From Rhodococcus yunnanensis NBRC 103083 (GTDB lineage Bacteria > Actinomycetota > Actinomycetes > Mycobacteriales > Mycobacteriaceae): a stretch of 64,000 nt of DNA. Positions 1-64,000 of the stretch are shown here, one piece after another. The DNA lies in contig NZ_BCXH01000009.1 of assembly GCF_001895005.1 (NCBI RefSeq), forward strand, positions 62,001 to 126,000, written 5' to 3'. Made by a program: the position numbers and the translations under genes. Numbering within the stretch: position 1 is the stretch's first letter; each line of letters starts with the position of its first letter. The notes beneath the pieces are model-generated. The model was not told the origin of the DNA. It was given only the letters and a program-made list of their open reading frames with translations, and ran no database searches.

Positions 1-796
1 TGGTCGCCTCGGCGATCCAGGGTGCGAAGAAGCAGCTCCACGCATGCTTGGCCCACCCCGGCGAACTGATGTTCAGGTGCACATCTCCCGGCCGAAGTCC
101 GAGGAAGTACATCGTGCTCAGGTGCCCGACCGGATAGGAGACCTGCGTGTGCTCGACCAGCTTCGGCTTGCTCGTCGTGCCCGAGGTGAAGTAGAGCAGC
201 ATGCGGTCTTCGGAGTCGGTCTCGGCGCTGAACGGCTGCGCACCCTCGACCTCGTACGCGCTGCGGAAGTCGATCCATCCTTCGGACTCGCCGATCGAGA
301 TCTTCAGATAGTCCCCCGGCACCTCGTCGAACTTCGGGGCGTCGGCAGGGTTGACGATGACAGCACGCGCACCGCCGCGTTCGACGCGGTCGGCGAGGTC
401 GACGGAACCGATCGCGGTGGTGGTCGGCATGAGGACGGCGCCGAGCTTCATGACGGCCAGCATCGATTCCCACAGTTCGACCTGATTGCCGAGCATGAGG
501 AGCACCGAGTCGCCGCGGCCGATCCCCTGGGACTCGAGCCATCGGGCAACCTGGTCGGAGCGATGCGCGACGGTGTCGAAACTGTACTTCGCCTCCGAAC
601 CGTCTTCCTCGACGATCCACAGCGCCGTGGTGTCGTTGCCGCGGGCGATCGCGTCGAACCAGTCGACGGCCCAGTTGAATTTGCCGTCGAACGAGGGCCA
701 CTCGAACGTGGACAGAGCCTTGTCGTAATCGCCGTACGCATCCAGTAGCAGGTCTCTGGCCTGCTTGAATGCGGCGTGGGCGGTTCCATCCGTCAT
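1..796 (-). CDS. AMP-binding acyl-CoA synthetase, N-terminal part (C-terminus outside window)
   Basis: About 265 codons are visible and the frame runs off the left edge. The start is ATG at 796, preceded by an AAGGAG Shine-Dalgarno sequence. The protein opens MTDGTAHAAFKQ and carries the AMP-binding P-loop-like motif YFTSGTTSKPK near residue 200, the signature of the acyl-adenylate-forming family. These enzymes activate a carboxylic acid to acyl-AMP and then acyl-CoA in the cytoplasm. The N-terminal region (FNWAVDWFD) resembles the acetyl-/medium-chain acyl-CoA synthetase branch, but the substrate cannot be told because the C-terminal lysine domain is missing. It is divergent from the hemerythrin gene. 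Confidence 0.9.
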   Translation of the reverse strand, partial: MTDGTAHAAFKQARDLLLDAYGDYDKALSTFEWPSFDGKFNWAVDWFDAIARGNDTTALWIVEEDGSEAKYSFDTVAHRSDQVARWLESQGIGRGDSVLLMLGNQVELWESMLAVMKLGAVLMPTTTAIGSVDLADRVERGGARAVIVNPADAPKFDEVPGDYLKISIGESEGWIDFRSAYEVEGAQPFSAETDSEDRMLLYFTSGTTSKPKLVEHTQVSYPVGHLSTMYFLGLRPGDVHLNISSPGWAKHAWSCFFAPWIAEAT

Positions 797-865
797 AGTC
801 ACTCCTTGCTGTGGCACACGTCTCACTACAATGGCCCAACGCTAGGTGTCTGCGCGCGCGCCGCG

Positions 866-885
866 CTACCCCCGAACAGGGGTAG
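866..885. promoter_or_regulatory. Inverted repeat in the divergent intergenic region
   Basis: CTACCCC and GGGGTAG form perfect 7-bp arms around a 6-nt centre, midway between the divergent acyl-CoA synthetase and hemerythrin genes. A symmetric site here could be an operator for either gene. No regulator gene is adjacent, so the binding protein is unknown. Confidence 0.4.
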
Positions 886-937
886 TCGCCAGTCGGCGTT
901 AAGTGCGCGCCAAGTGGCCAACGGCACCCTTCGATGC

Positions 938-1579
938 ATGAACACGACACAGAAGATCACCACCGACGCCGACCTGCTCGGCATCCGACTCGCGCATCGG
1001 GTCATGCGACGCGATGCGACGCGGCTCGTCGAATTGACCTCCGGTCTGGCCGACCCGTCGCCCGAGCGGCTCGCTGCCGTCACCGAGTACATCCACCTGT
1101 TCGCCGACAGCATCCACCATCACCACACCACCGAGGACGACGTCCTGTGGCCGAAGATCCAGGCATCCGTCGGACCGCACCTCGATCTGAGCGATCTGAC
1201 CGAGGACCACCAGGCGCTCGATCCGCTGCTCGACGAACTGCGGACCGCCGCCGACGGCCTTCCCGGCAGCATTCCTCTGTTGGTCGCAGCACTGACTCGA
1301 TTGAACAGTGAGCTCGACGAACACATCGAGGACGAGGAACGGACCATCTTCCCGCTCATCACCGAGCACTTGCCCCTCACCGAGTGGGAAGCCGTCGAGA
1401 CCATCGCTCGTAAGGGCGGAAGAACAGATTTCGAACTACCCCGAATGGTCGCTGTGCTCAGCCCGGCGGAGTCGGTACGCATGAAGAAGGAGGGCGGCCT
1501 GGCACTGCGCATCATGCTGCCGTTCCTCTGCCGCAGATATCGACGACGCGAGCAGGCCTGCGGTCTTCCTGTCGGGTAG
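938..1579 (+). CDS. Hemerythrin HHE cation-binding domain protein
   Basis: This 213-residue protein has two copies of the histidine/glutamate pattern of HHE hemerythrin-like domains. Examples are HHHHTTEDDVLWP near residue 60, EDHQALDPLLDEL near 90 and DEHIEDEERTIFP near 130. Such proteins bind a di-iron centre and act in oxygen or NO sensing, or iron storage. The start at 938 (MNTTQKITTD) was chosen because upstream codons in the frame lack family character. It lies just before the hydrogenase genes on the same strand (49-nt gap), but a role in hydrogenase function is only a guess. Confidence 0.85.
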   Translation: MNTTQKITTDADLLGIRLAHRVMRRDATRLVELTSGLADPSPERLAAVTEYIHLFADSIHHHHTTEDDVLWPKIQASVGPHLDLSDLTEDHQALDPLLDELRTAADGLPGSIPLLVAALTRLNSELDEHIEDEERTIFPLITEHLPLTEWEAVETIARKGGRTDFELPRMVAVLSPAESVRMKKEGGLALRIMLPFLCRRYRRREQACGLPVG

Positions 1580-1628
1580 CGCTCCCGATTCGGTCCCACC
1601 CGACGCGCCGGAGGCGCACTATGAAACG

Positions 1629-1958
1629 GTGCACGAACTTGCGATAACGCAGTGCATCGTCGACGCCGCATGTGAGCGAGCCGACGGAAGGCCCGTGAGC
1701 CGAGTTCGCGTCCGGGTGGGACGGTTGTGCGCGGTGGTCCCCGACTCGATGCTGTTCTGTTTCGAACTCGTCACCGAGGGCACGGTCATGGAAGGCGCTC
1801 TGCTCGAGATCGACGAGGAAGACGCGCGGGCACACTGCAACTCGTGCGACCGCGAATTCGTCATGCCCGACGCAATCCTGCTGTGCCCCTGCGGCAGTGC
1901 CGACGTGGAGGTTCTCACCGGCCGCGACCTTCGAATTCTCTCGATGGAAACGAGGTGA
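1629..1958 (+). CDS. hypA: Hydrogenase nickel insertion protein HypA
   Basis: HypA delivers Ni to the hydrogenase large subunit with HypB. The GTG start at 1629 gives the invariant N-terminus MHE, whose His2 binds nickel. The 109-residue length is normal. The zinc-binding segment is CNSC followed by CPCGS, so the second cysteine pair is separated by one residue rather than the usual two. The C-terminus (GRDLRILSMET) is typical of HypA. It is the first gene of the hydrogenase locus and lies 7 nt before hypB. Confidence 0.93.
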   Translation: MHELAITQCIVDAACERADGRPVSRVRVRVGRLCAVVPDSMLFCFELVTEGTVMEGALLEIDEEDARAHCNSCDREFVMPDAILLCPCGSADVEVLTGRDLRILSMETR

Positions 1959-1965
1959 CGTTCAG

Positions 1966-2745
1966 ATGTGCGCAACCTGCGGATGCCAAGGTGACGGCGG
2001 GCCCGTCGTGACCCTCCCGCACGAACACCAGCACCCCCACTCCTCCCACGAACACGACCACGACCACGACCACCAGCACGGTCCGAGCGGCGAAGTGATC
2101 ACCCTGGAACAGAAGGTTCTCGCGAAGAACGATCTACTCGCCGAACGGAACCGCGGGTGGTTGGCCGGACGCGCGATCTCGGCGTTCAACGTGATGAGCT
2201 CGCCGGGAGCGGGCAAGACGACGTTGCTCGTACGGACCATCGGTGACCTCTCCGGTGCTCGCCCGATCGCCGTCATCGAGGGCGATCAGGAGACCACGCT
2301 CGACGCCGATCGAATAGAAGCTGCGGGATCGTCTGTGGTGCAGATCAATACCGGTTCCGGCTGCCATCTGGACGCCGACATGGTTCGCCGGGCGTTGGAG
2401 AAACTGGACCCCGCGACGGGGACACTTCTGTTCATCGAGAATGTGGGAAACCTGGTGTGCCCGGCACTCTTCGATCTCGGAGAGGAAGGTAAGCTTGTCC
2501 TTATCTCGGTGACGGAAGGGGATGACAAACCCCTGAAATATCCTCACATGTTCGCCGTGGCCGACGCCGTCGTCGTCAACAAGACCGATTTGCTGCCGTA
2601 CGTCGACTTCGACATGAAAACATTTGTCCGACATGCACAGTCGGTCAATCCAGAAGTGCGGATATTACCGACTTCGGCGACGACCGGAGATGGAATGGAC
2701 GATTGGTACGGTTGGCTCGCCGAAAACCGTCACATCGTCCGTTGA
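1966..2745 (+). CDS. hypB: Hydrogenase nickel incorporation GTPase HypB
   Basis: This 259-residue SIMIBI-class GTPase supplies nickel for the active site. The N-terminal CATCGC motif (Cys2, Cys5, Cys7) matches the high-affinity Ni site. It is followed by a histidine/aspartate-rich stretch (about residues 19-38) that can store nickel. The Walker A motif GAGKTT is at 81-86, and NKTD lies further on. The ATG at 1966 follows hypA closely. Its stop codon overlaps the -35 box of the putative promoter for the structural genes. Confidence 0.96.
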   Translation: MCATCGCQGDGGPVVTLPHEHQHPHSSHEHDHDHDHQHGPSGEVITLEQKVLAKNDLLAERNRGWLAGRAISAFNVMSSPGAGKTTLLVRTIGDLSGARPIAVIEGDQETTLDADRIEAAGSSVVQINTGSGCHLDADMVRRALEKLDPATGTLLFIENVGNLVCPALFDLGEEGKLVLISVTEGDDKPLKYPHMFAVADAVVVNKTDLLPYVDFDMKTFVRHAQSVNPEVRILPTSATTGDGMDDWYGWLAENRHIVR

Positions 2746-2783
2746 CAACCATTTTGAGCGCGAGTAAACAGTGATGTACATCA
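2742..2783 (+). promoter_or_regulatory. Putative hydrogenase structural-gene promoter with palindromic operator
   Basis: TTGACA at 2742-2747 is followed after 17 nt by TAAACA at 2765-2770. Immediately downstream is the perfect 12-bp palindrome TGATGTACATCA (2772-2783). The site lies in the 106-nt gap between hypB and the small-subunit gene, where a repressor or activator of the main operon would be expected. The -35 is consensus. The -10 is weak, and the regulator is unknown. Confidence 0.45.
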
Positions 2784-2851
2784 TAGAAGCAAGCCGAACG
2801 TCGACTCCGGTGATGTAGGGGTCCGGGAGGGCTCCGGAGGGTGGGGACTCC

Positions 2852-3907
2852 ATGCCTACACAGGCGGCTGCACGCGCTGAACAAACACTGATTCACGTTC
2901 TGTGGATAAACGCCGGATTGAGCTGCGACGGTGACTCGGTGGCCCTCACCGCAGCCACTCAGCCGAGCATCGAGGAGATCGCGCTCGGGGCACTACCCGG
3001 CCTGCCGCAGGTGGCAGTCCACTGGCCCCTGATCGACTTCGAGTGCGGCCCCGCAGGCGGTGCCGACGACTTCCTCGAATGGTTCAGAAAGGCCGACCGA
3101 GGAGAGCTCGAACCGTTCGTACTGGTGGTGGAAGGCTCGATCCCGAACGAGGCACTGCACGAGGACGGGTACTGGTGCGGATTCGGCAACGATCCGAACA
3201 CCGACCAACCGATCACGACGAGCGAATGGCTAGACCGGTTGACACCGAAAGCAACCGCAGTGGTCGCGGTGGGGACATGCGCGACGTACGGCGGAATTCA
3301 CGCCATGTCGGGCAATCCGACGGGTGCCATGGGAGTGCCCGACTACCTCGGATGGGACTGGAAATCCAAGGCGGGCATACCGATCGTGTGTGTGCCCGGA
3401 TGCCCGATACAACCGGACAATCTCTCCGAGACGCTGACCTACCTGCTGTACATGGCCACCGATCAGGCGCCGATGATTCCGCTGGACGATGCGCTGCGAC
3501 CCACGTGGCTGTTCGGGCAGACCGTACACGAGGGCTGCGACCGCGCCGGATACTACGAGCAGGGCGATTTCGCGACCGAGTACGGTTCACCGAAGTGCAT
3601 CGTCAAACTCGGCTGCTGGGGTCCTGTCGTCAAATGCAATGTGCCCAAACGCGGCTGGATCAACGGTGTAGGCGGTTGCCCCAACGTCGGCGGGATCTGC
3701 ATCGGCTGCACCATGCCCGGATTCCCCGACATGTTCATGCCGTTCATGGACGAGCCTCCCGGCGGAAAGTTGTCCACCACGGCGGCGGGAATGTACGGAT
3801 CCGTCATCCGAAGTCTGCGCCACATCACCGGTAGGACAGTCGATCACGAGCCCAAGTGGCGTCACTCCGGCGAGAAGCTCGAAACCGGAGCAACCCGAAC
3901 CTGGTAG
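2852..3907 (+). CDS. hhyS: [NiFe]-hydrogenase group 1h small subunit
   Basis: This 351-residue Fe-S subunit carries electrons away from the NiFe site. Proximal-cluster motifs are LSCDGDS (Cys25, with Asp28 where other hydrogenases have Cys), VGTCATYGG and PGCPIQPDN. The three-Cys-plus-Asp set is a known hallmark of the actinobacterial oxygen-insensitive type (group 1h, as in Ralstonia and Streptomyces). C-terminal cysteines (KCIVKLGCWGP, GGCPNVGGICIGC) hold the medial and distal clusters. There is no twin-arginine signal, so a cytoplasmic location is expected. A GGAGGG stretch about 14 nt upstream supports the ATG at 2852. Confidence 0.96.
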   Translation: MPTQAAARAEQTLIHVLWINAGLSCDGDSVALTAATQPSIEEIALGALPGLPQVAVHWPLIDFECGPAGGADDFLEWFRKADRGELEPFVLVVEGSIPNEALHEDGYWCGFGNDPNTDQPITTSEWLDRLTPKATAVVAVGTCATYGGIHAMSGNPTGAMGVPDYLGWDWKSKAGIPIVCVPGCPIQPDNLSETLTYLLYMATDQAPMIPLDDALRPTWLFGQTVHEGCDRAGYYEQGDFATEYGSPKCIVKLGCWGPVVKCNVPKRGWINGVGGCPNVGGICIGCTMPGFPDMFMPFMDEPPGGKLSTTAAGMYGSVIRSLRHITGRTVDHEPKWRHSGEKLETGATRTW

Positions 3908-3939
3908 TCGTACATCCACGCAAGAGAGGCAGCTCTGCC

Positions 3940-5736
3940 ATGACAGCCACCATGCCCACTCCGTCCCACAGAAAGACCGACAAAGACGGGCTGGTGGAGA
4001 TGGCGTGGGATCCCATCACTCGAATAGTCGGTAGCCTCGGCATCTATACCAAGATCGACTTCGCGAACAACGAAGTGGTCGAATGCAAGAGCACGTCGTC
4101 GATCTTCCGCGGCTACTCGATCTTCATGAAGGGAAAGGATCCACGCGACGCCCATTTCATCACCAGCCGCATCTGCGGAATCTGCGGCGACAATCACGCG
4201 ACGTGCTCGTGTTACACCCAGAACATGGCATACGGGGTCAAGCCCCCACCTCTCGGTGAATGGATAGTCAATCTCGGTGAAGCTGCCGAATACATGTTCG
4301 ACCACAACATCTTCCAGGAGAACCTCGTCGGTGTCGACTACTGCGAGAAGATGGTATCCGAAACCAATCCAGGAGTACTCGCCAAGGCCGAGAACACTCG
4401 GGCACCGAACGAGGCCGCACACGGCTACCGCACGATCGCGGACATCATGCGCTCGCTCAACCCGTTCACCGGCGAATTCTATCGTGAAGCGTTGCTCGTC
4501 AGCCGATCCACACGAGAGATGTTCTGTCTCATGGAGGGTCGGCACGTACACCCGTCCACGCTGTATCCGGGCGGCGTCGGCACAGTCGCGACGATTCAAC
4601 TGATGACCGATTACATGTCTCGGCTGATGCGCTATGTCGAGTTCATGAAGAAGGTCGTCCCCATGCACGACGACCTCTTCGACTTCTTCTACGAGGCACT
4701 GCCCGGTTACGAGAAGGTGGGTCTGCGTCGAACTCTGTTGGGCTGCTGGGGATCCTTCCAGGACCCGCAGGTGTGCAATTTCGCGTACAAGGACATGACG
4801 GAGTGGGGACGGAGAATGTTCGTCACCCCCGGCGTCGTGGTCGACGGGAAACTGGTGACGACCGATCTGGTCGACATCAACCTCGGCATCCGAATTCTGC
4901 TCGGCTCTTCGTATTACGACGACTGGACCGACCAGGAGACCTTCGTCCGAAAGGATCCGCTGGGCAATCCGGTCGATCGTCGACATCCGTGGAACCAACA
5001 CACCAACCCCAAGCCGCAGAAGCGCGACCTGGACGACAAGTACAGCTGGGTGATGTCGCCGCGCTGGTTCGACGGCAAGGACTACCTGGCACTCGATACC
5101 GGCGGCGGGCCACTCGCCCGATTGTGGTCGACAGCGCTCGCCGGTCTCGTCGACATCGGATACGTCAAGTCCACCGGGCACAGCGTGCAGATCGAGCTAC
5201 CGAAAACCGCGCTGAAGGGTCCGGTCAGTCTGGAGTGGAAGATACCCGAGCACGGCAGCAACACCCTCGAACGCAACCGCGCCAGAACATATTTCCAGGC
5301 CTACGCCGCCGCTGCCGCACTACATTTCGCCGAACAGGCACTCGTCGAGATCCGTGCAGGCCGCACCGACACCTGGGAGCCGTTCGAGGTCCCGGACGAG
5401 GGAATCGGTTGCGGGTTCACCGAGGCCGTACGCGGAGTTCTGTCGCACCACATGGTCATTCGCGACGGCAAGATCGCCAACTACCACCCGTATCCGCCGA
5501 CACCGTGGAACGCGAACCCACGCGACAGCTACGGAACTCCCGGCCCCTACGAGGATGCGGTGCAAGGACAACCGATTTTCGAGGAGAACGACCGAGATCA
5601 CTTCAAGGGCATCGACATCATGCGCACCGTCCGAAGCTTCGACCCCTGCCTACCGTGCGGTGTGCACATGTACCTCGGCGACGGAAAGACCTTGGAGAAA
5701 CTGCACTCCCCGACCCAATCGGTGACCGGTGAGTGA
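3940..5736 (+). CDS. hhyL: [NiFe]-hydrogenase group 1h large subunit
   Basis: This 598-residue catalytic subunit has the L1 motif RICGICGDNH (Cys79, Cys82) and the L2 motif DPCLPCGVH (568-576). These four cysteines hold the NiFe(CN)2CO centre. After the L2 histidine there is a 22-residue C-terminal extension that a maturation protease should remove; a candidate protease lies at 9701. The L1/L2 variants match group 1h, the enzymes that oxidise atmospheric H2. The ATG at 3940 has a GAGAGG upstream; ATG at 3952 is an alternative. It ends with an 8-nt overlap with the next gene. Confidence 0.96.
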   Translation: MTATMPTPSHRKTDKDGLVEMAWDPITRIVGSLGIYTKIDFANNEVVECKSTSSIFRGYSIFMKGKDPRDAHFITSRICGICGDNHATCSCYTQNMAYGVKPPPLGEWIVNLGEAAEYMFDHNIFQENLVGVDYCEKMVSETNPGVLAKAENTRAPNEAAHGYRTIADIMRSLNPFTGEFYREALLVSRSTREMFCLMEGRHVHPSTLYPGGVGTVATIQLMTDYMSRLMRYVEFMKKVVPMHDDLFDFFYEALPGYEKVGLRRTLLGCWGSFQDPQVCNFAYKDMTEWGRRMFVTPGVVVDGKLVTTDLVDINLGIRILLGSSYYDDWTDQETFVRKDPLGNPVDRRHPWNQHTNPKPQKRDLDDKYSWVMSPRWFDGKDYLALDTGGGPLARLWSTALAGLVDIGYVKSTGHSVQIELPKTALKGPVSLEWKIPEHGSNTLERNRARTYFQAYAAAAALHFAEQALVEIRAGRTDTWEPFEVPDEGIGCGFTEAVRGVLSHHMVIRDGKIANYHPYPPTPWNANPRDSYGTPGPYEDAVQGQPIFEENDRDHFKGIDIMRTVRSFDPCLPCGVHMYLGDGKTLEKLHSPTQSVTGE

Positions 5737-6613
5737 GGACGCGTGGCGTAGCGCAGGTGAGCGCATCGACACGCTGGTGGACTCGATCGGCGTCGGGGGC
5801 GCCGTGGCTCGGGAGCGGGCCGAACAGCTCGTACGCGAGGTCGTCGACCTCTACGGAGAAGGCCTGGCTCGAATACTCCGCATGTCCGATGCGGCCGCCG
5901 TCGAGCGCCTCGTACACGACGATCTCGTCGCGAGTCTGCTTCTGGTACATGACATCCACCCACACGACACCCGGACCCGGATACGGACCGCGCTCGACGG
6001 CGTACGGCCCTACCTCGGCTCCCACGGCGGTGACGTCGAGCTGATCGACGTCGTCGACTCGGTCGTGCAACTGCGCCTGACGGGCAGTTGCAAGACATGC
6101 CCGTCGTCGTCGGTGACACTCGAGTTGGCCGTCACCGATGCGGTACGGTCGGCGGCCCCGGAGACGACGGGTATCGAGGTCGAAACACCGGCCGCCGAGG
6201 ACAAATCCCTGTTCTCACCCGAGTCGCTGATGTCGAGAGTGCATACGACAGCTGGTGGGTCAGCGCCGGAGCACACCTGGGTTTCGATGCCGGAGCTGGA
6301 CGAGCTGGCCGACGGCTCCGTCGGCGGATTCGAGGTTGCGGGACTGCCGATTCTCGTATGTCGGCTCGGCACGACGCTGTACGCATACCGGGATCGGTGT
6401 GCCCACTGCACCGAGACGATGGCGGGTGCACGGCTCGGGCGCGTGGCTGCGACCAACAGCGTCGCCCTGACATGTCCGATCTGCCACAGCCACTACGACG
6501 TCCGGGCAGCCGGCGCGGCCCTGGACCATTCGGAGCACCATCTCGACCCCCTCCCGATTCTCGTTCGCGGCGGCGTACCGTCCGTCGCGACTCCGATCGG
6601 ATCGCCGTCGTGA
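5729..6613 (+). CDS. NifU-domain / Rieske-like fusion protein of the hydrogenase operon
   Basis: The 294-residue protein starts at GTG 5729, inside the end of hhyL. Residues about 85-145 form a NifU C-terminal domain with GSCKTCPSSS (CxxC), which in other proteins scaffolds Fe-S clusters. Residues about 180-280 form a Rieske-like domain with CAHC and CPICHSHYD. In ordinary Rieske proteins the second motif is CxxH. Here the aligned position is Cys, giving CxH plus CxxC, or else the motif is shifted to CHSH. It could assemble clusters for HhyS or pass electrons from it; both are inferences from operon position. Confidence 0.85.
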   Translation: MSEDAWRSAGERIDTLVDSIGVGGAVARERAEQLVREVVDLYGEGLARILRMSDAAAVERLVHDDLVASLLLVHDIHPHDTRTRIRTALDGVRPYLGSHGGDVELIDVVDSVVQLRLTGSCKTCPSSSVTLELAVTDAVRSAAPETTGIEVETPAAEDKSLFSPESLMSRVHTTAGGSAPEHTWVSMPELDELADGSVGGFEVAGLPILVCRLGTTLYAYRDRCAHCTETMAGARLGRVAATNSVALTCPICHSHYDVRAAGAALDHSEHHLDPLPILVRGGVPSVATPIGSPS

Positions 6614-7584
6614 GCGGCCCACTCGCCTCACTGGCGCGCATCACACGGACGCGTCCAGCACCGTCGCAGTCCGGATCATGCGAGATGTGCGCCCAGCCCC
6701 TCGCCTTCGGCGTCCCCACTCCCTCCACCCCCTCCACGCCCTCACGCAAACGCACATGCATTTGCGAAGCCGACCAGCACGAACCCCACCCCCCACACAA
6801 ACGCACATGCATTTGCGAAGCAGACCAGCAGGAACCCCAGTCCACACACAAACGCACATGCATTTGCGAAACGGGGGCAGCAGACCAGGACGAACCCCAG
6901 TCCACACACAAACGCACATGCATTTGCGAAACGGGGGCAGCAGACCAGGACGAACCCCAGTCCACACACAAACGCACATGCATTTGCGAGGCGGGGGGTG
7001 CAGAGGGAGCAGACGAGGCGGGGGGTGCAGAGGGAGCGGGGGGTGCAGGGGGAGCAACGGGAGCGGAGCATCAGCATGTCGTCGATGTCCAGGCGCGGCA
7101 GCTGATGTGCGTATGCCGCGGATGCTACCTACTGTTCACCGACGATTCCGCGACCCTTCGGTACCGAGCGGTACCCGACAGATATCTCCAGTTCCCCGGT
7201 TTCGCGCTGGCGCCGGGGTTGTGGGACCGCCTCGAGATTCCGGTCGGGGTTGCGTTCTTCTTCCGCAACTCGGCCGCCCACCGCACGACGGCGTTCTATC
7301 CCGGCCCGGCCGGTGCGACCGAGTCCGAGCTGCCGCTGGACGCGTGGAGCGAGGTCATTGCAGCCAATCCGGGATTGGAGGTGCTCCGCGACGACGTCGA
7401 GGCGCTGCTGATCCGGGTCTCCGCCACCGGCGCGTCGTGCCATCTCGTTCCGGTCGACGCGTGTTACGAGTTGGTCGGCCGGATTCGGATGGTGTGGCGC
7501 GGATTCGACGGCGGCCAGGACGCGCATCGCCGGATGGACGAGTTCTTCACCGCTCTCGAGCGACGAAGTAGGAGCGCGCCATGA
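6610..7584 (+). CDS. DUF5947 hydrogenase-associated protein with cysteine-rich repeat insertion
   Basis: The GTG at 6610 overlaps the previous stop by 4 nt. The flanks match the DUF5947 family found beside group 1h hydrogenases: an N-terminal CEMC motif, then EHQHVVD and CVCRGCYLLF, RYRAVPDRYL, PVGVAFFFRNS and AFYPGPAGATES. The family has no assigned function; paired CxxC/CxC motifs suggest metal binding. The product is 324 residues, whereas the recognisable core is only about 200. The excess, roughly residues 30-152, is a proline-, glutamine- and glycine-rich insertion with five KRTCICE repeats between the two conserved cysteine motifs. Confidence 0.85.
   Translation: MSGPLASLARITRTRPAPSQSGSCEMCAQPLAFGVPTPSTPSTPSRKRTCICEADQHEPHPPHKRTCICEADQQEPQSTHKRTCICETGAADQDEPQSTHKRTCICETGAADQDEPQSTHKRTCICEAGGAEGADEAGGAEGAGGAGGATGAEHQHVVDVQARQLMCVCRGCYLLFTDDSATLRYRAVPDRYLQFPGFALAPGLWDRLEIPVGVAFFFRNSAAHRTTAFYPGPAGATESELPLDAWSEVIAANPGLEVLRDDVEALLIRVSATGASCHLVPVDACYELVGRIRMVWRGFDGGQDAHRRMDEFFTALERRSRSAP
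6748..6989 (+). repeat. Five-copy in-frame repeat with 20-bp near-palindromic core
   Basis: The core AAACGCACATGCATTTGCGA occurs at 6748-6767, 6799-6818, 6850-6869, 6910-6929 and 6970-6989. Spacings are 51, 51, 60 and 60 nt, all multiples of three. The 60-nt blocks 6841-6900 and 6901-6960 are identical. The core is almost self-complementary (CGCA-C-ATGCAT-T-TGCG, one mismatched pair). Each unit encodes KRTCICE plus a 10-13 residue linker. The following 7000-7065 stretch is a degenerate GGGGGTGCAG-type repeat coding Gly/Ala/Glu. Confidence 0.97.
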
Positions 7585-8246
7585 CCGCGTTGTCGTTCGA
7601 GATCCTGAGCATCACACCGGAGAAGTACGCCGTGGTGCCCAACCTCATTGCGCACGTGCGCATCACCGAGTCCGATGGCACTCGCATTCATGCGATGGCG
7701 TTGCGCGCCCAGGTGCGGATCGAGCCGCATCGTCGCCGGTACTCCGACGACGAGGCCGCTGCCGTGGCCGACCTGTTCGGCGGCCGCGAGCGATGGGCGT
7801 CGACGCTGAAGTCGTTTCAGTGGATGAACATCTCCACCATGGTGCAGGGATTCGCCGGTACCTGCGACGTCGATATCGGCATTGCATGCACCTATGATTT
7901 CGACGTCACCTCGAGCAAGTATCTGCACGCGCTACAGGACGACGGAAACGTCCCTCTGACACTGCTGTTCAGCGGAACGGTGTTCACACACGAGCCGGGA
8001 AAGTTCGCCGTCGAACAGATTCCGTGGGACCTCGAATGTTCCTACGATCTGCCGGTCCGAGTCTGGAAAGACCTGATGCGCCTGCATTATCCCGACACCG
8101 GGTGGATCCGTCTGCGGCACGACTCCCTCGCAGCCCTTGCACGGTTCAAGGCCGAGCACGCGCTGCTGACGTACGACGACGTCGTCGACCAACTGCTGTC
8201 GACCGACCGATCCAGGTCGACCGTACTCGACCGAGGTGATGCATGA
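7581..8246 (+). CDS. DUF6084 hydrogenase-associated protein
   Basis: This 221-residue protein, beginning MTALSFEILSITPE, matches the DUF6084 family that accompanies group 1h hydrogenase genes in actinobacteria. No catalytic motif, transmembrane segment or signal peptide is visible. It is rich in beta-strand-like stretches and aromatic residues (VWKDLMRLHYPDTGWIRL). The ATGA overlap with the DUF5947 gene and the next gene implies translational coupling and a role in making or using the hydrogenase. Its function is unknown. Confidence 0.85.
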   Translation: MTALSFEILSITPEKYAVVPNLIAHVRITESDGTRIHAMALRAQVRIEPHRRRYSDDEAAAVADLFGGRERWASTLKSFQWMNISTMVQGFAGTCDVDIGIACTYDFDVTSSKYLHALQDDGNVPLTLLFSGTVFTHEPGKFAVEQIPWDLECSYDLPVRVWKDLMRLHYPDTGWIRLRHDSLAALARFKAEHALLTYDDVVDQLLSTDRSRSTVLDRGDA

Positions 8247-9577
8247 TGAATACCGACATCCGCCGCGTTGCCGACGCCATCCTGTACGAGGGCTATCTTC
8301 TCTACCCGTATCAGGCCAACTCGCTGAAGAACCGATCCCGTTGGCAGTTCGGTGTTCTCGGACCGGAGGACGCCCGAACCTCCAGCGTCGGAGAGGAGTC
8401 GACCCTGTCGACGCAGTGCCTGGTGGACACCAGACCGGACGCCGCGATCGAGCTCACCCTGCGATGCCTTCAGCTGCAGGACCGGCGTGTCGAGCGCCGG
8501 GACGGGGAAAATTTCGTGCCCACACCGGATCTCACGGCCGAGGGGACGCACTGGCTGTCGTGGGAGGAGGCCGTCGAGATCGAGATAGAGCTGGGACGCA
8601 TTCCGCTGTCGGACTTCGACGACGGCAAGGTCCTCCCCGTCTCGGTCGCCGGAGACACTCGCACCGAGCTGCTCGGCGATGCCGGACGCATCGTGCGCTC
8701 CCGGCACCCGTTGACGGGTGAGATCAGCCTGTCCGGGGACCGACTCGGGAACTACACGAGGATCGGATTCGAGGTCTGCAACACCGGAGCGTCCGAGCCG
8801 GACCGTGATTCGGCGATGCGCGCGTCGTTCATCGGCACTCACCTCGTTCTGCATGCGCATGCCACCGAGTTCTCGTCGCTGCTCGAACCGCCCCCGCCTG
8901 CCGCCGAACCCGCATCGACATGCGAACAGCACCGCTGCTTTCCCGTCCTCGCCGGCACCCCGGGCAGCACCGACTCGGTACTGGTCTCGCCGATCATCCT
9001 GTACGACTATCCCGAGATCGCCGAGGAGAGCGACGGAGCGCTGTTCGATTCGACGGAGATCGACGAGATCCTCACCCTCCGCATCATGGCGCTGACCGAC
9101 GAGGAGAAAGCGCAGGCCCGTGCGACCGACCCTCGCGCAGCCGAGATCATCGACCGCTGCGATGCCCTGTCCGCCGAGGACATGGCGGACCTGCACGGCG
9201 TGGCACACCCGGTGCCCGGACATTCACCGTTGGTGCCGGAAGTCCCGGAGGGAGTCGAGTGGTGGTCCCCCGACGCCGACACTCTCGTCGAACCGGCCCA
9301 CGACGCCGTCCTCGTGCACGGAGTGCTCGTCGCCAAGGACAGCCTCGTCCGAGTGCATCCCAACCGGCGCGCCGACGCACAGGATCTGTTCTTCGAGGGC
9401 CGCACCGCACGCGTCGCGTCCGTCCACGAGGACGTGGACGGCAATACCCACGTGGGGGTGGTGATACTCGACGACCCGGCCGCCGACCTGCACGGTTGGT
9501 ACGGCCGATACCTGTACTTCGCTCCGGACGAGCTGGAGCCGGCAATGAACGAGCAGGAAGAGGAGGCAAGGTCATGA
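8243..9577 (+). CDS. Conserved hypothetical protein of the hydrogenase operon
   Basis: This 444-residue protein of unknown function is translationally coupled on both sides (ATGA at 8243; ATG at 8246 is an alternative). Its N-terminus (ILYEGYLLYPYQANSLKNRSRWQFGVLGP) is highly structured and lacks a signal peptide. I see no cofactor motif; the only cysteine pair is CEQHRC near residue 230. The C-terminal part (RVHPNRRADAQDLFFEGRTARVASVHEDVDG) looks like a small beta-barrel involved in binding or structure. Position between hydrogenase genes suggests maturation, assembly or electron-transfer partnering, which is inference. Confidence 0.8.
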   Translation: MMNTDIRRVADAILYEGYLLYPYQANSLKNRSRWQFGVLGPEDARTSSVGEESTLSTQCLVDTRPDAAIELTLRCLQLQDRRVERRDGENFVPTPDLTAEGTHWLSWEEAVEIEIELGRIPLSDFDDGKVLPVSVAGDTRTELLGDAGRIVRSRHPLTGEISLSGDRLGNYTRIGFEVCNTGASEPDRDSAMRASFIGTHLVLHAHATEFSSLLEPPPPAAEPASTCEQHRCFPVLAGTPGSTDSVLVSPIILYDYPEIAEESDGALFDSTEIDEILTLRIMALTDEEKAQARATDPRAAEIIDRCDALSAEDMADLHGVAHPVPGHSPLVPEVPEGVEWWSPDADTLVEPAHDAVLVHGVLVAKDSLVRVHPNRRADAQDLFFEGRTARVASVHEDVDGNTHVGVVILDDPAADLHGWYGRYLYFAPDELEPAMNEQEEEARS

Positions 9578-9693
9578 GTGTGCTGGGGTATCTCACGACG
9601 GCGGTGATCGCCGTCGTCGTGGCTGGGGTAGCGGTGATCGGAGTTCGATCGATTCCCGACATCAAGCGCTACACACGTATGCGCCGAATGTAG
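9574..9693 (+). CDS. DUF6893 small single-pass membrane protein
   Basis: A 39-residue protein, ATG at 9574 overlapping the previous stop (ATGA). One hydrophobic helix (about residues 5-24, rich in Val, Ala and Ile) is followed by a basic tail, SIPDIKRYTRMRRM. The tail pattern matches the DUF6893 small proteins annotated next to such hydrogenases. It may anchor or dock the hydrogenase at the inner face of the membrane, which would fit a soluble enzyme that feeds the respiratory chain. The role is inferred from topology and context. Confidence 0.75.
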   Translation: MSVLGYLTTAVIAVVVAGVAVIGVRSIPDIKRYTRMRRM

Positions 9694-9700
9694 TTCTGCG

Positions 9701-10186
9701 ATGCGCATTCTCATCGCAGGCGTCGGCAACATCTTCTTCGGCGACGACGGCTTCGGGCCCGAGGTGTCGCGGCGGATTCCGGTGCACGAACTCCCGGACG
9801 GGGTCGAGAACGTGGACTACGGAATTCGCGGACTCCACCTCGCGTACGACCTGCTCGCAGAAACCGATTCCCTGGTTCTCGTCGACGCGATACCCGATCG
9901 CGGCGAGCCGGGCCACCTTCGATCCTTCCGCGTCGACGAATCCGACCTCGTCACAGCAGAATTCGATCCGCACGGGATGAACCCGCTCGCTGTTCTCTCG
10001 CTGCTCTCACCGATCGGTGCCCGGCTGCCACCGCGCACCATCGTCGTCGGGTGTCAGGCGCAGTCCATCGACGAGGGAATCGGGCTCTCGCCCGCTGTCG
10101 CGGCAGCCGTCGACGACGCAGTCGAGTTCGTCCTGGAGGAGGTGTCACTGTGTGCCTCGGCATCCCAGGGCAAGTCGTATCGATGA
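9701..10186 (+). CDS. Hydrogenase maturation endopeptidase (HyaD/HycI family)
   Basis: This 161-residue protease should cleave the C-terminal extension of HhyL after nickel insertion. The N-terminus GVGNIFFGDDGFGPEV is the family signature. Asp16, Asp62 (VDAIPD) and His91 (DPHGMNP) correspond to the nickel-sensing residues known in E. coli HybD (Glu16, Asp62, His93). It lies 7 nt after the small membrane protein gene, and its 3' end overlaps hypC by 37 nt. Confidence 0.93.
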   Translation: MRILIAGVGNIFFGDDGFGPEVSRRIPVHELPDGVENVDYGIRGLHLAYDLLAETDSLVLVDAIPDRGEPGHLRSFRVDESDLVTAEFDPHGMNPLAVLSLLSPIGARLPPRTIVVGCQAQSIDEGIGLSPAVAAAVDDAVEFVLEEVSLCASASQGKSYR

Positions 10187-10401
10187 TCGACGGGTACGGC
10201 GGCCAGTTGGCTCTCGTCGATGTCCTCGGCGAGCCGCGCAAGGTCAATATCGGCATGCTGGCCGACGAGAGATTCGATCGCGGCGACTGGGTCATCATCC
10301 ACATGGGGTTCGTCGTCGAGAAGACCGACGCCGCCGGTGCTGCGGCCGCTCTGGCAGGCCTGGAAACGATGGGGCGAGGACGTACGGGAGACCCGGAATG
10401 A
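10150..10401 (+). CDS. hypC: Hydrogenase assembly chaperone HypC (first copy)
   Basis: This 83-residue HypC/HybG chaperone starts at GTG 10150, giving MCLGIPGQVV with the essential Cys2 that binds Fe(CN)2CO and HypD. It starts inside the 3' end of the protease gene and ends in an ATGA overlap with hypF. It shuttles the iron centre from HypD to the large subunit. A second HypC is encoded at 12655. Confidence 0.93.
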   Translation: MCLGIPGQVVSMIDGYGGQLALVDVLGEPRKVNIGMLADERFDRGDWVIIHMGFVVEKTDAAGAAAALAGLETMGRGRTGDPE

Positions 10402-12635
10402 ACAGAACGAGCGTTCGACGAGCCTTCACGGTCACCGGTGTGGTTCAGGGAGTGGGGTTTCGTCCGTTCGCGTATGCAACCGCAACGGAACTCTCCCTGA
10501 CGGGATTCGTCGGAAACACCAGCGCGGGTGTGGCTATCGAGGTCGAGGGGACGGTGGACGCCGTCGACGAGTTCGGGCGCAGGCTGCAGGATGCGCCGCC
10601 GCCGCACTCGGTCGTCGAGTCCATCTCGACGACCGAGTTGGCCGCCCGAGGTGGCAGTGGATTTCGCATCGACGAGTCCGTCTCGGGCACCGGACGCACC
10701 TTCGCATCACCCGATCTGGCGATGTGCTCGGAGTGCCTGGCAGAGTTCGACGATCCGAACGACCGCCGCTACCGTCACCCGTTCATCTCGTGCACCAACT
10801 GCGGCCCGAGGTTCACGATCATCGAATCTCTGCCGTACGACCGAGACTCCACCACGATGCGCCCATTTCGCATGTGCGCGGCGTGCGCGGCCGAGTACTC
10901 CGATCCTTCCGATCGCCGATTCCACGCCCAGACCGTCGCGTGTTGGAACTGCGGGCCGACGCTGACCTTCTCTCGCGGTGTCCACGGCGCCAGCATAGGG
11001 CAGACGGCGGCTGCCGACGCCGCGACACTCCTGGCCGAGGGAAAGATACTGGCCGTCAAGGGCATCGGCGGCTACCACCTCGCCTGCGATGCCACCGACG
11101 ACGACGCGGTGCGTAGGTTGCGTACGCGCAAGCGACGCGGCGACAAACCGTTCGCCGTCATGGTGCGCGATCTGCAGCAGGCGCGCTCCCTCGTCGACAT
11201 CGGCCCGCGTGCAGCATCTCTCCTGACCGGGTCTCGGCGCCCGATCGTGCTGCTCGAATCGGTCTCCGGCGCCCTGTCGGCCGATGTCGCACCCGGCGGC
11301 CGCGACATCGGAATCATGCTGCCGTACAGCCCTGTCCACCAACTCCTCCTCGAACACGGACCACTGGTGATGACGTCGGGAAACTTAGGCGGCGAGCCCA
11401 TCACCTACCGCAACGACGACGCCCACCAGCGCCTCACTTCTATCGCCGACGGGTGGCTCGATCATGATCGCGACATCGTCGTCCCGTGCGACGACTCGGT
11501 GATTCGTGTCGTCGACGAGGTCGACCGGCCGATTCGGCGGTCACGAGGCTACGCGCCCATGCCACTTGCGCTGCCGTTCACCGTCGATCCCGTGCTCGCG
11601 GTGGGCGGCGACCTCAAGAACACGTGCGCCGTCGCCGACGGACGCTACGCATGGCTCGGCCAACACGTCGGCGACATGGACCATCTGGCAACGTTGGACG
11701 CCTTCACCGACAGCGAGTCGCACCTCGAGACCCTCACGGGTGTTCGGCCGTCACACGTGGTCTCGGATTCACATCCGAACTATCGCTCGTCGGCGTGGGC
11801 CAGGCGACATTCCGACGGTCGCCCTGTCGGTTCCGTCTCCCATCACCACGCACACATCGCCGCCGTCATGGGTGAGTACGGTCTGGAGGCCGATGCCGAG
11901 GTCCTCGGATTTGCGTTCGACGGAACGGGATACGGTACGGACGGCGCAGTGTGGGGCGGGGAGATACTCCACGCCGGCTACAAGGGATTCGCGCGCGTCG
12001 CGCATCTGAAGTACGTGCCGCTCGCCGGCGGCGACGTCAGCGTCCTTCGGCCGTACCGGATGGCCCTTGCCCATCTGCACTCGGCGGGCGTGGAGTGGTC
12101 CGAGGGCCTCTCGTGCGTTCGCGCCTGCCCCGTCCCCGAGCGTCGTGTCCTGCGACATCAACTCGAGACCGGTTTCGGGTGCGTACCGACGTCCAGTATG
12201 GGCCGGCTGTTCGACGCCGTGGCCGCACTCACCGGGATACGCGACATCGTCGACTACGAGGCGCAGGCCGCGATCGAGCTGGAGGCGCGTTCGCGGCACA
12301 TCGACTCGGGTGCTTATCGATTCGGCGACGATGTCGATCCGAATCCTGTCATCCGGGCGATCGTCGACGACGTCGGCGCCGGGATCGATCCGGGTGTCAT
12401 CGGTGCTCGGTTCCATCGTGCGGTGGCGAATCTGGTGCGCTCGGTGGCCGAGCGATCGCGTGCTCGGGTCGGAGATCTTCCCGTCGTACTGACCGGTGGC
12501 GTGTTTCAGAATCCGACGATTCTGTCGTTGTGCACGGCCGCATTACGTGATTTCACAGTTCTGGTCCCGCGAGTGCTGCCGGCCAACGATGGCGGTCTCG
12601 CATTCGGTCAGGTGCTCGTGGGGAGTGCGTCATGA
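10398..12635 (+). CDS. hypF: Carbamoyltransferase HypF
   Basis: This 745-residue enzyme makes the cyanide ligands from carbamoyl phosphate, together with HypE. Domains in order are acylphosphatase (VQGVGFRPF, 16-24) and two zinc fingers with cysteines at 110, 113, 132, 135 and 160, 163, 182, 185. A YrdC-like domain (KGIGGYHLACDA) and a Kae1-like C-terminal domain (SHHHAHIAAVMGE, FAFDGTGYGTDG) follow. The length is as expected for the family. The ATG at 10398 overlaps the hypC stop. Confidence 0.97.
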   Translation: MNRTSVRRAFTVTGVVQGVGFRPFAYATATELSLTGFVGNTSAGVAIEVEGTVDAVDEFGRRLQDAPPPHSVVESISTTELAARGGSGFRIDESVSGTGRTFASPDLAMCSECLAEFDDPNDRRYRHPFISCTNCGPRFTIIESLPYDRDSTTMRPFRMCAACAAEYSDPSDRRFHAQTVACWNCGPTLTFSRGVHGASIGQTAAADAATLLAEGKILAVKGIGGYHLACDATDDDAVRRLRTRKRRGDKPFAVMVRDLQQARSLVDIGPRAASLLTGSRRPIVLLESVSGALSADVAPGGRDIGIMLPYSPVHQLLLEHGPLVMTSGNLGGEPITYRNDDAHQRLTSIADGWLDHDRDIVVPCDDSVIRVVDEVDRPIRRSRGYAPMPLALPFTVDPVLAVGGDLKNTCAVADGRYAWLGQHVGDMDHLATLDAFTDSESHLETLTGVRPSHVVSDSHPNYRSSAWARRHSDGRPVGSVSHHHAHIAAVMGEYGLEADAEVLGFAFDGTGYGTDGAVWGGEILHAGYKGFARVAHLKYVPLAGGDVSVLRPYRMALAHLHSAGVEWSEGLSCVRACPVPERRVLRHQLETGFGCVPTSSMGRLFDAVAALTGIRDIVDYEAQAAIELEARSRHIDSGAYRFGDDVDPNPVIRAIVDDVGAGIDPGVIGARFHRAVANLVRSVAERSRARVGDLPVVLTGGVFQNPTILSLCTAALRDFTVLVPRVLPANDGGLAFGQVLVGSAS

Positions 12636-12654
12636 CCGGTGAAAGGGGGTTGCC

Positions 12655-12939
12655 ATGTGTCTGGCCGTTCCAGGAAGGATAGTGACGGTCTTCGCACGCG
12701 ACGATACGTCGATGGCCGAGGTCGACTTCGGTGGGCTACGGAAAGAGGTGTGCCTGCACTACATTCCGGATGCCGCGGTGGGCGAGTACGTCGTCGTACA
12801 CGTCGGGTTCGCCATTCAACGTCTGGACGAGGAGTCCGCGCTGGCGACGCTCGCCGAGTTCGAACGGATGAACGTCCTCGACGAGGAGTTCGGCGACGGG
12901 TTCGAGCGTGCGGCACGACAAGCAGGCGAGGTGGAATGA
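12655..12939 (+). CDS. Hydrogenase assembly chaperone HypC (second copy)
   Basis: This 94-residue protein starts [10 protein letters not shown], with the essential Cys2. It differs from the first HypC throughout and has a longer acidic C-terminus ([20 protein letters not shown]). E. coli uses HypC and HybG for different hydrogenases. Here only one hydrogenase is visible, so the two copies may work at different steps, or one may serve a hydrogenase elsewhere. It lies just upstream of hypD. Confidence 0.92.
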
Positions 12940-12940
12940 G

Positions 12941-14053
12941 ATGAAGTATCTCGACGAGTTCAGCAATCCAGAGCTGGCGAGAAAGTTGCTCGACCAGATC
13001 CACGCCGCCACCACCAGGCCGTGGGCGATCATGGAAGTCTGCGGTGGGCAGACACATTCGATCATCCGCCACGGCATCGATCAGCTGCTGCCCGAGCAGA
13101 TCGAGATGATTCACGGACCCGGCTGCCCGGTGTGCGTGACGCCGCTCGAAATCATCGACAGGGCACTGGCGATCGCGTCGTCACCCGGAGTGATCTTCTG
13201 CTCGTTCGGTGACATGCTGCGGGTGCCCGGCAGCGAGAAGGACCTGTTCCACATCAAGAGCGAGGGCGGCGACGTCCGCGTCGTCTATTCCCCGCTCGAT
13301 GCCCTCGCCATCGCCGAGGCCAACCCGGATCGCCAGGTCGTGTTCTTCGGAATCGGATTCGAGACGACGGCACCGGCCAATGCGATGACGGTGTTCCAGG
13401 CGAAGAGGCGAGGAATCGAGAACTTCTCGCTGCTCGTCTCCCATGTGCTCGTACCACCCGCGATCGCGGCGATCATGGAATCACCGACGTGTCGCGTGCA
13501 GGCGTTTCTCGCCGCCGGGCACGTGTGCAGCGTCATGGGCACGCGCGAATACCCGGCGCTCGCCGAGAAGTACGGTGTGCCGCTCGTCGTCACGGGTTTC
13601 GAACCCCTCGACATCCTCGAAGGAATCAGACGCACCGTGCTGCAGTTGGAGTCGGGGCGTCACGAGCTGGAGAACGCCTACACCCGCGCGGTCACGGCCG
13701 AGGGCAACGTGGCAGCGCAGGCGATGCTCGCCGACGTCTTCGAGGTCACCGATCGGACGTGGCGCGGAATCGGGATGATCCCCGGCAGTGGATGGCGTCT
13801 GTCGCCTGCGTACCGGTACTACGACGCCGAGGCACGGTTCGATGTCGAGGCGATCCGCACCGCCGAGTCGTCGATCTGCCGGTCAGGCGAGGTACTGCAG
13901 GGGTTGCTGAAGCCGAACGAGTGCGCCGCCTTCGGGAAGGAATGCACACCGCGCACCCCGCTCGGCGCGACCATGGTGTCCTCGGAGGGCGCGTGCGCTG
14001 CCTACTACCTCTATCGCAGACTGCAGCAGCAGCCGGAGGTCAGCCATGCCTGA
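12941..14053 (+). CDS. hypD: Hydrogenase maturation Fe-S protein HypD
   Basis: HypD forms the scaffold on which Fe(CN)2CO is built with HypC. The 370-residue product has VCGGQTHS (Cys34), [10 protein letters not shown] (Cys62, Cys65) and C-terminal cysteines in [12 protein letters not shown] and EGACAAYY for the [4Fe-4S] cluster and redox pairs. The ATG at 12941 ([10 protein letters not shown]) sits behind a GAGGTGG ribosome site and is preferred to the in-frame start 33 nt upstream. It overlaps hypE by 8 nt. Confidence 0.96.
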
Positions 14054-15098
14054 GATCGACATCGAATCGTGGACGTGCCCGGCACCGCTGCGGGATTCAC
14101 CGAACATCGTCATGGGCCATGGTGGTGGTGGCGCGTTGTCGGCGGAGCTGATCGAGCATCTGTTTCTGCCGGCATTCGGATCCGCTGCCACTGCGGCACT
14201 GGGAGATTCGGCAGTCGTCCCGATCGACGGCGTTCGGCTTGCATTCTCGACCGACTCGTACGTCGTCAAACCGATGGTCTTCCCCGGCGGCACGATCGGT
14301 GATCTCGCGGTGAACGGAACCGTCAACGATCTCGCGATGTCGGGCGCCCGCCCACTCGTGCTGTCGACGGCGTTCATCCTGGAGGAGGGAACACCACTCG
14401 GCGACATCCGTCATATCGCGCAGTCCATGGGAACCGCCGCGCTCGCAGCGGAGGTCACCCTCGTCACCGGTGACACCAAGGTCGTCGACTCCGGCCACGG
14501 TGACGGGGTGTTCGTCAACACCGCTGGAATCGGAGTCATTCACGGCGACCTCGATATCCGGCCCGAGAACGCACGGGCGGGCGACGTCGTCATCGTCAGC
14601 GGCGACATCGGCGTGCACGGCGTCGCGGTGATGAGCTGCCGCGAGGGCTTGGAGTTCGGTACCGCGGTCTGCTCGGACACCGCACCGCTGAACGGGCTCG
14701 TCGAGACGATGCTCGCGGCAGGCACCGTGCACACGATGCGCGACCCGACCCGAGGAGGCGTCGCCGCGACGCTCAACGAAATCGCCGGTGCCGCAGGCAT
14801 CGGCATCTCGATCGTCGAGAAGGCGCTGCCCATTCCGGGCGCGGTCCGCGACGCATGCGGTGTCCTCGGCCTCGATCCGCTGTTCGTCGCCAACGAGGGC
14901 AAGCTCATCGCATTCGTACCCCGACCCGACGCCGACGCCGTGCTCGAGGCCATGCGCAGGCACCCCCTCGGTGCCTCGGCAGCGATCATCGGCGAATGCG
15001 TCGCCGAGCACCGGGGTACCGTCGTCGCACGCACGACGCTCGGTGCGCAACGCGTCGTCGATCTTCCGTTGGGCGAACAGCTTCCCCGGATCTGCTGA
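14046..15098 (+). CDS. hypE: Hydrogenase maturation dehydratase HypE
   Basis: This 350-residue PurM-like ATPase dehydrates the carbamoyl group on its C-terminal cysteine to cyanide. The glycine-rich GHGGGG is near the N-terminus and the protein ends PRIC, with the modified Cys as the last residue. It is the usual partner of HypF. Its stop codon shares a base with the next start (TGATG). Confidence 0.96.
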
Positions 15099-15829
15099 TG
15101 ACCAAGGGCGCGGCCTTCTTCGGCCGCTACGCATTCCCGCCGAACGAGCTCGGGTACTGCGGGCCGCCGGGCGCCCACACGCTGCTCGACGCGATCGGCA
15201 ACGGTGACGGCATCGTCGATCGCGCACGCGAATTCAACGGCGCCTGGCCGTATCTCGAAGCTCTCGCCCGCTTCGGCGGTTACTCGGACAGACTCGATCC
15301 TGCTGTCGTGAAAGCCTATTGGGTCGGATCCGATCTGGTGGATTCGATCGATCCGGTGGACCTGCGGCGCCGGTTGCGCTCGGCGTTCGCCACCCAGCCC
15401 GGCGGCATACTTCACGATCCGCGGCTTCAGGACTGCATCGCGCACCACAGCTTCCACGTACTCGCGGTGTATCCGTGGCTTCGACTGCTTCCGCACGGCG
15501 GGCCGATCGCACTGTCGATGCTGCAGCAATGCCGGATCCGGTGGGGTCGCGTCGTTGCGCTCGGCGCCGACGAGGCAACGGTCTCGTCGGCGCCGCTGAC
15601 GTACGACGGGAGTCGTCTCGACGTCGGGGACGCGGTAGAGGAACGGGTGCGCTGGAAATCGGCGGGGCGAGCTCTCGTCGCCGATCCAGTCGAGGGCGAC
15701 CTCGTGTCACTGCACTGGAGCTGGATGTGCGATCGACTGACCTCCGAGGACGCCGCCCACCTGGACCGCTTCACCGACCGGTCACTCGCCGTGGCGAACT
15801 CCGCACTCCTCTCGTTGCCCAGGCCCTAG
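15098..15829 (+). CDS. DUF6390 hydrogenase-associated protein
   Basis: This 243-residue protein starts at ATG 15098, overlapping the hypE stop. The N-terminus [26 protein letters not shown] matches the DUF6390 family seen at the ends of group 1h clusters. It contains paired histidines and tryptophans (IAHHSFHVLAVYPWLRLL, VSLHWSWMCDRLT) but no known catalytic motif. Its function is unknown and its role in hydrogenase biogenesis is inferred from coupling to hypE. It converges with the ABC ATPase gene, and the two stop codons share CTAG at 15826-15829. Confidence 0.82.
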   Translation: MTKGAAFFGRYAFPPNELGYCGPPGAHTLLDAIGNGDGIVDRAREFNGAWPYLEALARFGGYSDRLDPAVVKAYWVGSDLVDSIDPVDLRRRLRSAFATQPGGILHDPRLQDCIAHHSFHVLAVYPWLRLLPHGGPIALSMLQQCRIRWGRVVALGADEATVSSAPLTYDGSRLDVGDAVEERVRWKSAGRALVADPVEGDLVSLHWSWMCDRLTSEDAAHLDRFTDRSLAVANSALLSLPRP

Positions 15830-16926
15830 ATCCGCTCGCCCGTCTCCGGGTGGAACAGATGCACGGGCCCGTCGAGCTTGGTCAGGCTCACGCTTTCGCC
15901 GATTCGAGCGGGCGCGCGCACGGCCGACCGCGCGACCAACGCCACCGGACCACCGTCGAGGCCTTTGACCTTGGGGTCGTCGAGGTGGGCGTACACGTAG
16001 GATTCGCTGCCCAGTTCCTCGATCAGGTCGACCTTGGCCGCGAACCCCTCGGCATGATCGATACCCAGCTGCTCGGGGCGGAGGCCGACGGTGACGGCGT
16101 CCAGGTTCGCGCTCGCGAGCGCGGTCAGCGCGTCACGCTCGAGCGGCAACAGAGTGTCGCCGATCTGCACGCCACCCGACCCGATCGGAACCGTCATCAG
16201 GTTCATCGCAGGCGAGCCGATGAATCCGGCGACGAAGGCGTTGACCGGGTTGTCGTACAGATCGGTCGGCGAGGCGAACTGCTGCAGCTTGCCGCCGCGC
16301 AGCACGGCGACGCGGTCACCCATCGTCATGGCCTCGACCTGATCGTGGGTGACGTAGACCGTCGTCGTGCCGAGCCTGCGTTGCAGTGCCGCGATCTGCG
16401 TGCGCGTCTGCACTCGGAGTTTGGCGTCGAGATTGGACAACGGCTCGTCCATGCAGAACACCTGTGGTTCACGAACGATCGCACGCCCCATGGCCACTCG
16501 CTGACGCTGGCCACCGGACAACTTGCCCGGCTTCCGGTCGAGGTACTCGGTGAGGTCGAGGATCTTCGCGGCCTCGGCGACCTTGCGCGTGCGCTCGTCG
16601 AGCGAGACTCCACGCATCTTGAGCGCGAATCCCATGTTCTCCCCGACGGTCTTGTTCGGGTACAGCGCGTAGTTCTGGAACACCATGGCGATGTCGCGGT
16701 CCTTGGACGGCACCCCCACCATGTTCTTCCCGCCGATCTCGATGGCACCGCCGTCGATGTCCTCCAGCCCTGCCAACATCCGTAGCGCGGTGGACTTACC
16801 GGATCCGGACGGGCCTACGAGAACGACGAATTCACCGTCGGCGATGTCGAGGTCGAGCGAGTCGACCGCCAGCGAGTCGGCACCTTCGTAGACGCAGGAC
16901 GCTTTCTTGTACGTGATTGCAGCCAT
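15826..16926 (-). CDS. Sugar/polyol ABC transporter ATPase (MalK/UgpC/SmoK type)
   Basis: This 366-residue ATPase powers the importer encoded immediately upstream. It shows Walker A GPSGSGKST, signature LSGGQRQRVAMGRA, Walker B VFCMDEPLSNLDAK and the H-loop THDQ, then a C-terminal TOBE/OB regulatory domain (LRPEQLGIDH). It is the last gene of a minus-strand run: SorC regulator, binding protein, two permeases, ATPase. A paralogue is encoded at 26718. Confidence 0.93.
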   Translation of the reverse strand: MAAITYKKASCVYEGADSLAVDSLDLDIADGEFVVLVGPSGSGKSTALRMLAGLEDIDGGAIEIGGKNMVGVPSKDRDIAMVFQNYALYPNKTVGENMGFALKMRGVSLDERTRKVAEAAKILDLTEYLDRKPGKLSGGQRQRVAMGRAIVREPQVFCMDEPLSNLDAKLRVQTRTQIAALQRRLGTTTVYVTHDQVEAMTMGDRVAVLRGGKLQQFASPTDLYDNPVNAFVAGFIGSPAMNLMTVPIGSGGVQIGDTLLPLERDALTALASANLDAVTVGLRPEQLGIDHAEGFAAKVDLIEELGSESYVYAHLDDPKVKGLDGGPVALVARSAVRAPARIGESVSLTKLDGPVHLFHPETGERI

Positions 16927-16938
16927 GGTGAACTCCTG

Positions 16939-17790
16939 TTACTTGATGGCACCGAAGGACAGACCGCGCACGAGTTTGTTCTGCGCGACCCAGCCGGCGA
17001 GGACGACGGGAAGTGCTGCGAGCGTCGCAGCGGCGGACAAGCGGGCCCAGTACAGCCCCTCGCCGGTGATGAATCCGACCAGGGCAACCGGAACGGTCTG
17101 CGCCTGCACGGCAGTGAGGTTGACGGCGAAGAAGAATTCGTTCCACGAGAAGATGACACAGATCAGTGCCGTCGCGGCGATCCCCGGTGAGACGAGCGGC
17201 AGAATCACTTCTCGCACCGACGTCCACAGTGATGCCCCGTCCATGCTCGCGGCTTCGAGAAGTTCACTCGGCACCTCGAGGAAGAACGAACGCATCATCC
17301 ACACCGCGATCGGCAGATTCATTGCCGTGTACAAGATGATCAGCGCCCAGATGTTGTCCAGCAATCCGATGTCGCCGACGATGACGTACAGCGGCACGAT
17401 CGCCGCGACGACCGGAAGCATCTTGGTGGAGATGAAGAAGAACAGTACGTCCTTCGTCTTCCGCACGGGCCGAAGGGACAGCGCGAACGCTGCTGGAATA
17501 CCCAGCAGCAGAACGAGAAGCGTGGAGACGATCGTCGCGAACGCCGAGTTCAGCAGTGCCGTTCCGATTCCGCTGGACAACACGGCGCTGTACTGATCGA
17601 GCGTCGGGGTGAAGAACAGCTTCGGTGGGTCGGAGTAGGCGTCGCCCTCCTGCTTGAAGCTCGTGATGACCATCCACAGGACCGGGAAGAAGAACCCGAT
17701 CCCGACGACCCAGGCCACGACGGTCCAGAAGGTACCTGCGCCGAGCTTCTTCTTGCGTGCGATCACCGGAGAATCGGTAGTGGTAGTCAT
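16939..17790 (-). CDS. Polyol/sugar ABC transporter permease (MalG type)
   Basis: This 283-residue integral membrane protein has about six helices. The EAA loop EAASMDGASLWTSVREVILPL contacts the ATPase. It belongs to the carbohydrate CUT1 family. The start overlaps the stop of the partner permease (ATGA), which implies coupled translation of a heterodimeric pore. Confidence 0.93.
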   Translation of the reverse strand: MTTTTDSPVIARKKKLGAGTFWTVVAWVVGIGFFFPVLWMVITSFKQEGDAYSDPPKLFFTPTLDQYSAVLSSGIGTALLNSAFATIVSTLLVLLLGIPAAFALSLRPVRKTKDVLFFFISTKMLPVVAAIVPLYVIVGDIGLLDNIWALIILYTAMNLPIAVWMMRSFFLEVPSELLEAASMDGASLWTSVREVILPLVSPGIAATALICVIFSWNEFFFAVNLTAVQAQTVPVALVGFITGEGLYWARLSAAATLAALPVVLAGWVAQNKLVRGLSFGAIK

Positions 17791-18740
17791 CAGGCTGCCT
17801 CCTCGTTCCCGCTGAAACTCTTGAAGATCAGGCGCAGCGCAAGAGTGCTGACTGCGATCGTGGCGACGACGGTGACGACGCCCATCGCGGCGGCCTGGCC
17901 GATGTCGAAGCCCAGGAACGCGCGCTGATAGATGTAGTAGGGAAGGTTCGAGCTCGCGACACCCGGTCCTCCGGAGGTCATCATGTACACCGCGTCGAAG
18001 GTGTTGACGAGGTAGATGGCTCCGAGTACGGCGCCGAGCTCGATGAACCGACGCAGATGCGGAAGGGTCAGTTCGCGGAACAACGCGAAAGCGCCTGCGC
18101 CGTCGACCCTAGCGGCCTCGGCGATGTCCTTGGGCATCGACTGCAGTCCGGCGAGGATCAGCAGCATCATGAACGGCGTCCACTGCCAGATCAGGTTGAC
18201 CATCACGGCAGCGAGCGGGAAACGAGAGACCCAGTCGATCTGGCCGACGCCGAACGGTGAGAGCGCGAAGTTGATCAGACCGAACACCGGATCGAACATC
18301 GTGGTCTTCCAGATCAGTGCACCTGCCACCGGCGTCACCAGGAACGGTGTTATCAGCAGTGTACGAATCAGGCTGCGGCCGATGAACTTACGATCGAGAA
18401 GCAGTGCGAGGAACAAGCCGAGGATCACCGAGATGATCACGGTTCCGACGATCATGATGACGGTGTTCAGCGCTACCTCGCGGAACTGGCTGTCCCGGAA
18501 GACGTCGACATAGTTGTTGAGCCAGTTGAACTCCCGCGACCCGGGGCGTACCAGGTTCCACGACTGCGTGGAGTAGTACAGCGTGAACAGAAACGGGATC
18601 TGCGTGACGACGACGGCGAAGACCAGTGCCGGCAGGAGCGGGCCTCGCCGACGCCATCCTTCGGCCCTGGAGACAGTGCGCCGACGGGGAACGAAGTCTT
18701 CGGGTTCGGCTTCCGCCGGTCGCTGTTCGGTTGTGGTCAT
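17790..18740 (-). CDS. Polyol/sugar ABC transporter permease (MalF type)
   Basis: This 316-residue permease has a long cytoplasmic N-terminus (about 40 residues, acidic then basic) and six predicted membrane helices. The EAA motif is EAARVDGAGAFALFRELTLPHLR. It pairs with the MalG-type protein. The start overlaps the end of the binding-protein gene by 4 nt. Confidence 0.93.
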   Translation of the reverse strand: MTTTEQRPAEAEPEDFVPRRRTVSRAEGWRRRGPLLPALVFAVVVTQIPFLFTLYYSTQSWNLVRPGSREFNWLNNYVDVFRDSQFREVALNTVIMIVGTVIISVILGLFLALLLDRKFIGRSLIRTLLITPFLVTPVAGALIWKTTMFDPVFGLINFALSPFGVGQIDWVSRFPLAAVMVNLIWQWTPFMMLLILAGLQSMPKDIAEAARVDGAGAFALFRELTLPHLRRFIELGAVLGAIYLVNTFDAVYMMTSGGPGVASSNLPYYIYQRAFLGFDIGQAAAMGVVTVVATIAVSTLALRLIFKSFSGNEEAA

Positions 18741-20089
18741 CCCTGGCCCTCCTGGTAGGTCTTACCGACCACCTCGGCATACTGCTGCGCTTGAGCGAGC
18801 GCATCCTGGACGCTGATTCGTCCTGCCACTGCTGCACTGATCTGTTGGCTGACCCTGGTACCGAGATCCTGGAACTCCGGGATGGTCAGGAATTGCACGC
18901 CGGTGTACGGAACGGGGAGCACCGTCGGGTTCTTCGGATCCGCGCCCTCGATCGATTCGAGGGTCAATGGACCGAAAGCCGCTGCCGCCTCCTTGTACTC
19001 GGGAATCTCGTAGGTGCTGAGCCTGCTACCGGGTGGCACACGCTCCCAACCCAGCTCGTTGCCGACCTTGTTCAGGTACTCCTTGCTCGTCATCCACGAC
19101 ACGAACTTCCACGCGTCGTCCGGATGTTCGCTCGTGGTAGGAATTCCGAGGGCCCACGAGTACAACCATCCGTTGTCGCCCTTGGCCGCACTGGGCGCTT
19201 TCGCGTACCCGATATTCCCGACGACCTTGCTGGCAGTGGGATCCTCGAGAACCGACACCGCGGAGGTCGCGTCGTACCACATCGCGGTGTTGCCCTGCGA
19301 AAGCTGCGTAGCGCACTCGCTGAACCCGCTCGTCGCAGCGCCTGCCTGCCCGTGTTCCCGAACCGTGTCGACGTAGAACTGCACCGCCCGCTCGACCTCG
19401 GGACTGTCGAGCTGAGCATTCCAGTCCTCGTCGTACCAGCGTCCACCGAAGGCATTGATGACGGTATCGAGCGGCGCGAGAACCTCTCCCCAGCCCGGCT
19501 TTCCGCGGAGGCAGATGCCTGAGACATCGGGACTGTCGAGCGCGGCCGCGGCGTCGGCCACTTCCTGCCACGTCGGCTCCTCGGGCATCGTGATCCCCGC
19601 GGCCGCCATGAGGTCCTTGCGATACATCAGGAACGACGACTCGCCGTAGAACGGCACCGAGTACATGCTGCCCTCGTACGACAACGATTCCTTCAACGTG
19701 GGGATGAAATCGTCCTCGTCGTACCCCGGCGTCGCATCGGCGTACTCGGAAAGATTGGTGAGCCAACCGTTCTCGGCCCACTGCGGGGTCTCGAAGTTGC
19801 TGATCATCACCACGTCGAACTCGCCGCCGCCCGTCGCGACCGATGCCGTGATCTTCGCGCGCGCCTCGTTCTCCGACAGGGACACGAACTTCAGATCGAT
19901 ACCGGGGTTCTCGGCCTCGAAAGACGGGGCGAGCGAGATGGCGTCGGCCATCTGCGAGTTCGACACGATGGCCACCGTGATGGTCGTGCCACCGCCGCCG
20001 CCGCCGAACGAGCCGGCCCCGGCGCAACCGGACAGGACCATGGTCGTCGCGAGCGTAGCCGCGCCGACAGCTTTCGGAAATGCTTTCAC
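18737..20089 (-). CDS. Polyol/sugar ABC transporter substrate-binding lipoprotein
   Basis: This 450-residue family 1 solute-binding protein starts at GTG 20089. It has a lipoprotein signal (MVLSGC, Cys22) and a glycine-rich linker before the mature domain. Neighbouring polyol dehydrogenases and a SorC regulator point to sorbitol, mannitol or arabitol as ligand; the sequence itself does not fix the substrate. The GTG shares its G with the TAG stop of the regulator gene upstream, so the two are co-transcribed. Confidence 0.9.
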   Translation of the reverse strand: MKAFPKAVGAATLATTMVLSGCAGAGSFGGGGGGTTITVAIVSNSQMADAISLAPSFEAENPGIDLKFVSLSENEARAKITASVATGGGEFDVVMISNFETPQWAENGWLTNLSEYADATPGYDEDDFIPTLKESLSYEGSMYSVPFYGESSFLMYRKDLMAAAGITMPEEPTWQEVADAAAALDSPDVSGICLRGKPGWGEVLAPLDTVINAFGGRWYDEDWNAQLDSPEVERAVQFYVDTVREHGQAGAATSGFSECATQLSQGNTAMWYDATSAVSVLEDPTASKVVGNIGYAKAPSAAKGDNGWLYSWALGIPTTSEHPDDAWKFVSWMTSKEYLNKVGNELGWERVPPGSRLSTYEIPEYKEAAAAFGPLTLESIEGADPKNPTVLPVPYTGVQFLTIPEFQDLGTRVSQQISAAVAGRISVQDALAQAQQYAEVVGKTYQEGQG

Positions 20090-21099
20090 TAGATACCTTT
20101 CTCAGTCTGCGCCATCAACCAGCGGGCGCTTGCGATATCGGTCACCAGAATCGATGCGAAACCGCCACGCAGTGCGCCGAGAATCGCCTCGTGCTTCTTC
20201 GTGCCGCCGGAAATGAGCACTGCACGTTCACATGCCGCAATTGCATCGAGAGAGACCGATACGGTGCGCGGCGGAAGTGAGCCGCCGGTTTCCCTGCCTT
20301 CGATGTCGAAGAATCGGCCGCCGATCTCGCCGACTGCACCGAGACCGCGTAGCTCGCCCAGCACCGAGGCATCGATGAAGCTGCCCTCGAACAGCGTTGT
20401 CGACGTGGAAACGGGACCGAGGCCGTACATCATCACATCGGCCCCGGTCCCGGTCTGGAGGGCGCGCGATATCACCGAGTCCTGCTGCAGCGCGGTCACT
20501 GTCGCATGATCTGCATACAGCGGCGCATTGAGCCGTACAGGCGTGGCCTGCAGGTACTCGGCGCAACGGCCGAGGGTGTATTCGACGCCGGTCTGGTAGT
20601 CGGCCGAACTCATCGATCCGTCGAGTTGGACGACCCGAGCGCACTTCGCGCCCCGAGTCTTGAGGGATTGCGCAACAGCGACCGTTTCCGGCCCCCACGT
20701 GAAACCGAGTGTGTCGTCGTCCTTCAGGCGACGCAGCAGCATTCCGGCAGCCGCGCGGCCGAGCGAGCCGTATCCGTTGTCGGTGCCGTCGATGACATCG
20801 GACACGACGAGAACCTCGGTGAGCCCGAAGGCCTGTTCGAGTGCGCGTTCGACATTCGCGTGCACCGTGCCCTGAAGTTCGTCCGGCACATGAACCTCGA
20901 TGGTCACCAGGCCTTGGGTTCGAGCGCGGGCGATGAGTCGGCCGACGGTGGGCCGTGACACACCGAGCTTGGTTGCGATCTCGGCCTGCGTCGCGCCTTC
21001 GAGGTGGTACATCGACGCAGCGCGCAATGCGAGCCGTAGGTCGTCGCTGGTCTTCGACGATCTCTGCGAATGCGGCAGATCCGGAACCGCTGCAGTCAC
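20089..21099 (-). CDS. SorC/DeoR-type sugar-binding transcriptional regulator
   Basis: This protein of about 337 residues has an N-terminal helix-turn-helix (ATQAEIATKLGVSRPTVGRLIARA) and a C-terminal sugar-phosphate-sensing domain (GYGSLGRAAAGMLLRRL, TWGPETVAVAQSL, DVMMYGLGPVSTSTTLFEG). It is the first gene of the transporter operon and divergent from the polyol dehydrogenases, so it probably controls both directions through the intergenic repeats. GTG at 21099 was chosen because GAGGAG lies 5 nt upstream; GTG 21105 is the longer alternative. Confidence 0.92.
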   Translation of the reverse strand: MTAAVPDLPHSQRSSKTSDDLRLALRAASMYHLEGATQAEIATKLGVSRPTVGRLIARARTQGLVTIEVHVPDELQGTVHANVERALEQAFGLTEVLVVSDVIDGTDNGYGSLGRAAAGMLLRRLKDDDTLGFTWGPETVAVAQSLKTRGAKCARVVQLDGSMSSADYQTGVEYTLGRCAEYLQATPVRLNAPLYADHATVTALQQDSVISRALQTGTGADVMMYGLGPVSTSTTLFEGSFIDASVLGELRGLGAVGEIGGRFFDIEGRETGGSLPPRTVSVSLDAIAACERAVLISGGTKKHEAILGALRGGFASILVTDIASARWLMAQTEKGI

Positions 21100-21128
21100 G
21101 ACCACTCCTCGCTGGTTTCACACGCACG

Positions 21129-21163
21129 ATGAGCAGATGCTCATGGTGTGTTCTTCTGCTCAT
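21129..21163. promoter_or_regulatory. Candidate SorC operator between divergent polyol operons
   Basis: ATGAGCA and TGCTCAT form a perfect 7-bp inverted repeat with a 2-nt centre (21129-21144). A third half-site, TGCTCAT, lies at 21157-21163, 19 nt from the previous TGCTCAT. The group lies between the SorC gene and the dehydrogenase operon, just upstream of the latter's GTG start at 21181. This is the expected place for the regulator's own sites. Confidence 0.6.
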
Positions 21164-21180
21164 TAAGCTAACATTCAGGT

Positions 21181-22242
21181 GTGATCTACACAACACCCGA
21201 ATCCGAGGTGCCCGCGTCGATGCAGGTCAGCGTGCTGACGGGCCCGCAGGAGATTCGCCTCGACGAGCGCCCCGTACCGAGCCCGGCACCGGACGAGGTC
21301 CTGGTGCGTGTCAGTGCCGTCGGCGTCTGCGGTTCCGACACGCACTACTACCGCGAGGGACGTATTGGCGGCCACGTCGTGACGGGTCCGCTCGTACTCG
21401 GCCACGAGGCCGCGGGCGTCATCGTCGCGGTCGGATCGGCCGTCGCCGACACCCGCGTCGGCCACCGCGTCTCGATCGAACCGCAGCGTCCCGATCCCAC
21501 CAGCGCCCAGTCGCGCGCGGGCAGATACAACTTGTGCCCGTCCATGGAGTTCTTCGCGACGCCGCCGATCGACGGTGCTCTCGCCGAGTACGTGCTGATC
21601 CAATCGACGTTCGCGCACGCGGTACCGGACAGCGTCTCCGACGAGGCGGCAGCGCTGTTCGAGCCGCTGTCCGTCGGTATCGCGTCGGCGCAGAAAGCAG
21701 GAATCGGCGCCGGATCCAGCGTGCTCATCGCCGGTGCCGGTCCCGTGGGACTGCTCACCGCGCAGGTCGCCCGCGCGTTCGGAGCCACGCAGGTGATCGT
21801 CAGCGACATCGACGAGGCCCGGCGGCTGAATGCGTCGACGTTCGGCGCGACACGCGTCGTCGACCCGACCGAGGAGAATGTTCGCGCCCTGGAGGTCGAC
21901 GCCTTCGTCGACGCATCCGGGGCGCCGAGCGCCGTCGTCGACGGAATTCATGCCGTCCGGCCCGCAGGTACGGTGGTGCTCGTGGGAATGGGAGCCGCCG
22001 ACTACGCCCTTCCGATCTCGCTGATCCAGAACCGCGAACTCGTCCTCACCGGTGTCTTTCGCTACGCCAACACCTGGCCGATCGCCCGCGAGCTCGTGAC
22101 CGCAGGGCTCGTCGATCTGGACTCGATGGTCACCTCTCGATTCGGACTCGACGGAGTCGAGGATGCACTGAATGCAGACAGGACGCCGGGAAGCATCAAA
22201 GCTGTTGTCATCCCCGGACTTTCGAAGGAGAACGAGAAGTGA
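21181..22242 (+). CDS. Zinc-dependent polyol dehydrogenase (sorbitol/xylitol dehydrogenase family)
   Basis: This 353-residue medium-chain dehydrogenase shows VGVCGSDTHYYREG (catalytic zinc Cys), GHEAAGVI (zinc His/Glu) and the nucleotide-binding GAGPVGLLTAQVA. The structural-zinc cysteine cluster is largely absent (only NLCPS remains), as in some sorbitol and xylitol dehydrogenases. It would oxidise a polyol to a ketose with NAD(+). The start is GTG 21181; its stop overlaps the next start. Confidence 0.9.
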   Translation: MIYTTPESEVPASMQVSVLTGPQEIRLDERPVPSPAPDEVLVRVSAVGVCGSDTHYYREGRIGGHVVTGPLVLGHEAAGVIVAVGSAVADTRVGHRVSIEPQRPDPTSAQSRAGRYNLCPSMEFFATPPIDGALAEYVLIQSTFAHAVPDSVSDEAAALFEPLSVGIASAQKAGIGAGSSVLIAGAGPVGLLTAQVARAFGATQVIVSDIDEARRLNASTFGATRVVDPTEENVRALEVDAFVDASGAPSAVVDGIHAVRPAGTVVLVGMGAADYALPISLIQNRELVLTGVFRYANTWPIARELVTAGLVDLDSMVTSRFGLDGVEDALNADRTPGSIKAVVIPGLSKENEK

Positions 22243-23708
22243 AGTTGAACTCGCACACCCTCGACGACTTCATCGAGGACGTCGCCGTTCCCACCTACGA
22301 TCGCTCCGACGTGACCGTCGGGATCGTCCACTTCGGAGTGGGCGGATTCCACCGAGCGCACCAGGCGATGTACCTCGACCGCCTGCTGCAGCAGGGCGAG
22401 GCGCAGGACTGGGGAATCTGCGGCGTCGGCGTCCTACCGGGAGACCGGAAGATGAACGACGTCATGGAGGCGCAGAACTGCCTCTACACGTTGGCGCTCA
22501 GACATTCCGACGGAACGTGGGACACCCGCGTGATCGGATCGATCGTCGAGTATCTGTTCGCCCCGGACGACGCCGAAGCCGTGATCGAGAAGATGGCCGC
22601 GGAGACCACCCGGATCGTCTCGCTCACCATCACCGAAGGCGGTTACAACTTCTCGGCGACCACGGGTGAGTTCGATGCGGACAACCCCGCAGTCGCGGCA
22701 GATCTCGAGGACGGGTCGATACCGTCGACCACGTTCGGACTCGTCACCGAAGCCCTTGCCCGGCGCAGGAATCGGGGTCTGAAGCCGTTCACTGTCATGT
22801 CCTGCGACAACATCGAGGGCAACGGTCACATCGCGCAGTCGACGTTCACCGCTTTCGCGCGTCTGAAGGATCCGGCACTCGCGGAGTGGATCACCACCGA
22901 GGGCGCGTTCCCCAATTCGATGGTGGACCGCATCACCCCGGTGACCACTCCCGAAGTGATCGAGGAACTTTCGGAGCGCTACGCCATCGACGACGCATGG
23001 CCCGTCGCCGGTGAGCCGTTCACCCAGTGGGTGCTCGAGGACAACTTCACACTGGGCCGCCCCCGGTTCGAGGACGTCGGTGTACAGATCGTCGACGACG
23101 TCGCGCCGTACGAACTGATGAAGCTCCGGCTGCTCAATGCCAGTCATCAAGCGTTGGCGTACTTCGGCTATCTGTCCGGCTACCGGCTCGTGCACGAGGC
23201 GGCCCAGGATTCACTGTTCGCCGAATTCTTGCTGGCGTACATGGACAACGAAGCAACCCCGACGCTTCGGCCTGTCCCCGGCATCGACCTCGACGCGTAC
23301 AAGAAGACGCTGATCGAACGATTCTCGAACCCGGAGATCCGGGACACCGTCGCCAGGCTGTGCGCGGAATCCTCGGACCGAATTCCGAAGTGGCTCCTGC
23401 CCGTCATCGAGAAGAACCTCGAATCCGGCGGCGACATCACCCTCTCCGTCGCCGTCGTGGCCAGTTGGGCGCGGTACGCGGAAGGCGTCGACGAGCAGGG
23501 TCAGCCCATCGAGATCGTCGACCAGCTCGCCGATACGTTGATCCCGATCGCGAAGACGCAGCACGAGGACCCCACTGCGTTCATCGCCAACCGCGCCGTG
23601 TTCGGAGATCTCGTCGACAACGAACGATTCGTCGACGAGTACACCGCGCAGCTCGAATCCCTGCATTCCCGGGGTGCGCGGGCGACACTGCAGGCATTGC
23701 GCGCCTAG
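22239..23708 (+). CDS. Mannitol dehydrogenase family protein
   Basis: This 489-residue long-chain polyol dehydrogenase starts at GTG 22239 behind AAGGAG. The N-terminal Rossmann region has VHFGVGGFHRAHQA, and the active-site region has KLRLLNASHQALAYFGYLSGY with the catalytic lysine and Asn/His of the mannitol 2-dehydrogenase family. It probably oxidises mannitol, arabitol or a similar polyol to a ketose. It is translationally coupled to the zinc dehydrogenase gene. Confidence 0.93.
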   Translation: MKLNSHTLDDFIEDVAVPTYDRSDVTVGIVHFGVGGFHRAHQAMYLDRLLQQGEAQDWGICGVGVLPGDRKMNDVMEAQNCLYTLALRHSDGTWDTRVIGSIVEYLFAPDDAEAVIEKMAAETTRIVSLTITEGGYNFSATTGEFDADNPAVAADLEDGSIPSTTFGLVTEALARRRNRGLKPFTVMSCDNIEGNGHIAQSTFTAFARLKDPALAEWITTEGAFPNSMVDRITPVTTPEVIEELSERYAIDDAWPVAGEPFTQWVLEDNFTLGRPRFEDVGVQIVDDVAPYELMKLRLLNASHQALAYFGYLSGYRLVHEAAQDSLFAEFLLAYMDNEATPTLRPVPGIDLDAYKKTLIERFSNPEIRDTVARLCAESSDRIPKWLLPVIEKNLESGGDITLSVAVVASWARYAEGVDEQGQPIEIVDQLADTLIPIAKTQHEDPTAFIANRAVFGDLVDNERFVDEYTAQLESLHSRGARATLQALRA

Positions 23709-23709
23709 A

Positions 23710-24942
23710 TCAGCGTCCGAACTCCGCGGTCCCGATGGTCCAGGCCTTGGCCTGCTCGCTGAGCGTGAAGCCCAGGCCTGGGCGATCCGACAGATGCATT
23801 CTGCCGTCACGGGTTTCGAGATGCTCGTTGAACAGCGGATCGAGCCAGTCGAAATGCTCGACCCACGTCTGCAGCGGGTAGACCGCCGCCAAGTGAAGGT
23901 GAATCTCCATCGCGAAGTGCGGGGCGAGCTGCAGATTGTGGTGCTCGGCGAGCGCGGCGAGTTTGAGGAACTGAGTGATACCACCGATGCGGGGGGCGTC
24001 GGGCTGAATGATGTCGACGGATCCGGCTTCGATCAACCGGACATGCTCACCGACGCTCGCCAGCATCTCTCCCGTGGCGATCGAGGTGTCGAAGTTTCGC
24101 GCGAGCATCGCGTGTCCTTCGGCGTCGTACGCATCGAGAGGCTCCTCGATCCAGACGAGGTCGAACTGTTCGAGGATGCGGCACATGCGGTTCGCGGTCG
24201 GGCGATCCCACTGCTGATTGGCGTCGACCATCAGTGGCACGTCGTCTCCGAGGTGCTCACGAACCGCCGTCACACGCGCGATGTCGGTGCGCCAATCCGG
24301 CTGTCCCACCTTGAGTTTGATGCCGCCGATGCCTGCCGCGAGTGATGCGGTCGCGTTGTCGAGCACCTCTTCGATGGGCGTGTGCAGGAATCCGCCGGAG
24401 GTGTTGTACGTCTGCACCGAGTCCCGTGTTGCACCGATGAGCTTGGCGAGCGGCAACTGCGCACGCTTCGCCTTCAGGTCCCACAGTGCGATGTCGATCG
24501 CTGCAATCGCCTGTGTCGCAACGCCGCTGCGCCCGACCGAGGCTCCAGCCCACTGCAACTTGGTCCAGATCTTGCCGATATCACTGGGATCCTCACCGAT
24601 GAGAACGGGTGCGATCTCCTGCGCATGCGCGAACTGCGCTGGGCCACCGGCGCGCTTGGAGTAGCTGAATCCGATTCCCTCGTGGCCCTGTTCGGTCCTG
24701 ATCTCCGCGAACAGGAAGGCCACCTCCGTCATCGCCTTCTGCCGGCCGGTCAGCACCTTGGCGTCACTGATCGGGTTCTTCAGCGGCAAGGTGATCGAGG
24801 ACAGCGTCACGTGCGCGATGCGGTCGATCGTCGCGTCGCCGGCGGCCAGTGCCTTGATGGCTGCGTCGGGGGCGGTGAGACCACTGGTCGGCTTCGAGGT
24901 GCTTGCGGATCCCACGGCAGGTGATTGCAAAGAGGTGGACAC
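23710..24942 (-). CDS. Enolase-superfamily sugar-acid dehydratase (talarate/galactarate dehydratase-like)
   Basis: This 410-residue mandelate-racemase-type enzyme has IKLKVGQPD (KxK), MVDANQQW (metal Asp), WIEEPLDAYD (metal Glu), ATGEMLAS (metal Glu) and LAPHFAMEIHLHLAA (catalytic His). The FSYSKRAGGPAQ loop resembles L-talarate/galactarate dehydratase, which forms 5-keto-4-deoxyglucarate from galactarate. The start is GTG 24942 with GGGAG upstream. The N-terminal 40 residues are low-complexity. Its promoter carries LysR box A. Confidence 0.82.
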   Translation of the reverse strand: MSTSLQSPAVGSASTSKPTSGLTAPDAAIKALAAGDATIDRIAHVTLSSITLPLKNPISDAKVLTGRQKAMTEVAFLFAEIRTEQGHEGIGFSYSKRAGGPAQFAHAQEIAPVLIGEDPSDIGKIWTKLQWAGASVGRSGVATQAIAAIDIALWDLKAKRAQLPLAKLIGATRDSVQTYNTSGGFLHTPIEEVLDNATASLAAGIGGIKLKVGQPDWRTDIARVTAVREHLGDDVPLMVDANQQWDRPTANRMCRILEQFDLVWIEEPLDAYDAEGHAMLARNFDTSIATGEMLASVGEHVRLIEAGSVDIIQPDAPRIGGITQFLKLAALAEHHNLQLAPHFAMEIHLHLAAVYPLQTWVEHFDWLDPLFNEHLETRDGRMHLSDRPGLGFTLSEQAKAWTIGTAEFGR

Positions 24943-24962
24943 GGCGCTTGTCTCCCTAGAAA

Positions 24963-24994
24963 GGCGGTGATACTGAACGGCGGTGATACTGAAC
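24963..24994. repeat. 16-bp tandem duplication in the 5' leader of the dehydratase gene
   Basis: GGCGGTGATACTGAAC is repeated exactly at 24963-24978 and 24979-24994, followed by GGCGG. It lies in the transcribed leader between the proposed promoter and the GTG start at 24942. No coding role is visible. Confidence 0.9.
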
Positions 24995-25013
24995 GGCGGG
25001 TGTGCTGGCTCAC

Positions 25014-25090
25014 ACGCTATTCTCCGGATCCATTCAAGTCCAAGACTATTTGTGGATGCGTTGATACAAGAACTGCATCAACGCATCCAC
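25014..25090 (-). promoter_or_regulatory. LysR box A and promoter for the galactarate-type dehydratase
   Basis: Minus-strand elements: TTGGAC at 25043-25038, an 18-nt spacer, and TAGCGT at 25019-25014. Upstream, perfect 14-bp arms at 25052-25065 and 25077-25090 (ATCAACGCATCCAC on the plus strand of the second) flank an 11-nt centre. This contains GTTGAT-N11-ATCAAC, the T-N11-A pattern of LysR-type sites, centred about 64 bp upstream of the expected transcription start. The same arrangement recurs at 38900, 38991 and 46533. Confidence 0.72.
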
Positions 25091-25095
25091 CGTGA

Positions 25096-26709
25096 TCAGT
25101 CCTGCGTGAGGGTGCCATCCACCCGGCGCCAGATGTGCTCGGGATTGCCGTCGGCGATCGCCGACGGCAGCAGCGCGTCGGGCACGTCCTGGTAACTGAC
25201 GGGCCGGAGAAATCGGTCGATGGCAAGGCTGCCGACCGAGGTGGTACGCGAATCACTGGTCGCCGGGAACGGTCCGCCGTGCACCATCGCGTGACCCACC
25301 TCGACTCCGGTCGGCCAGCCGTTGAACAGGATTCGGCCTGCCGTACGTTCGAGCTGTTCGACGAGCACCTCCGCGCTCGCGTGGTCACCGGGCACCGCAT
25401 GAACGGTGGCGGTCAACTGCCCTTCCAGTCCCTTGACGGCACCGAGAAGTTGATCGAGATCGTTGCATCGCACGACGAGCGACGTCGCACCGAACACCTC
25501 GGCGTGCAGCGATGGATCGGCCAGAAAGTTCTCGGCGTCGGTGACGAGAAGCTCGGGCAGGCCTTGAAACACGCACGAGCCGGGCTGACCGGTCGCGACG
25601 GAGTCGACGTCGGCATGTTCGCGCAGCGCCTGCTGTCCCGACGCGTATGCCGCGGCAATTCCCGGGGTGAGCATCGCAGCACCTGTCGACAACCCGATCG
25701 CCGTCGACGCCGCGGACAGGAACTCGCTCAATTCGGCGCCGACGACCGCGAACACGAGGCCGGGGTTGGTGCAGAACTGGCCGGATCCCATCGTCAGGGA
25801 AGCAGCGAAGGCCGCGCCCAGCTCGGACGCCGATTCCCTCAGCGCACCCGGCAACAGAAACACCGGATTGATGCTGCTCATCTCCGCGTACACGGGGATG
25901 GGTACATCTCGTCCGGCGGCGGCTCTGCACAGAGCAAGACCACCGCCTCGTGATCCGGTGAAGCCGACGGCGGCGACGACGGGGTCGGTCACGAGTTCGA
26001 CGCCGATGGTCTGGCCGAGTCCGTAGATCAGCGAGAACACCCCGCTGGGCAGGCCGTGCTCGACGACCGCGGCCGAGACCGCCCGGCCCACGAGCTCCGA
26101 AGTGCCGAGATGGGCGTCGTGTGCTTTGACGATGACGGGGCAGCCGGCTGCGAGTGCCGACGCAGTGTCGCCGCCTGCCACCGAGAACGCCAACGGAAAG
26201 TTGCTGGCCGAGAACACGACGACAGGTCCGAGCGGGATGTTACGCAGCCGAATGTCGCTGCGCGGAGCGGGTTTCCGATCCGGTTGCGCCGGATCGATGC
26301 GTGCGCCGTTCCAGCTTCCCTCACGGAGAACCGATGCGAACAACCTGAGCTGCCCGGTGGTCCGTCCTCGCTCGCCCTGGAGTCGTACGCGCGAGAGCCC
26401 GCTCTCGGCGGAAGCACGGTCGATCAGTTCGTCGCCCAGCGCGTCGATGTTGTCCGCGATCGATTCGAGGAACAGTGCGCGTGCTTCCGACGTCGTGCGC
26501 CGATAGGTGTCGAAGGCCTCGTCGGCCAATCTGGTTGCGTCCTGAACATCCTTGGTCGTCGCATAGTGGAAGGTCGGTCCGAGGGTCTCGCCGGAGGACG
26601 GATCGATGGCCTCGATGGCATCGCCCTCGCCCGTTCTCGCCGCACCGCCGATCAGAAAATCGCCCGTGATCGAGGTGTTGATCGTCGTGGTGTTGATCGT
26701 CGTGGTCAT
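25096..26709 (-). CDS. 2-oxoglutarate semialdehyde dehydrogenase (first copy)
   Basis: This 537-residue aldehyde dehydrogenase belongs to the NADP-type KGSADH group. It shows [32 protein letters not shown] (cofactor loop), [18 protein letters not shown] (general-base Glu) and [11 protein letters not shown] (catalytic Cys). It oxidises 2-oxoglutarate semialdehyde to 2-oxoglutarate, the last step of aldarate catabolism. The N-terminus holds a duplicated TTINT segment. It lies 8 nt downstream of the ABC ATPase gene and is probably co-transcribed with it. A paralogue is at 39131. Confidence 0.9.
   Translation of the reverse strand: MTTTINTTTINTSITGDFLIGGAARTGEGDAIEAIDPSSGETLGPTFHYATTKDVQDATRLADEAFDTYRRTTSEARALFLESIADNIDALGDELIDRASAESGLSRVRLQGERGRTTGQLRLFASVLREGSWNGARIDPAQPDRKPAPRSDIRLRNIPLGPVVVFSASNFPLAFSVAGGDTASALAAGCPVIVKAHDAHLGTSELVGRAVSAAVVEHGLPSGVFSLIYGLGQTIGVELVTDPVVAAVGFTGSRGGGLALCRAAAGRDVPIPVYAEMSSINPVFLLPGALRESASELGAAFAASLTMGSGQFCTNPGLVFAVVGAELSEFLSAASTAIGLSTGAAMLTPGIAAAYASGQQALREHADVDSVATGQPGSCVFQGLPELLVTDAENFLADPSLHAEVFGATSLVVRCNDLDQLLGAVKGLEGQLTATVHAVPGDHASAEVLVEQLERTAGRILFNGWPTGVEVGHAMVHGGPFPATSDSRTTSVGSLAIDRFLRPVSYQDVPDALLPSAIADGNPEHIWRRVDGTLTQD
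26674..26703. repeat. 15-bp tandem duplication at the start of the aldehyde dehydrogenase gene
   Basis: GGTGTTGATCGTCGT occurs twice in tandem (26674-26688, 26689-26703), adding one in-frame TTINT unit right after the start codon. The paralogue at 39131 lacks it. Confidence 0.9.
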
Positions 26710-26717
26710 CGGTGCTC

Positions 26718-27797
<1,080 letters not shown>

Positions 27798-27859
27798 GAT
27801 GGGTGGTACTCCTTCACCGGCAGGAACGTGCCGGACGGTCCGAGTGGAGGTCATAGGTG

Positions 27860-27873
27860 TTCACGTACGTGAA
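27860..27873. promoter_or_regulatory. 14-bp palindromic operator candidate
   Basis: TTCACGTACGTGAA is a perfect palindrome between the divergent ABC ATPase and uronate dehydrogenase genes. A near copy (TTCATATACGTGAA, 12 of 14 identical) lies upstream of the ABC permease operon at 31190-31203. A single regulator, possibly the IclR protein at 35773, may bind both. Confidence 0.6.
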
Positions 27874-27957
27874 TGCGAGTCAAGATAGTGACTTCATTTC
27901 GAAGTATGTACTAACGTGATGCGCAGCACAAGAGATTCTGCGAAGAGACGAGGAAAC

Positions 27958-28770
27958 ATGTCACGACTGTTGGTCACCGGCGCCGCCGGAAACATGGGCA
28001 CGATGCTGCGTCCGCTGCTGCGTCGCCCCGATCGCACACTGAGACTGTTCGACATCGCCGATGTCACCGATATCGATTCGGCCAGTGAGGAATTCGTCCA
28101 GGGATCGGTCACCGACCGAGAAGCAGTGGCCAGAGCGGTCGACGGTGTCGACGCCATCCTGCACCTCGGCGGACTGAGCACCGAGGACTCGTGGGCGAAC
28201 ATCCTGTCGGTCAACGTCGACGGCACGCAGGCAGTATTCGACGCTGCCGCCGCGCACGGCGTCACCCGCGTCGTCGTCGCGTCGAGCAACCATGCTGTCG
28301 GTTTCTGGACACACGACGAAGCGGGCGGCTCGGATCTGCCCGGAGACGTCGGCGCTCGGCCCGACGGCTTCTACGGCTGGTCGAAGGCGGCGGTCGAGGC
28401 ATTGGGCCGGCTGTACCACGACAGGTTCGGCATCGACGTCGTCAACCTGCGGATCGGGTCCAGCTTCGAGAAGCCGCCGAACTACCGAGGTTTGGCCAGC
28501 TGGATGTCGCCTGCCGACACGGCGCGGCTGATCGAGGCATCATTGTCCGACGACGCCAAGGGCTTCCACACCGTGTGGGGCATCTCGAAGAACTCGCGTG
28601 CCTGGTGGTCGGGGGCCGAGGGCGCCGCGATCGGCTACGAGCCCCGCGACGACGCCGAGCAGTTCGCCGACGAGTTCCTCGCCGAGCACGAGTGGACCTT
28701 CGACGACCCGATCCTCCAGCGCGTCGGCGGCGCATTCTGCGACCATCCCCTCGGCCAGCGCATGCGCTGA
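27958..28770 (+). CDS. udh: Uronate dehydrogenase (NAD-dependent SDR)
   Basis: This 270-residue extended short-chain dehydrogenase has GAAGNMG (8-14) for NAD and the catalytic YxxxK at Tyr139/Lys143 (FYGWSKAAVE), preceded by ASSNHAVGFW. The pattern and length match uronate dehydrogenases that oxidise glucuronate or galacturonate to the aldarolactone. ATG 27958 has GAGGAAAC upstream. It supplies the entry step to the aldarate dehydratases encoded nearby. Confidence 0.85.
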   Translation: MSRLLVTGAAGNMGTMLRPLLRRPDRTLRLFDIADVTDIDSASEEFVQGSVTDREAVARAVDGVDAILHLGGLSTEDSWANILSVNVDGTQAVFDAAAAHGVTRVVVASSNHAVGFWTHDEAGGSDLPGDVGARPDGFYGWSKAAVEALGRLYHDRFGIDVVNLRIGSSFEKPPNYRGLASWMSPADTARLIEASLSDDAKGFHTVWGISKNSRAWWSGAEGAAIGYEPRDDAEQFADEFLAEHEWTFDDPILQRVGGAFCDHPLGQRMR

Positions 28771-28789
28771 GAACCCGTGCGCTGACAAC

Positions 28790-28835
28790 CCCGTGTGCGA
28801 GGAGTGATCGCCGACCGTCACTCCTCGCGCACGGG
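28790..28835. terminator. Strong bidirectional hairpin between convergent genes
   Basis: An 18-bp stem (28790-28807 with 28818-28835) with one G-U wobble and a 10-nt loop lies between the stop codons of uronate dehydrogenase (28770) and the convergent gene (28840). There is no long U-run, as is usual in high-GC actinobacteria. Confidence 0.75.
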
Positions 28836-28839
28836 CAGG

Positions 28840-30021
28840 TCAGCGGGTGTATTCCGCGACGATCCGGCCCAGGGCGCCGAGTTGAGGCCGGTTGACGAGT
28901 CCGAGGTGGTAGAGATGCAGCTCGTTCGCCCCGGCCGCGACGGTGGCTGCGACGTGAGCGCCCACCTCGTCGAGCTTCTTGGGCGGCAGTACGGACACGT
29001 AGGCGCCCACGGACACATCACCGCCGACGAGGGTTCGGGTGTTCTCCACGACGGACACCGTCTCCGCTGTTCCCGGCCACGCGGACACCAGCACCGCGTC
29101 GACCTCGGACGGAACACCGGCAGTGACCGCGGGCGACGGACCCGTCTTCCACGGATCGGGGTGTCCGTGGAGGGTGACGCGAACATCGGGGGACTCGTTT
29201 CGGACCGCCGCCAGCACCTCGCGCCGCAGGTGGTCGGCATCGGCGTGACGAACCGCGAGCACCGCGCTCGCCTCGTCCGCGTCGAGCACATCGGTGATCG
29301 ACGATCCAGGCGACAGCGTGCCGCCCGACACCGCATCGATGCCGCCGCGCACCTTCGCGACGATCTTCTCCGCGTCGACGCCCCGGGCTGCCCATGCGGC
29401 CAACTCGCGGTCGGTGCAGCTGATGGACATCAGGGTGTCGCCGATTCCGGGGTACGCGCCGTCCGTCTTCTCGTGCGGCCCGACGTGCGCGAACCCGAGC
29501 TGGCCGGCCGCTTCGATCGACACTCCGTGCAGATCGACGCCTCGAACGGCCTCCGCGGCGAGGGTTCGTGCGTAGGCGACGATGCCCGGATGCCCTGGTG
29601 CGAGCGCGTACGGGTAGCGGTCGCCGAACGCGTTGACGACGGTGGCATCCGGATGAGCGTGGCCGAGAATTGTACTGTGCGACAGCACGATCCAGGCGTG
29701 CACCGCGAGTCCGGCACTGACGAGGAGTGCGGCGGCATCACCGAACGCATCCTCGGATCCGCCCCACGACGCACCTCGCGCGGCGATGTCGAGCCCGCCC
29801 CACGCCTCGGGTCGGATCGGCCGGTACAGCGCGGCGTGATGCGCGTCGACCACTTTGTGCTGCGGGTGCAGTGGAGTTGCGGCGCGGGTGGAGTGATAGC
29901 TGGCGGCCAGCGCGATCTCGCGGATTCCCAGCTCACGCACGCGGTCGACGAAGTGCGGGTCACCGAGCACGTCCCACGGATACGCGTGCGCGACGATGCG
30001 ATCGACAGAATTTTCGGACAT
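28840..30021 (-). CDS. Hypothetical protein, probable TIM-barrel hydrolase-like fold
   Basis: This 393-residue, alanine-rich protein starts at ATG 30021 behind AAGGG. It has repeated strand-helix patterns, conserved-looking acidic and histidine residues (HAYPWDVLGDPHF, ASYHSTRAATPLHP, DLHGVSIEAAGQLGFAH, YLYHLGL-type end) and no signal peptide. The look is of a TIM barrel related to glycoside-hydrolase-like proteins, but I recognise no family with known function. It is flanked by uronate dehydrogenase and an alpha/beta hydrolase gene, so a step in uronate, lactone or oligouronide processing is possible. Confidence 0.7.
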   Translation of the reverse strand: MSENSVDRIVAHAYPWDVLGDPHFVDRVRELGIREIALAASYHSTRAATPLHPQHKVVDAHHAALYRPIRPEAWGGLDIAARGASWGGSEDAFGDAAALLVSAGLAVHAWIVLSHSTILGHAHPDATVVNAFGDRYPYALAPGHPGIVAYARTLAAEAVRGVDLHGVSIEAAGQLGFAHVGPHEKTDGAYPGIGDTLMSISCTDRELAAWAARGVDAEKIVAKVRGGIDAVSGGTLSPGSSITDVLDADEASAVLAVRHADADHLRREVLAAVRNESPDVRVTLHGHPDPWKTGPSPAVTAGVPSEVDAVLVSAWPGTAETVSVVENTRTLVGGDVSVGAYVSVLPPKKLDEVGAHVAATVAAGANELHLYHLGLVNRPQLGALGRIVAEYTR

Positions 30022-30067
30022 GGATAGCCCTTCAGAACAAGTTCAACAGACAGGACAGAGTTCACAC

Positions 30068-31120
30068 ATGGGAACACACAATCGTGCCGACTGTCCACGA
30101 TCACCGCTCCGACACGACATCCTCCGAGCCCTCGGCATGCCCTCCGACCTGCACGTAGGCGCCCCCGACGTCACCTATGGCCGCACCTGGACCCGCGATG
30201 GCGTCGACGGCGTCGAACTCCAGTGGACCGCGCGCTCCACCCCTACCGAGGCCTGGCTTCTGAAACCCACCCCCGCGCACACCCCCACCTCGGCGCACAC
30301 CCCCGCACTGCCGGCCGTCCTGCTCATGCACGGCCACGACGGCGTCAAGTTCTACGGCAAGGAGAAGGTCGCCGACGGACCCGATGGGCCTGCGCCCGGC
30401 ATCGCCGAACTGCGACACCGCGGATACGACGGCCGGGCCGTGGCCACCGGGCTCGTCGCCGCCGGTTTTGCCGTCCTCGTCCACGACGCCTTCCCCTGGG
30501 GTAGCCGCCGCGTCCCTTGGCACGAGTTCCCCGAACGCGCCAGAAAAGCCGCAGGCGGTGACCCCGGGAACTACGAGGCCGCAGCGCGCGAGCATGAACA
30601 CGGGCTGGCCAAGGTCGCGGCGCTCACCGGCTCCTCGCTCGCCGCACAGGCGTTGCAGGAGGATCTGGTCGCACTCGAAGTCCTGCGCAGCACCCCCGGC
30701 GTCGACAGCTCACGCATCGCCACCGCCGGTTTCTCGGGCGGGGGAGCACGCGTCGCGCATCTTGTCGCCGCGGCAGGTGACGGGCACCTGGCAGCGGCCG
30801 TCATCATCGCCATGATGAGCACGTTCGCCGATATCGCCGACGGCCATGCCGACGACACCACCTGGTCGATGATCACCCCTGGCCTACCCGCCGTCTGCGA
30901 TTGGCCCGATGTCGCGGCGTCGGCGGCACCGATGCCGCTACTCGTCCAATTCGCCTCGAAGGACAGCCATTTCGGCATCGAAGGCATGCTCGACGCGGAG
31001 GCGTCCCTCCAGCGGACCTACAACTCCGACGCGCTCGCCACACAGTGGTTCACCGACAACCATCGATTCACCGCACCCATGCAGGACGCCGCCGCGCAGT
31101 GGCTGCAGCGGAACGTGTGA
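30068..31120 (+). CDS. Alpha/beta hydrolase of dienelactone-hydrolase/acetyl-esterase type
   Basis: This 350-residue hydrolase has MHGHDG (oxyanion region, 87-92), VLVHDAFPWGSRRVPW and the nucleophile elbow GFSGGG (Ser224). The His region is TDNHRF near the C-terminus. The open frame extends to 29996, but that would run into the divergent gene, so ATG 30068 was chosen. A proline/histidine/threonine low-complexity linker (KPTPAHTPTSAHTP) lies near residue 70. It may be an esterase or aldarolactonase for the uronate pathway; the substrate is unknown. Confidence 0.8.
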   Translation: MGTHNRADCPRSPLRHDILRALGMPSDLHVGAPDVTYGRTWTRDGVDGVELQWTARSTPTEAWLLKPTPAHTPTSAHTPALPAVLLMHGHDGVKFYGKEKVADGPDGPAPGIAELRHRGYDGRAVATGLVAAGFAVLVHDAFPWGSRRVPWHEFPERARKAAGGDPGNYEAAAREHEHGLAKVAALTGSSLAAQALQEDLVALEVLRSTPGVDSSRIATAGFSGGGARVAHLVAAAGDGHLAAAVIIAMMSTFADIADGHADDTTWSMITPGLPAVCDWPDVAASAAPMPLLVQFASKDSHFGIEGMLDAEASLQRTYNSDALATQWFTDNHRFTAPMQDAAAQWLQRNV

Positions 31121-31130
31121 GCCCACACGC

Positions 31131-31204
31131 TTGACATGCCTTGTGACTGCGGTCATAGTGAATCCAGCAATTCACATAGAAGACGTGAGTTCATATACGT
31201 GAAC
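31131..31204 (+). promoter_or_regulatory. Promoter and operator of the sugar importer operon
   Basis: TTGACA at 31131-31136 and CATAGT at 31154-31159 are 17 nt apart. Downstream, GTTCATATACGTGAAC (31189-31204) is a near-palindrome resembling the operator at 27860. It would sit just after the transcription start, a position suited to repression. The leader to the first ATG at 31383 is about 215 nt. Confidence 0.6.
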
Positions 31205-31275
31205 GGATGAGAATGAGCCACACGAGCCCGAACCTCGCGCCCGGTACCGGGTTCTCGCAGTTCGTGCAGCACTTC

Positions 31276-31313
31276 CCCGCACGCTGATTTCTCGCACGCT
31301 GATCTCTCGCACG
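31276..31313. repeat. 15-bp tandem repeat in the importer leader
   Basis: CCCGCACGCTGATTT (31276-31290) and CTCGCACGCTGATCT (31291-31305), then a partial CTCGCACG, form about 2.5 copies of a 15-bp unit in the 5' leader of the permease gene. No further structure is evident. Confidence 0.8.
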
Positions 31314-31382
31314 GCATCCGCCGCATCCCAGACCCAGACCCCGCCGGCCGAACCCGGCCCCGAAATATTCGGAGCGTCCCCC

Positions 31383-32327
31383 ATGGTCATCACCACACCC
31401 CCGCGATCGGGAGGCACACCGGCGCCCGCCGCGGCCCCGATACGGAATCGAAAGAAGCGCCGAATTTCCGCGCCCTACATCCTGATTGCGCCGGTCGTCG
31501 TTCTGCTCGCCGTGTTCATCTTCTATCCGGTCGGTAGCGTCTTCTACTACAGCCTGCAGTTCTACAACCCGACAACGCCGTGGGACAACGGCTTCGCCGG
31601 GTTGGAGAACTTCAAGCTGATGTTCGCCGACGACGCCTTCTGGAACAGCCTCGTCGTGACGGCCAAGTGGGTCGGGGTGCAGGTCGTCTTCCAGCTGATC
31701 CTCGGACTCGGCCTCGCGCTGCTCGTCAACGAGGTGTTCCGTGGCCGCGGATTGGCTCGCGCACTGGTGTTCTCCCCGTGGGCAGTCTCGGGTGTGCTCA
31801 CCACCGGCATCTGGTTGCTCATCTACAACCCGTCGACGGGCCTGTTCAAACTCCTCGGCAACATGGGCATCGGCGACGGTACGGCAGCTCCCATCGCCGA
31901 CCCCGACACCGCCTTCTGGGCCACCAGCGTCGCCGAACTGTGGCGCGGTGTTCCGTTCTTCGCAATCCTGATTCTCGCCGAGCTGCAGAGCGCGCCGAAG
32001 GACCTGTACGAGGCCGCGAACGTCGACGGCGCAAACCGTTGGCAGCGTTTCCGTTTCGTCACCCTTCCGCACCTCAAGGCAGTCATCATCCTCTCGACAC
32101 TGCTCCGCGGGGTGTGGGAGTTCAACAACGTCGATCTCCTCTACACGCTCACCGCAGGCGGTCCTGCCGACGTGACGACCACGTTGCCGCTCTACGTTTC
32201 GCAACTCGCCACCACTGCCCAGGACTTCGGATACGGCTCGGCACTGACCACCGTGGCATTCGTGATCCTGCTCTTCTGCTCGATCCTCTACTTGCGCCTG
32301 AGCAAGTTCAACAGCGACAAGGCCTGA
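31383..32327 (+). CDS. Sugar ABC transporter permease (MalF type)
   Basis: This 314-residue permease has about 35 basic N-terminal residues and six predicted helices. The EAA loop is EAANVDGANRWQRFRFVTLPHLK. ATG 31383 has GGAGCG upstream. It is the first gene of the operon that continues with a second permease, a binding protein and an enolase-type enzyme. The substrate is probably a uronic or aldaric acid or an oligouronide, judging by neighbours. Confidence 0.92.
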   Translation: MVITTPPRSGGTPAPAAAPIRNRKKRRISAPYILIAPVVVLLAVFIFYPVGSVFYYSLQFYNPTTPWDNGFAGLENFKLMFADDAFWNSLVVTAKWVGVQVVFQLILGLGLALLVNEVFRGRGLARALVFSPWAVSGVLTTGIWLLIYNPSTGLFKLLGNMGIGDGTAAPIADPDTAFWATSVAELWRGVPFFAILILAELQSAPKDLYEAANVDGANRWQRFRFVTLPHLKAVIILSTLLRGVWEFNNVDLLYTLTAGGPADVTTTLPLYVSQLATTAQDFGYGSALTTVAFVILLFCSILYLRLSKFNSDKA

Positions 32328-32332
32328 GACAC

Positions 32333-33214
32333 ATGACCACTACCGCCGATCGACCCGTGATGCACACTCCGAGGACCGAATCCTCGCACGAGCCACGAAT
32401 CCACAAGAGCAAGCCCAGATTCTTCAGCGTCGGGTTCCCGCTCGCCCTCTACCTCCTGTTCACTCTCGTTCCGTTCTACTGGATGATCGTGTTCGCGTTC
32501 CGGCCCGCGGGTTCGAACAGCATGCTCCCCTGGCCCATCACCTTCGAGCACTTCGACACCGTCTGGAACACGCTCGGCTTCAGCTTCTTCTTCAAGAACA
32601 GTCTCATCGTCGCCGGACTGTCTCTCGTCCTGACGACCTTCGTCGCTCTTGCCACCGGATATGCATTGGCTCGCTTCAAGTTCCGCGCCAAGATTCCGCT
32701 GGTGATGGCACTGCTGTGCAGCCAGTTCGTCCCCGGTGCGATGCTGCTCATCCCGCTGTTCCAGGTGTTCCGTGAGATGGGACTGGTCAACAATCTGTTC
32801 GGCCTCATCGTCGCCGATACCGTCTTCCAGCTCCCCTTGGCCGCCATGCTGATGGCCGGGTTCATCGCACAGATCCCGGTCGAGCTCGAGGAAGCGGCCA
32901 TGGTCGACGGCTGCTCCCGCCTGCGGGCATTCCGGATCATCATGCTCCCGCTGCTTCGCCCTGGCCTCATCGCCGTCGGATCGTTCGCGTTCATCGGCAG
33001 CTGGAACAACTTCCTGTTCGGACTCATGTTCATCTCCAGCCAGGAAAAGTTCACGCTTCCAGTCGGATTGAGCTACACCATCGGCTCGTACAACGTCGAC
33101 TTCGGTGTACTCGCCGCAGGCGGTCTCATCGCAGCGGTCCCCGTCGTCGCGGTGTTCGCCGTCATCCAGAAATACCTCGTCCAGGGCCTCAGCGCCGGCG
33201 CGGTGAAGGGCTGA
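32333..33214 (+). CDS. Sugar ABC transporter permease (MalG type)
   Basis: This 293-residue permease has six predicted membrane segments and the EAA loop EEAAMVDGCSRLRAFRIIMLPLLR. ATG 32333 follows the partner permease by 5 nt. It ends 2 nt before the binding-protein gene. Confidence 0.93.
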   Translation: MTTTADRPVMHTPRTESSHEPRIHKSKPRFFSVGFPLALYLLFTLVPFYWMIVFAFRPAGSNSMLPWPITFEHFDTVWNTLGFSFFFKNSLIVAGLSLVLTTFVALATGYALARFKFRAKIPLVMALLCSQFVPGAMLLIPLFQVFREMGLVNNLFGLIVADTVFQLPLAAMLMAGFIAQIPVELEEAAMVDGCSRLRAFRIIMLPLLRPGLIAVGSFAFIGSWNNFLFGLMFISSQEKFTLPVGLSYTIGSYNVDFGVLAAGGLIAAVPVVAVFAVIQKYLVQGLSAGAVKG

Positions 33215-33216
33215 TC

Positions 33217-34536
33217 ATGAAGAATTACCTCACACGAACCCTCCTCGTCGGCACCGTCGCCGCCCTCGTTCTCACCGGGTGCAGTTCCGAGACGTCGTTG
33301 CCCGACGGCGCCCTCGGCGACCCGAACAGCGGAACACTCACCTTCTGGGACAACAACGCAGGACCGGATCGAACCCCGCTGTACGAGGAACTGATTCGCC
33401 GCTTCGAGGCGGTCAACCCCGGCATCGACATCGAATACGTCGGCCTGCCCTCGGACAGTGCGCAACAGAAGTACCAGACTGCGCTTGCCGGCGGTTCCGC
33501 TCCCGACCTCGGCATCGTCTCGACGGCGTATCTGGCTCCCCTCGTCGCGCAGAACGCGGTCATCCCTCTCGACGACTTCATGGCCGCATCACCGCAGCGC
33601 GCCGAGTACGACCCGAAGATCATCGAATCCGCGAAGGAGTCCGGCGGCGGCCAGAACCTGTACGGACTGCCGTACACCAGTAACAACGCCACGCTGTGGT
33701 ACCGCGCCGACTGGTTCGACGAAGCCGGAATCGCCCCGCCCGACACATGGGACGAGTTCTTCGATGCCGCAGACGAACTGACCGACAAGTCGAACGGGCG
33801 CTACGGTTTCACGATCCGCGGCGGCGCAGGTTCGATCTATCCGTTGCTGCAGTACATGTTCGCCTCCACCGGAATCGACAATTTCTTCGACGGAGGAAAG
33901 TCGACGGTCAACCGGCCGGAGATGGTCGAGGCCATCGAGCGATTCGCAGCGCTCTACGACGTGGACACTCCCACCGCGGATGTCAACAACGGCTTCCCGC
34001 AGATGGTCGCCAGCTTCGGCGGAGGTTCGGTTGCGATGATGCAGCACAACCTCGGCTCGTACAGCAATCACAAGAAGTCGCTCGGCGACAAGGTCGGTGC
34101 TGTTGCACTCCCGTTGGCGGACAACGGCGTCCGCACGGTCATGACCGATCCGTTCCCGTCGTACACGATCTTCAAGAGCAGTAAGCACCAGGCGGCCGCG
34201 TGGAAGTTCCTGGAGTTCATGACGTCTCCGGATTCACAGGCCTACTGGAACGGCAGCGTCGGGCAGATCCCCGTCAACACCGTCGCACGCTCGGCACCGT
34301 CCTTCCAGGAGATGCCGTCGGTGCAGGCGGCACAGGCTGCTCTCGACGACCCGAAGACCGTGCTCGTCACACCGCCGGACTACCTGGCGAGTTTCGGCAA
34401 GATCGTTCAGGTCCAGATGCTCGGCCAGTGGCAGAAGGTGCTCATCGGTCAGCTCAGTGCCCAGGACTTCGCCGACGACTTCGCCGAGAAGCTCGACCTA
34501 GCCAAGGCCAAATACGATGCCCGTCAGGGCAAATAG
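33217..34536 (+). CDS. Sugar ABC transporter substrate-binding lipoprotein
   Basis: This 439-residue family 1 binding protein has a lipoprotein signal ending LTGC (Cys22). The mature part begins with the usual LTFWDNNAGPDRTPLYEELIRRFEA-type pattern of sugar binders. Low-level conservation (SIYPLLQYMFASTG, FLEFMTSPDSQAYWNG) is typical. The ligand is inferred from context (uronate or aldarate related). ABC energy is likely supplied by the ATPase at 26718. Confidence 0.92.
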   Translation: MKNYLTRTLLVGTVAALVLTGCSSETSLPDGALGDPNSGTLTFWDNNAGPDRTPLYEELIRRFEAVNPGIDIEYVGLPSDSAQQKYQTALAGGSAPDLGIVSTAYLAPLVAQNAVIPLDDFMAASPQRAEYDPKIIESAKESGGGQNLYGLPYTSNNATLWYRADWFDEAGIAPPDTWDEFFDAADELTDKSNGRYGFTIRGGAGSIYPLLQYMFASTGIDNFFDGGKSTVNRPEMVEAIERFAALYDVDTPTADVNNGFPQMVASFGGGSVAMMQHNLGSYSNHKKSLGDKVGAVALPLADNGVRTVMTDPFPSYTIFKSSKHQAAAWKFLEFMTSPDSQAYWNGSVGQIPVNTVARSAPSFQEMPSVQAAQAALDDPKTVLVTPPDYLASFGKIVQVQMLGQWQKVLIGQLSAQDFADDFAEKLDLAKAKYDARQGK

Positions 34537-34549
34537 GGGAATCGACACC

Positions 34550-35710
34550 ATGTCCAGCGTCATCACGGAAGTAGCCGTGCAGGTGTTCAAGACCGAGGCC
34601 CGTACTTCGGTCGACTCGTACGGGCATCGCCATCCGGGTCCGTCGATTCAGACGACGCAAGCACTGCTCCGCATCACCGACTCCGACGGGGTCAGCGGAT
34701 ACGCCGTCGGCAAGCCCAACTATCTGCGTCAGGATCAGGTCGAGCAGTCCTTCCGAGCGGTCCTGATCGGTACCGATCCGCTGGCACGGGAGGCGATCGA
34801 GAAGAAGTTCGCCATCCGCCAGCGCACCAAGGCCGTCGAGCTACCCGAGCACACACTCAGCTACATCGACCAGGCACTGTGGGATCTGGCCGGCAACAAG
34901 TTCGACACCCCGGTGTGGAAGCTGCTCGGCGGCGCGCGCTCGGAGGTCAAGGCGTACGCGAGCACCATGTGCGGCGACGACATCGAGGGCGGACTGTCCT
35001 CGCCCGAGGATTTCGCGAGCTTCGCGCTCGATCTGAAAGCGCGCGGTTACACCGGCATCAAACTGCACACGTGGATGCCGCCGCTTCCCGGTGCCCCCGA
35101 CCTCCACCGCGACATCGACGCCTGCGCGGCGGTGCGCGATGCCGTCGGGCCCGGGTTCTCGCTCATGCTCGACGGTTATCACTGGTACTCACGTACCCAG
35201 GCCCTCACGCTGGGCCGCGAGCTCGACCGGCTGAAGTTCGACTGGTTCGAGGAACCGATGGACGAGTTCTCGCTGCGCTCGTACAAGTGGCTCGCCGACC
35301 AGATCGACACGCCCGTCATCGGTCCCGAGACCACCCCTGGCAGGCACAAGTCGCGTTCGGAGTGGATCGTCAACGACGCGTGCGACATCCTGCGCGTCGG
35401 CGCCATGAACGGCGGCGGCATCACACCGGCCCTCAAGACCGTGCACATGGCCGACGGATTCGGGCTCGACTGCGAGATTCACGGCAACGGCGCCCCCAAC
35501 CTCGCCCTCGTCGGCGGCGCACCGAACGTGCAGTGGTACGAGCGCGGCCTGCTGCACCCCCACACGGACTACGACTGGGTTCCGCCGCACCTCGGGTCCA
35601 TCGTCGACCCGATCGACTCGGCAGGGATCGTGACGATGCCCGACCGTCCCGGCCTGGGCGAAGAGTTCGATTTCGACTACATCGTCGAAAATCTCGTGTC
35701 GGAATACTGA
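34550..35710 (+). CDS. Enolase-superfamily protein of unknown substrate
   Basis: This 386-residue mandelate-racemase-like protein has TGIKLHTWMPP, where the second lysine of the usual KxK is His. It also has SLMLDGYHWY (metal Asp), WFEEPMDE (metal Glu), IGPETTPG (metal Glu) and CEIHGNGAPNLAL (His), ending YERGLLHP. The KxH pattern differs from the GudD and talarate dehydratases here, so it is probably a different sugar-acid dehydratase or cycloisomerase. ATG 34550 lies 13 nt after the importer gene, so it should act on the imported compound. Confidence 0.82.
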   Translation: MSSVITEVAVQVFKTEARTSVDSYGHRHPGPSIQTTQALLRITDSDGVSGYAVGKPNYLRQDQVEQSFRAVLIGTDPLAREAIEKKFAIRQRTKAVELPEHTLSYIDQALWDLAGNKFDTPVWKLLGGARSEVKAYASTMCGDDIEGGLSSPEDFASFALDLKARGYTGIKLHTWMPPLPGAPDLHRDIDACAAVRDAVGPGFSLMLDGYHWYSRTQALTLGRELDRLKFDWFEEPMDEFSLRSYKWLADQIDTPVIGPETTPGRHKSRSEWIVNDACDILRVGAMNGGGITPALKTVHMADGFGLDCEIHGNGAPNLALVGGAPNVQWYERGLLHPHTDYDWVPPHLGSIVDPIDSAGIVTMPDRPGLGEEFDFDYIVENLVSEY

Positions 35711-35759
35711 TGTCAGTAGGTCAATACAGGCACACGGATGAAACTGCGTTCGAAATGAG

Positions 35760-35770
35760 GGACACTGTCC
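35760..35770. promoter_or_regulatory. Palindrome just before the IclR start codon
   Basis: GGACACTGTCC is an 11-bp palindrome with a central C, immediately upstream of ATG 35773. It could be an autoregulatory operator if 35773 is the true start. If the upstream ATG codons are used, it is coding sequence. Confidence 0.3.
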
Positions 35771-35772
35771 TC

Positions 35773-36558
35773 ATGGTGAACGACGTCAAAGAGACCACTA
35801 CTCCGGTCAAGTCCGCAGAACGCACCATTCACATCCTCGAGACCCTTGCCGCGTCCCCGACGCGCATGAGCCTCGGCGAGCTGCAGGAGGCGTGCAAGTA
35901 CCCCAGATCGTCCTTGCACGCGCTCCTGCGCACCCTCAAGGAACTGCGGTGGATCGAGGCCGACGACTCGGGTTCGCGCTACGGCATCGGCACACACGCC
36001 CTGCTCACCGGCACGTCGTACCTCGACAAGGATTCCGTGGTCGGCCGAGCCGCTGCGGTACTGGAGGCACTGCGCTCCGACGTGCGCCACACCGTGCACT
36101 TCGCGCGGCGCGACGAGGACCAGGTCATCTACCTCGCGAGCCGTGGGTCCAAGCTCGAGGTCAGGCGCATGCACCGAGTCGGACGCAAGCTTCCCTGCCA
36201 CGTCACCGCGCTCGGTCAGGCACTGCTCGCCGAACTCACCACCGACGAGGTCACCCAGCTACTCCCGAAACAGCTCGAGCGCTACACCGACAACACCATC
36301 GTCGACCGTGACGCACTGATCGTCGAGCTGGCCGAGGTTCGCAGGCGAGGATGGTCACTCGAGCAGGAACAGGGCACGCCGGGCGTGGTCTGCATCGCCA
36401 CCGTGGTCCCCTACCGCATCCCGGCGTCCGATGCGCTCAGCGTCTCGATGCCTGCCGAGGTGGCGTCGTATCCCGGCGAGCTCGAGCGCATCGCAGGCGT
36501 CCTGGTCAAGCACGCCGACGCATGGGCCCGCGAGCTCAGGGCCGAGGGCGTGCGCTGA
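35773..36558 (+). CDS. IclR-family transcriptional regulator
   Basis: About 261 residues from ATG 35773 (MVNDVKETTTPVKSAERT). The N-terminal winged helix reads MSLGELQEACKYPRSSLHALLRTL, and the C-terminal ligand domain holds RMHRVGRKLPCHVTALGQALLAEL and GTPGVVCIATVVPY. IclR proteins sense small organic acids and control catabolic operons. In-frame ATGs at 35710 and 35755 are alternatives; the first overlaps the enolase stop. It likely controls the importer and uronate genes. It converges with the next gene, overlapping 23 nt at the 3' ends. Confidence 0.9.
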   Translation: MVNDVKETTTPVKSAERTIHILETLAASPTRMSLGELQEACKYPRSSLHALLRTLKELRWIEADDSGSRYGIGTHALLTGTSYLDKDSVVGRAAAVLEALRSDVRHTVHFARRDEDQVIYLASRGSKLEVRRMHRVGRKLPCHVTALGQALLAELTTDEVTQLLPKQLERYTDNTIVDRDALIVELAEVRRRGWSLEQEQGTPGVVCIATVVPYRIPASDALSVSMPAEVASYPGELERIAGVLVKHADAWARELRAEGVR

Positions 36559-37486
36559 GGCCGGATATGTTCGCCGCGATGTCGGCAACCCGGCCGACGA
36601 ACGTGTGATGGGTGACCCCGGACGAATGCGGGGTCATCAGGATGTTCGGAAGCTCTTCGAACGGAAGAGAACTCGGCTTCCCGACGCCGTCGGCACCGGG
36701 GTACCGATACCAGACGTCGACGGCAGCTGCCGCAATTGCCCTGTCGGACAACGCGTCGAACAGTGCCTGCTCCTGAACCAGAGGACCTCGTCCCACGTTG
36801 ACGAGTACGCCGTCACGTCCGAGCCGGGCGAGCTCGTCGGCGCCGATCAGGCCGCGGGTGGCATCGTTCAACGGGGCCGATACGACGACGATGTCGGACC
36901 ATTCCATCAGTTTTCCGAGATCTGCGGTATCGGAGTTCCATTCCAGACGGCCGTTCGCGGTGCCGCTGCCGGTCACCGCGGCGCCTACGCAGCCGAACGC
37001 CTCGAACAACGTCCACGCTCGCTGACCGATGTGTCCGAAGCCCACGAATCCGACGCGCGCGCCGCTCAGCGACAGCGGCTGAGGGATCGACGGGTCGTAC
37101 ACGGAGGTCGAGAACACACCCGCTCGTAGCGCACGGTCCTGCTCCAAGAACTTACGACGCAGCATGACGGTGGCCGAGACGATGTATTCGGCGATGGACT
37201 GCTCGTGGTGAAAGGTGGTGCGGACGAGAACCTCCGGCGCCAATCCGGTCCTGTCGACATTGTCCGTCCCGGCGCCTGCGACATGTACCATCCGCAGCCG
37301 CGGCGCCGCAGCACCCATCGCAGCGCTGAACTTACCGCCGACATAGACGTCGGCGTCGGACAATTCCTCGAGGACGCGGGCCTCGTCGAACGGGACGACC
37401 CACACCACTTCGGCGCCGACCGGCAACCCGCTCTCGAACTGCGCCCTGTGCGGCAGCACGTTTCGATCGCCGACGACAATCTTCAT
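36536..37486 (-). CDS. D-isomer-specific 2-hydroxyacid dehydrogenase family protein
   Basis: About 316 residues with the NAD-binding motif VGFVGFGHIGQRAW and the family segments LVNVGRGPLVQEQALFDAL and ILMTPHSSGVTHHT. The catalytic Arg/Glu/His set is the usual one. It would reduce a 2-keto acid or oxidise a 2-hydroxy acid. ATG 37486 has AAGG upstream; ATG 37501, overlapping the gudD stop as ATGA, is the alternative. It is downstream of gudD in one operon, suggesting a side reaction on sugar-acid intermediates. Confidence 0.87.
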   Translation of the reverse strand: MKIVVGDRNVLPHRAQFESGLPVGAEVVWVVPFDEARVLEELSDADVYVGGKFSAAMGAAAPRLRMVHVAGAGTDNVDRTGLAPEVLVRTTFHHEQSIAEYIVSATVMLRRKFLEQDRALRAGVFSTSVYDPSIPQPLSLSGARVGFVGFGHIGQRAWTLFEAFGCVGAAVTGSGTANGRLEWNSDTADLGKLMEWSDIVVVSAPLNDATRGLIGADELARLGRDGVLVNVGRGPLVQEQALFDALSDRAIAAAAVDVWYRYPGADGVGKPSSLPFEELPNILMTPHSSGVTHHTFVGRVADIAANISGLSARPRP

Positions 37487-37497
37487 GGGCGCGACCT

Positions 37498-38844
37498 TCA
37501 TCGCAGGAGGGCGGGGCGCTTGCTGTCGAATGCCCACCCGTCGATCAGGTACTGCATGCCGATCGAATCGTCTCGTGCACCGAGACCTTCACGCTGGTAG
37601 AGCTCGTGGGCTGCATCGACGCGCTCCCAGTCGAGTTCGACGCCGAGGCCCGGCTTGTCGGGGACCGTCAGGTAACCCCCCTCGATCTCGAACGGCTCCT
37701 TGGTCACTCGCTGACCGTCCTGCCAGATCCAGTGCGTGTCGATCGCGGTGATGTTTCCCGGTGCCGCGGCCGCGACGTGGGTGAACATCGCAAGCGATAC
37801 GTCGAAGTGGTTGTTGGAGTGCGATCCCCACGTCAAACCCCAGGCGTCGCACAACTGCGCGACACGCACGGAACCGTTCATCGTCCAGAAGTGCGGGTCG
37901 GCGAGCGGGATGTCGACGGCTCCGGAGCGGATCGTGTGACCCATTTCCCGCCAGTCGGTGGCGATCATGTTGGTTGCCGTCGGCAACCCGGTGGCGCGCT
38001 TGAACTCCGACATGACCTCGCGGCCGGAGAAACCCCCTTCGGGGCCTACCGGATCCTCGGCGTAGGCGAGCACGTCACGCAGGCCGCGGCAAGTCTCGAT
38101 CGCATCCTTCAGCAGCCATCCACCGTTGGGGTCCAACGTGATTCGTGCGTCCGGGAATCGCTCGGCCAGTGCGGTGACGGCTGCAGCCTCCTCGGCCGCA
38201 GGCAGTACCCCACCCTTGAGCTTGAAGTCCTCGAATCCGTAGCGCGCGTGCGCAGCTTCGGCGAGGCGTACGACGGCGTCGGGTGTCAGCGCTTCCTCGT
38301 GCCGCACCCGCAGCCACTCGTCGCCGCCCACCGCTTCGTCGGCGGAGGTTCGGTACGCGAGGTCCGTCTTACTCGCGTCGCCGACGAAGAACAGGTACCC
38401 GAGAGCTTGGACCTTCTCTCGCTGCTGGCCGTCGCCCAGCAGCGCCGCGACGGTGACGCCGAGGTGCTGTCCGAGCAGGTCGAGCAGTGCAGATTCGACG
38501 GCCGTGACGGCGTGCACCGCGATACGCAGGTCGAACGTCTGGGCGCCGCGTCCTCCCGAGTCCCGATCGGCGAAGGCCGAACGCATCGACGCAAGTACCG
38601 CGTTGTACGTGCCGATGCTCGCGCCCTCCACGAGAGTCCGTGCGTCCTCGAGGCAGCGACGGATCGGTTCGCCGCCCGGCACCTCTCCGACACCGACGCT
38701 GCCCTCCGAATCGGTGAGCACGACGAGGTTCCTCGTGAAGTACGGAGCATGTGCGCCACTGAGATTGAGCAACATGCCGTCGTGACCGGCGATCGGGATC
38801 ACTCGCATCTCGGCGATGACGGGGGTGGCGTTCTGCGCGTTCAT
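37498..38844 (-). CDS. gudD: Glucarate dehydratase
   Basis: This 448-residue enolase-superfamily enzyme has the GudD pattern: [12 protein letters not shown] (KxK), TLDPNGGW (metal Asp), [10 protein letters not shown] (metal Glu), ATNMIATDW and [14 protein letters not shown] (catalytic His region). The N-terminal [16 protein letters not shown] loop is also typical. It converts D-glucarate to 5-keto-4-deoxyglucarate. ATG 38844 has GAAGG upstream. Its promoter carries LysR box B and is divergent from the aldehyde dehydrogenase operon. Confidence 0.93.
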
Positions 38845-38899
38845 GGCTCGACCTTCTATCGGCGTGCTTCTACGGGCGGAGTGACTCGGCTCACGCCGA

Positions 38900-38967
38900 A
38901 CTGTAGGCCCGGTCGTCGATTCGTGTCCAAGACCGTAAACGCATCGACCGATACCGCAACCGCATCG
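38900..38967 (-). promoter_or_regulatory. LysR box B and gudD promoter
   Basis: On the minus strand, TTGGAC (38930-38925) and TACAGT (38905-38900) are 19 nt apart. Upstream, GAT (38966-38964), 11 nt, then ATC (38952-38950) forms a T-N11-A LysR-type box. It is the same distance from TTGGAC as in box A. The box is centred about 65 bp before the predicted start of transcription. Confidence 0.68.
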
Positions 38968-38990
38968 CCAGCGCCGCGATCACACGGTGC

Positions 38991-39059
38991 ATCGATACCG
39001 ATCGTGTATCAACAGCGCTGCTTATTGACTTGGACAAGTATCGATCGGCCTTCTACCGT
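38991..39059 (+). promoter_or_regulatory. LysR box C and promoter of the aldehyde dehydrogenase-kdgD operon
   Basis: TTGGAC at 39030-39035 and TACCGT at 39054-39059 are 18 nt apart. GAT (38994-38996), 11 nt, then ATC (39008-39010) forms a T-N11-A box, with TATCAAC at 39007-39013 exactly 15 nt upstream of CTTGGAC. This matches boxes A and B. The two divergent boxes B and C lie about 40 bp apart. Confidence 0.68.
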
Positions 39060-39130
39060 GAGTAGCTATGAGTCAGGTCACGTCCACGGGGCGGACCGAG
39101 AACATCGCAGCACGAGAACAGGAGTCATCC

Positions 39131-40729
39131 ATGACGGCATCGTTGACGCAGTCCACCGAACTCACCGGCAAGATGATCATCGCCGGACAGGCAGTGCAGG
39201 GTTCGGGAACCGCGGTTCACGGAATCGATCCGAGCACCGGGGACTCGCTCGAACCTACCTACCACCACGGCGACCTCGGCCACGTCGACGCAGCCACTGC
39301 CGCTGCCGCCGCCGCGTTCGACGACTACCGGTCCACCTCCTCCGAGACCCGCGCGCAGTTCCTCGACGCCATCGCCGACAACATCACAGCCCTCGGTGAG
39401 ACGCTCATCGCGCGGGCTGTCGCAGAGTCGGGACTGCCCGTCGGTCGCATCACCGGCGAGGTCGGCCGCACCACCGGACAGCTTCGTCTCTTCGCATCGG
39501 TCCTGCGCGAGGGCAGCTGGAACGGCGCGCGCATCGACCCGGCGCTCCCCGATCGTGCTCCTGTGCCCCGCGCCGACATCCGCCAGCGCAAGGTCGCACT
39601 CGGACCGGTCGTCGTCTTCGGCGCCAGCAACTTTCCGCTCGCCTTCTCCGTCGCCGGCGGCGACACCGCATCCGCACTCGCTGCCGGCTGCCCCGTCATC
39701 GTCAAGGCGCACGACGCCCACCCCGGTACGTCCGAACTGGTCGGTCGCGCCATTGCCGACGCCGTGGCCTCCACCGGGATGCCGTCGGGAACGTTCTCAC
39801 TGCTCTACGGCTCCGGCCGGTCTCTCGGCACCGCACTCGTCACCGACCCACGCGTCAAGGCAGTCGGCTTCACCGGTTCACGCTCGGGCGGTACCGCTCT
39901 CGTCGCGGCAGCGGCAGGACGACGCGAACCCATTCCGGTGTACGCCGAGATGAGTTCCATCAACCCGGTCTTCGTCCTCGACAACGCACTGGGCACCCGC
40001 GGCGCGGAACTGGGCCGCGCGTTCGTGGCATCGCTGACTCTCGGTTCCGGGCAGTTCTGCACCAACCCCGGCCTCGTCATCGCTGTCGACGGCCCAGGCC
40101 TCGACTCGTTCGTGGCCGCCGCACAAGCAGCGGTGTCCGAGACGGCACCGACGACGATGCTGACCCCGAACATCGCCGCGAGCTACGCCAGCGGCGTGCA
40201 GGAACTCGCCGCGTCCGCTACCGAAATTGCCCGAGGCACCGAGTCCGACGCGCCGAACGCATGCCGCGCCGCACTTTTCGTCACCGATGCCGACAATTTC
40301 GTCACCTCGGAGATCGAGCAACAAGAGGTGTTCGGCGCCTCGAGCCTCATCGTCAAGTGCACCGATGCACAGCAGGTTCGCGACGTGGCAGCGCTGCTGG
40401 AAGGCCAGCTCACCGCGACCATTCACGTCGACGACGCCGACCACCCCGAAGCAGCCGCGTTGCTGTCGGTCCTCGAACTCAAAGCCGGACGCATCCTGTT
40501 CGACGGGTGGCCCACCGGCGTCGAGGTCGGTCACGCGATGGTCCACGGCGGACCGTTCCCCGCCACCTCCGATTCACGTACCACCTCCGTCGGATCCCTT
40601 GCGATCGAACGGTTCCTCCGCCCCGTTGCGTACCAGGACGTCCCGGCTGCCCTGCTTCCCAGTGCACTTGCCGACGGAAATCCCGACAAGATCTGGCGCC
40701 GCATCGACGGCCACCTCACCCAAGACTGA
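39131..40729 (+). CDS. 2-oxoglutarate semialdehyde dehydrogenase (second copy)
   Basis: This 532-residue aldehyde dehydrogenase shares long identical stretches with the copy at 25096: [38 protein letters not shown] and [11 protein letters not shown] (catalytic Cys). It oxidises 2-oxoglutarate semialdehyde, the product of KdgD encoded just downstream. ATG 39131 has CAGGAG 7 nt upstream and is preferred to the 63-nt longer frame. It is the first gene of the LysR-box-C operon. Confidence 0.9.
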
Positions 40730-40759
40730 CATCCCTTCGAAACCCTCAGGAGACATCAC

Positions 40760-41686
40760 ATGCTCGACGGAGTCCTTTTCTTCCCAGTCACCCCGTTCAC
40801 CGAGACCGGTGAGGTCGACTACGACCTGCTGGCCGCACACGTCGCCAAGGGCGTCGACGCAGGCCCCGGCGGAGTGTTCATCGCCTGCGGCACAGGTGAA
40901 TTCCACGCACTCGACCTGGAAGAGTTCGGCAAGATCGTCCGCACGGCAGTCGACGTCATCGCCGGCCGCGTTCCCGTCTACGCCGGCGCAGGCGGATCGG
41001 TGGCACAGGCCAAGGCGTTCGCGCGCAGCGCGAAAGCGAACGGTGCCGACGGCATCCTGCTGCTTCCGCCGTACCTCGTCACGATGCCGCAGGCCGGACT
41101 CGTCAGTTACACCAAGGCCGTCGCCGACGCCACCGATCTGCCGGTCATCGTCTACAACCGGGGCAACGCTCGATTCACCGAGGCGTCCGCCGTCGAGGTG
41201 GCCCAGTTCCCCACCGTCGTCGGATTCAAGGACGGCACAGGCGATCTCGATCAGGTCGGCCGCATCGTGCGGGCCGTGTTGGATGCGCTGGAGCCGTCGG
41301 GCAAGCCTTTCCAGTTCTTCAACGGTCTTCCCACCGCCGAGGTGTCGCAGCAGGCGTACAAGGCCATCGGCGTCACCCTGTACTCCTCGGCGACGTTCGC
41401 GTTCGCGCCGGAGTTGGCCCTCGCCTTCTACCAGTCGCTCGAGAGCGGTAACGACAAGCTCACTGCCGCATTGCTTCGCGAGTTCTTCCACCCCCTCGTG
41501 CGCTTGCGCGACCAGGTTCCCGGGTACGCGGTTGCCCTCATCAAGGCAGGTGTCACCCTGGAAGGCATCGAGGCAGGACCGGTCCGCCCGCCGCTGATCG
41601 ACATCAGCACCCAGCATCTCGCCGAACTGACCGCGATCGTCGCTGCCGGGCGCGCTGTACTCGCGGACGAGCTCGCGGTGCATTGA
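40760..41686 (+). CDS. kdgD: 5-dehydro-4-deoxyglucarate dehydratase
   Basis: This 308-residue DapA-family enzyme carries the Schiff-base Lys157 (VVGFKDGTGD), catalytic Tyr132 (VIVYNRGNARFT) and GTGEFHALDLEE, as in KdgD. It dehydrates and decarboxylates 5-keto-4-deoxyglucarate to 2-oxoglutarate semialdehyde, which the upstream dehydrogenase then oxidises. A CAGGAG precedes ATG 40760. The stop overlaps the next start (TGATG). Confidence 0.95.
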   Translation: MLDGVLFFPVTPFTETGEVDYDLLAAHVAKGVDAGPGGVFIACGTGEFHALDLEEFGKIVRTAVDVIAGRVPVYAGAGGSVAQAKAFARSAKANGADGILLLPPYLVTMPQAGLVSYTKAVADATDLPVIVYNRGNARFTEASAVEVAQFPTVVGFKDGTGDLDQVGRIVRAVLDALEPSGKPFQFFNGLPTAEVSQQAYKAIGVTLYSSATFAFAPELALAFYQSLESGNDKLTAALLREFFHPLVRLRDQVPGYAVALIKAGVTLEGIEAGPVRPPLIDISTQHLAELTAIVAAGRAVLADELAVH

Positions 41687-42954
41687 TGTCCGAGACCATC
41701 CGCATCACCGGAGTTCGGATCACCCCGGTGGCATTCGTCGATCCACCGCTGCTCAACACGGTCGGTGTGCATCAGCCGTACGCGTTGCGGGCGATCATCC
41801 AGCTCGATACCGACGCCGGCATCGTCGGCCTCGGTGAAACCTATGCCGATACTGCGCACCTCGCACGCCTCGACGCTGCCGCAGAAGCCATCACCGGTCT
41901 CGATGTGTTCGCACTCAACGCTATTCGTGCGGCCATCGACACACAGTTGGCATCGTCGACCATCACCGGCGGTGACGGTGTCGCCGGCATGATCACCACG
42001 GCGAGTACGACCGATCGGGTCCTCTCACCGTTCGAGGTCGCGTGCCTCGACGTGCAGGGCAAGGCACTCGGGCGTCCGGTGTCGGATCTGCTCGGCGGAA
42101 AGGTCAGAGACGCAGTCCCGTTCAGCGCCTACCTGTTCTACAAGTGGGCAGCTCACCCGGGCCAGGAGCCGGACGAGTGGGGCGAGGCGGTCGATCCCGA
42201 CGGTCTCGTCCGGCAGGCGCAGAAGATGATCGGCGAGTACGGGTTCGGAGCCATCAAGGTCAAGGGCGGTGTCTTCCCACCCGACGAGGAGATCGCCGGG
42301 ATCAAGGCGCTGCGCACGGCTTTCCCCGATCTTCCGCTCAGACTGGATCCGAACGCGGCCTGGACCGTCGACACCTCCATCAGGGTGGCGTCGGAGCTCG
42401 ACGGCATCGTCGAGTACCTCGAGGATCCGACACCGGGGCTCGACGGCATGGCCGAGGTCGCGCGCGAGGCGAAGATGCCTCTTGCGACCAACATGTGCGT
42501 CGTCGCGTTCGATCAGCTCAAGCCTGCAGTGCTGAAGGACTCGGTGCAGGTCGTGCTGTCGGATCATCACTACTGGGGCGGACTGCAGCGTTCACGCCTG
42601 CTCGCCGGTGTCTGCGACAACTTCGATCTCGGCCTGTCGATGCATTCGAACAGCCATCTCGGGATCAGCTTGGCGGCCATGGTGCATCTCGCAGGCGCGA
42701 CGCCGAATCTGACGTACGCGTGCGACACGCATTGGCCGTGGAAGAACGAGGACGTGATCGTGCCCGGCGTGCTGAACGTCGTGGACGGAGCGGTCGCGGT
42801 TCCCACCGGTCCGGGTCTGGGCATCGAGATCGACGAGGACGCACTCGCGGCGCTGCACCAGCAGTACCTCGACTGCGGCATCCGTGACCGTGACGACACC
42901 GGGTACATGAAGAGCATCGACCCGACGTTCGAGAACACCTGCCCTCGCTGGTGA
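41686..42954 (+). CDS. Glucarate-dehydratase-like enolase-superfamily enzyme
   Basis: This 422-residue enzyme has GAIKVKGGVFP (KxK), LRLDPNAAW, YLEDPTPG, LATNMCVVAFD and LSMHSNSHLGISLAAM (His region), the same pattern as GudD. It is a second aldarate dehydratase, coupled to kdgD. It may take glucarate or a related aldarate such as galactarate or idarate. ATG 41686 overlaps the kdgD stop. A hairpin terminator follows at 42982. Confidence 0.88.
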   Translation: MSETIRITGVRITPVAFVDPPLLNTVGVHQPYALRAIIQLDTDAGIVGLGETYADTAHLARLDAAAEAITGLDVFALNAIRAAIDTQLASSTITGGDGVAGMITTASTTDRVLSPFEVACLDVQGKALGRPVSDLLGGKVRDAVPFSAYLFYKWAAHPGQEPDEWGEAVDPDGLVRQAQKMIGEYGFGAIKVKGGVFPPDEEIAGIKALRTAFPDLPLRLDPNAAWTVDTSIRVASELDGIVEYLEDPTPGLDGMAEVAREAKMPLATNMCVVAFDQLKPAVLKDSVQVVLSDHHYWGGLQRSRLLAGVCDNFDLGLSMHSNSHLGISLAAMVHLAGATPNLTYACDTHWPWKNEDVIVPGVLNVVDGAVAVPTGPGLGIEIDEDALAALHQQYLDCGIRDRDDTGYMKSIDPTFENTCPRW

Positions 42955-42981
42955 CGGCTGGGTGAGGAACCTGCACACAGG

Positions 42982-43013
42982 CAGCGCCGGCCGATTCGTA
43001 TCGGACGGCGCTG
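42982..43013 (+). terminator. Rho-independent-type hairpin after the aldarate operon
   Basis: A 14-nt stem (42982-42995 with 43000-43013) with one mismatch and a TCGT loop is followed by TTTGTGCGTT. It lies 27 nt past the stop of the dehydratase gene and before the LysR gene. Confidence 0.75.
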
Positions 43014-43079
43014 TTTGTGCGTTACCTTGATACTCGATCCAGTCGAAAAGCGTCTGCGACGATTCAAGGAGTGGATGAG

Positions 43080-43973
43080 TTGTTTTCGCTCAACCGTCTG
43101 ACATGCTTCATCGCCGTCGCGGAGGAGCTTCACTTCGGTCGAGCGGCCGAACGGCTCCACATGACACAGCCCCCGCTGAGTCGGCAGATCCAGCAGCTGG
43201 AGAACGAAGTCGGCGTGCAACTCATCGACCGCACCAGCAGGTCGGTCACACTCACCGCGGCAGGCGTCGCGTTCCTGCCCGACGCCAGGCGCATCCTCAA
43301 TCTCGCCGAGGGTGCCGTCCTGACGGTCCGACGCGTACCCACCGGCGATCTGGGGACGGTCGTCGTCGGATTCACCGGGGCGTCGGCGCATGCGGTGCTG
43401 CGTCCGCTGCTCGAGAAGGCACGCGAGGAGCTTCCCGACGTCAAGATCGTGTTGCGCGAGATGGTGTCGGCCGTGCAGATGGAATCGCTCGCCATCGGGG
43501 ACCTCGATCTCGGTCTGGCGCGTCCTCCGCTGAAGCGGCCGGGTATCGCCTCGCGGCCGGTGTTGCACGAAGCCCTCGTCGCGGCACTGCCTGCATCGCA
43601 TCCGCTGGCCGACCGCGACCAGCTGACCGTGGAGGACTTCGACGATCAGCCGATCATCATGTATTCACCCGTCGATGCACGCTATTTTCACGAGCTGCTG
43701 ATCAGTACGTTCACCATCGTCGGTGTCACACCGCGGTACGTGCAGTACGTGACGCAGGTGCACACGATGCTGGTGCTGGTGCGCTCCGGGATCGGTACAG
43801 CGCTGGTACCCGAGTCCGCCAGAACGATGCAGCCGGAGGGCGTGGTGTTCCGGCCCGTCGACACCACCCCGAAGCGTCCGGTGGAACTGCATGCCGCCTG
43901 GCGTCCCGACAACGACAATCCTGCGTTGCACCGCTTCATGTCCGACGTCCTACCCGCGCGCGAGTGGAACTGA
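43080..43973 (+). CDS. LysR-family transcriptional regulator, candidate master of the aldarate genes
   Basis: About 297 residues with the N-terminal LysR helix-turn-helix (LHFGRAAERLHMTQPPLSRQIQQLE) and a C-terminal co-inducer domain. TTG 43080 (reading FSLNRLTCFIAVAEE after the start) has AAGGAG 8 nt upstream; GTG 43071 is the alternative. It lies immediately after the aldarate operon. The four T-N11-A boxes of the regulon fit LysR binding, so it is the best candidate activator. A half-site TTGATACTC at 43027-43035 hints at autoregulation. Confidence 0.9.
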   Translation: MFSLNRLTCFIAVAEELHFGRAAERLHMTQPPLSRQIQQLENEVGVQLIDRTSRSVTLTAAGVAFLPDARRILNLAEGAVLTVRRVPTGDLGTVVVGFTGASAHAVLRPLLEKAREELPDVKIVLREMVSAVQMESLAIGDLDLGLARPPLKRPGIASRPVLHEALVAALPASHPLADRDQLTVEDFDDQPIIMYSPVDARYFHELLISTFTIVGVTPRYVQYVTQVHTMLVLVRSGIGTALVPESARTMQPEGVVFRPVDTTPKRPVELHAAWRPDNDNPALHRFMSDVLPAREWN

Positions 43974-43976
43974 CAC

Positions 43977-44345
43977 TCAGTCGAGGCAGAACTCGTTGCC
44001 CTCGATGTCCTGCATGACGATGCAGGATTCGTCGACGCCGTCGGCGCGCATCACGCGGACCTCGACCGCGCCGAGTGCGACGAGCCGAGCGGATTCGGCT
44101 TCCAGCACGGCCAACCGCTCGTCGCCCGCCAGTCCGGTACCCACACGGACGTCGACGTGCACCCGGTTCTTGACCACTTTGCCCTCCGGGACGCGCTGGA
44201 AGTACAGCCGCGGTCCCACCCCCGCCGGATCGACGCATGCGGACGTGCCCTGCATGACGTATCCGAGTATCTCGCACCAGAATCGAGCGAGACGCTCTGG
44301 TTCTTCGCAGTCGAAGGTTACCTGGATCTGCTTGACCGACGGCAT
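43977..44345 (-). CDS. VOC (glyoxalase-fold) domain protein
   Basis: This 122-residue glyoxalase/bleomycin-resistance fold protein starts MPSVKQIQVTFDCEEPERLARFWCEILGY. It has VHVDVRV and ends DIEGNEFCLD, the metal-binding strand of the family. Its substrate is unknown. It converges with the LysR gene, with a 3-nt gap. Confidence 0.85.
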   Translation of the reverse strand: MPSVKQIQVTFDCEEPERLARFWCEILGYVMQGTSACVDPAGVGPRLYFQRVPEGKVVKNRVHVDVRVGTGLAGDERLAVLEAESARLVALGAVEVRVMRADGVDESCIVMQDIEGNEFCLD

Positions 44346-44545
44346 CGATCCATTCTAACGGGATAGTGTTCGGTGATCGACTGTCGACGCGTAAACGCAA
44401 ACAGCTCTATCGCGACCGCTGGTGCGCATGCCCAGGGTCGGCCATAGTGCCTCCACGATTGCTGAATCACGTCCTTCCGACTGGGAATGTGGATCGTCAC
44501 CAAGTCGCGTTGCTATCAGATTGTATCCGGGTGTGTCAGGTCAGA

Positions 44546-45040
44546 ACTAATAGAGGGGCATACGATGCGCAGGCCCGCGATGCGATCGTCACACCGATCG
44601 CCAGGCTCAACCAATCCATCAGCCCCGAAGCGATCGACTACATCGTCGCAGCAAGTGATGGATACCCGTACTTTCTTCAGGTGTTCGGTCACGAGCTCTG
44701 GCAAGCAGCCCAACAGTCCCCGTTCACCCTCGCCGACGCCGTGGACGCCGTGGAAACCGGTCACGCCTCACTCGATTCCGGCTTCTACAGCTCGAGGTGG
44801 CTGCGCGCCACCGAAGCCGAAAAGCGGTACCTGGTTGCCATTGCACGCAGCGGAACCGACACCCCTCGGACGGCAGCCCTTGCCGAGGTCCTCGGATCGA
44901 ACCCGCAATCGATGGCGCCGCACCGCGACTCATGCATCCGCAAAGGCCTGATCTGGTCTCCCTCACGCGGACTAGTTGCCTTCACCGTCCCGGGAATGGC
45001 CGACTTTATCCGCCGTCAACCCAACGCCCCCATCGTCTGA
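44546..45040 (+). pseudogene. Remnant of an ATP-binding (AAA/STAND-type) protein, C-terminal part only
   Basis: The segment from about 44546 encodes the C-terminal region of large ATP-binding proteins: IVTPIARLNQSISPEAIDYI, ASDGYPYFLQVFGHELWQAA, ALAEVLGSNPQSMAPHRDSCIRKGLIWSP and VAFTVPGMADFIRR. The P-loop ATPase half that should precede it is absent. The upstream frame (from 44366) shows no family sequence. It is most likely a 5'-truncated relic without a proper start. The 44346-44545 stretch holds no other gene that I can see. Confidence 0.75.
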
Positions 45041-45068
45041 CCCGAAAAGCATTTAACCTTGGGTCAAA

Positions 45069-45464
45069 CTATTTCGGCAGGCCCACCGGCGGTTTGACTG
45101 CCACGACGGGGCTCTGCGATTCGAGAATGACGCGCTGAGAGATACTGCCCATCAGCAGCTTTCCGACGGGCGAGCGGCGCCGGATGCCGATGACGACGAG
45201 GTCGGTTCCCTCCGCGTAGGACAGGTCGATGAGATTGTCGGCGTGCGATCGGCCCTTCTCGTTGTCGTGGACCGTCACTGCGACCCCGGCGGCGTCGGAT
45301 TCGTCGCGGGCGGATTCGATCGTCGCGCCGAATCCTTCCTCGGACGCCGAATCCTCCTCCGCGACAATGATCAAGTCCGTTCCGCGCTGGAGAGCTTCAC
45401 CGAACGCGAACGGTAGTGCGCCCTTGCCTTCGGCGGTCGGCGAGTAGCCGACGACGACGGTCAT
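45069..45464 (-). CDS. Universal stress protein (UspA family)
   Basis: This 131-residue single-domain protein starts VVVGYSPTAEGKGAL and has the ATP-binding motif VIGIRRRSPVGKLLMGSISQRVILESQSPVVAVK. It is translationally coupled (ATGA) to the hydroxyacid dehydrogenase gene upstream. It would respond to stress or starvation in the cytoplasm. Confidence 0.9.
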   Translation of the reverse strand: MTVVVGYSPTAEGKGALPFAFGEALQRGTDLIIVAEEDSASEEGFGATIESARDESDAAGVAVTVHDNEKGRSHADNLIDLSYAEGTDLVVIGIRRRSPVGKLLMGSISQRVILESQSPVVAVKPPVGLPK

Positions 45465-46456
45465 CGTGTCACCGGCGTGATGAGGCTGCCGTCGGCGAGG
45501 AACCGGTCGAGATTCTCGAGCGTCAACGCTTCCATCGCGGCCCGCGTTTCGACCGTGCCGCTGCCCACGTGGGGCAGCAGAACGACGTTGTCCAGTGTCG
45601 TGAGCGCGGCCGGCACCGAGGGCTCGTGGGCGAACACGTCGAGCCCCGCTCCTGCCAGTCCGCCGCCTGCGAGCAATTCCACCAACGCCTCCTCGTCCAC
45701 GACGCTTCCGCGTGCCACGTTGATCAGGTAACCCTGCGGACCGAGCGCGTCCAGTACCTCACGATCGACGAGGTGCCGAGTGCCCGACCCGCCGGACGCT
45801 GCGACGATCAGAATGTCGACGCCGCCTGCGAGTGCAGCCGCCGTCGGGAAGTACGTGTACGGAGAATCCGCGATCTCGTTGCGGTTGTGGTAGCTGATGG
45901 GGCAACGGAATCCGCTGAGCCGGTCGGCGATCGCCGTTCCGATTCGGCCCAGACCGATGATGCCCACGCGCTTGCCGGTGACCTGGCGTGTCAACGGCGT
46001 ATTGCCTTCGCTGATCCAGCGCCCCTCGCGCACGTAGCGATCGGAGAACGACACCTGCCGCAGCGCATCGATGACCAGTCCGACGGCGAGGTCGGCCACA
46101 CAGTCCGTCAGAACATCCGGAGTGTTGCTCACACCGATGCCACGTTCACGTGCCGCGTCGACGTCCGTCGCGTCGTATCCGACGCCGAAGTGGACGATGG
46201 CGCCGAGGTTGGGCAGCCCGGCGATCAGTTCGGCGTCGACGCCGGTCCGTCCCGAGGTGACCGCTGCGGTGATCGACTCACCGTGGAGCGCGAGGAAACC
46301 GGTTCGCTCGTCTCCGTCCGGGAGAACCAGGGCGTCGTAGTCACCTGCGAGGGTGTCCATCAACGACGGCTTCAGCGGCCCGACTCTGAGCACTCGACCG
46401 GTGCGCGCCGAATTCCGTTGCGCCCCATCGGTTTTTTCCGAACCAACCGTTGTCAT
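45461..46456 (-). CDS. D-isomer-specific 2-hydroxyacid dehydrogenase
   Basis: This 331-residue enzyme has the NAD motif VGIIGLGRIGTAIADRL, the family segments YLINVARGSVVDEEALVELL and VVLLPHVGSGTVETR, and the usual catalytic Arg/Glu/His set. It resembles glyoxylate/hydroxypyruvate reductases. ATG 46456 has GGAG 8 nt upstream and is preferred over the longer frame to 46591. Its promoter carries LysR box D, which ties it to the aldarate regulon. Confidence 0.9.
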   Translation of the reverse strand: MTTVGSEKTDGAQRNSARTGRVLRVGPLKPSLMDTLAGDYDALVLPDGDERTGFLALHGESITAAVTSGRTGVDAELIAGLPNLGAIVHFGVGYDATDVDAARERGIGVSNTPDVLTDCVADLAVGLVIDALRQVSFSDRYVREGRWISEGNTPLTRQVTGKRVGIIGLGRIGTAIADRLSGFRCPISYHNRNEIADSPYTYFPTAAALAGGVDILIVAASGGSGTRHLVDREVLDALGPQGYLINVARGSVVDEEALVELLAGGGLAGAGLDVFAHEPSVPAALTTLDNVVLLPHVGSGTVETRAAMEALTLENLDRFLADGSLITPVTR

Positions 46457-46532
46457 TGCCCAGCTCCTCGCCGTCGTCGATACCGCCCATGACCTGTCCA
46501 CAGGTTTCGATCCTGCGTGCGCGTCTTCCGTT

Positions 46533-46600
46533 ACGTTATTCCGGTCGACAAATACCTGTCCAACACGGAAATAACATGGATTGATACTCAAACAGCATCA
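46533..46600 (-). promoter_or_regulatory. LysR box D and promoter of the hydroxyacid dehydrogenase-USP operon
   Basis: On the minus strand, TTGGAC at 46563-46558 and TAACGT at 46538-46533 are 19 nt apart. GAT (46599-46597), 11 nt, then ATC (46585-46583) forms a T-N11-A box at the same distance from TTGGAC as in boxes A-C. It lies in the 380-nt gap between 46457 and 46836, which otherwise holds the divergent peptide-importer promoter and no gene that I can see. Confidence 0.68.
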
Positions 46601-46736
46601 TAGAGCCATTTCTGAGGGCATGGGTAACCTAAGGAAAAGGTGTCCCACCAGGTCAGACGCATGAGACTGTGATCCACATCGCGTGAATGAGCGTCGTGTG
46701 ACGCACCAAACTCCCTGCATACGGCCCCGCGGCGTG

Positions 46737-46766
46737 TTGACGAACGATTTCCCCCACTCCTACCGT
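46737..46766 (+). promoter_or_regulatory. Promoter of the peptide/nickel-type importer operon
   Basis: TTGACG at 46737-46742 and TACCGT at 46761-46766 are 18 nt apart, giving a leader of about 65 nt to the ATG at 46837. No operator is obvious. The -10 form (TACCGT) is the same as in LysR promoter C, but no T-N11-A box lies at the matching position. Confidence 0.55.
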
Positions 46767-46836
46767 GTGTCTACCGTCACAGGTGCGGCTACGGCCACCA
46801 CAGCAGACGCACATCACTTCCCCCTTGGAGGACCCC

Positions 46837-48417
46837 ATGAGCCCTGCACGTGCAGTGCAGCAGGGACGGACCACGCGCGCCGCGGTCATCACCGCTGCCG
46901 CCCTTAGCTTTTCGATGATCGCCAGTGGATGCTCGGTGGCGAACTCCGGCAGCGGAACTGCCGCCAGTGCCGACACGCTCCGCATCGTTCTGCAGGAAGA
47001 GCCACCCACCCTCGAAGCATGCGACGTCTCGCTGACGTCCGTCGGCGTCGTGACTCGGTCCAACATCACCGAGCCGTTGATGGAACGGAACCCGAGCGAG
47101 GGCACACTCGAACCGAAGCTTGCCGACTCCTGGACTCAGGTCTCGGACCGCGAGTGGACGTTCCAGTTGCACCCCGGAGTGACGTTCAGCGACGGCAGCC
47201 CGTTCGAAGCGGAGGACGCAGCACATTCGATCGAGCGAGCGGTCAACTCCGACCTCGGGTGCAATGTCGAAGGCTACGTCTTCGGTGATGCCGACCTGAC
47301 GGTCCGCATCGTCGATCCGCTCACGATCAGTGTGGCCGCGCCGGCCCCGGACCCCATCCTGCCGTTGAAGCTGTCCTTCATCGAGATGGTGCCGAGGACC
47401 TACAGCATGACCGAGCGCGTCCGCGAACCGATCGGTACGGGACCGTTCGCGATCGACTACTGGGACTACGGTCAGCGACTGTCCCTCGTCCGCAACGACA
47501 CCTACTGGGGAGACGAGCCCGACTACGCCCGCGCCACCTACCAGTGGCGAAGCGAAGGCAGCGTGCGCGCCTCGATGGTGGCGAACGGGGAGGCCGAGCT
47601 CGCGACGTCCCTCGGACCGGAGGACGGCGCAGGCGACCTCGGCGTCTCGTACCCCAACAACGAGACCACCGCGGTGCGAATCCAGCTGGAGGAGCCGCCG
47701 CTCGACGACATCCGCGTACGCCAGGCGATCAACTACTCCATCAATCGTGACGGAATCGTCGACGCCCTGTTCCAGGGACTCGGAACGCCTGCGGCACAAC
47801 TCATCTCCGACGGCGTGATCGGCTACAACGACGAGATGACGCCGTGGCCGTACGACCCGCAGAAGGCACAGGAACTGATCGACGAGGCCCGTGCCGACGG
47901 CGTCCCGGTGGACGCTCCGATCAGGCTCATCGGACGGACCGGGCAGTTCCCCAAGGTCAACGAGACGCTCGAGGTCGTCCAGTACGCCCTGTCCCAGCTG
48001 GGGATGAACGTCTCCATCGAGATGACGGACTCGGCGGGCACTGCCGAGTACCAGGAACGCCCGTTCCCGAAGGTCGGGCCGTACCTGCTCGTCATCCAGC
48101 ACGGCAACCAGGCCGGTGACGCAGCGTTCACCGCCGATCAGTACCTGAAGAGCGACGGTTTCCAGAGCGCAGGCGGTACACCCGAGTTCGACAAGCGTGT
48201 CGACGAGGCCGCAGTGCTGACCGGCGATGCCCGGCAGGAAGCCTACGCTCAGCTGTTCGCCGACGAGCCCAAGGAAATCATGCAGATGGCCTTCATCGCC
48301 CACATGGAAGGTGTTCTGGCGAAGTCGGATTCGGTCAACTACACACCCAACTCCGCAACCGTCGACGAGATGCACCTCGCAGCGATGACCCGCGCCGACG
48401 CACCCGAAACGGACTGA
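46837..48417 (+). CDS. Peptide/nickel-type ABC transporter substrate-binding lipoprotein
   Basis: This 526-residue family 5 binding protein has a signal ending MIASGC (lipid Cys32). Mature-domain features include LVRNDTYWGDEPDYARATYQW, DDIRVRQAINYSINRDGIVDALFQG and NYTPNSATVDEMHL. Such proteins bind oligopeptides, nickel or sugars. ATG 46837 has TTGGAGG upstream. It heads an operon with two permeases and two ATPases. The ligand cannot be told. Confidence 0.92.
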   Translation: MSPARAVQQGRTTRAAVITAAALSFSMIASGCSVANSGSGTAASADTLRIVLQEEPPTLEACDVSLTSVGVVTRSNITEPLMERNPSEGTLEPKLADSWTQVSDREWTFQLHPGVTFSDGSPFEAEDAAHSIERAVNSDLGCNVEGYVFGDADLTVRIVDPLTISVAAPAPDPILPLKLSFIEMVPRTYSMTERVREPIGTGPFAIDYWDYGQRLSLVRNDTYWGDEPDYARATYQWRSEGSVRASMVANGEAELATSLGPEDGAGDLGVSYPNNETTAVRIQLEEPPLDDIRVRQAINYSINRDGIVDALFQGLGTPAAQLISDGVIGYNDEMTPWPYDPQKAQELIDEARADGVPVDAPIRLIGRTGQFPKVNETLEVVQYALSQLGMNVSIEMTDSAGTAEYQERPFPKVGPYLLVIQHGNQAGDAAFTADQYLKSDGFQSAGGTPEFDKRVDEAAVLTGDARQEAYAQLFADEPKEIMQMAFIAHMEGVLAKSDSVNYTPNSATVDEMHLAAMTRADAPETD

Positions 48418-48425
48418 GGCCCAAC

Positions 48426-49355
48426 ATGTTCAGATTCCTCCGCCGCCGGATCTACACCAGCCTCGTGCCGCTGATCGTCGTCCTGCTCGGCGTGTTCTTC
48501 CTGGCCCGGCTCACCGGTGACCCGACCAGCCTCTACCTTCCCGAATCCGCCACGCAGGCACAGCGAGAAGCATTCCGGGCCACCAACGGCCTCGACCAGC
48601 CTCTCCTGACGCAGCTCTGGGATTACCTCAAAGGCGTCGTACAGCTCGACTTCGGCGATTCACTGAGAACCGGGGAAGCAGCGTCGACGATGGCTCTTCG
48701 AGCCTTCCCGGCGACCCTGCAGCTGGCGTTCATGACGATGTTCCTGGCGATCCTGGGCGCCGTCGTCATCGGCTGCTGGGCTGCGTACCGCCCCAACTCG
48801 TTGGCGGACCGCATCTCGAGTCTGCTGTCCATGACAGCTGCGAGCATCCCCGACTTCTGGTTCGCCATCATGGGGGTCTGGGTCTTCGCCGTCACCTTCG
48901 GCGTTCTGCCGACCTCCGGAACCGGCGCCGGGGCACTGTCGTGGGTCCTCCCGATCGCCACGCTGCTCATCCGGCCGCTCGGCGTGCTGACGCAGGTGGT
49001 CCGCGGCGCCATGGTCGCGGCCTTGTCGGCGCCCTACGTCCGGCTGGCACGAAGCAAGGGTGCCAGCGACGTTCGGGTCGTGACGCACCACGCGCTTCGC
49101 AACGCCGCCGCACCGGCATTGACCGTCGCGGGCGACCTGATGGTCGGTCTGGTCAACGGCGCCGTCGTCGTCGAGGCGATCTTCGGTTGGCCCGGAATCG
49201 GCAAGCTCATGATCGACGCGATTCTCCAACGCGACTTCGCGGTGCTCCAGGCCGCGGTCCTGTTGACCGCAGTGAGCATCTTCGTACTCAACATCGCCAT
49301 CGACGCCTGCTACGCACTGCTCGACGCCCGTGTTCGCGACAAGGCGAAGGTCTAG
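48426..49355 (+). CDS. ABC transporter permease (DppB/OppB type)
   Basis: This 309-residue inner-membrane protein has six predicted helices. The EAA-like loop is VRLARSKGASDVRVVTHHALRNA, and VEAIFGWPGIGKLMIDAILQRDF is characteristic of the DppB family. It forms the translocation pore with the next gene. Confidence 0.94.
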   Translation: MFRFLRRRIYTSLVPLIVVLLGVFFLARLTGDPTSLYLPESATQAQREAFRATNGLDQPLLTQLWDYLKGVVQLDFGDSLRTGEAASTMALRAFPATLQLAFMTMFLAILGAVVIGCWAAYRPNSLADRISSLLSMTAASIPDFWFAIMGVWVFAVTFGVLPTSGTGAGALSWVLPIATLLIRPLGVLTQVVRGAMVAALSAPYVRLARSKGASDVRVVTHHALRNAAAPALTVAGDLMVGLVNGAVVVEAIFGWPGIGKLMIDAILQRDFAVLQAAVLLTAVSIFVLNIAIDACYALLDARVRDKAKV

Positions 49356-49364
49356 GAGGCCACC

Positions 49365-50351
49365 ATGTCACTCGATTTCGAAGCACCGAAAACCTCGGAG
49401 CCGGAGGAAGTCCCGGCGGAGCAGCCCGCTGTGGTCAGGAAGAGCTCGGCACCGCTGTGGCGACTGCTTCTGCGTGATCGGGTCGCCACCGTCGCCGCCG
49501 GGATTCTCGTCCTGGTGTTCCTGACGGCGATCTTCGGGCCGATGCTCGTCGGCGATGCCGCAAGCGAACAGGATCTGAACCAGTCCAACCTCGCTCCGTT
49601 CAACCTGGACACCGGGTGGATGAACGTGCTCGGCACCGATCCGCTCGGGCGCAGCATGCTGGCCCGGCTGGTCGTCGCATGCCAGACCACACTGTCGGTG
49701 GCGATCCCGGCGGTCATTCTGTCGGCCATCGTCGGTTCGATCATCGGCATGTGGGCCGGCTACCACCGCGGCTGGCGTGAAACCTCGGCGATGCGCGTTG
49801 CCGACGTCATCATGAGCTTCCCGTCGCTGCTGATGGCCGTCGTCGTGCTGTACGTCTTCTCCCCGAGCGCCGCGAACATCGTTCTCGTTCTTGCCATCAC
49901 ACGTATCCCGATCTACCTCCGCACCGCCCGAGCTGAGTCCGCCGAACTGCAGAGCCGTCTGTTCGTCGACGCCGCCCGAACGTTCGGAGCATCGAGCGGG
50001 GCCGTGATACGACGACATGTCGCGCCGATCCTGCTGCCCACCCTGCTCACCGTGGCGACACTCGACTTCTGCTTCGTCATGCTGGCCGAGTCGTCACTGA
50101 GCTTCCTGGGCATCGGAATTCAGCCACCCGACGTCAGTTGGGGCCTGATGGTCGCGCAGGGACGTACCTACCTGCAGACCGCATGGTGGCTCTCGTTCTT
50201 CCCCGGTCTTGCCATCGTCGTGACCACCGTCTCGGCCACCGTGCTCGCCGCGTGGGCGCGCATCGCCACCGACCCGGCCCAGCGGTGGCGCCTGACCGTG
50301 CCTCGCTCGGCCAAGTCCCGTCTCCTCCCCGTCCGAAAGGTCGTCTCATGA
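49365..50351 (+). CDS. ABC transporter permease (DppC/OppC type)
   Basis: This 328-residue permease has an acidic cytoplasmic N-terminus, six helices and the family segments LGTDPLGRSMLARLV and FVDAARTFGASSGAVIRRHVAPILLP. LSFLGIGIQPPDVSWGLMVAQG is typical of DppC. It is coupled to the ATPase gene by an ATGA overlap. Confidence 0.94.
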   Translation: MSLDFEAPKTSEPEEVPAEQPAVVRKSSAPLWRLLLRDRVATVAAGILVLVFLTAIFGPMLVGDAASEQDLNQSNLAPFNLDTGWMNVLGTDPLGRSMLARLVVACQTTLSVAIPAVILSAIVGSIIGMWAGYHRGWRETSAMRVADVIMSFPSLLMAVVVLYVFSPSAANIVLVLAITRIPIYLRTARAESAELQSRLFVDAARTFGASSGAVIRRHVAPILLPTLLTVATLDFCFVMLAESSLSFLGIGIQPPDVSWGLMVAQGRTYLQTAWWLSFFPGLAIVVTTVSATVLAAWARIATDPAQRWRLTVPRSAKSRLLPVRKVVS

Positions 50352-51358
50352 GTGCACCTGCAGTCACACGCCCGGACACAGACCGTGTCGCCATGGAGGT
50401 ACGTGACCTGACGGTCGATCTGCGGACGCCGTCGGGCGTCATCCGCGCGGTCGATCACGTGAGCTTCAGTGCTCGACGCGGCGAAACACTGGCTCTCCTC
50501 GGTGAATCCGGTTGCGGGAAGTCGATGACGGCACAGGCCGTCGTCGGCCTCCTCGAGCCGATCGCCGACATCACCGACGGGTCCGTCGAACTCGGGGACG
50601 TGGACCTCGTCACCGCCAAGAACAAGGTACGACGCCATATCGCGGCCACCGAATTGGCGATCGTCTTCCAGGACGCACTGACCGCGCTGAATCCGGTGTA
50701 CACCGTCGGCACCCAGCTGGCCGAGCCGTTCCGCATCCACCGCGGAATGAGCGCGAAAGCGGCACGCAAAGAAGCGATCTCGCTGATGGAACGCGTCGGG
50801 ATCCCACAGCCGGAGTCACGTGCGGATTCCTATCCACACCAGTTCTCCGGCGGTATGCGCCAGCGTCTGCTGATCGCCATGGCCGTCGCGCTCAGCCCGT
50901 CGGTGCTCCTCGCCGACGAGCCGACCACCGCACTCGACGTGACCGTCCAAGCGCAGATCATGACGTTGCTGCGTGGGCTTCGAGAAGAGCACGACATGGC
51001 CGTCGTACTCATCACCCACGATCTCGCTCTCGTCGCCGAGGAAGCCGACCGCGTCGCGGTCATGTACGCGGGCAACGTCGTCGAGACCGGCCTCGTGTCG
51101 GAGGTGTTCGCCGATCCCCGGCATCCGTACACCAAGGGTTTGCTCGACTCCGTGCCGAAGCACGCCGTGCGCGGCGAGGATCTCAAATCCATCGGCGGCA
51201 CCCCGCCGGATCTTCATTCCATCCCCGACGGCTGCGTCTACCAGGCCCGCTGCCCGCTGGCCCGCGACATCTGCGTCGTACAGCGCCCGAAGCTCGAACC
51301 CGCAGGAGAAGGCCGATTCTCCGCGTGCCACTTTGCGAACGAGGTGTCCCATGCATGA
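50348..51358 (+). CDS. ABC transporter ATPase (OppD/DppD type)
   Basis: This 336-residue ATPase has Walker [10 protein letters not shown], signature [14 protein letters not shown], Walker [13 protein letters not shown] and the C-terminal oligopeptide domain with cysteines ([14 protein letters not shown]) that in this family can bind an Fe-S cluster. ATG 50348 overlaps the permease stop. The 8-nt overlap with the next gene suggests coupled synthesis of the ATPase pair. Confidence 0.94.
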
Positions 51359-52361
51359 CAACACACGAGCCGATCAGCTACTCACCGTCCGCGGTCTGAA
51401 CAAGACGTTCAAGGTCGGCGGCGGGAACCTGCGTGCGCTCGACGCGATCGATCTGGACCTGCGACGCGGCGAGACTCTCGGTTTGGTCGGCGAATCCGGG
51501 TGCGGCAAATCGACTCTCGCACGCACACTCATGATGCTCGAGCGTCCGGATTCAGGCACCGTCGACTTCGACGGCGTCGATCCGTTCGCGCTGCGGGGCA
51601 AGGACCTTCTCGGATTTCGCCGACGCGTACAGATGGTGTTCCAGGATCCGTACGGCTCGTTGAACTCCCGGATGAACGCAGGGGACATCATCAGCGAACC
51701 CTGGCGAACACACAAGAGCCTGTACAAGACTCGCCGCGACCGCTCCGCTCGCGTTCGGGAACTCCTGCATCTGGTCGGACTTCGTCCCAGTGACGAGAAC
51801 AGGTTCCCGCAGGAGTTCTCCGGCGGGCAGCGTCAGCGTCTGGGCATCGCACGTGCACTTGCCCTCAACCCCGACGTCATCATCTGCGACGAGCCCGTCT
51901 CCGCGCTGGACCTGTCGGTGCAGGCGCAGGTGCTCAACCTGCTGAACGACCTGCAGAAGCAACTGGGCATCTCGTACGTCTTCATTTCGCACGACCTGTC
52001 CGTGGTGCGCCACGTCGCGGACCGGGTCGCAGTGATGTATCTGGGTCGGATCGTCGAATCCGGTGCTACCGAAGCCGTGTTCGAGCGGCCGAGCCATCCG
52101 TACTCCGCCGCCCTGATGTCTGCAGCACCCAAGCTGGACGCCGAATCACGCGGTGAGCGCATCCTGTTGAAGGGCGAGGTGCCCTCCCCGCTCAATCCGC
52201 CGTCGGGGTGCCGGTTCCGTACCCGCTGCTGGAAGGCGACCGATCTGTGCGCCTCGGAGGCCCCGCCTGTGGCGTTCGACCGAGCCGAAGCCGATCACAT
52301 GGCCGAGTGCCACTACCCGCTCGTCGCGAACGACCTGGGGTTAGTCGCTGCCGGATCGTGA
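51351..52361 (+). CDS. ABC transporter ATPase (OppF/DppF type)
   Basis: This 336-residue ATPase has Walker [10 protein letters not shown], signature FSGGQRQRLGIARA, Walker B VIICDEPVSALD and the C-terminal domain CRFRTRCWKATDLC with its cysteine group. It pairs with the OppD-type protein. The stop overlaps the next gene's GTG. Confidence 0.94.
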   Translation: MHDNTRADQLLTVRGLNKTFKVGGGNLRALDAIDLDLRRGETLGLVGESGCGKSTLARTLMMLERPDSGTVDFDGVDPFALRGKDLLGFRRRVQMVFQDPYGSLNSRMNAGDIISEPWRTHKSLYKTRRDRSARVRELLHLVGLRPSDENRFPQEFSGGQRQRLGIARALALNPDVIICDEPVSALDLSVQAQVLNLLNDLQKQLGISYVFISHDLSVVRHVADRVAVMYLGRIVESGATEAVFERPSHPYSAALMSAAPKLDAESRGERILLKGEVPSPLNPPSGCRFRTRCWKATDLCASEAPPVAFDRAEADHMAECHYPLVANDLGLVAAGS

Positions 52362-53092
52362 TCGGCGACTTGACGGTTGCTGACTTCGCCATCGTCGCGT
52401 TCGCGATCTTCTTCGCCTCGTGCATGCAAGCGTCGATCGGATTCGGGATGGGGATGCTCGCGGCCCCGATCGTCGCGATCGTCGATCCAGGGCTGGTCCC
52501 GGGAACACTGATCATGCTCGCGCTGCTGGTCAGCACCATGGTGCTCGTACGCGAAGGGTCTGCGCTGGACCTGTCGGGTGCGAGTTGGGCGCTGGCGGGC
52601 CGCATACCGGGAACCATTCTCGGAGCGCTCCTGCTGGTGGCTCTACCGGAACGTGGACTCGCGCTGATGCTGGCGCTCGTTGTGCTGCTCGGTATCGCCT
52701 TGACCTCGTTCGGCTGGATTCCACTGCCGCACAGGCGGAATCTGATGATGGCGGGCGCGGCATCGGGCCTGCTGGCGACCGCGACGTCGATCGGCGGTCC
52801 CCCGATGGCACTGGTGTGGCAGCGCAACACCGGTGCGAAGCTGCGCAGCACCATGAGCGCGTTCTTCCTCGTCGGCTCGATCATGTCGCTCGCCGCTCTG
52901 ACCGCGGCAGGTGCAGTCGATCGTCACACCGCATGGTTGTTCGTTCTGCTGGCGCCTGCGACGATTCTCGGGTATGTGTTGTCGCGCTTCGTCAACCGCA
53001 TCATGGACCGGCGCAGGCTCAGGCTGACCGCCATCACGGTGTCCACCATCGGCGCCGTCGTCCTGGTGGTGCAGCAGCTCGTCTCGCTCTAG
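52358..53092 (+). CDS. TauE/SafE-family membrane permease
   Basis: This 244-residue protein has about seven to eight hydrophobic segments and the family motif ASIGFGMGMLAAPIVAIVDPGL near the N-terminus, with a second half containing SIGGPPMALVWQ. TauE/SafE proteins are putative exporters of sulfur-containing organic acids or anions. GTG 52358 overlaps the OppF stop, so it belongs to the peptide-importer operon. Its stop codon lies inside a 15-bp tandem repeat. Confidence 0.88.
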   Translation: MIGDLTVADFAIVAFAIFFASCMQASIGFGMGMLAAPIVAIVDPGLVPGTLIMLALLVSTMVLVREGSALDLSGASWALAGRIPGTILGALLLVALPERGLALMLALVVLLGIALTSFGWIPLPHRRNLMMAGAASGLLATATSIGGPPMALVWQRNTGAKLRSTMSAFFLVGSIMSLAALTAAGAVDRHTAWLFVLLAPATILGYVLSRFVNRIMDRRRLRLTAITVSTIGAVVLVVQQLVSL

Positions 53093-53145
53093 ATGCCCCT
53101 GCTCCGGATACCCCAGCTCTAGATACCCCTGCTCTAGATACCTTC
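53086..53145. repeat. Four 15-bp tandem repeats spanning two convergent stop codons
   Basis: GCTCTAGATGCCCCT (53086-53100), GCTCCGGATACCCCA (53101-53115), GCTCTAGATACCCCT (53116-53130) and GCTCTAGATACCTTC (53131-53145) are contiguous 15-bp units. CTAG gives a TAG stop on both strands. The first copy supplies the stop of the permease (53090-53092). The last supplies that of xylulokinase (minus strand, 53136-53134). Confidence 0.95.
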
Positions 53146-54534
53146 CGTGAGATCACGCACCTCGGCGTACCGTTCGCGGATCGCCGGGGTGGAATCTGCC
53201 TCGTAGGTACGCATCGGCGCCGACGCCCACTGCGGTGGCTCGGCAGTCTGTGCCAATGCCCAGGCCGCCTGCCGAGCTGCCCCGTCGGCGACGTACTCCC
53301 CCGGCTCGGGAACGACGACGGGCACGCCGAGGATTGCCGGTGCCAGCTCCCTCAAGGCCGCCGACTTGGCGCCGCCGCCGATCAGCAGTACTCGCCGAGT
53401 CTCGATACCTGCCGCTCGGAGCGCGTCGATACCGTCGGCCAGCCCGCACAGAAGGCCTTCCACGGCCGCGCGGGCGAGATGCCCCGGCGTCGAATTACCC
53501 AGCCGCAGTCCATGGATCGCACCGGAGGCATCGGGTCTGTTCGGGGTGCGCTCACCTTCGAGATACGGCACGAGGACCAGCCCCTCGCTGGGAGTGGACA
53601 GCGCCAACCTCGACAGTTCGGCGTGGTCGACACCGAGCAACGACGCGGTGGCGTCGAGCACACGGGCGGCGTTGAGCGTGCACACGAGCGGCAGCTGTCG
53701 GCCGGTGGCGTCGGCGAATCCGGCGATGATGCCCGACGCGTCGGCTGCCGCGACGTCGGTGACCGCGGAGACCACACCCGACGTGCCGACCGAGACCACG
53801 ACGTCGCCGACGCCTGCGGCGAGACCGAGCGCGGCAGCAGCGTTGTCCCCGGTCCCGGGCGCGATGATCGCACCCGACGCCGTCGTTCCGATGCGCTCGT
53901 ACGGATCCGCGACGCGAGGAAGTCGCGGCGTGCGCCCTCGCATCCCCAGTTCGAGCAAGTCCTTGCGGTAGCTGTTCGTGCTCGCCGCGAAATAGCCGGT
54001 GCCGCTGGCGTCCCCGCGGTCGGTCGCCAGCGAACCGAGTTCTCTCGCGCCGCCGAGCTGCCAGCTGATCCAGTCATGCGGAAGGCACACTGCTGCAGTG
54101 CGATCCGCGTTGCCGGGTTCGTTGTCCGCCAGCCACCGAAGCTTGGTGACGGTGATCGACGCCAGGGGCACCACACCCACCGCATCCGCCCACGCGGCGC
54201 TCCCACCGAGGTCGTCGATCAGGTCGGTCGCTGCGCGCGCCGAGCGTGTGTCGTTCCACAGCAACGCCGGACGAATCACATCGCCCCGCTCGTCCAGGCA
54301 GATCATCCCGTGCTGTTGGGCACCGACGGACACTGCAGCGACGTCGTCGAGACCGCCGGCGTCGGCGATCGCGGTGTCGAGCGCCGATGTCCATGCCGCT
54401 GGATCGACCTCGGTGCCGTCCGGGTGCCCGGCCCGCCCACTACGCACCAGCTCACCCGAATCCGCATCGCGGACAAACACTTTGCACGATTGTGTGGACG
54501 AATCGATACCTGCAACGAGAGCCAAGAGCTTCAT
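53134..54534 (-). CDS. xylB: Xylulokinase (FGGY family)
   Basis: This 466-residue sugar kinase has [11 protein letters not shown] near the N-terminus, [25 protein letters not shown] and [25 protein letters not shown] (ATP/sugar binding). [22 protein letters not shown] is the FGGY C-terminal motif. It phosphorylates D-xylulose or a similar pentulose. ATG 54534 sits right against GGAAGG; TTG 54525 has better spacing and is the alternative start. Substrate assignment is by family resemblance. The polyol dehydrogenases at 21-23 kb could supply its ketose. Confidence 0.9.
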
Positions 54535-54645
54535 CCTTCCAGCGCAGCGGTTGCCTGCAGTCGACTGTACCGCCCGCCGCGGGCGCATTCTGTGTGCATC
54601 CGCGCCGGTGGAAATGACAGGTCGCACTCCGCTACCTTCGTGGAC

Positions 54646-55311
54646 ATGCGCGACACCGAGGACTCCGACGCCTTTCGCCTCGCCGTGGCGAAGGAGGCAC
54701 TCGACCTGTTCTCGGTGAAGGGATACGACGCGACTTCGGTCGACGACATCGCCGACGCCGCGGGCATCTCGCGTCGTACATTCTTTCGGCAGTTCCGCGG
54801 CAAGGACGACGTCATCTTCGCCGACCACGAGATTCTGCTCGCCCAGGCCGCGGAGTTCCTCGCGGCCGAGCACCCGGATCCGTGGGTAGCGGTGTGCGAC
54901 GCCGCGCAGCTCGTCTTCGACCGGTTCTCCGGCTGGAAGGAGTACGCGCGGCTTCGCTACCAGGTGGTACACGTGAATCCAGCCCTCCGCGACCGCGAAA
55001 TCGTGACGGTCTTCCGGTACGAGCGCCTGTTCGTCGACTACCTCCGCGCGGCAATTCCGGAGCACTCCCACCTCGAGACCATCCAGTTCTGCGCAACGGT
55101 CACCGCAACGCACAACTACGTCCTACGACGCATGATCCGCGACGGCGTGAACACCGCACCGTCCGACTTGAAGGAAGCTCTGGCCAGGGTGCGCGCAGCG
55201 TTCGACCCGGCGTCCTCCTCGTCCTCCGACGAGGTCGTCGTCGCCGTCTTCCCACGCGGGGCGTCCCGACAAGCCATCGCCGACGCGTTGGGCGAGCATC
55301 TGTCGCCCTGA
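54646..55311 (+). CDS. TetR-family transcriptional regulator
   Basis: This 221-residue protein has a TetR helix-turn-helix ([37 protein letters not shown]) in residues about 22-58 and a C-terminal ligand-binding domain. ATG 54646 was chosen; GTG 54640 is in frame and there is no clear ribosome site, so leaderless translation is possible. It lies upstream of the acyl-CoA dehydrogenase and 3-hydroxyacyl-CoA dehydrogenase genes and likely represses fatty-acid or branched-chain acyl-CoA genes. Confidence 0.9.
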
Positions 55312-55319
55312 TTCCCCCT

Positions 55320-55370
55320 GCTTGAATGAACCCTTCAAGCCATCAGATCGTATGAATGCACCATTCAAGC
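55320..55370. repeat. Nested palindromic CATTCAAGC element
   Basis: GCTTGAATG (55320-55328) pairs with CATTCAAGC (55362-55370). Inside lie GCTTGAA/TTCAAGC (55320-55326, 55334-55340) and TGAATG-CAC-CATTCA (55353-55367). A similar element with the same TATGAATG...CCATTCAAGCG sequence occurs at 57586. It could be a terminator after the TetR gene, an operator, or a dispersed repeat. Confidence 0.65.
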
Positions 55371-55389
55371 GATGACTGGCCGCGCCCGC

Positions 55390-55466
55390 TGGCACCCAGT
55401 GCCACCCTTCCTTGTCTCGATGGTGAGCTGCCTGTAACCTGGCAGGATGCGTGGCACTGAGTGCCG
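55390..55466. promoter_or_regulatory. Pair of TGGCAC palindromes before the acyl-CoA dehydrogenase
   Basis: TGGCACCCAGTGCCA (55390-55404) and TGGCACTGAGTGCCG (55452-55466) share TGGCACnnaGTGCC, 62 bp apart, in the upstream region of the ATG at 55502. The TetR gene next door is a natural candidate for the binding protein. A further half-site TGGCAC occurs just before the start codon. Confidence 0.5.
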
Positions 55467-55501
55467 CACCATCTCGTCGACACTGTAGGAGAGTGGCACC
55501 C

Positions 55502-56659
55502 ATGGCCGGAAACCCTGATTTCGATCTCTTTCGCTTACCCGAGGAGCACGACGAGCTGCGTGCAGCCATCCGCGGCCTCGCCGAGAAGGAAATCGCCCCG
55601 TACGCCAAGGAGGTCGACGAGGACTCGCGTTTCCCCCAGGAAGCACTGACCGCGCTCAACAACTCCGGGTTCAACGCCATCCACGTTCCCGAGGAGTACG
55701 ACGGCCAGGGCGCCGATTCGGTCGCGACGTGCATCGTCATCGAGGAAGTCGCGCGTGTGTGCGGATCGTCCTCGCTGATCCCGGCCGTCAACAAGCTCGG
55801 CACGATGGGCCTGATCCTCAACGGCTCCGAGGAACTCAAGAAGCAGGTCCTTCCCTCGCTGGCGGGTGGCGCGATGGCGTCGTATGCACTGTCCGAGCGC
55901 GAAGCAGGGTCCGACGCCGCCAGCATGCGCACCCGCGCCGCTGCCGACGGTGACGACTGGATCCTCAACGGCTCCAAGTGTTGGATCACCAACGGCGGCA
56001 AGTCCGACTGGTACACCGTCATGGCCGTCACCGATTCCGACAAGGGCGCCAACGGCATCAGCTCGTTCATCGTGCACAAAGACGACGAGGGATTCGTCGT
56101 CGGGCCGAAGGAGAAGAAGCTCGGTATCAAGGGCTCCCCGACGGCCGAGCTGTACTTCGAGAACTGCAGGATTCCCGGCGATCGCATCATCGGCGAGCCC
56201 GGCACCGGCTTCAAGACCGCACTGCAGACGCTCGATCACACTCGCCCCACCATCGGCGCTCAGGCCGTCGGTCTCGCGCAGGGTGCACTCGACGCGGCAA
56301 TCGAATACACCAAGGACCGCAAGCAATTCGGGCAGTCCATCTCGAGCTTCCAGGCTGTGCAGTTCATGCTCGCCGACATGGCGATGAAGGTCGAAGCCGC
56401 ACGCCTGATGGTCTACACCTCGGCAGCGCGCGCCGAGCGCGGGGAGAAGAACCTCGGGTTCATCTCCGCGGCGGCGAAGTGCTTCGCATCCGACGTCGCG
56501 ATGGAGGTCGCCACCGACGCCGTTCAGCTTTTCGGTGGCGCCGGCTACACCACCGACTTCCCCGTCGAGCGCATGATGCGCGACGCCAAGATCACGCAGA
56601 TCTACGAGGGCACCAACCAGATTCAGCGCGTCGTCATGTCCCGGGCGCTGCTGAAATGA
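55502..56659 (+). CDS. Acyl-CoA dehydrogenase
   Basis: This 385-residue flavoprotein has YALSEREAGSDAASMRTRA and WITNGGKSDWYTVMAVT (FAD-binding loops), and near the C-terminus ATDAVQLFGGAGYTTDFPVERMMRDAKITQIYEGTNQIQRVVM, which contains the catalytic Glu region. It oxidises an acyl-CoA to the 2-enoyl-CoA, with electrons going to ETF. It resembles mycobacterial FadE25-type enzymes. ATG 55502 has AGGAG upstream. It is coupled (ATGA) to the 3-hydroxyacyl-CoA dehydrogenase gene. Confidence 0.94.
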   Translation: MAGNPDFDLFRLPEEHDELRAAIRGLAEKEIAPYAKEVDEDSRFPQEALTALNNSGFNAIHVPEEYDGQGADSVATCIVIEEVARVCGSSSLIPAVNKLGTMGLILNGSEELKKQVLPSLAGGAMASYALSEREAGSDAASMRTRAAADGDDWILNGSKCWITNGGKSDWYTVMAVTDSDKGANGISSFIVHKDDEGFVVGPKEKKLGIKGSPTAELYFENCRIPGDRIIGEPGTGFKTALQTLDHTRPTIGAQAVGLAQGALDAAIEYTKDRKQFGQSISSFQAVQFMLADMAMKVEAARLMVYTSAARAERGEKNLGFISAAAKCFASDVAMEVATDAVQLFGGAGYTTDFPVERMMRDAKITQIYEGTNQIQRVVMSRALLK

Positions 56660-57528
56660 GCGGCGCTGTCGGATCGAACGCAATCGAACTCGTCGGTGTC
56701 ATCGGCGGCGGTACGATGGGTGCCGGAATCGCCGAAGTAGCAGCACGCGCAGGCTCCTCCGTCATCGTGTTGGAAACCAGCCAGGCTGCTGCCGATGCTG
56801 CCGAAGCGCGGCTGGACAAATCGTTCGCCCGCGCGGTCAAGTCCGGGCGTATCGAAGCCGACGCGGCCGAAAAGGCACGCGCGGCAATCACTCTGACGCT
56901 CGACATCAACGACTTCGCCGATCGCGACCTCGTCGTCGAGGCTGCGCCGGAGATCGAATCGCTCAAGCTCGACCTGTTCGGCAAGCTCGATGCCATCGTC
57001 AAGCCCGAGGGCATTCTGGCAACCAACACGTCGTCGATTCCGGTCATCAAGATGGCCAACGCAACTGCGCGTCCCGGCAAGGTCGTCGGCGTGCACTTCT
57101 TCAACCCGGTGCCGGTACTGCCGCTGGTGGAGATCGTCGTCAGCCTCGTCACCGACGAGGACACCGTCGCCGCCGTGACGGAGTACGCCGGAAACACACT
57201 GGGCAAGAAGACCATTCGCTCGGGTGACCGCGCAGGCTTCATCGTCAACGCTCTTCTGATCCCGTACCTCGTCTCGGCGATCCGGATGTTCGAGTCCGGC
57301 TTCGCGAGCGCCGAGGACATCGACGAGGGCATGGTCAACGGCTGCGCCCACCCGATGGGGCCGCTGCGTCTGACCGACACCGTCGGGCTGGATGTGACAT
57401 TGGCGGTGGCCGAGTCGCTGTACGCCGAGTTCGGCGAACCGCACTACGCACCGCCGCCGCTGCTGCGCCGCAAGGTCGAAGCCGGCCAACTCGGCCGCAA
57501 GACGGGTCAGGGTTTCTACACGTACTGA
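56656..57528 (+). CDS. 3-hydroxybutyryl-CoA dehydrogenase
   Basis: This 290-residue NAD-dependent enzyme starts at ATG 56656. It has VGVIGGGTMGAGIAEVAARAG (NAD site), LVVEAAPEI, VHFFNPVPVLPLVEIV (active-site His/Glu region) and ANTSSIPVIKMA. It acts in beta-oxidation or acetoacetyl-CoA/3-hydroxybutyryl-CoA interconversion, next to the acyl-CoA dehydrogenase in the same operon. Confidence 0.95.
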   Translation: MSGAVGSNAIELVGVIGGGTMGAGIAEVAARAGSSVIVLETSQAAADAAEARLDKSFARAVKSGRIEADAAEKARAAITLTLDINDFADRDLVVEAAPEIESLKLDLFGKLDAIVKPEGILATNTSSIPVIKMANATARPGKVVGVHFFNPVPVLPLVEIVVSLVTDEDTVAAVTEYAGNTLGKKTIRSGDRAGFIVNALLIPYLVSAIRMFESGFASAEDIDEGMVNGCAHPMGPLRLTDTVGLDVTLAVAESLYAEFGEPHYAPPPLLRRKVEAGQLGRKTGQGFYTY

Positions 57529-57547
57529 CTGTGACGCACCGACCTTT

Positions 57548-57612
57548 GCTCACCGCTTGACTGTCACACGCTAACTATCTGTTCGTATGAATGGGCCATT
57601 CAAGCGGTGAGC
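57548..57612. terminator. Long inverted repeat between convergent genes, containing the CATTCAAGC element
   Basis: GCTCACCGCTTGA (57548-57560) and TCAAGCGGTGAGC (57600-57612) are perfect 13-bp arms 39 nt apart, between the stop codons of the dehydrogenase (57528) and the SDR (57650). The inner palindrome TGAATGG-G-CCATTCA (57588-57602) would compete with the outer pairing. Its sequence matches the element at 55353. Confidence 0.65.
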
Positions 57613-57649
57613 GCGCACGGCCGGCGAAGCCGCACCAGGAGCGGATCAA

Positions 57650-58408
57650 CTAGTCCTTCGGGCCACCGGCTGCATAGACGACCTGGCCCGAGATGAAGCT
57701 TGCACCCTCGCTGACGAAGAAGGAGGCGAGGTGTGCGATGTCGTCCGGGTTTCCGACGCGATTGACCGGAATCTGCGACGCGGCAGCGGCTTTGAAGTCC
57801 TCGAACGAGACGCCGACGCGTTCTGCTGTCGCCGCGGTCATCTCGGTCTCGATGAATCCGGGTGCGATGGCGTTGGCCGTGACGCCGAACTTGCCTAGCT
57901 CGATGGCGAGGGTCTTGGTGAATCCCTGCATGCCTGCCTTGGCTGCCGAGTAGTTCGCCTGCCCACGGTTGCCGAGTGCAGAGGTACTCGACAGGTTGAC
58001 GATGCGTCCCCACTTGGCGTCGATCATGTGCTTCTGGATCGCCCGTGTCATCAGGAAGGATCCGCGCAGGTGAACTCCGAGCACGGAGTCCCAATCCTCC
58101 ACGGTCATCTTGAACAGCAGGTTGTCGCGGGTGATGCCTGCGTTGTTGATCAGGACCGTCGGCGCACCGAACTCGGATGCGATCCGGTCGACGGCGCTCT
58201 GAACCGATGCTTCGTCGGCGACGTTCGCGCCGATGGCGACGGCCTGGCCACCTGCAGCCTGGATGGCGCCGACGGTGTCCGCACACGCGGCCTCGTCGAG
58301 GTCGACGACGGCAACCCCGAATCCGTCCTTGGCCAGGCGTTTGGCGACGGCGGCCCCGATTCCGCGGGCACTTCCGGTCACTACGGCAGTCTTGATCTGA
58401 TCACTCAC
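57650..58408 (-). CDS. Short-chain dehydrogenase/reductase (3-oxoacyl-ACP/acetoacetyl-CoA reductase type)
   Basis: This 252-residue SDR has VTGSARGIGAAVAKRL (NADP site), INNAGIT, NLSSTSALGNRGQANYSAAKAGMQGFTKTLA (Ser, Tyr and Lys catalytic set) and the C-terminal FISGQVVYAAGG. It would reduce a 3-ketoacyl thioester. GTG 58408 has AGGAG 6 nt upstream and is preferred to the adjacent ATG 58414. It is downstream of an acyltransferase gene, in the rhamnose-type gene order. Confidence 0.9.
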   Translation of the reverse strand: MSDQIKTAVVTGSARGIGAAVAKRLAKDGFGVAVVDLDEAACADTVGAIQAAGGQAVAIGANVADEASVQSAVDRIASEFGAPTVLINNAGITRDNLLFKMTVEDWDSVLGVHLRGSFLMTRAIQKHMIDAKWGRIVNLSSTSALGNRGQANYSAAKAGMQGFTKTLAIELGKFGVTANAIAPGFIETEMTAATAERVGVSFEDFKAAAASQIPVNRVGNPDDIAHLASFFVSEGASFISGQVVYAAGGPKD

Positions 58409-58475
58409 GTGCATCTCCTGAAGTTGCGATCGATGAGAACCTCTTCGAATGTTTCTACCAACACCGAGTGACCGC

Positions 58476-59219
58476 TCAGTAGGCGGCCACCGCCCCGTCG
58501 AGCGCCTTCTGCATTCCGGCGGCGACGACGCGTGAAATCTCGATGGGTTTCTCGGGTAGATCACCGATCGGATTCTCGATGTGGACACTCGCCGATTTCA
58601 GATTCTCCGAACCGGGGCCGTAGCTCAACCCGATGCAGATCAGGACCGGCTCGACACCCAACTTCCGTACACGAGCCGCGATGTGGCCGATTCCGCTGCC
58701 GACGTGCTGAACCCGAGTCGGATCCTCCAGATTGCACGTCCCCTCGGGGAACACCGCGAGGTCGTCGCCGCGGCGCATGCGCTCGGCACTCACGTCCATC
58801 ATTCGGCTACCTGCCGCGCTGACCGCCCGCATCCCGTGGTTCTTGCCGCGGAAGACCGGGATGCCGCCCATCATGTCGATTCGCTTGCGCTGCTTGGGTT
58901 CCTGGAACAGCTCGTCCTTGGCCAGCACACGGGTGCGTCCGATGACAGGACGCAGCGGACTGGCCCACGCCGTCGCGGCGACGGTGTACGGATCTGTCTC
59001 GGTGAGGTGATTGATCGCGATGATCAGACGCGTGTCGTCGTAGACGAGCCTGCGCAGTTCCTCCCTCGCCCCCTCCGGGTAGCTCAGCCGAGGCTTGAAG
59101 CGCCGGGCAAGCGCGGCGTATGCAAGCCTCGCCACCTGCCGGTTCTGCTGGTGACGCAGATAGAAGTCGTAGACGGACTCGTCGTTCTCGAGAATTACCG
59201 CAGGTCGATCCATACCCAC
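58476..59219 (-). CDS. PlsC-type 1-acylglycerol-3-phosphate acyltransferase
   Basis: This 247-residue protein starts at GTG 59219 (ATG 59213 as alternative). It has the catalytic NHLTETD (His71, Asp76) and FPEGT motifs of the PlsC acyltransferases. It would acylate a lysophosphatidic-acid-like acceptor at the inner membrane. It follows rhamnulokinase by 4 nt, which is unusual, as the two have no obvious shared pathway. Confidence 0.88.
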   Translation of the reverse strand: MGMDRPAVILENDESVYDFYLRHQQNRQVARLAYAALARRFKPRLSYPEGAREELRRLVYDDTRLIIAINHLTETDPYTVAATAWASPLRPVIGRTRVLAKDELFQEPKQRKRIDMMGGIPVFRGKNHGMRAVSAAGSRMMDVSAERMRRGDDLAVFPEGTCNLEDPTRVQHVGSGIGHIAARVRKLGVEPVLICIGLSYGPGSENLKSASVHIENPIGDLPEKPIEISRVVAAGMQKALDGAVAAY

Positions 59220-59223
59220 AACA

Positions 59224-60615
59224 CTATCCGCCGACCGGGAGGTACCGCCTCAGCTCGAATGATTCCCGAACGACGCCGCGCAGCTCGGCCAGTCCGCCGT
59301 CGATCACCCCGGCGGCACGGGCCTGCACCAGAACGTTGCCCAACGCCGAACCCTCGACCGGTCCGGCGACCACCGGCAACCCGGTCGCATCGGCGGTCAG
59401 TTGGCACAGCAGCCGGTTCTGCGATCCACCGCCGACGATGTGGACGGTGTCGATCTCGATGCCTGCCAGCGCGCCTGCAGTCGCGACGGACCTGGCGTAG
59501 GCGGCCGCGAGACTGTCCATGATGGCGCGGATGGTCTCCGCAGGTGTCGACGGCACCGCGCACCCGACGCGCTCGCATTCCCGTGCGATGCGGGTCGGCA
59601 TGTCGCCCGGCGGCAGGAACACCGGCAGATCGGGGTCGACGACGGCACCCAGTGCCGCCATACCGGCCGCCTCCTCCAGCAGGTCCCCCAGACGAAGTAC
59701 GACGCCGTCCCGTTCCCACTGCCGCAGCGACTCCTGCACCAGCCACATGCCCATGACGTTGCGCAGCAGCCGGACGGTGCCGTCGACCCCGGCTTCGTTG
59801 GTGAAACCGCCGTCCCGAGCCTGCTCGGTGACGACCGGCTCGGTCGTCTCGACTCCCACGAGCGACCAGGTGCCGGAAACGATGTAGGCGAAGTTCGCCG
59901 ACTCGGCGGGCACCGCGACGATCGCCGACGCGGTGTCGTGGGTCCCGACGGCCACGACGGTGGCGTCGGCCCCGACGATCTGGGCGACGCCGGGCGTCAA
60001 CTCCCCGATTCGATCGCCTGGAGACAGGAGCGGCGGAAGCAGATCGGCCTTCAGCCCCAGTTGCCCGACGAGGTCGCTGTCCCATTCACGGGCGCGCGGA
60101 TCGAGCATCCCCGACGTCGAGGCATTGGTCACCTCACCCGCGGCGACACCGGTCAGCCAGTACGCCAGCAGATCCGGCATCATCAACATCCGGTGCGCGG
60201 CCTGTATCCGATCGTCGGTCTCCTGCAGCAGTTGGTAGACGGTGTTGAACGGCAGGTGCGCAATTCCGTTGCGCAGGAACAGATCGGCGTGCTCGGTGTC
60301 GTTGCGCGCATCCCGGTAGTGGTACGGCACCCCGAGGAGCGAACCGTCGGCGGCGAGCAACCCGTAGTCCACAGCCCAGGTGTCGATTCCGATCGAGGTC
60401 AGCCTCTCGCCGTCCAGTCCGGCGACCACCGTGCGAATCCCGTCGAGAACGCCCTGGTACAGCTCGGTCACATTCCAGTGCAGCGAACGCCCCAGCCGGA
60501 CCGGACGATTCTCGAAACGTGCGACCTCCTCGAGAACGACACTGCCCGCCGTGACCCTACCGAGCATCACCCGACCGCTCGACGCACCGAGGTCCACGGC
60601 GGCGAAGACGGCCAT
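59224..60615 (-). CDS. rhaB: Rhamnulokinase
   Basis: This 463-residue FGGY kinase has VDLGASSGRVMLG at the N-terminus, IGIDTWAVDYGLL, YIVSGTWSLVGVE and VHIVGGGSQNRLL, the rhamnulokinase pattern. It converts rhamnulose to rhamnulose-1-phosphate. It is coupled to the aldolase/dehydrogenase gene (TGATG overlap), which uses its product. Confidence 0.94.
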   Translation of the reverse strand: MAVFAAVDLGASSGRVMLGRVTAGSVVLEEVARFENRPVRLGRSLHWNVTELYQGVLDGIRTVVAGLDGERLTSIGIDTWAVDYGLLAADGSLLGVPYHYRDARNDTEHADLFLRNGIAHLPFNTVYQLLQETDDRIQAAHRMLMMPDLLAYWLTGVAAGEVTNASTSGMLDPRAREWDSDLVGQLGLKADLLPPLLSPGDRIGELTPGVAQIVGADATVVAVGTHDTASAIVAVPAESANFAYIVSGTWSLVGVETTEPVVTEQARDGGFTNEAGVDGTVRLLRNVMGMWLVQESLRQWERDGVVLRLGDLLEEAAGMAALGAVVDPDLPVFLPPGDMPTRIARECERVGCAVPSTPAETIRAIMDSLAAAYARSVATAGALAGIEIDTVHIVGGGSQNRLLCQLTADATGLPVVAGPVEGSALGNVLVQARAAGVIDGGLAELRGVVRESFELRRYLPVGG

Positions 60616-62645
60616 CAGCGTAGGAACGCCGCAGCGACACCCGCATCGACGGGGATGTGCAGACCCGTCGTGTGCGTGAGTTCGCCGCCCGTGAGCGCGA
60701 AGACTGCGTTGGCGACGTGCTCGGGCAGCACCTCACGCTTGAGAAGCGTTCGCTGAGCATAGTATTCGCCCAACTTCTCCTCTTCGACGCCGTAGACCGC
60801 TGCGCGCTTGGCTCCCCAGCCGCCGGCGAAGATGCCCGACCCCCGCACCACCCCGTCCGGATTGATGCCGTTGACGCGGACGCCGTACTCACCCAGCTCG
60901 GCGGCGAGCAGCCGAACCTGATGTGCCTGGTCGGCTTTCGTCGCCGAGTACGCAATGTTGTTGGGGCCGGCGAACACCGAGTTCTTCGACGAGATGTAGA
61001 CGATGTCGCCGCCCATGCCCTGCGCGATCATGACGCGCGCTGCTTCACGTGAAACAAGGAACGAACCACGTGCCATGACGTCGTGCTGCAGGTCCCAATC
61101 CTTCACGGTCGTCTCCAGCAGCGGCTTCGAGATCGACAACCCGGCGTTGTTGACCACCAGGTCGACACCGCCGAATGCCAGCACTGCCGCGGCGAAACCG
61201 TCGACGATCTGCCCTTCGTCCGTCACATCGGCTGCGATGCCCACCGCCACATCGGAATTGCCGATCTCGGCGGCAGCGGCGGCAGCCTTCTCGGCGTCCA
61301 GATCGGCTACGACGACGCAGGCACCCTCGGCCGCCAGACGGGTCGCGATCGCCTTACCGATGCCCGACGCGGCCCCGGTGACCAGCGCGATGCGCGTCGC
61401 CAATGGCTTCGGCTTCGGCAACCGCGCGAGCTTGGCTTCTTCCAACGCCCAGTACTCGATGCGGAACTTCTCACGTTCGTCGATCGGGGCGTAGGTCGAG
61501 ATCGCCTCGGCACCGCGCATGACGTTGATGGCGTTGATGTAGAACTCACCGGCGACCCGGGCGGTCTGCTTGTTCGCACCGAACGAGAACATGCCGACCC
61601 CGGGCACCAGGACGATGGCCGGATCCGCGCCGCGCATCGCCGGGCTGTCGGCCTCGGCGTGCTCGGCGTAGTAGCGGGCGTAATCGTCGCGGTACGCCGC
61701 GTGCAGTTCCTTCAGCCGCACCTCGATCTCGTCGATCGATGCGGTGGGTGGTAGATCGAGCACCATCGGACGAACCTTGGTGCGCAGGAAGTGATCGGGG
61801 CACGACGTGCCAAGGGCAGCGAGTCGCGGATGTTCCTCGGCAGCAACGAAATCGAGCACGGCGTCACTGTCGTCGAAATGCCCGACCTGCGGACGGTCGG
61901 TGGACGCGAGCCCGCGGATCAGCGGGAACAGTGCTGCGGCGCGGGCGCGTCGGGCAGCGGGATCCAGTGCTTCGAAACCGGCGACCACGCCGCCGAACGG
62001 ATTCTCGCGCCCGTTGTCGGCGATGTACTGCTCGGCGGCCGCGATGATCTCGAGCGACCGCTGCTCGGACTCCTCGCTCGTCTCACCCCACGCCGTGATT
62101 CCGTGACCTCCGAGAATGCACCCGATGGCCTGTGGGTTCTGCGCTGCGATCGCCGCGATGTCGAGTCCGAGCTGGAATCCCGGGCGACGCCACGGCACCC
62201 ACACGACACGGTCGCCGAAGCACTTTCGCGCCAGCTCCTCACCGTCCGCAGCGGTCGCGAACGCGATTCCCGAATCGGGGTGCAGGTGATCGACGTGGTT
62301 CGCCTCGACGAGTCCGTGCATCGCGGTGTCGATGGACGGCGCCGCACCACCCTTGCCGTGCAGGCAGTAGTCGAACGCCGCGACCATCTCGTCCTCGCGG
62401 TCGACGCCGGGATAGACGTTCTTCAGTGCCAGCACACGATCGAGCCGAAGGGCTGCGAGGCCGCTGGGCTTCAGCGTGCCGAGGTCGCCTCCGGAACCCT
62501 TGACCCACAACAGTTCCACATCCTCACCGGTGACCGGATCGGTCTCGGTTCCCTTCGCGGAAGTGTTGCCTCCTGCGTAGTTGGTGTTGCGCGGGTCGGA
62601 ACCGAGTCGGTTGGACCGGGCGATCAGATCGTCGATGGTGCTCAC
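60615..62645 (-). CDS. Bifunctional rhamnulose-1-phosphate aldolase/alcohol dehydrogenase
   Basis: This 676-residue fusion has an N-terminal class II aldolase/adducin-type domain (NYAGGNTSAKG, VEANHVDHLHPDSGIAFATA, GCILGGHGITAWG) and a C-terminal SDR domain (VTGAASGIGKAIATRLAAEGA, YSATKADQAHQVRLLAAEL). It should cleave rhamnulose-1-phosphate to dihydroxyacetone phosphate and lactaldehyde and then oxidise the lactaldehyde. The known fused enzymes have the same layout and length. It is preceded by the sugar isomerase gene. Confidence 0.92.
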   Translation of the reverse strand: MSTIDDLIARSNRLGSDPRNTNYAGGNTSAKGTETDPVTGEDVELLWVKGSGGDLGTLKPSGLAALRLDRVLALKNVYPGVDREDEMVAAFDYCLHGKGGAAPSIDTAMHGLVEANHVDHLHPDSGIAFATAADGEELARKCFGDRVVWVPWRRPGFQLGLDIAAIAAQNPQAIGCILGGHGITAWGETSEESEQRSLEIIAAAEQYIADNGRENPFGGVVAGFEALDPAARRARAAALFPLIRGLASTDRPQVGHFDDSDAVLDFVAAEEHPRLAALGTSCPDHFLRTKVRPMVLDLPPTASIDEIEVRLKELHAAYRDDYARYYAEHAEADSPAMRGADPAIVLVPGVGMFSFGANKQTARVAGEFYINAINVMRGAEAISTYAPIDEREKFRIEYWALEEAKLARLPKPKPLATRIALVTGAASGIGKAIATRLAAEGACVVVADLDAEKAAAAAAEIGNSDVAVGIAADVTDEGQIVDGFAAAVLAFGGVDLVVNNAGLSISKPLLETTVKDWDLQHDVMARGSFLVSREAARVMIAQGMGGDIVYISSKNSVFAGPNNIAYSATKADQAHQVRLLAAELGEYGVRVNGINPDGVVRGSGIFAGGWGAKRAAVYGVEEEKLGEYYAQRTLLKREVLPEHVANAVFALTGGELTHTTGLHIPVDAGVAAAFLR

Positions 62646-62663
62646 GCGAAAATTCTCCTGTGG

Positions 62664-64000
62664 TCAGACGCTGGCGTACGCGATGCCGAGCAGCTCTGCT
62701 GCGGCCTTGATGTCCTTGGCGCGGTGTCCGGTACACAGCGCCCAGTGGTGTCCGGTGCCGGTGGCACTCCATTCGTCGGTCCACTCTCCCGGGTCGCGGC
62801 CGAAATCCACCCGCGAGGTGGTGTTGCCGATCTGCAACAGCGGTCCCGGTACGACGGTTCCCTCGGACGTGATGAAGACGAAGGACCCGTCGCGATTCTG
62901 GCCGACGGAGAACGTCGTCACCGGGCCGGACCGGACGTCGAACTCGACGCTGACGCCGTACCCACGTTTGCCGTGGTAGACGCCAAGCCCACGCAGCAAC
63001 GGAGTGCCCGACGACACCTGCAGGTGCGCGGGTCCGTCGTGTCCCATCTCCACGACGCCGTCCCGGAAGTTCAATGCCTGCAGTTCGGTGAACGATCCCC
63101 CGGCGCCGAGTCGATCGGCGACGAGCATCGCCACCGCCGTTCGGACGTCGTACTCGCCTGCGAGCGGAACCCCACGAGCGGTGAGCAGCGATGCTCCGAG
63201 GATCATTCCAGCACCGAGCCTCTCGTGCAGCTCACCGCCCAGACCTCGGTGGTAGTAGGCCATGGCGTCGAGCCCGAAATCCTCGACCACCGCGTCGAGT
63301 CCCACCGACACCCGAGCTCCCCACGCCAGGTCGTTCTCGTCCACCGAGTCGTCGATCGTGAAGACGCTGCGGGCCAGCCCCAGACGTTCCTGGACCTGAG
63401 CATCCGACACGGCCTCGACCCGCACTCGGAGGTCGTCGAACTCGAGAACCTCGACGTGCGAGCCCAACTGCGCCGACAGCAGCGTCATGTCGGTCGAGAT
63501 GTCCAGCATCCCGGGGTACAGGTGTCCCATCAACCCGAGCCTGGAATGCCGCAGGGCTGCGCGCGCCGACGCGGCACCCACCCACGCGTCGATCCGTGAC
63601 CAGGCGTTCTCGTCGTGCAAGTAGCCGGACACGGAACGGAAGTCGATTCCGCTGCGACGGAAGACGTTGGCCACCTCGGGCAGCGGGCACTGACCGCAGT
63701 ACGCGAGCCATTCCCCGGTCCCGGTGTTCGCGTGGTCCATCGCCTCGGTCGGCTGCAGGTCGATCAACAGGACCGGTGCGTCGACGCGTTGGGCGATGGG
63801 CAGAACCATCGACGAGGTCAGATACGTCGTCAGGAAGACCACGACGAGATCGCAGTCGGCGAGGCGCAGCCTCTCGGCGGCCGCAGCAGATTCGATCGCA
63901 TCCGACACGAACCCTGCATCGACGACGATGCAGTCCTGCTTCTCGAAACGTTCGGTGACATACCGAGCCGACTCCTGCAACGTACTCAGGAGTCCGGGGA
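62664..64000 (-). CDS. Sugar isomerase (fucose/arabinose isomerase family), 5' end outside window
   Basis: About 445 codons are visible. The frame is open to the right edge (residues PGLLSTL precede the apparent TTG start at 63980), so the N-terminus is missing. The sequence contains CGQCPLPEVANVFRRSGI, GLMGHLYPGMLDI and VVPGPLLQIGNTTSRVDF, features of the L-fucose/L-arabinose isomerase superfamily. With rhamnulokinase and the aldolase it probably supplies the isomerase step of a deoxysugar pathway. It does not look like the classical RhaA. Confidence 0.85.
   Translation of the reverse strand, partial: PGLLSTLQESARYVTERFEKQDCIVVDAGFVSDAIESAAAAERLRLADCDLVVVFLTTYLTSSMVLPIAQRVDAPVLLIDLQPTEAMDHANTGTGEWLAYCGQCPLPEVANVFRRSGIDFRSVSGYLHDENAWSRIDAWVGAASARAALRHSRLGLMGHLYPGMLDISTDMTLLSAQLGSHVEVLEFDDLRVRVEAVSDAQVQERLGLARSVFTIDDSVDENDLAWGARVSVGLDAVVEDFGLDAMAYYHRGLGGELHERLGAGMILGASLLTARGVPLAGEYDVRTAVAMLVADRLGAGGSFTELQALNFRDGVVEMGHDGPAHLQVSSGTPLLRGLGVYHGKRGYGVSVEFDVRSGPVTTFSVGQNRDGSFVFITSEGTVVPGPLLQIGNTTSRVDFGRDPGEWTDEWSATGTGHHWALCTGHRAKDIKAAAELLGIAYASV

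What the first reader, a model, noticed from the sequence alone, without database searches (positions are those of the whole stretch)
24942..46600. Four-member LysR-type regulon: GAT-N11-ATC boxes at fixed distance from TTGGAC promoters
Four separate promoters share one layout. Each has GAT, 11 nt, ATC, then TTGGAC, an 18-19 nt spacer and TAnnGT. Sites are A 25014-25090 (minus), B 38900-38967 (minus), C 38991-39059 (plus) and D 46533-46600 (minus). The derived consensus is GATGCnGTTnnnGTATCAAy. In all four the ATC half is the same distance from TTGGAC, and the box centre falls about 65 bp upstream of the predicted transcription start. That is the canonical position of the LysR recognition site (T-N11-A). 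The targets are a galactarate-type dehydratase, gudD, the aldehyde dehydrogenase-kdgD-dehydratase operon and a hydroxyacid dehydrogenase-USP pair: one pathway plus one unexpected unit. The LysR gene at 43080 is the best candidate.
Basis: partly seen in the sequence, partly recalled or inferred. Interest (0 to 1): 0.85.

Follow-up and report, generated by a model that had tools for sequence, protein, structure and literature searches.

The report
LysR switch for sugar-diacid breakdown
Four promoters for breaking down the plant-derived sugar acids glucarate and galactarate share one rigid control sequence, which is kept beside the same kind of LysR regulator gene from actinobacteria to proteobacteria, so this is very probably a real but untested genetic switch of a well-known type.

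Summary
The box GATRC-N7-GTATC lies exactly 19 nt before TTGGAC at all four places; in the 6.37 Mb genome the composite has four exact matches, these four, and none at 1 mismatch. Among 37 same-genus genomes it occurs (up to 1 mismatch) in the same 25 that carry an ortholog of the LysR gene at 43080, and in none of the other 12. It stays in front of gudD, the ALDH-kdgD-dehydratase operon, the hydroxyacid dehydrogenase-USP pair and galD, also where galD has moved. Beside LysR homologs in 80 named loci the spacer is 19 in 59, and any other spacer from 5 to 40 occurs in at most one. The IclR gene nearby is not an obligatory partner. The LysR reading is supported. Two things go beyond it: TTGGAC lies across a second and third overlapping LysR site, shown by half-site repeats at +21 and +32 bp (weaker outside actinobacteria), and the "unexpected" dehydrogenase unit is a conserved member. 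The layout matches the published sliding-dimer model. New member of a known kind; binding, inducer and transcription starts are untested.

The parts
25014..25079 (-). Promoter A, in front of the L-talarate/galactarate dehydratase gene: box 25063-25079, TTGGAC 25038-25043, TAGCGT 25014-25019; site 2 at 25042-25058, site 3 at 25031-25047
   Evidence: site at up to 2 mismatches upstream of galD in 15 of 17 relatives fetched first; the other two and three fetched later have versions with 0-3 mismatches of 17 positions
23710..24942 (-). galD, L-talarate/galactarate dehydratase (target of A)
   Evidence: NCBIfam NF047820 equivalog, 699 bits against cut-off 500
38900..38966 (-). Promoter B, in front of gudD: box 38950-38966, TTGGAC 38925-38930, TACAGT 38900-38905; site 2 at 38929-38945, site 3 at 38918-38934
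   Evidence: kept at up to 2 mismatches in 18 of 18 relatives fetched
37498..38844 (-). gudD, glucarate dehydratase (target of B), followed by an overlapping 2-hydroxyacid dehydrogenase gene 36536-37537
   Evidence: TIGR03247 823.7 bits against cut-off 828.7, so just below; Pfam MR_MLE_C
38994..39059 (+). Promoter C, in front of the ALDH-kdgD-dehydratase operon: box 38994-39010, TTGGAC 39030-39035, TACCGT 39054-39059; site 2 region 39015-39031 (left half missing), site 3 at 39026-39042
   Evidence: kept at up to 2 mismatches in 19 of 19 relatives fetched; site-2 half absent in 20 of 20 C promoters
39068..40729 (+). aldehyde dehydrogenase, presumed alpha-ketoglutarate semialdehyde dehydrogenase (the true start may be 39131)
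   Evidence: best NCBIfam hits are aldehyde dehydrogenases, all shown below cut-off; function inferred from place
40760..41686 (+). [quoted passage not shown]
   Evidence: NF002958 subfamily 421.5 bits against cut-off 278; the equivalog TIGR03249 is below its cut-off, 306.1 against 373.95
41683..42954 (+). second glucarate-dehydratase-like enolase-superfamily enzyme
   Evidence: TIGR03247 255.5 bits, below cut-off; MR_MLE domains
43080..43973 (+). LysR-type regulator (TTG start, 125 nt after the preceding gene), the presumed regulator of A-D
   Evidence: HTH_1 and LysR_substrate domains; orthologs of at least 73% identity in 25 of 37 same-genus genomes, the same 25 that hold the composite
46533..46599 (-). 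Promoter D, in front of the hydroxyacid dehydrogenase-USP pair: box 46583-46599, TTGGAC 46558-46563, TAACGT 46533-46538; site 2 at 46562-46578, site 3 at 46551-46567
   Evidence: kept at up to 2 mismatches in 15 of 15 relatives fetched
45461..46456 (-). D-2-hydroxyacid dehydrogenase, glyoxylate-reductase-like (target of D); the longer open frame to 46591 would overlap the promoter
   Evidence: 2-Hacid_dh_C; best NCBIfam hit glyoxylate reductase, below cut-off; start codon read
45069..45464 (-). universal stress protein, overlapping the dehydrogenase gene by 4 nt
   Evidence: Pfam Usp

Best explanation
The four promoters form the regulon of the LysR-type regulator at 43080, a switch for breakdown of hexaric acids (glucarate, galactarate) to alpha-ketoglutarate. 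One dimer of the tetramer holds the box (site 1, centre about -65). [quoted passage not shown] TTGGAC, the -35 element, lies across both. Without inducer the protein would sit on sites 1 and 3 and cover the -35 element. An aldarate or a breakdown product would move the second dimer one turn upstream to site 2, freeing the -35 element and placing the protein beside RNA polymerase. The 19-nt spacing is fixed because the tetramer must reach both places. Shown here: sequence, spacing, conservation, co-occurrence, half-site repeats. Inferred: binding, direction of the shift, inducer, start sites. The LysR gene is probably the last gene of operon C and so would raise its own level (inferred from its place).
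For: Composite: 4 exact matches in the genome, all at these promoters. In 37 same-genus genomes it is present (up to 1 mismatch) in 25, the same 25 with a LysR ortholog of at least 73% identity. Kept in front of the same four units; galD keeps a box of its own where it lies beside the gudD operon (8 genomes) or far away (G036, G023). Outside the genus, of 80 named LysR loci, 30 have the 17-position motif (TTRGAC) at 0, 46 at up to 1 and 60 at up to 2 mismatches; spacings shifted by 1-3 nt give at most 1 of 80; 51 of the 60 also hold gudD, gudD2, kdgD or galD homologs. A pattern-only search of 396 genomes of the phylum gave 4 genomes, this one among them, and 0 control matches; the 3 new sites lie beside LysR and/or aldarate-type genes. 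Half-site repeats at +21 (left) and +32 (right) exceed 2000 of 2000 column permutations in the 54 distant sites, and neither was used to pick them. Closest solved relatives by sequence include BenM and CatM, which bind ATAC-N7-GTAT with site 2 over the -35 region (PMC6628147, passages).
Against: No binding or expression data. galD is found in the same 25 genomes and kdgD in 26 of 37, so co-occurrence in the genus does not separate 'bound by LysR' from 'travels with the pathway'. In the 21 non-actinobacterial sites the right-half repeat is weak and scores better at +21 than at +32. Promoter C has the site-2 half in 0 of 20 cases and promoter A in 8 of 16; A has the site-3 half in 11 of 16. Twenty of 80 LysR loci lack the motif at up to 2 mismatches, 11 of them with aldarate genes. 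An exact box-N19-TTGGAC without the site-3 half also lies beside a LysR paralog of 34-41% identity in other species, so the layout is not exclusive to this regulator.
Confidence: 0.86

Rival explanations
1. The IclR-type regulator at 35713-36558, at the end of the neighbouring ABC-transporter genes, binds the boxes.
For: It is encoded in the same cluster, and IclR-family proteins often govern catabolic genes (general knowledge).
Against: A close homolog is found in 16 of 37 genomes at E up to 1e-60. It is missing in 10 of the 25 genomes that hold the boxes and present in one (G026) that has neither a LysR ortholog nor the composite. GAT-N11-ATC near -65 is the LysR layout.
Confidence: 0.03
2. 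The shared sequence is a strong promoter type (TTGGAC plus upstream AT-rich element), kept for RNA polymerase alone.
For: TTGGAC is nearly invariant among the genus sites, although these were searched for with it; positions 28-30 are A/T rich in the distant sites.
Against: The exact composite occurs 4 times in 6.37 Mb and is tied to one pathway. The dyad 19 nt upstream is kept, and GnAT after TTGGAC is present in all B, C and D promoters (55 of 55) and 11 of 16 A promoters; a promoter alone does not need these.
Confidence: 0.04
3. A different LysR-type protein of the genome, a paralog of the one at 43080, is the main regulator, or the two share the sites.
For: Paralogs of 37-38% identity exist in the genome. 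In ten other genomes an exact box-N19-TTGGAC occurs at another place, and in the five examined it lies beside a LysR paralog.
Against: Presence of the composite matches the 43080 ortholog exactly (25 of 25 and 0 of 12), while paralogs also occur in genomes without the composite, e.g. G005, G018, G019, G034. In other taxa the motif lies in loci fetched for the 43080-type LysR; that sampling was by LysR, the pattern-only search was not.
Confidence: 0.06

Closest known systems
BenM/CatM promoters of Acinetobacter (benA, catB)
   Same: LysR family; site 1 ATAC-N7-GTAT with T-N11-A; three sites; [quoted passage not shown]
   Different: Other pathway and presumably other inducer; here site 3 has a conserved right half in actinobacteria and the box-TTGGAC spacing is kept over many taxa
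OxyR/IlvY/CynR group of gammaproteobacterial LysR systems
   Same: Three inverted repeats; OxyR sites centred at -66, -44 and -35; repeats 2 and 3 mutually exclusive; sites 1+3 without and 1+2 with inducer (PMC5002191, abstract and passages read). Here about -65, -44, -33
   Different: Those were intergenic regions between a LysR gene and its target in gammaproteobacteria; here four promoters in one genome, with the LysR gene apparently at the end of one target operon
Known regulators of glucarate/galactarate use: CdaR (PucR type, E. coli) and GguR (GntR type, Halomonas)
   Same: Control genes of glucarate/galactarate use (PMC7652997 and PMC5507952, passages read)
   Different: Other protein families; neither is LysR-type

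Membership tests
LysR-type transcriptional regulator (protein at 43080) | N-terminal HTH_1 and C-terminal LysR substrate-binding domain | tested here: met
   PF00126 and PF03466 above cut-off
LysR-type transcriptional regulator (protein at 43080) | tetramer that binds DNA and responds to a small inducer | not testable with these tools
   needs purified protein
LysR-type regulated promoter | T-N11-A dyad centred near -65 | tested here: met
   GAT-N11-ATC at all four; centre about 65 nt before a predicted, not mapped, start
LysR-type regulated promoter | activation site(s) near -44 and over the -35 element, on the same face as the box | tested here: inconclusive
   left half repeats at +21, right half at +32 bp in the pooled distant sites, but the right half is weak outside actinobacteria and promoter C lacks the site-2 half in 20 of 20
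LysR-type regulated promoter | regulator gene divergent from its target (common, not obligatory) | tested here: not met
   here the LysR gene is co-directional, 125 nt after operon C; in many of the 80 other loci it is divergent with the site just upstream of it
Oxidative hexarate pathway to alpha-ketoglutarate | glucarate/galactarate dehydratase, kdgD and a semialdehyde dehydrogenase | tested here: met
   galD above its equivalog cut-off, kdgD above its subfamily cut-off but below the equivalog one, gudD 5 bits below; the aldehyde dehydrogenase is assigned by place only

The most novel reading that the evidence does not exclude
The promoters carry an evolutionary imprint of both resting places of the second LysR dimer, one helical turn apart. 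Promoter C, which always has the site-3 half (20 of 20) and never the site-2 half (0 of 20), while B and D always have both, would be tuned to a higher inducer threshold. The conserved dehydrogenase-USP unit would be an undescribed step or salvage reaction of aldarate breakdown.
Probability: 0.3. Interest if true: 0.55.

Novelty: new member of a known kind. Interest (0 to 1): 0.42.

Why it matters
It offers a ready-made regulon in which the place of the second LysR dimer can be read from sequence and tested promoter by promoter. A structural paper, in passages read here, says no conserved ABS'' motif had yet been deduced for the family (PMC4730206); a footprinting paper of the same year did describe such repeats for six gammaproteobacterial regulators (PMC5002191). 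It also names a candidate glucarate/galactarate sensor for actinobacteria and many proteobacteria, and ties an unassigned hydroxyacid dehydrogenase to this pathway.

Tried and rejected
Box alone as evidence: rejected, because GATRC-N7-GTATC has 34 matches in the genome, within a factor of about three of my composition estimate; the tool's backward control (2 matches) is a poor control for a palindrome, so I did not use it.

IclR as the regulator: rejected on distribution. Promoter-only reading: rejected.

Ten genus genomes hold the exact box-N19-TTGGAC at a further place; five were examined and lie beside a LysR paralog without the GnAT half. I took this as a related system, not a fifth target. 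Some single 1-mismatch matches elsewhere in the genus (for example G003:C31, G006:C1:2023493, G022:C1:2216004) look like chance and were not examined; the backward control gave 3 matches in 37 genomes.

Main gene regions were fetched for 19 of the 24 relatives that hold the LysR ortholog; G007, G012, G023, G033 and G035 were not fetched there, although G023's galD region was. One of the 80 LysR proteins (L171) was left out of the tree because its translation was short.

Literature: searches (glucarate/galactarate with LysR and related terms; open-licence PubMed Central papers only) listed no paper that I could recognise, from titles, abstract starts and the passages named below, as describing a LysR regulator of this pathway. 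The listings were capped (for example 25 of 46, 15 of 72, 15 of 52), and subscription papers were not searchable. Searches were for LysR mechanism. Papers seen in passages only: PMC10204090, PMC5507952, PMC4834489, PMC6628147, PMC5749847, PMC4730206, PMC4495286, PMC7652997, PMC9162365; PMC5002191 abstract and passages. All other papers: listing only.

Not done: structure prediction, fold search, RNA-family search. The name of the genus was not established.
Full report
What was claimed.

The observation. All four sites are present as described. In promoter orientation each reads GATRC-N7-GTATC, exactly 19 nt, TTGGAC, 18 or 19 nt, TAnnGT. No other such box or promoter pair lies in the window. 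In the 6,372,293-base genome GATRC-N7-GTATC-N19-TTGGAC has four exact matches, these four; none with 1 mismatch and three with 2; up to 3 mismatches there are 75 against 25 in the backward control. My hand estimate from base composition is about 0.002 exact matches by chance. The box alone is not significant (34 matches).

The genes. A precedes an L-talarate/galactarate dehydratase (699 bits, cut-off 500), B precedes gudD (823.7 bits, cut-off 828.7), C precedes an aldehyde dehydrogenase, kdgD and a second glucarate-dehydratase-like enzyme, with the LysR gene 125 nt further. D precedes a D-2-hydroxyacid dehydrogenase and an overlapping universal stress protein. The frame at 45461-46591 starts inside promoter D; the ATG at 46456 is the likely start.

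Within the genus. Of 37 genomes, 25 hold the composite at up to 1 mismatch (backward control 3 matches), and the same 25 hold a LysR ortholog of at least 73% identity (which searched 61 genomes including these 37). The other 12 have neither. In the loci fetched (19 of 24 such relatives, plus some further regions), counting relatives only: C kept in 19 of 19, B in 18 of 18, D in 15 of 15, A in 15 of 17 at up to 2 mismatches. The two galD genes without such a site, and three galD genes fetched later, have a version with 0 to 3 mismatches (of 17 scored positions, TTRGAC) directly upstream. galD keeps a box of its own where it lies beside the gudD operon in eight genomes, and on another contig or some 600 kb away in G036 and G023. 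Caution: galD is found in the same 25 genomes and kdgD in 26, so this distribution links the box to the pathway as well as to LysR. The IclR gene is found in 16 of 37 at E up to 1e-60, missing from 10 of the 25 and present in one genome without composite or LysR ortholog.

Beyond the genus. They include Williamsia, Mycolicibacterium, Actinomadura, Streptomyces, Kribbella, Arthrobacter, Nocardioides, Geodermatophilus, Bradyrhizobium, Methylobacterium, Burkholderia and Pseudomonas. A box (up to 1 mismatch) followed by exact TTRGAC stands at spacer 19 in 59 of 80 loci; spacers 9, 20 and 36 have one locus each and all others from 5 to 40 none; local shuffles give 0.14 loci per spacer. With 17 scored positions, 30 of 80 loci match at 0, 46 at up to 1 and 60 at up to 2 mismatches; spacers changed by 1-3 nt give at most 1 of 80. 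Of the 60, 51 hold a homolog of gudD, gudD2, kdgD or galD; of the 20 without motif, 11 do (Fisher p = 0.011, not corrected for relatedness). By the record titles 35 of 36 actinobacterial loci and 25 of 44 others have the motif at up to 2 mismatches. TTAGAC replaces TTGGAC in 20 of 61 loci with a site, mostly Pseudomonas and relatives. A tree of 88 proteins puts the window's LysR in a well-supported set of ten with Williamsia and Mycobacteriaceae proteins (100/99); the label 'site' needs 12 changes against 20.4 in shuffles. A pattern-only search of 396 genomes of the phylum found 4 genomes, this one included, with 7 exact sites and 0 control matches. The three new sites lie beside LysR, kdgD and ALDH homologs (L226), beside ALDH and hydroxyacid dehydrogenase homologs (L227, no LysR within its 3 kb), and between LysR and galD homologs (L229).

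The second and third site. The profile of 58 sites (54 non-redundant distant ones plus the window's four) shows, apart from box and TTGGAC (both used for selection), conserved AT at positions 22-23 and GnAT(C) at 44-48. Comparing the box halves with other offsets gives one positive offset each: left half at +21, right half at +32 bp. With the 54 distant sites alone, 0 of 2000 column permutations reach either value. Neither feature was used to choose the sites. In the 33 actinobacterial sites both are strong (1 and 0 of 2000). In the 21 others the left half holds (14 of 2000), but the right half is weak and best at +21 (87 of 2000). The layout is therefore site 1 (0-16, about -65), site 2 (21-37, about -44) and site 3 (32-48, about -33), with TTGGAC at 36-41 across the last two. 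Positions relative to the start assume a start about 7 nt after the -10 box. Published LysR systems have this geometry: OxyR repeats at -66, -44, -35 (PMC5002191, passages); BenM/CatM site 2 over the -35 region (PMC6628147, passages); RBS, ABS' and ABS'' in the sliding-dimer model (PMC4730206, passages). The closest solved structures by sequence are 7w06, BenM (3k1n and others), 1ixc (CbnR, name recalled) and CatM (2h98). The segment QPPLSRQIQ, in the recognition-helix region by recall, is identical to BenM in the alignment printed there.

Promoter classes. In the genus set AT at 22-23 is present in 19 of 19 B, 16 of 16 D, 8 of 16 A and 0 of 20 C promoters; GnAT at 44-47 in 19 of 19 B, 16 of 16 D, 20 of 20 C and 11 of 16 A promoters. 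C thus has the site-3 half but not the site-2 half, which predicts a different response.

Mechanism proposed. Without inducer: sites 1 and 3, -35 covered. With inducer: the second dimer moves one turn to site 2 and transcription starts. Sequence layout and conservation are shown; occupancy, shift and inducer are inferred.

What is known. No paper on a LysR regulator of this pathway was recognised in the capped listings of searches; only open-licence full texts were searched. Known regulators of the pathway in the papers seen are CdaR (PucR type) and GguR (GntR type).

Verdict. Observation confirmed, interpretation supported and sharpened; a new regulon of a known kind, with an unusually clear and widely kept site layout.

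Noticed in passing
window 38880-38895 (-), between the -10 box of promoter B and gudD: A CRP-like palindrome (GTGA-N6-TCAC; consensus TGTGA-N6-TCACA recalled) lies just after the -10 box. In the 110 nt after TTGGAC a match with up to 2 of 10 mismatches is present in 19 of 19 B, 14 of 20 C, 7 of 16 A and 0 of 16 D promoters, window included; 16 of 19 B promoters have 1 mismatch. No chance level was computed. gudD may also be under carbon-source control.
   Followed up: partly
window 25052-25090: At promoter A the box is embedded in a 17-bp inverted repeat (94%, 5-nt gap), directly after the stop of the upstream aldehyde dehydrogenase gene; it could also form a transcript-end hairpin. The 15 nt upstream of the box in relatives do not continue the repeat (by eye).
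   Followed up: partly
window 24959-25006: Three tandem copies (69-100% alike) of a 16-bp unit in the leader between promoter A and galD.
   Followed up: no
window 28840-30021 (-): A 393-aa protein, 81-84% identical in six relatives whose fetched cluster holds it, without any Pfam or NCBIfam match at E up to 0.001: an unassigned protein inside a uronate/aldarate cluster.
   Followed up: no
L128-L131, L139 (other species of the genus): Exact box-N19-TTGGAC beside a LysR paralog of 34-41% identity, without the GnAT half after TTGGAC; ten genomes hold such a site, five were examined.
   Followed up: partly
L180, L184, L193, L204, L217, L221, L223, L225: Homologs of the promoter D dehydrogenase (42-53% identity) lie within about 250 nt of the LysR homolog in seven of these Burkholderia-type and Pseudomonas-type loci, and 1.3 kb away in L217 (Bordetella), suggesting a shared but unassigned role in aldarate use.
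   Followed up: partly
G006, G032, G021 near galD: A second kdgD gene, about 63% identical, sits between the second aldehyde dehydrogenase and promoter A in G006 and G032, and next to galD in G021, where the matched stretch has one in-frame stop.
   Followed up: no
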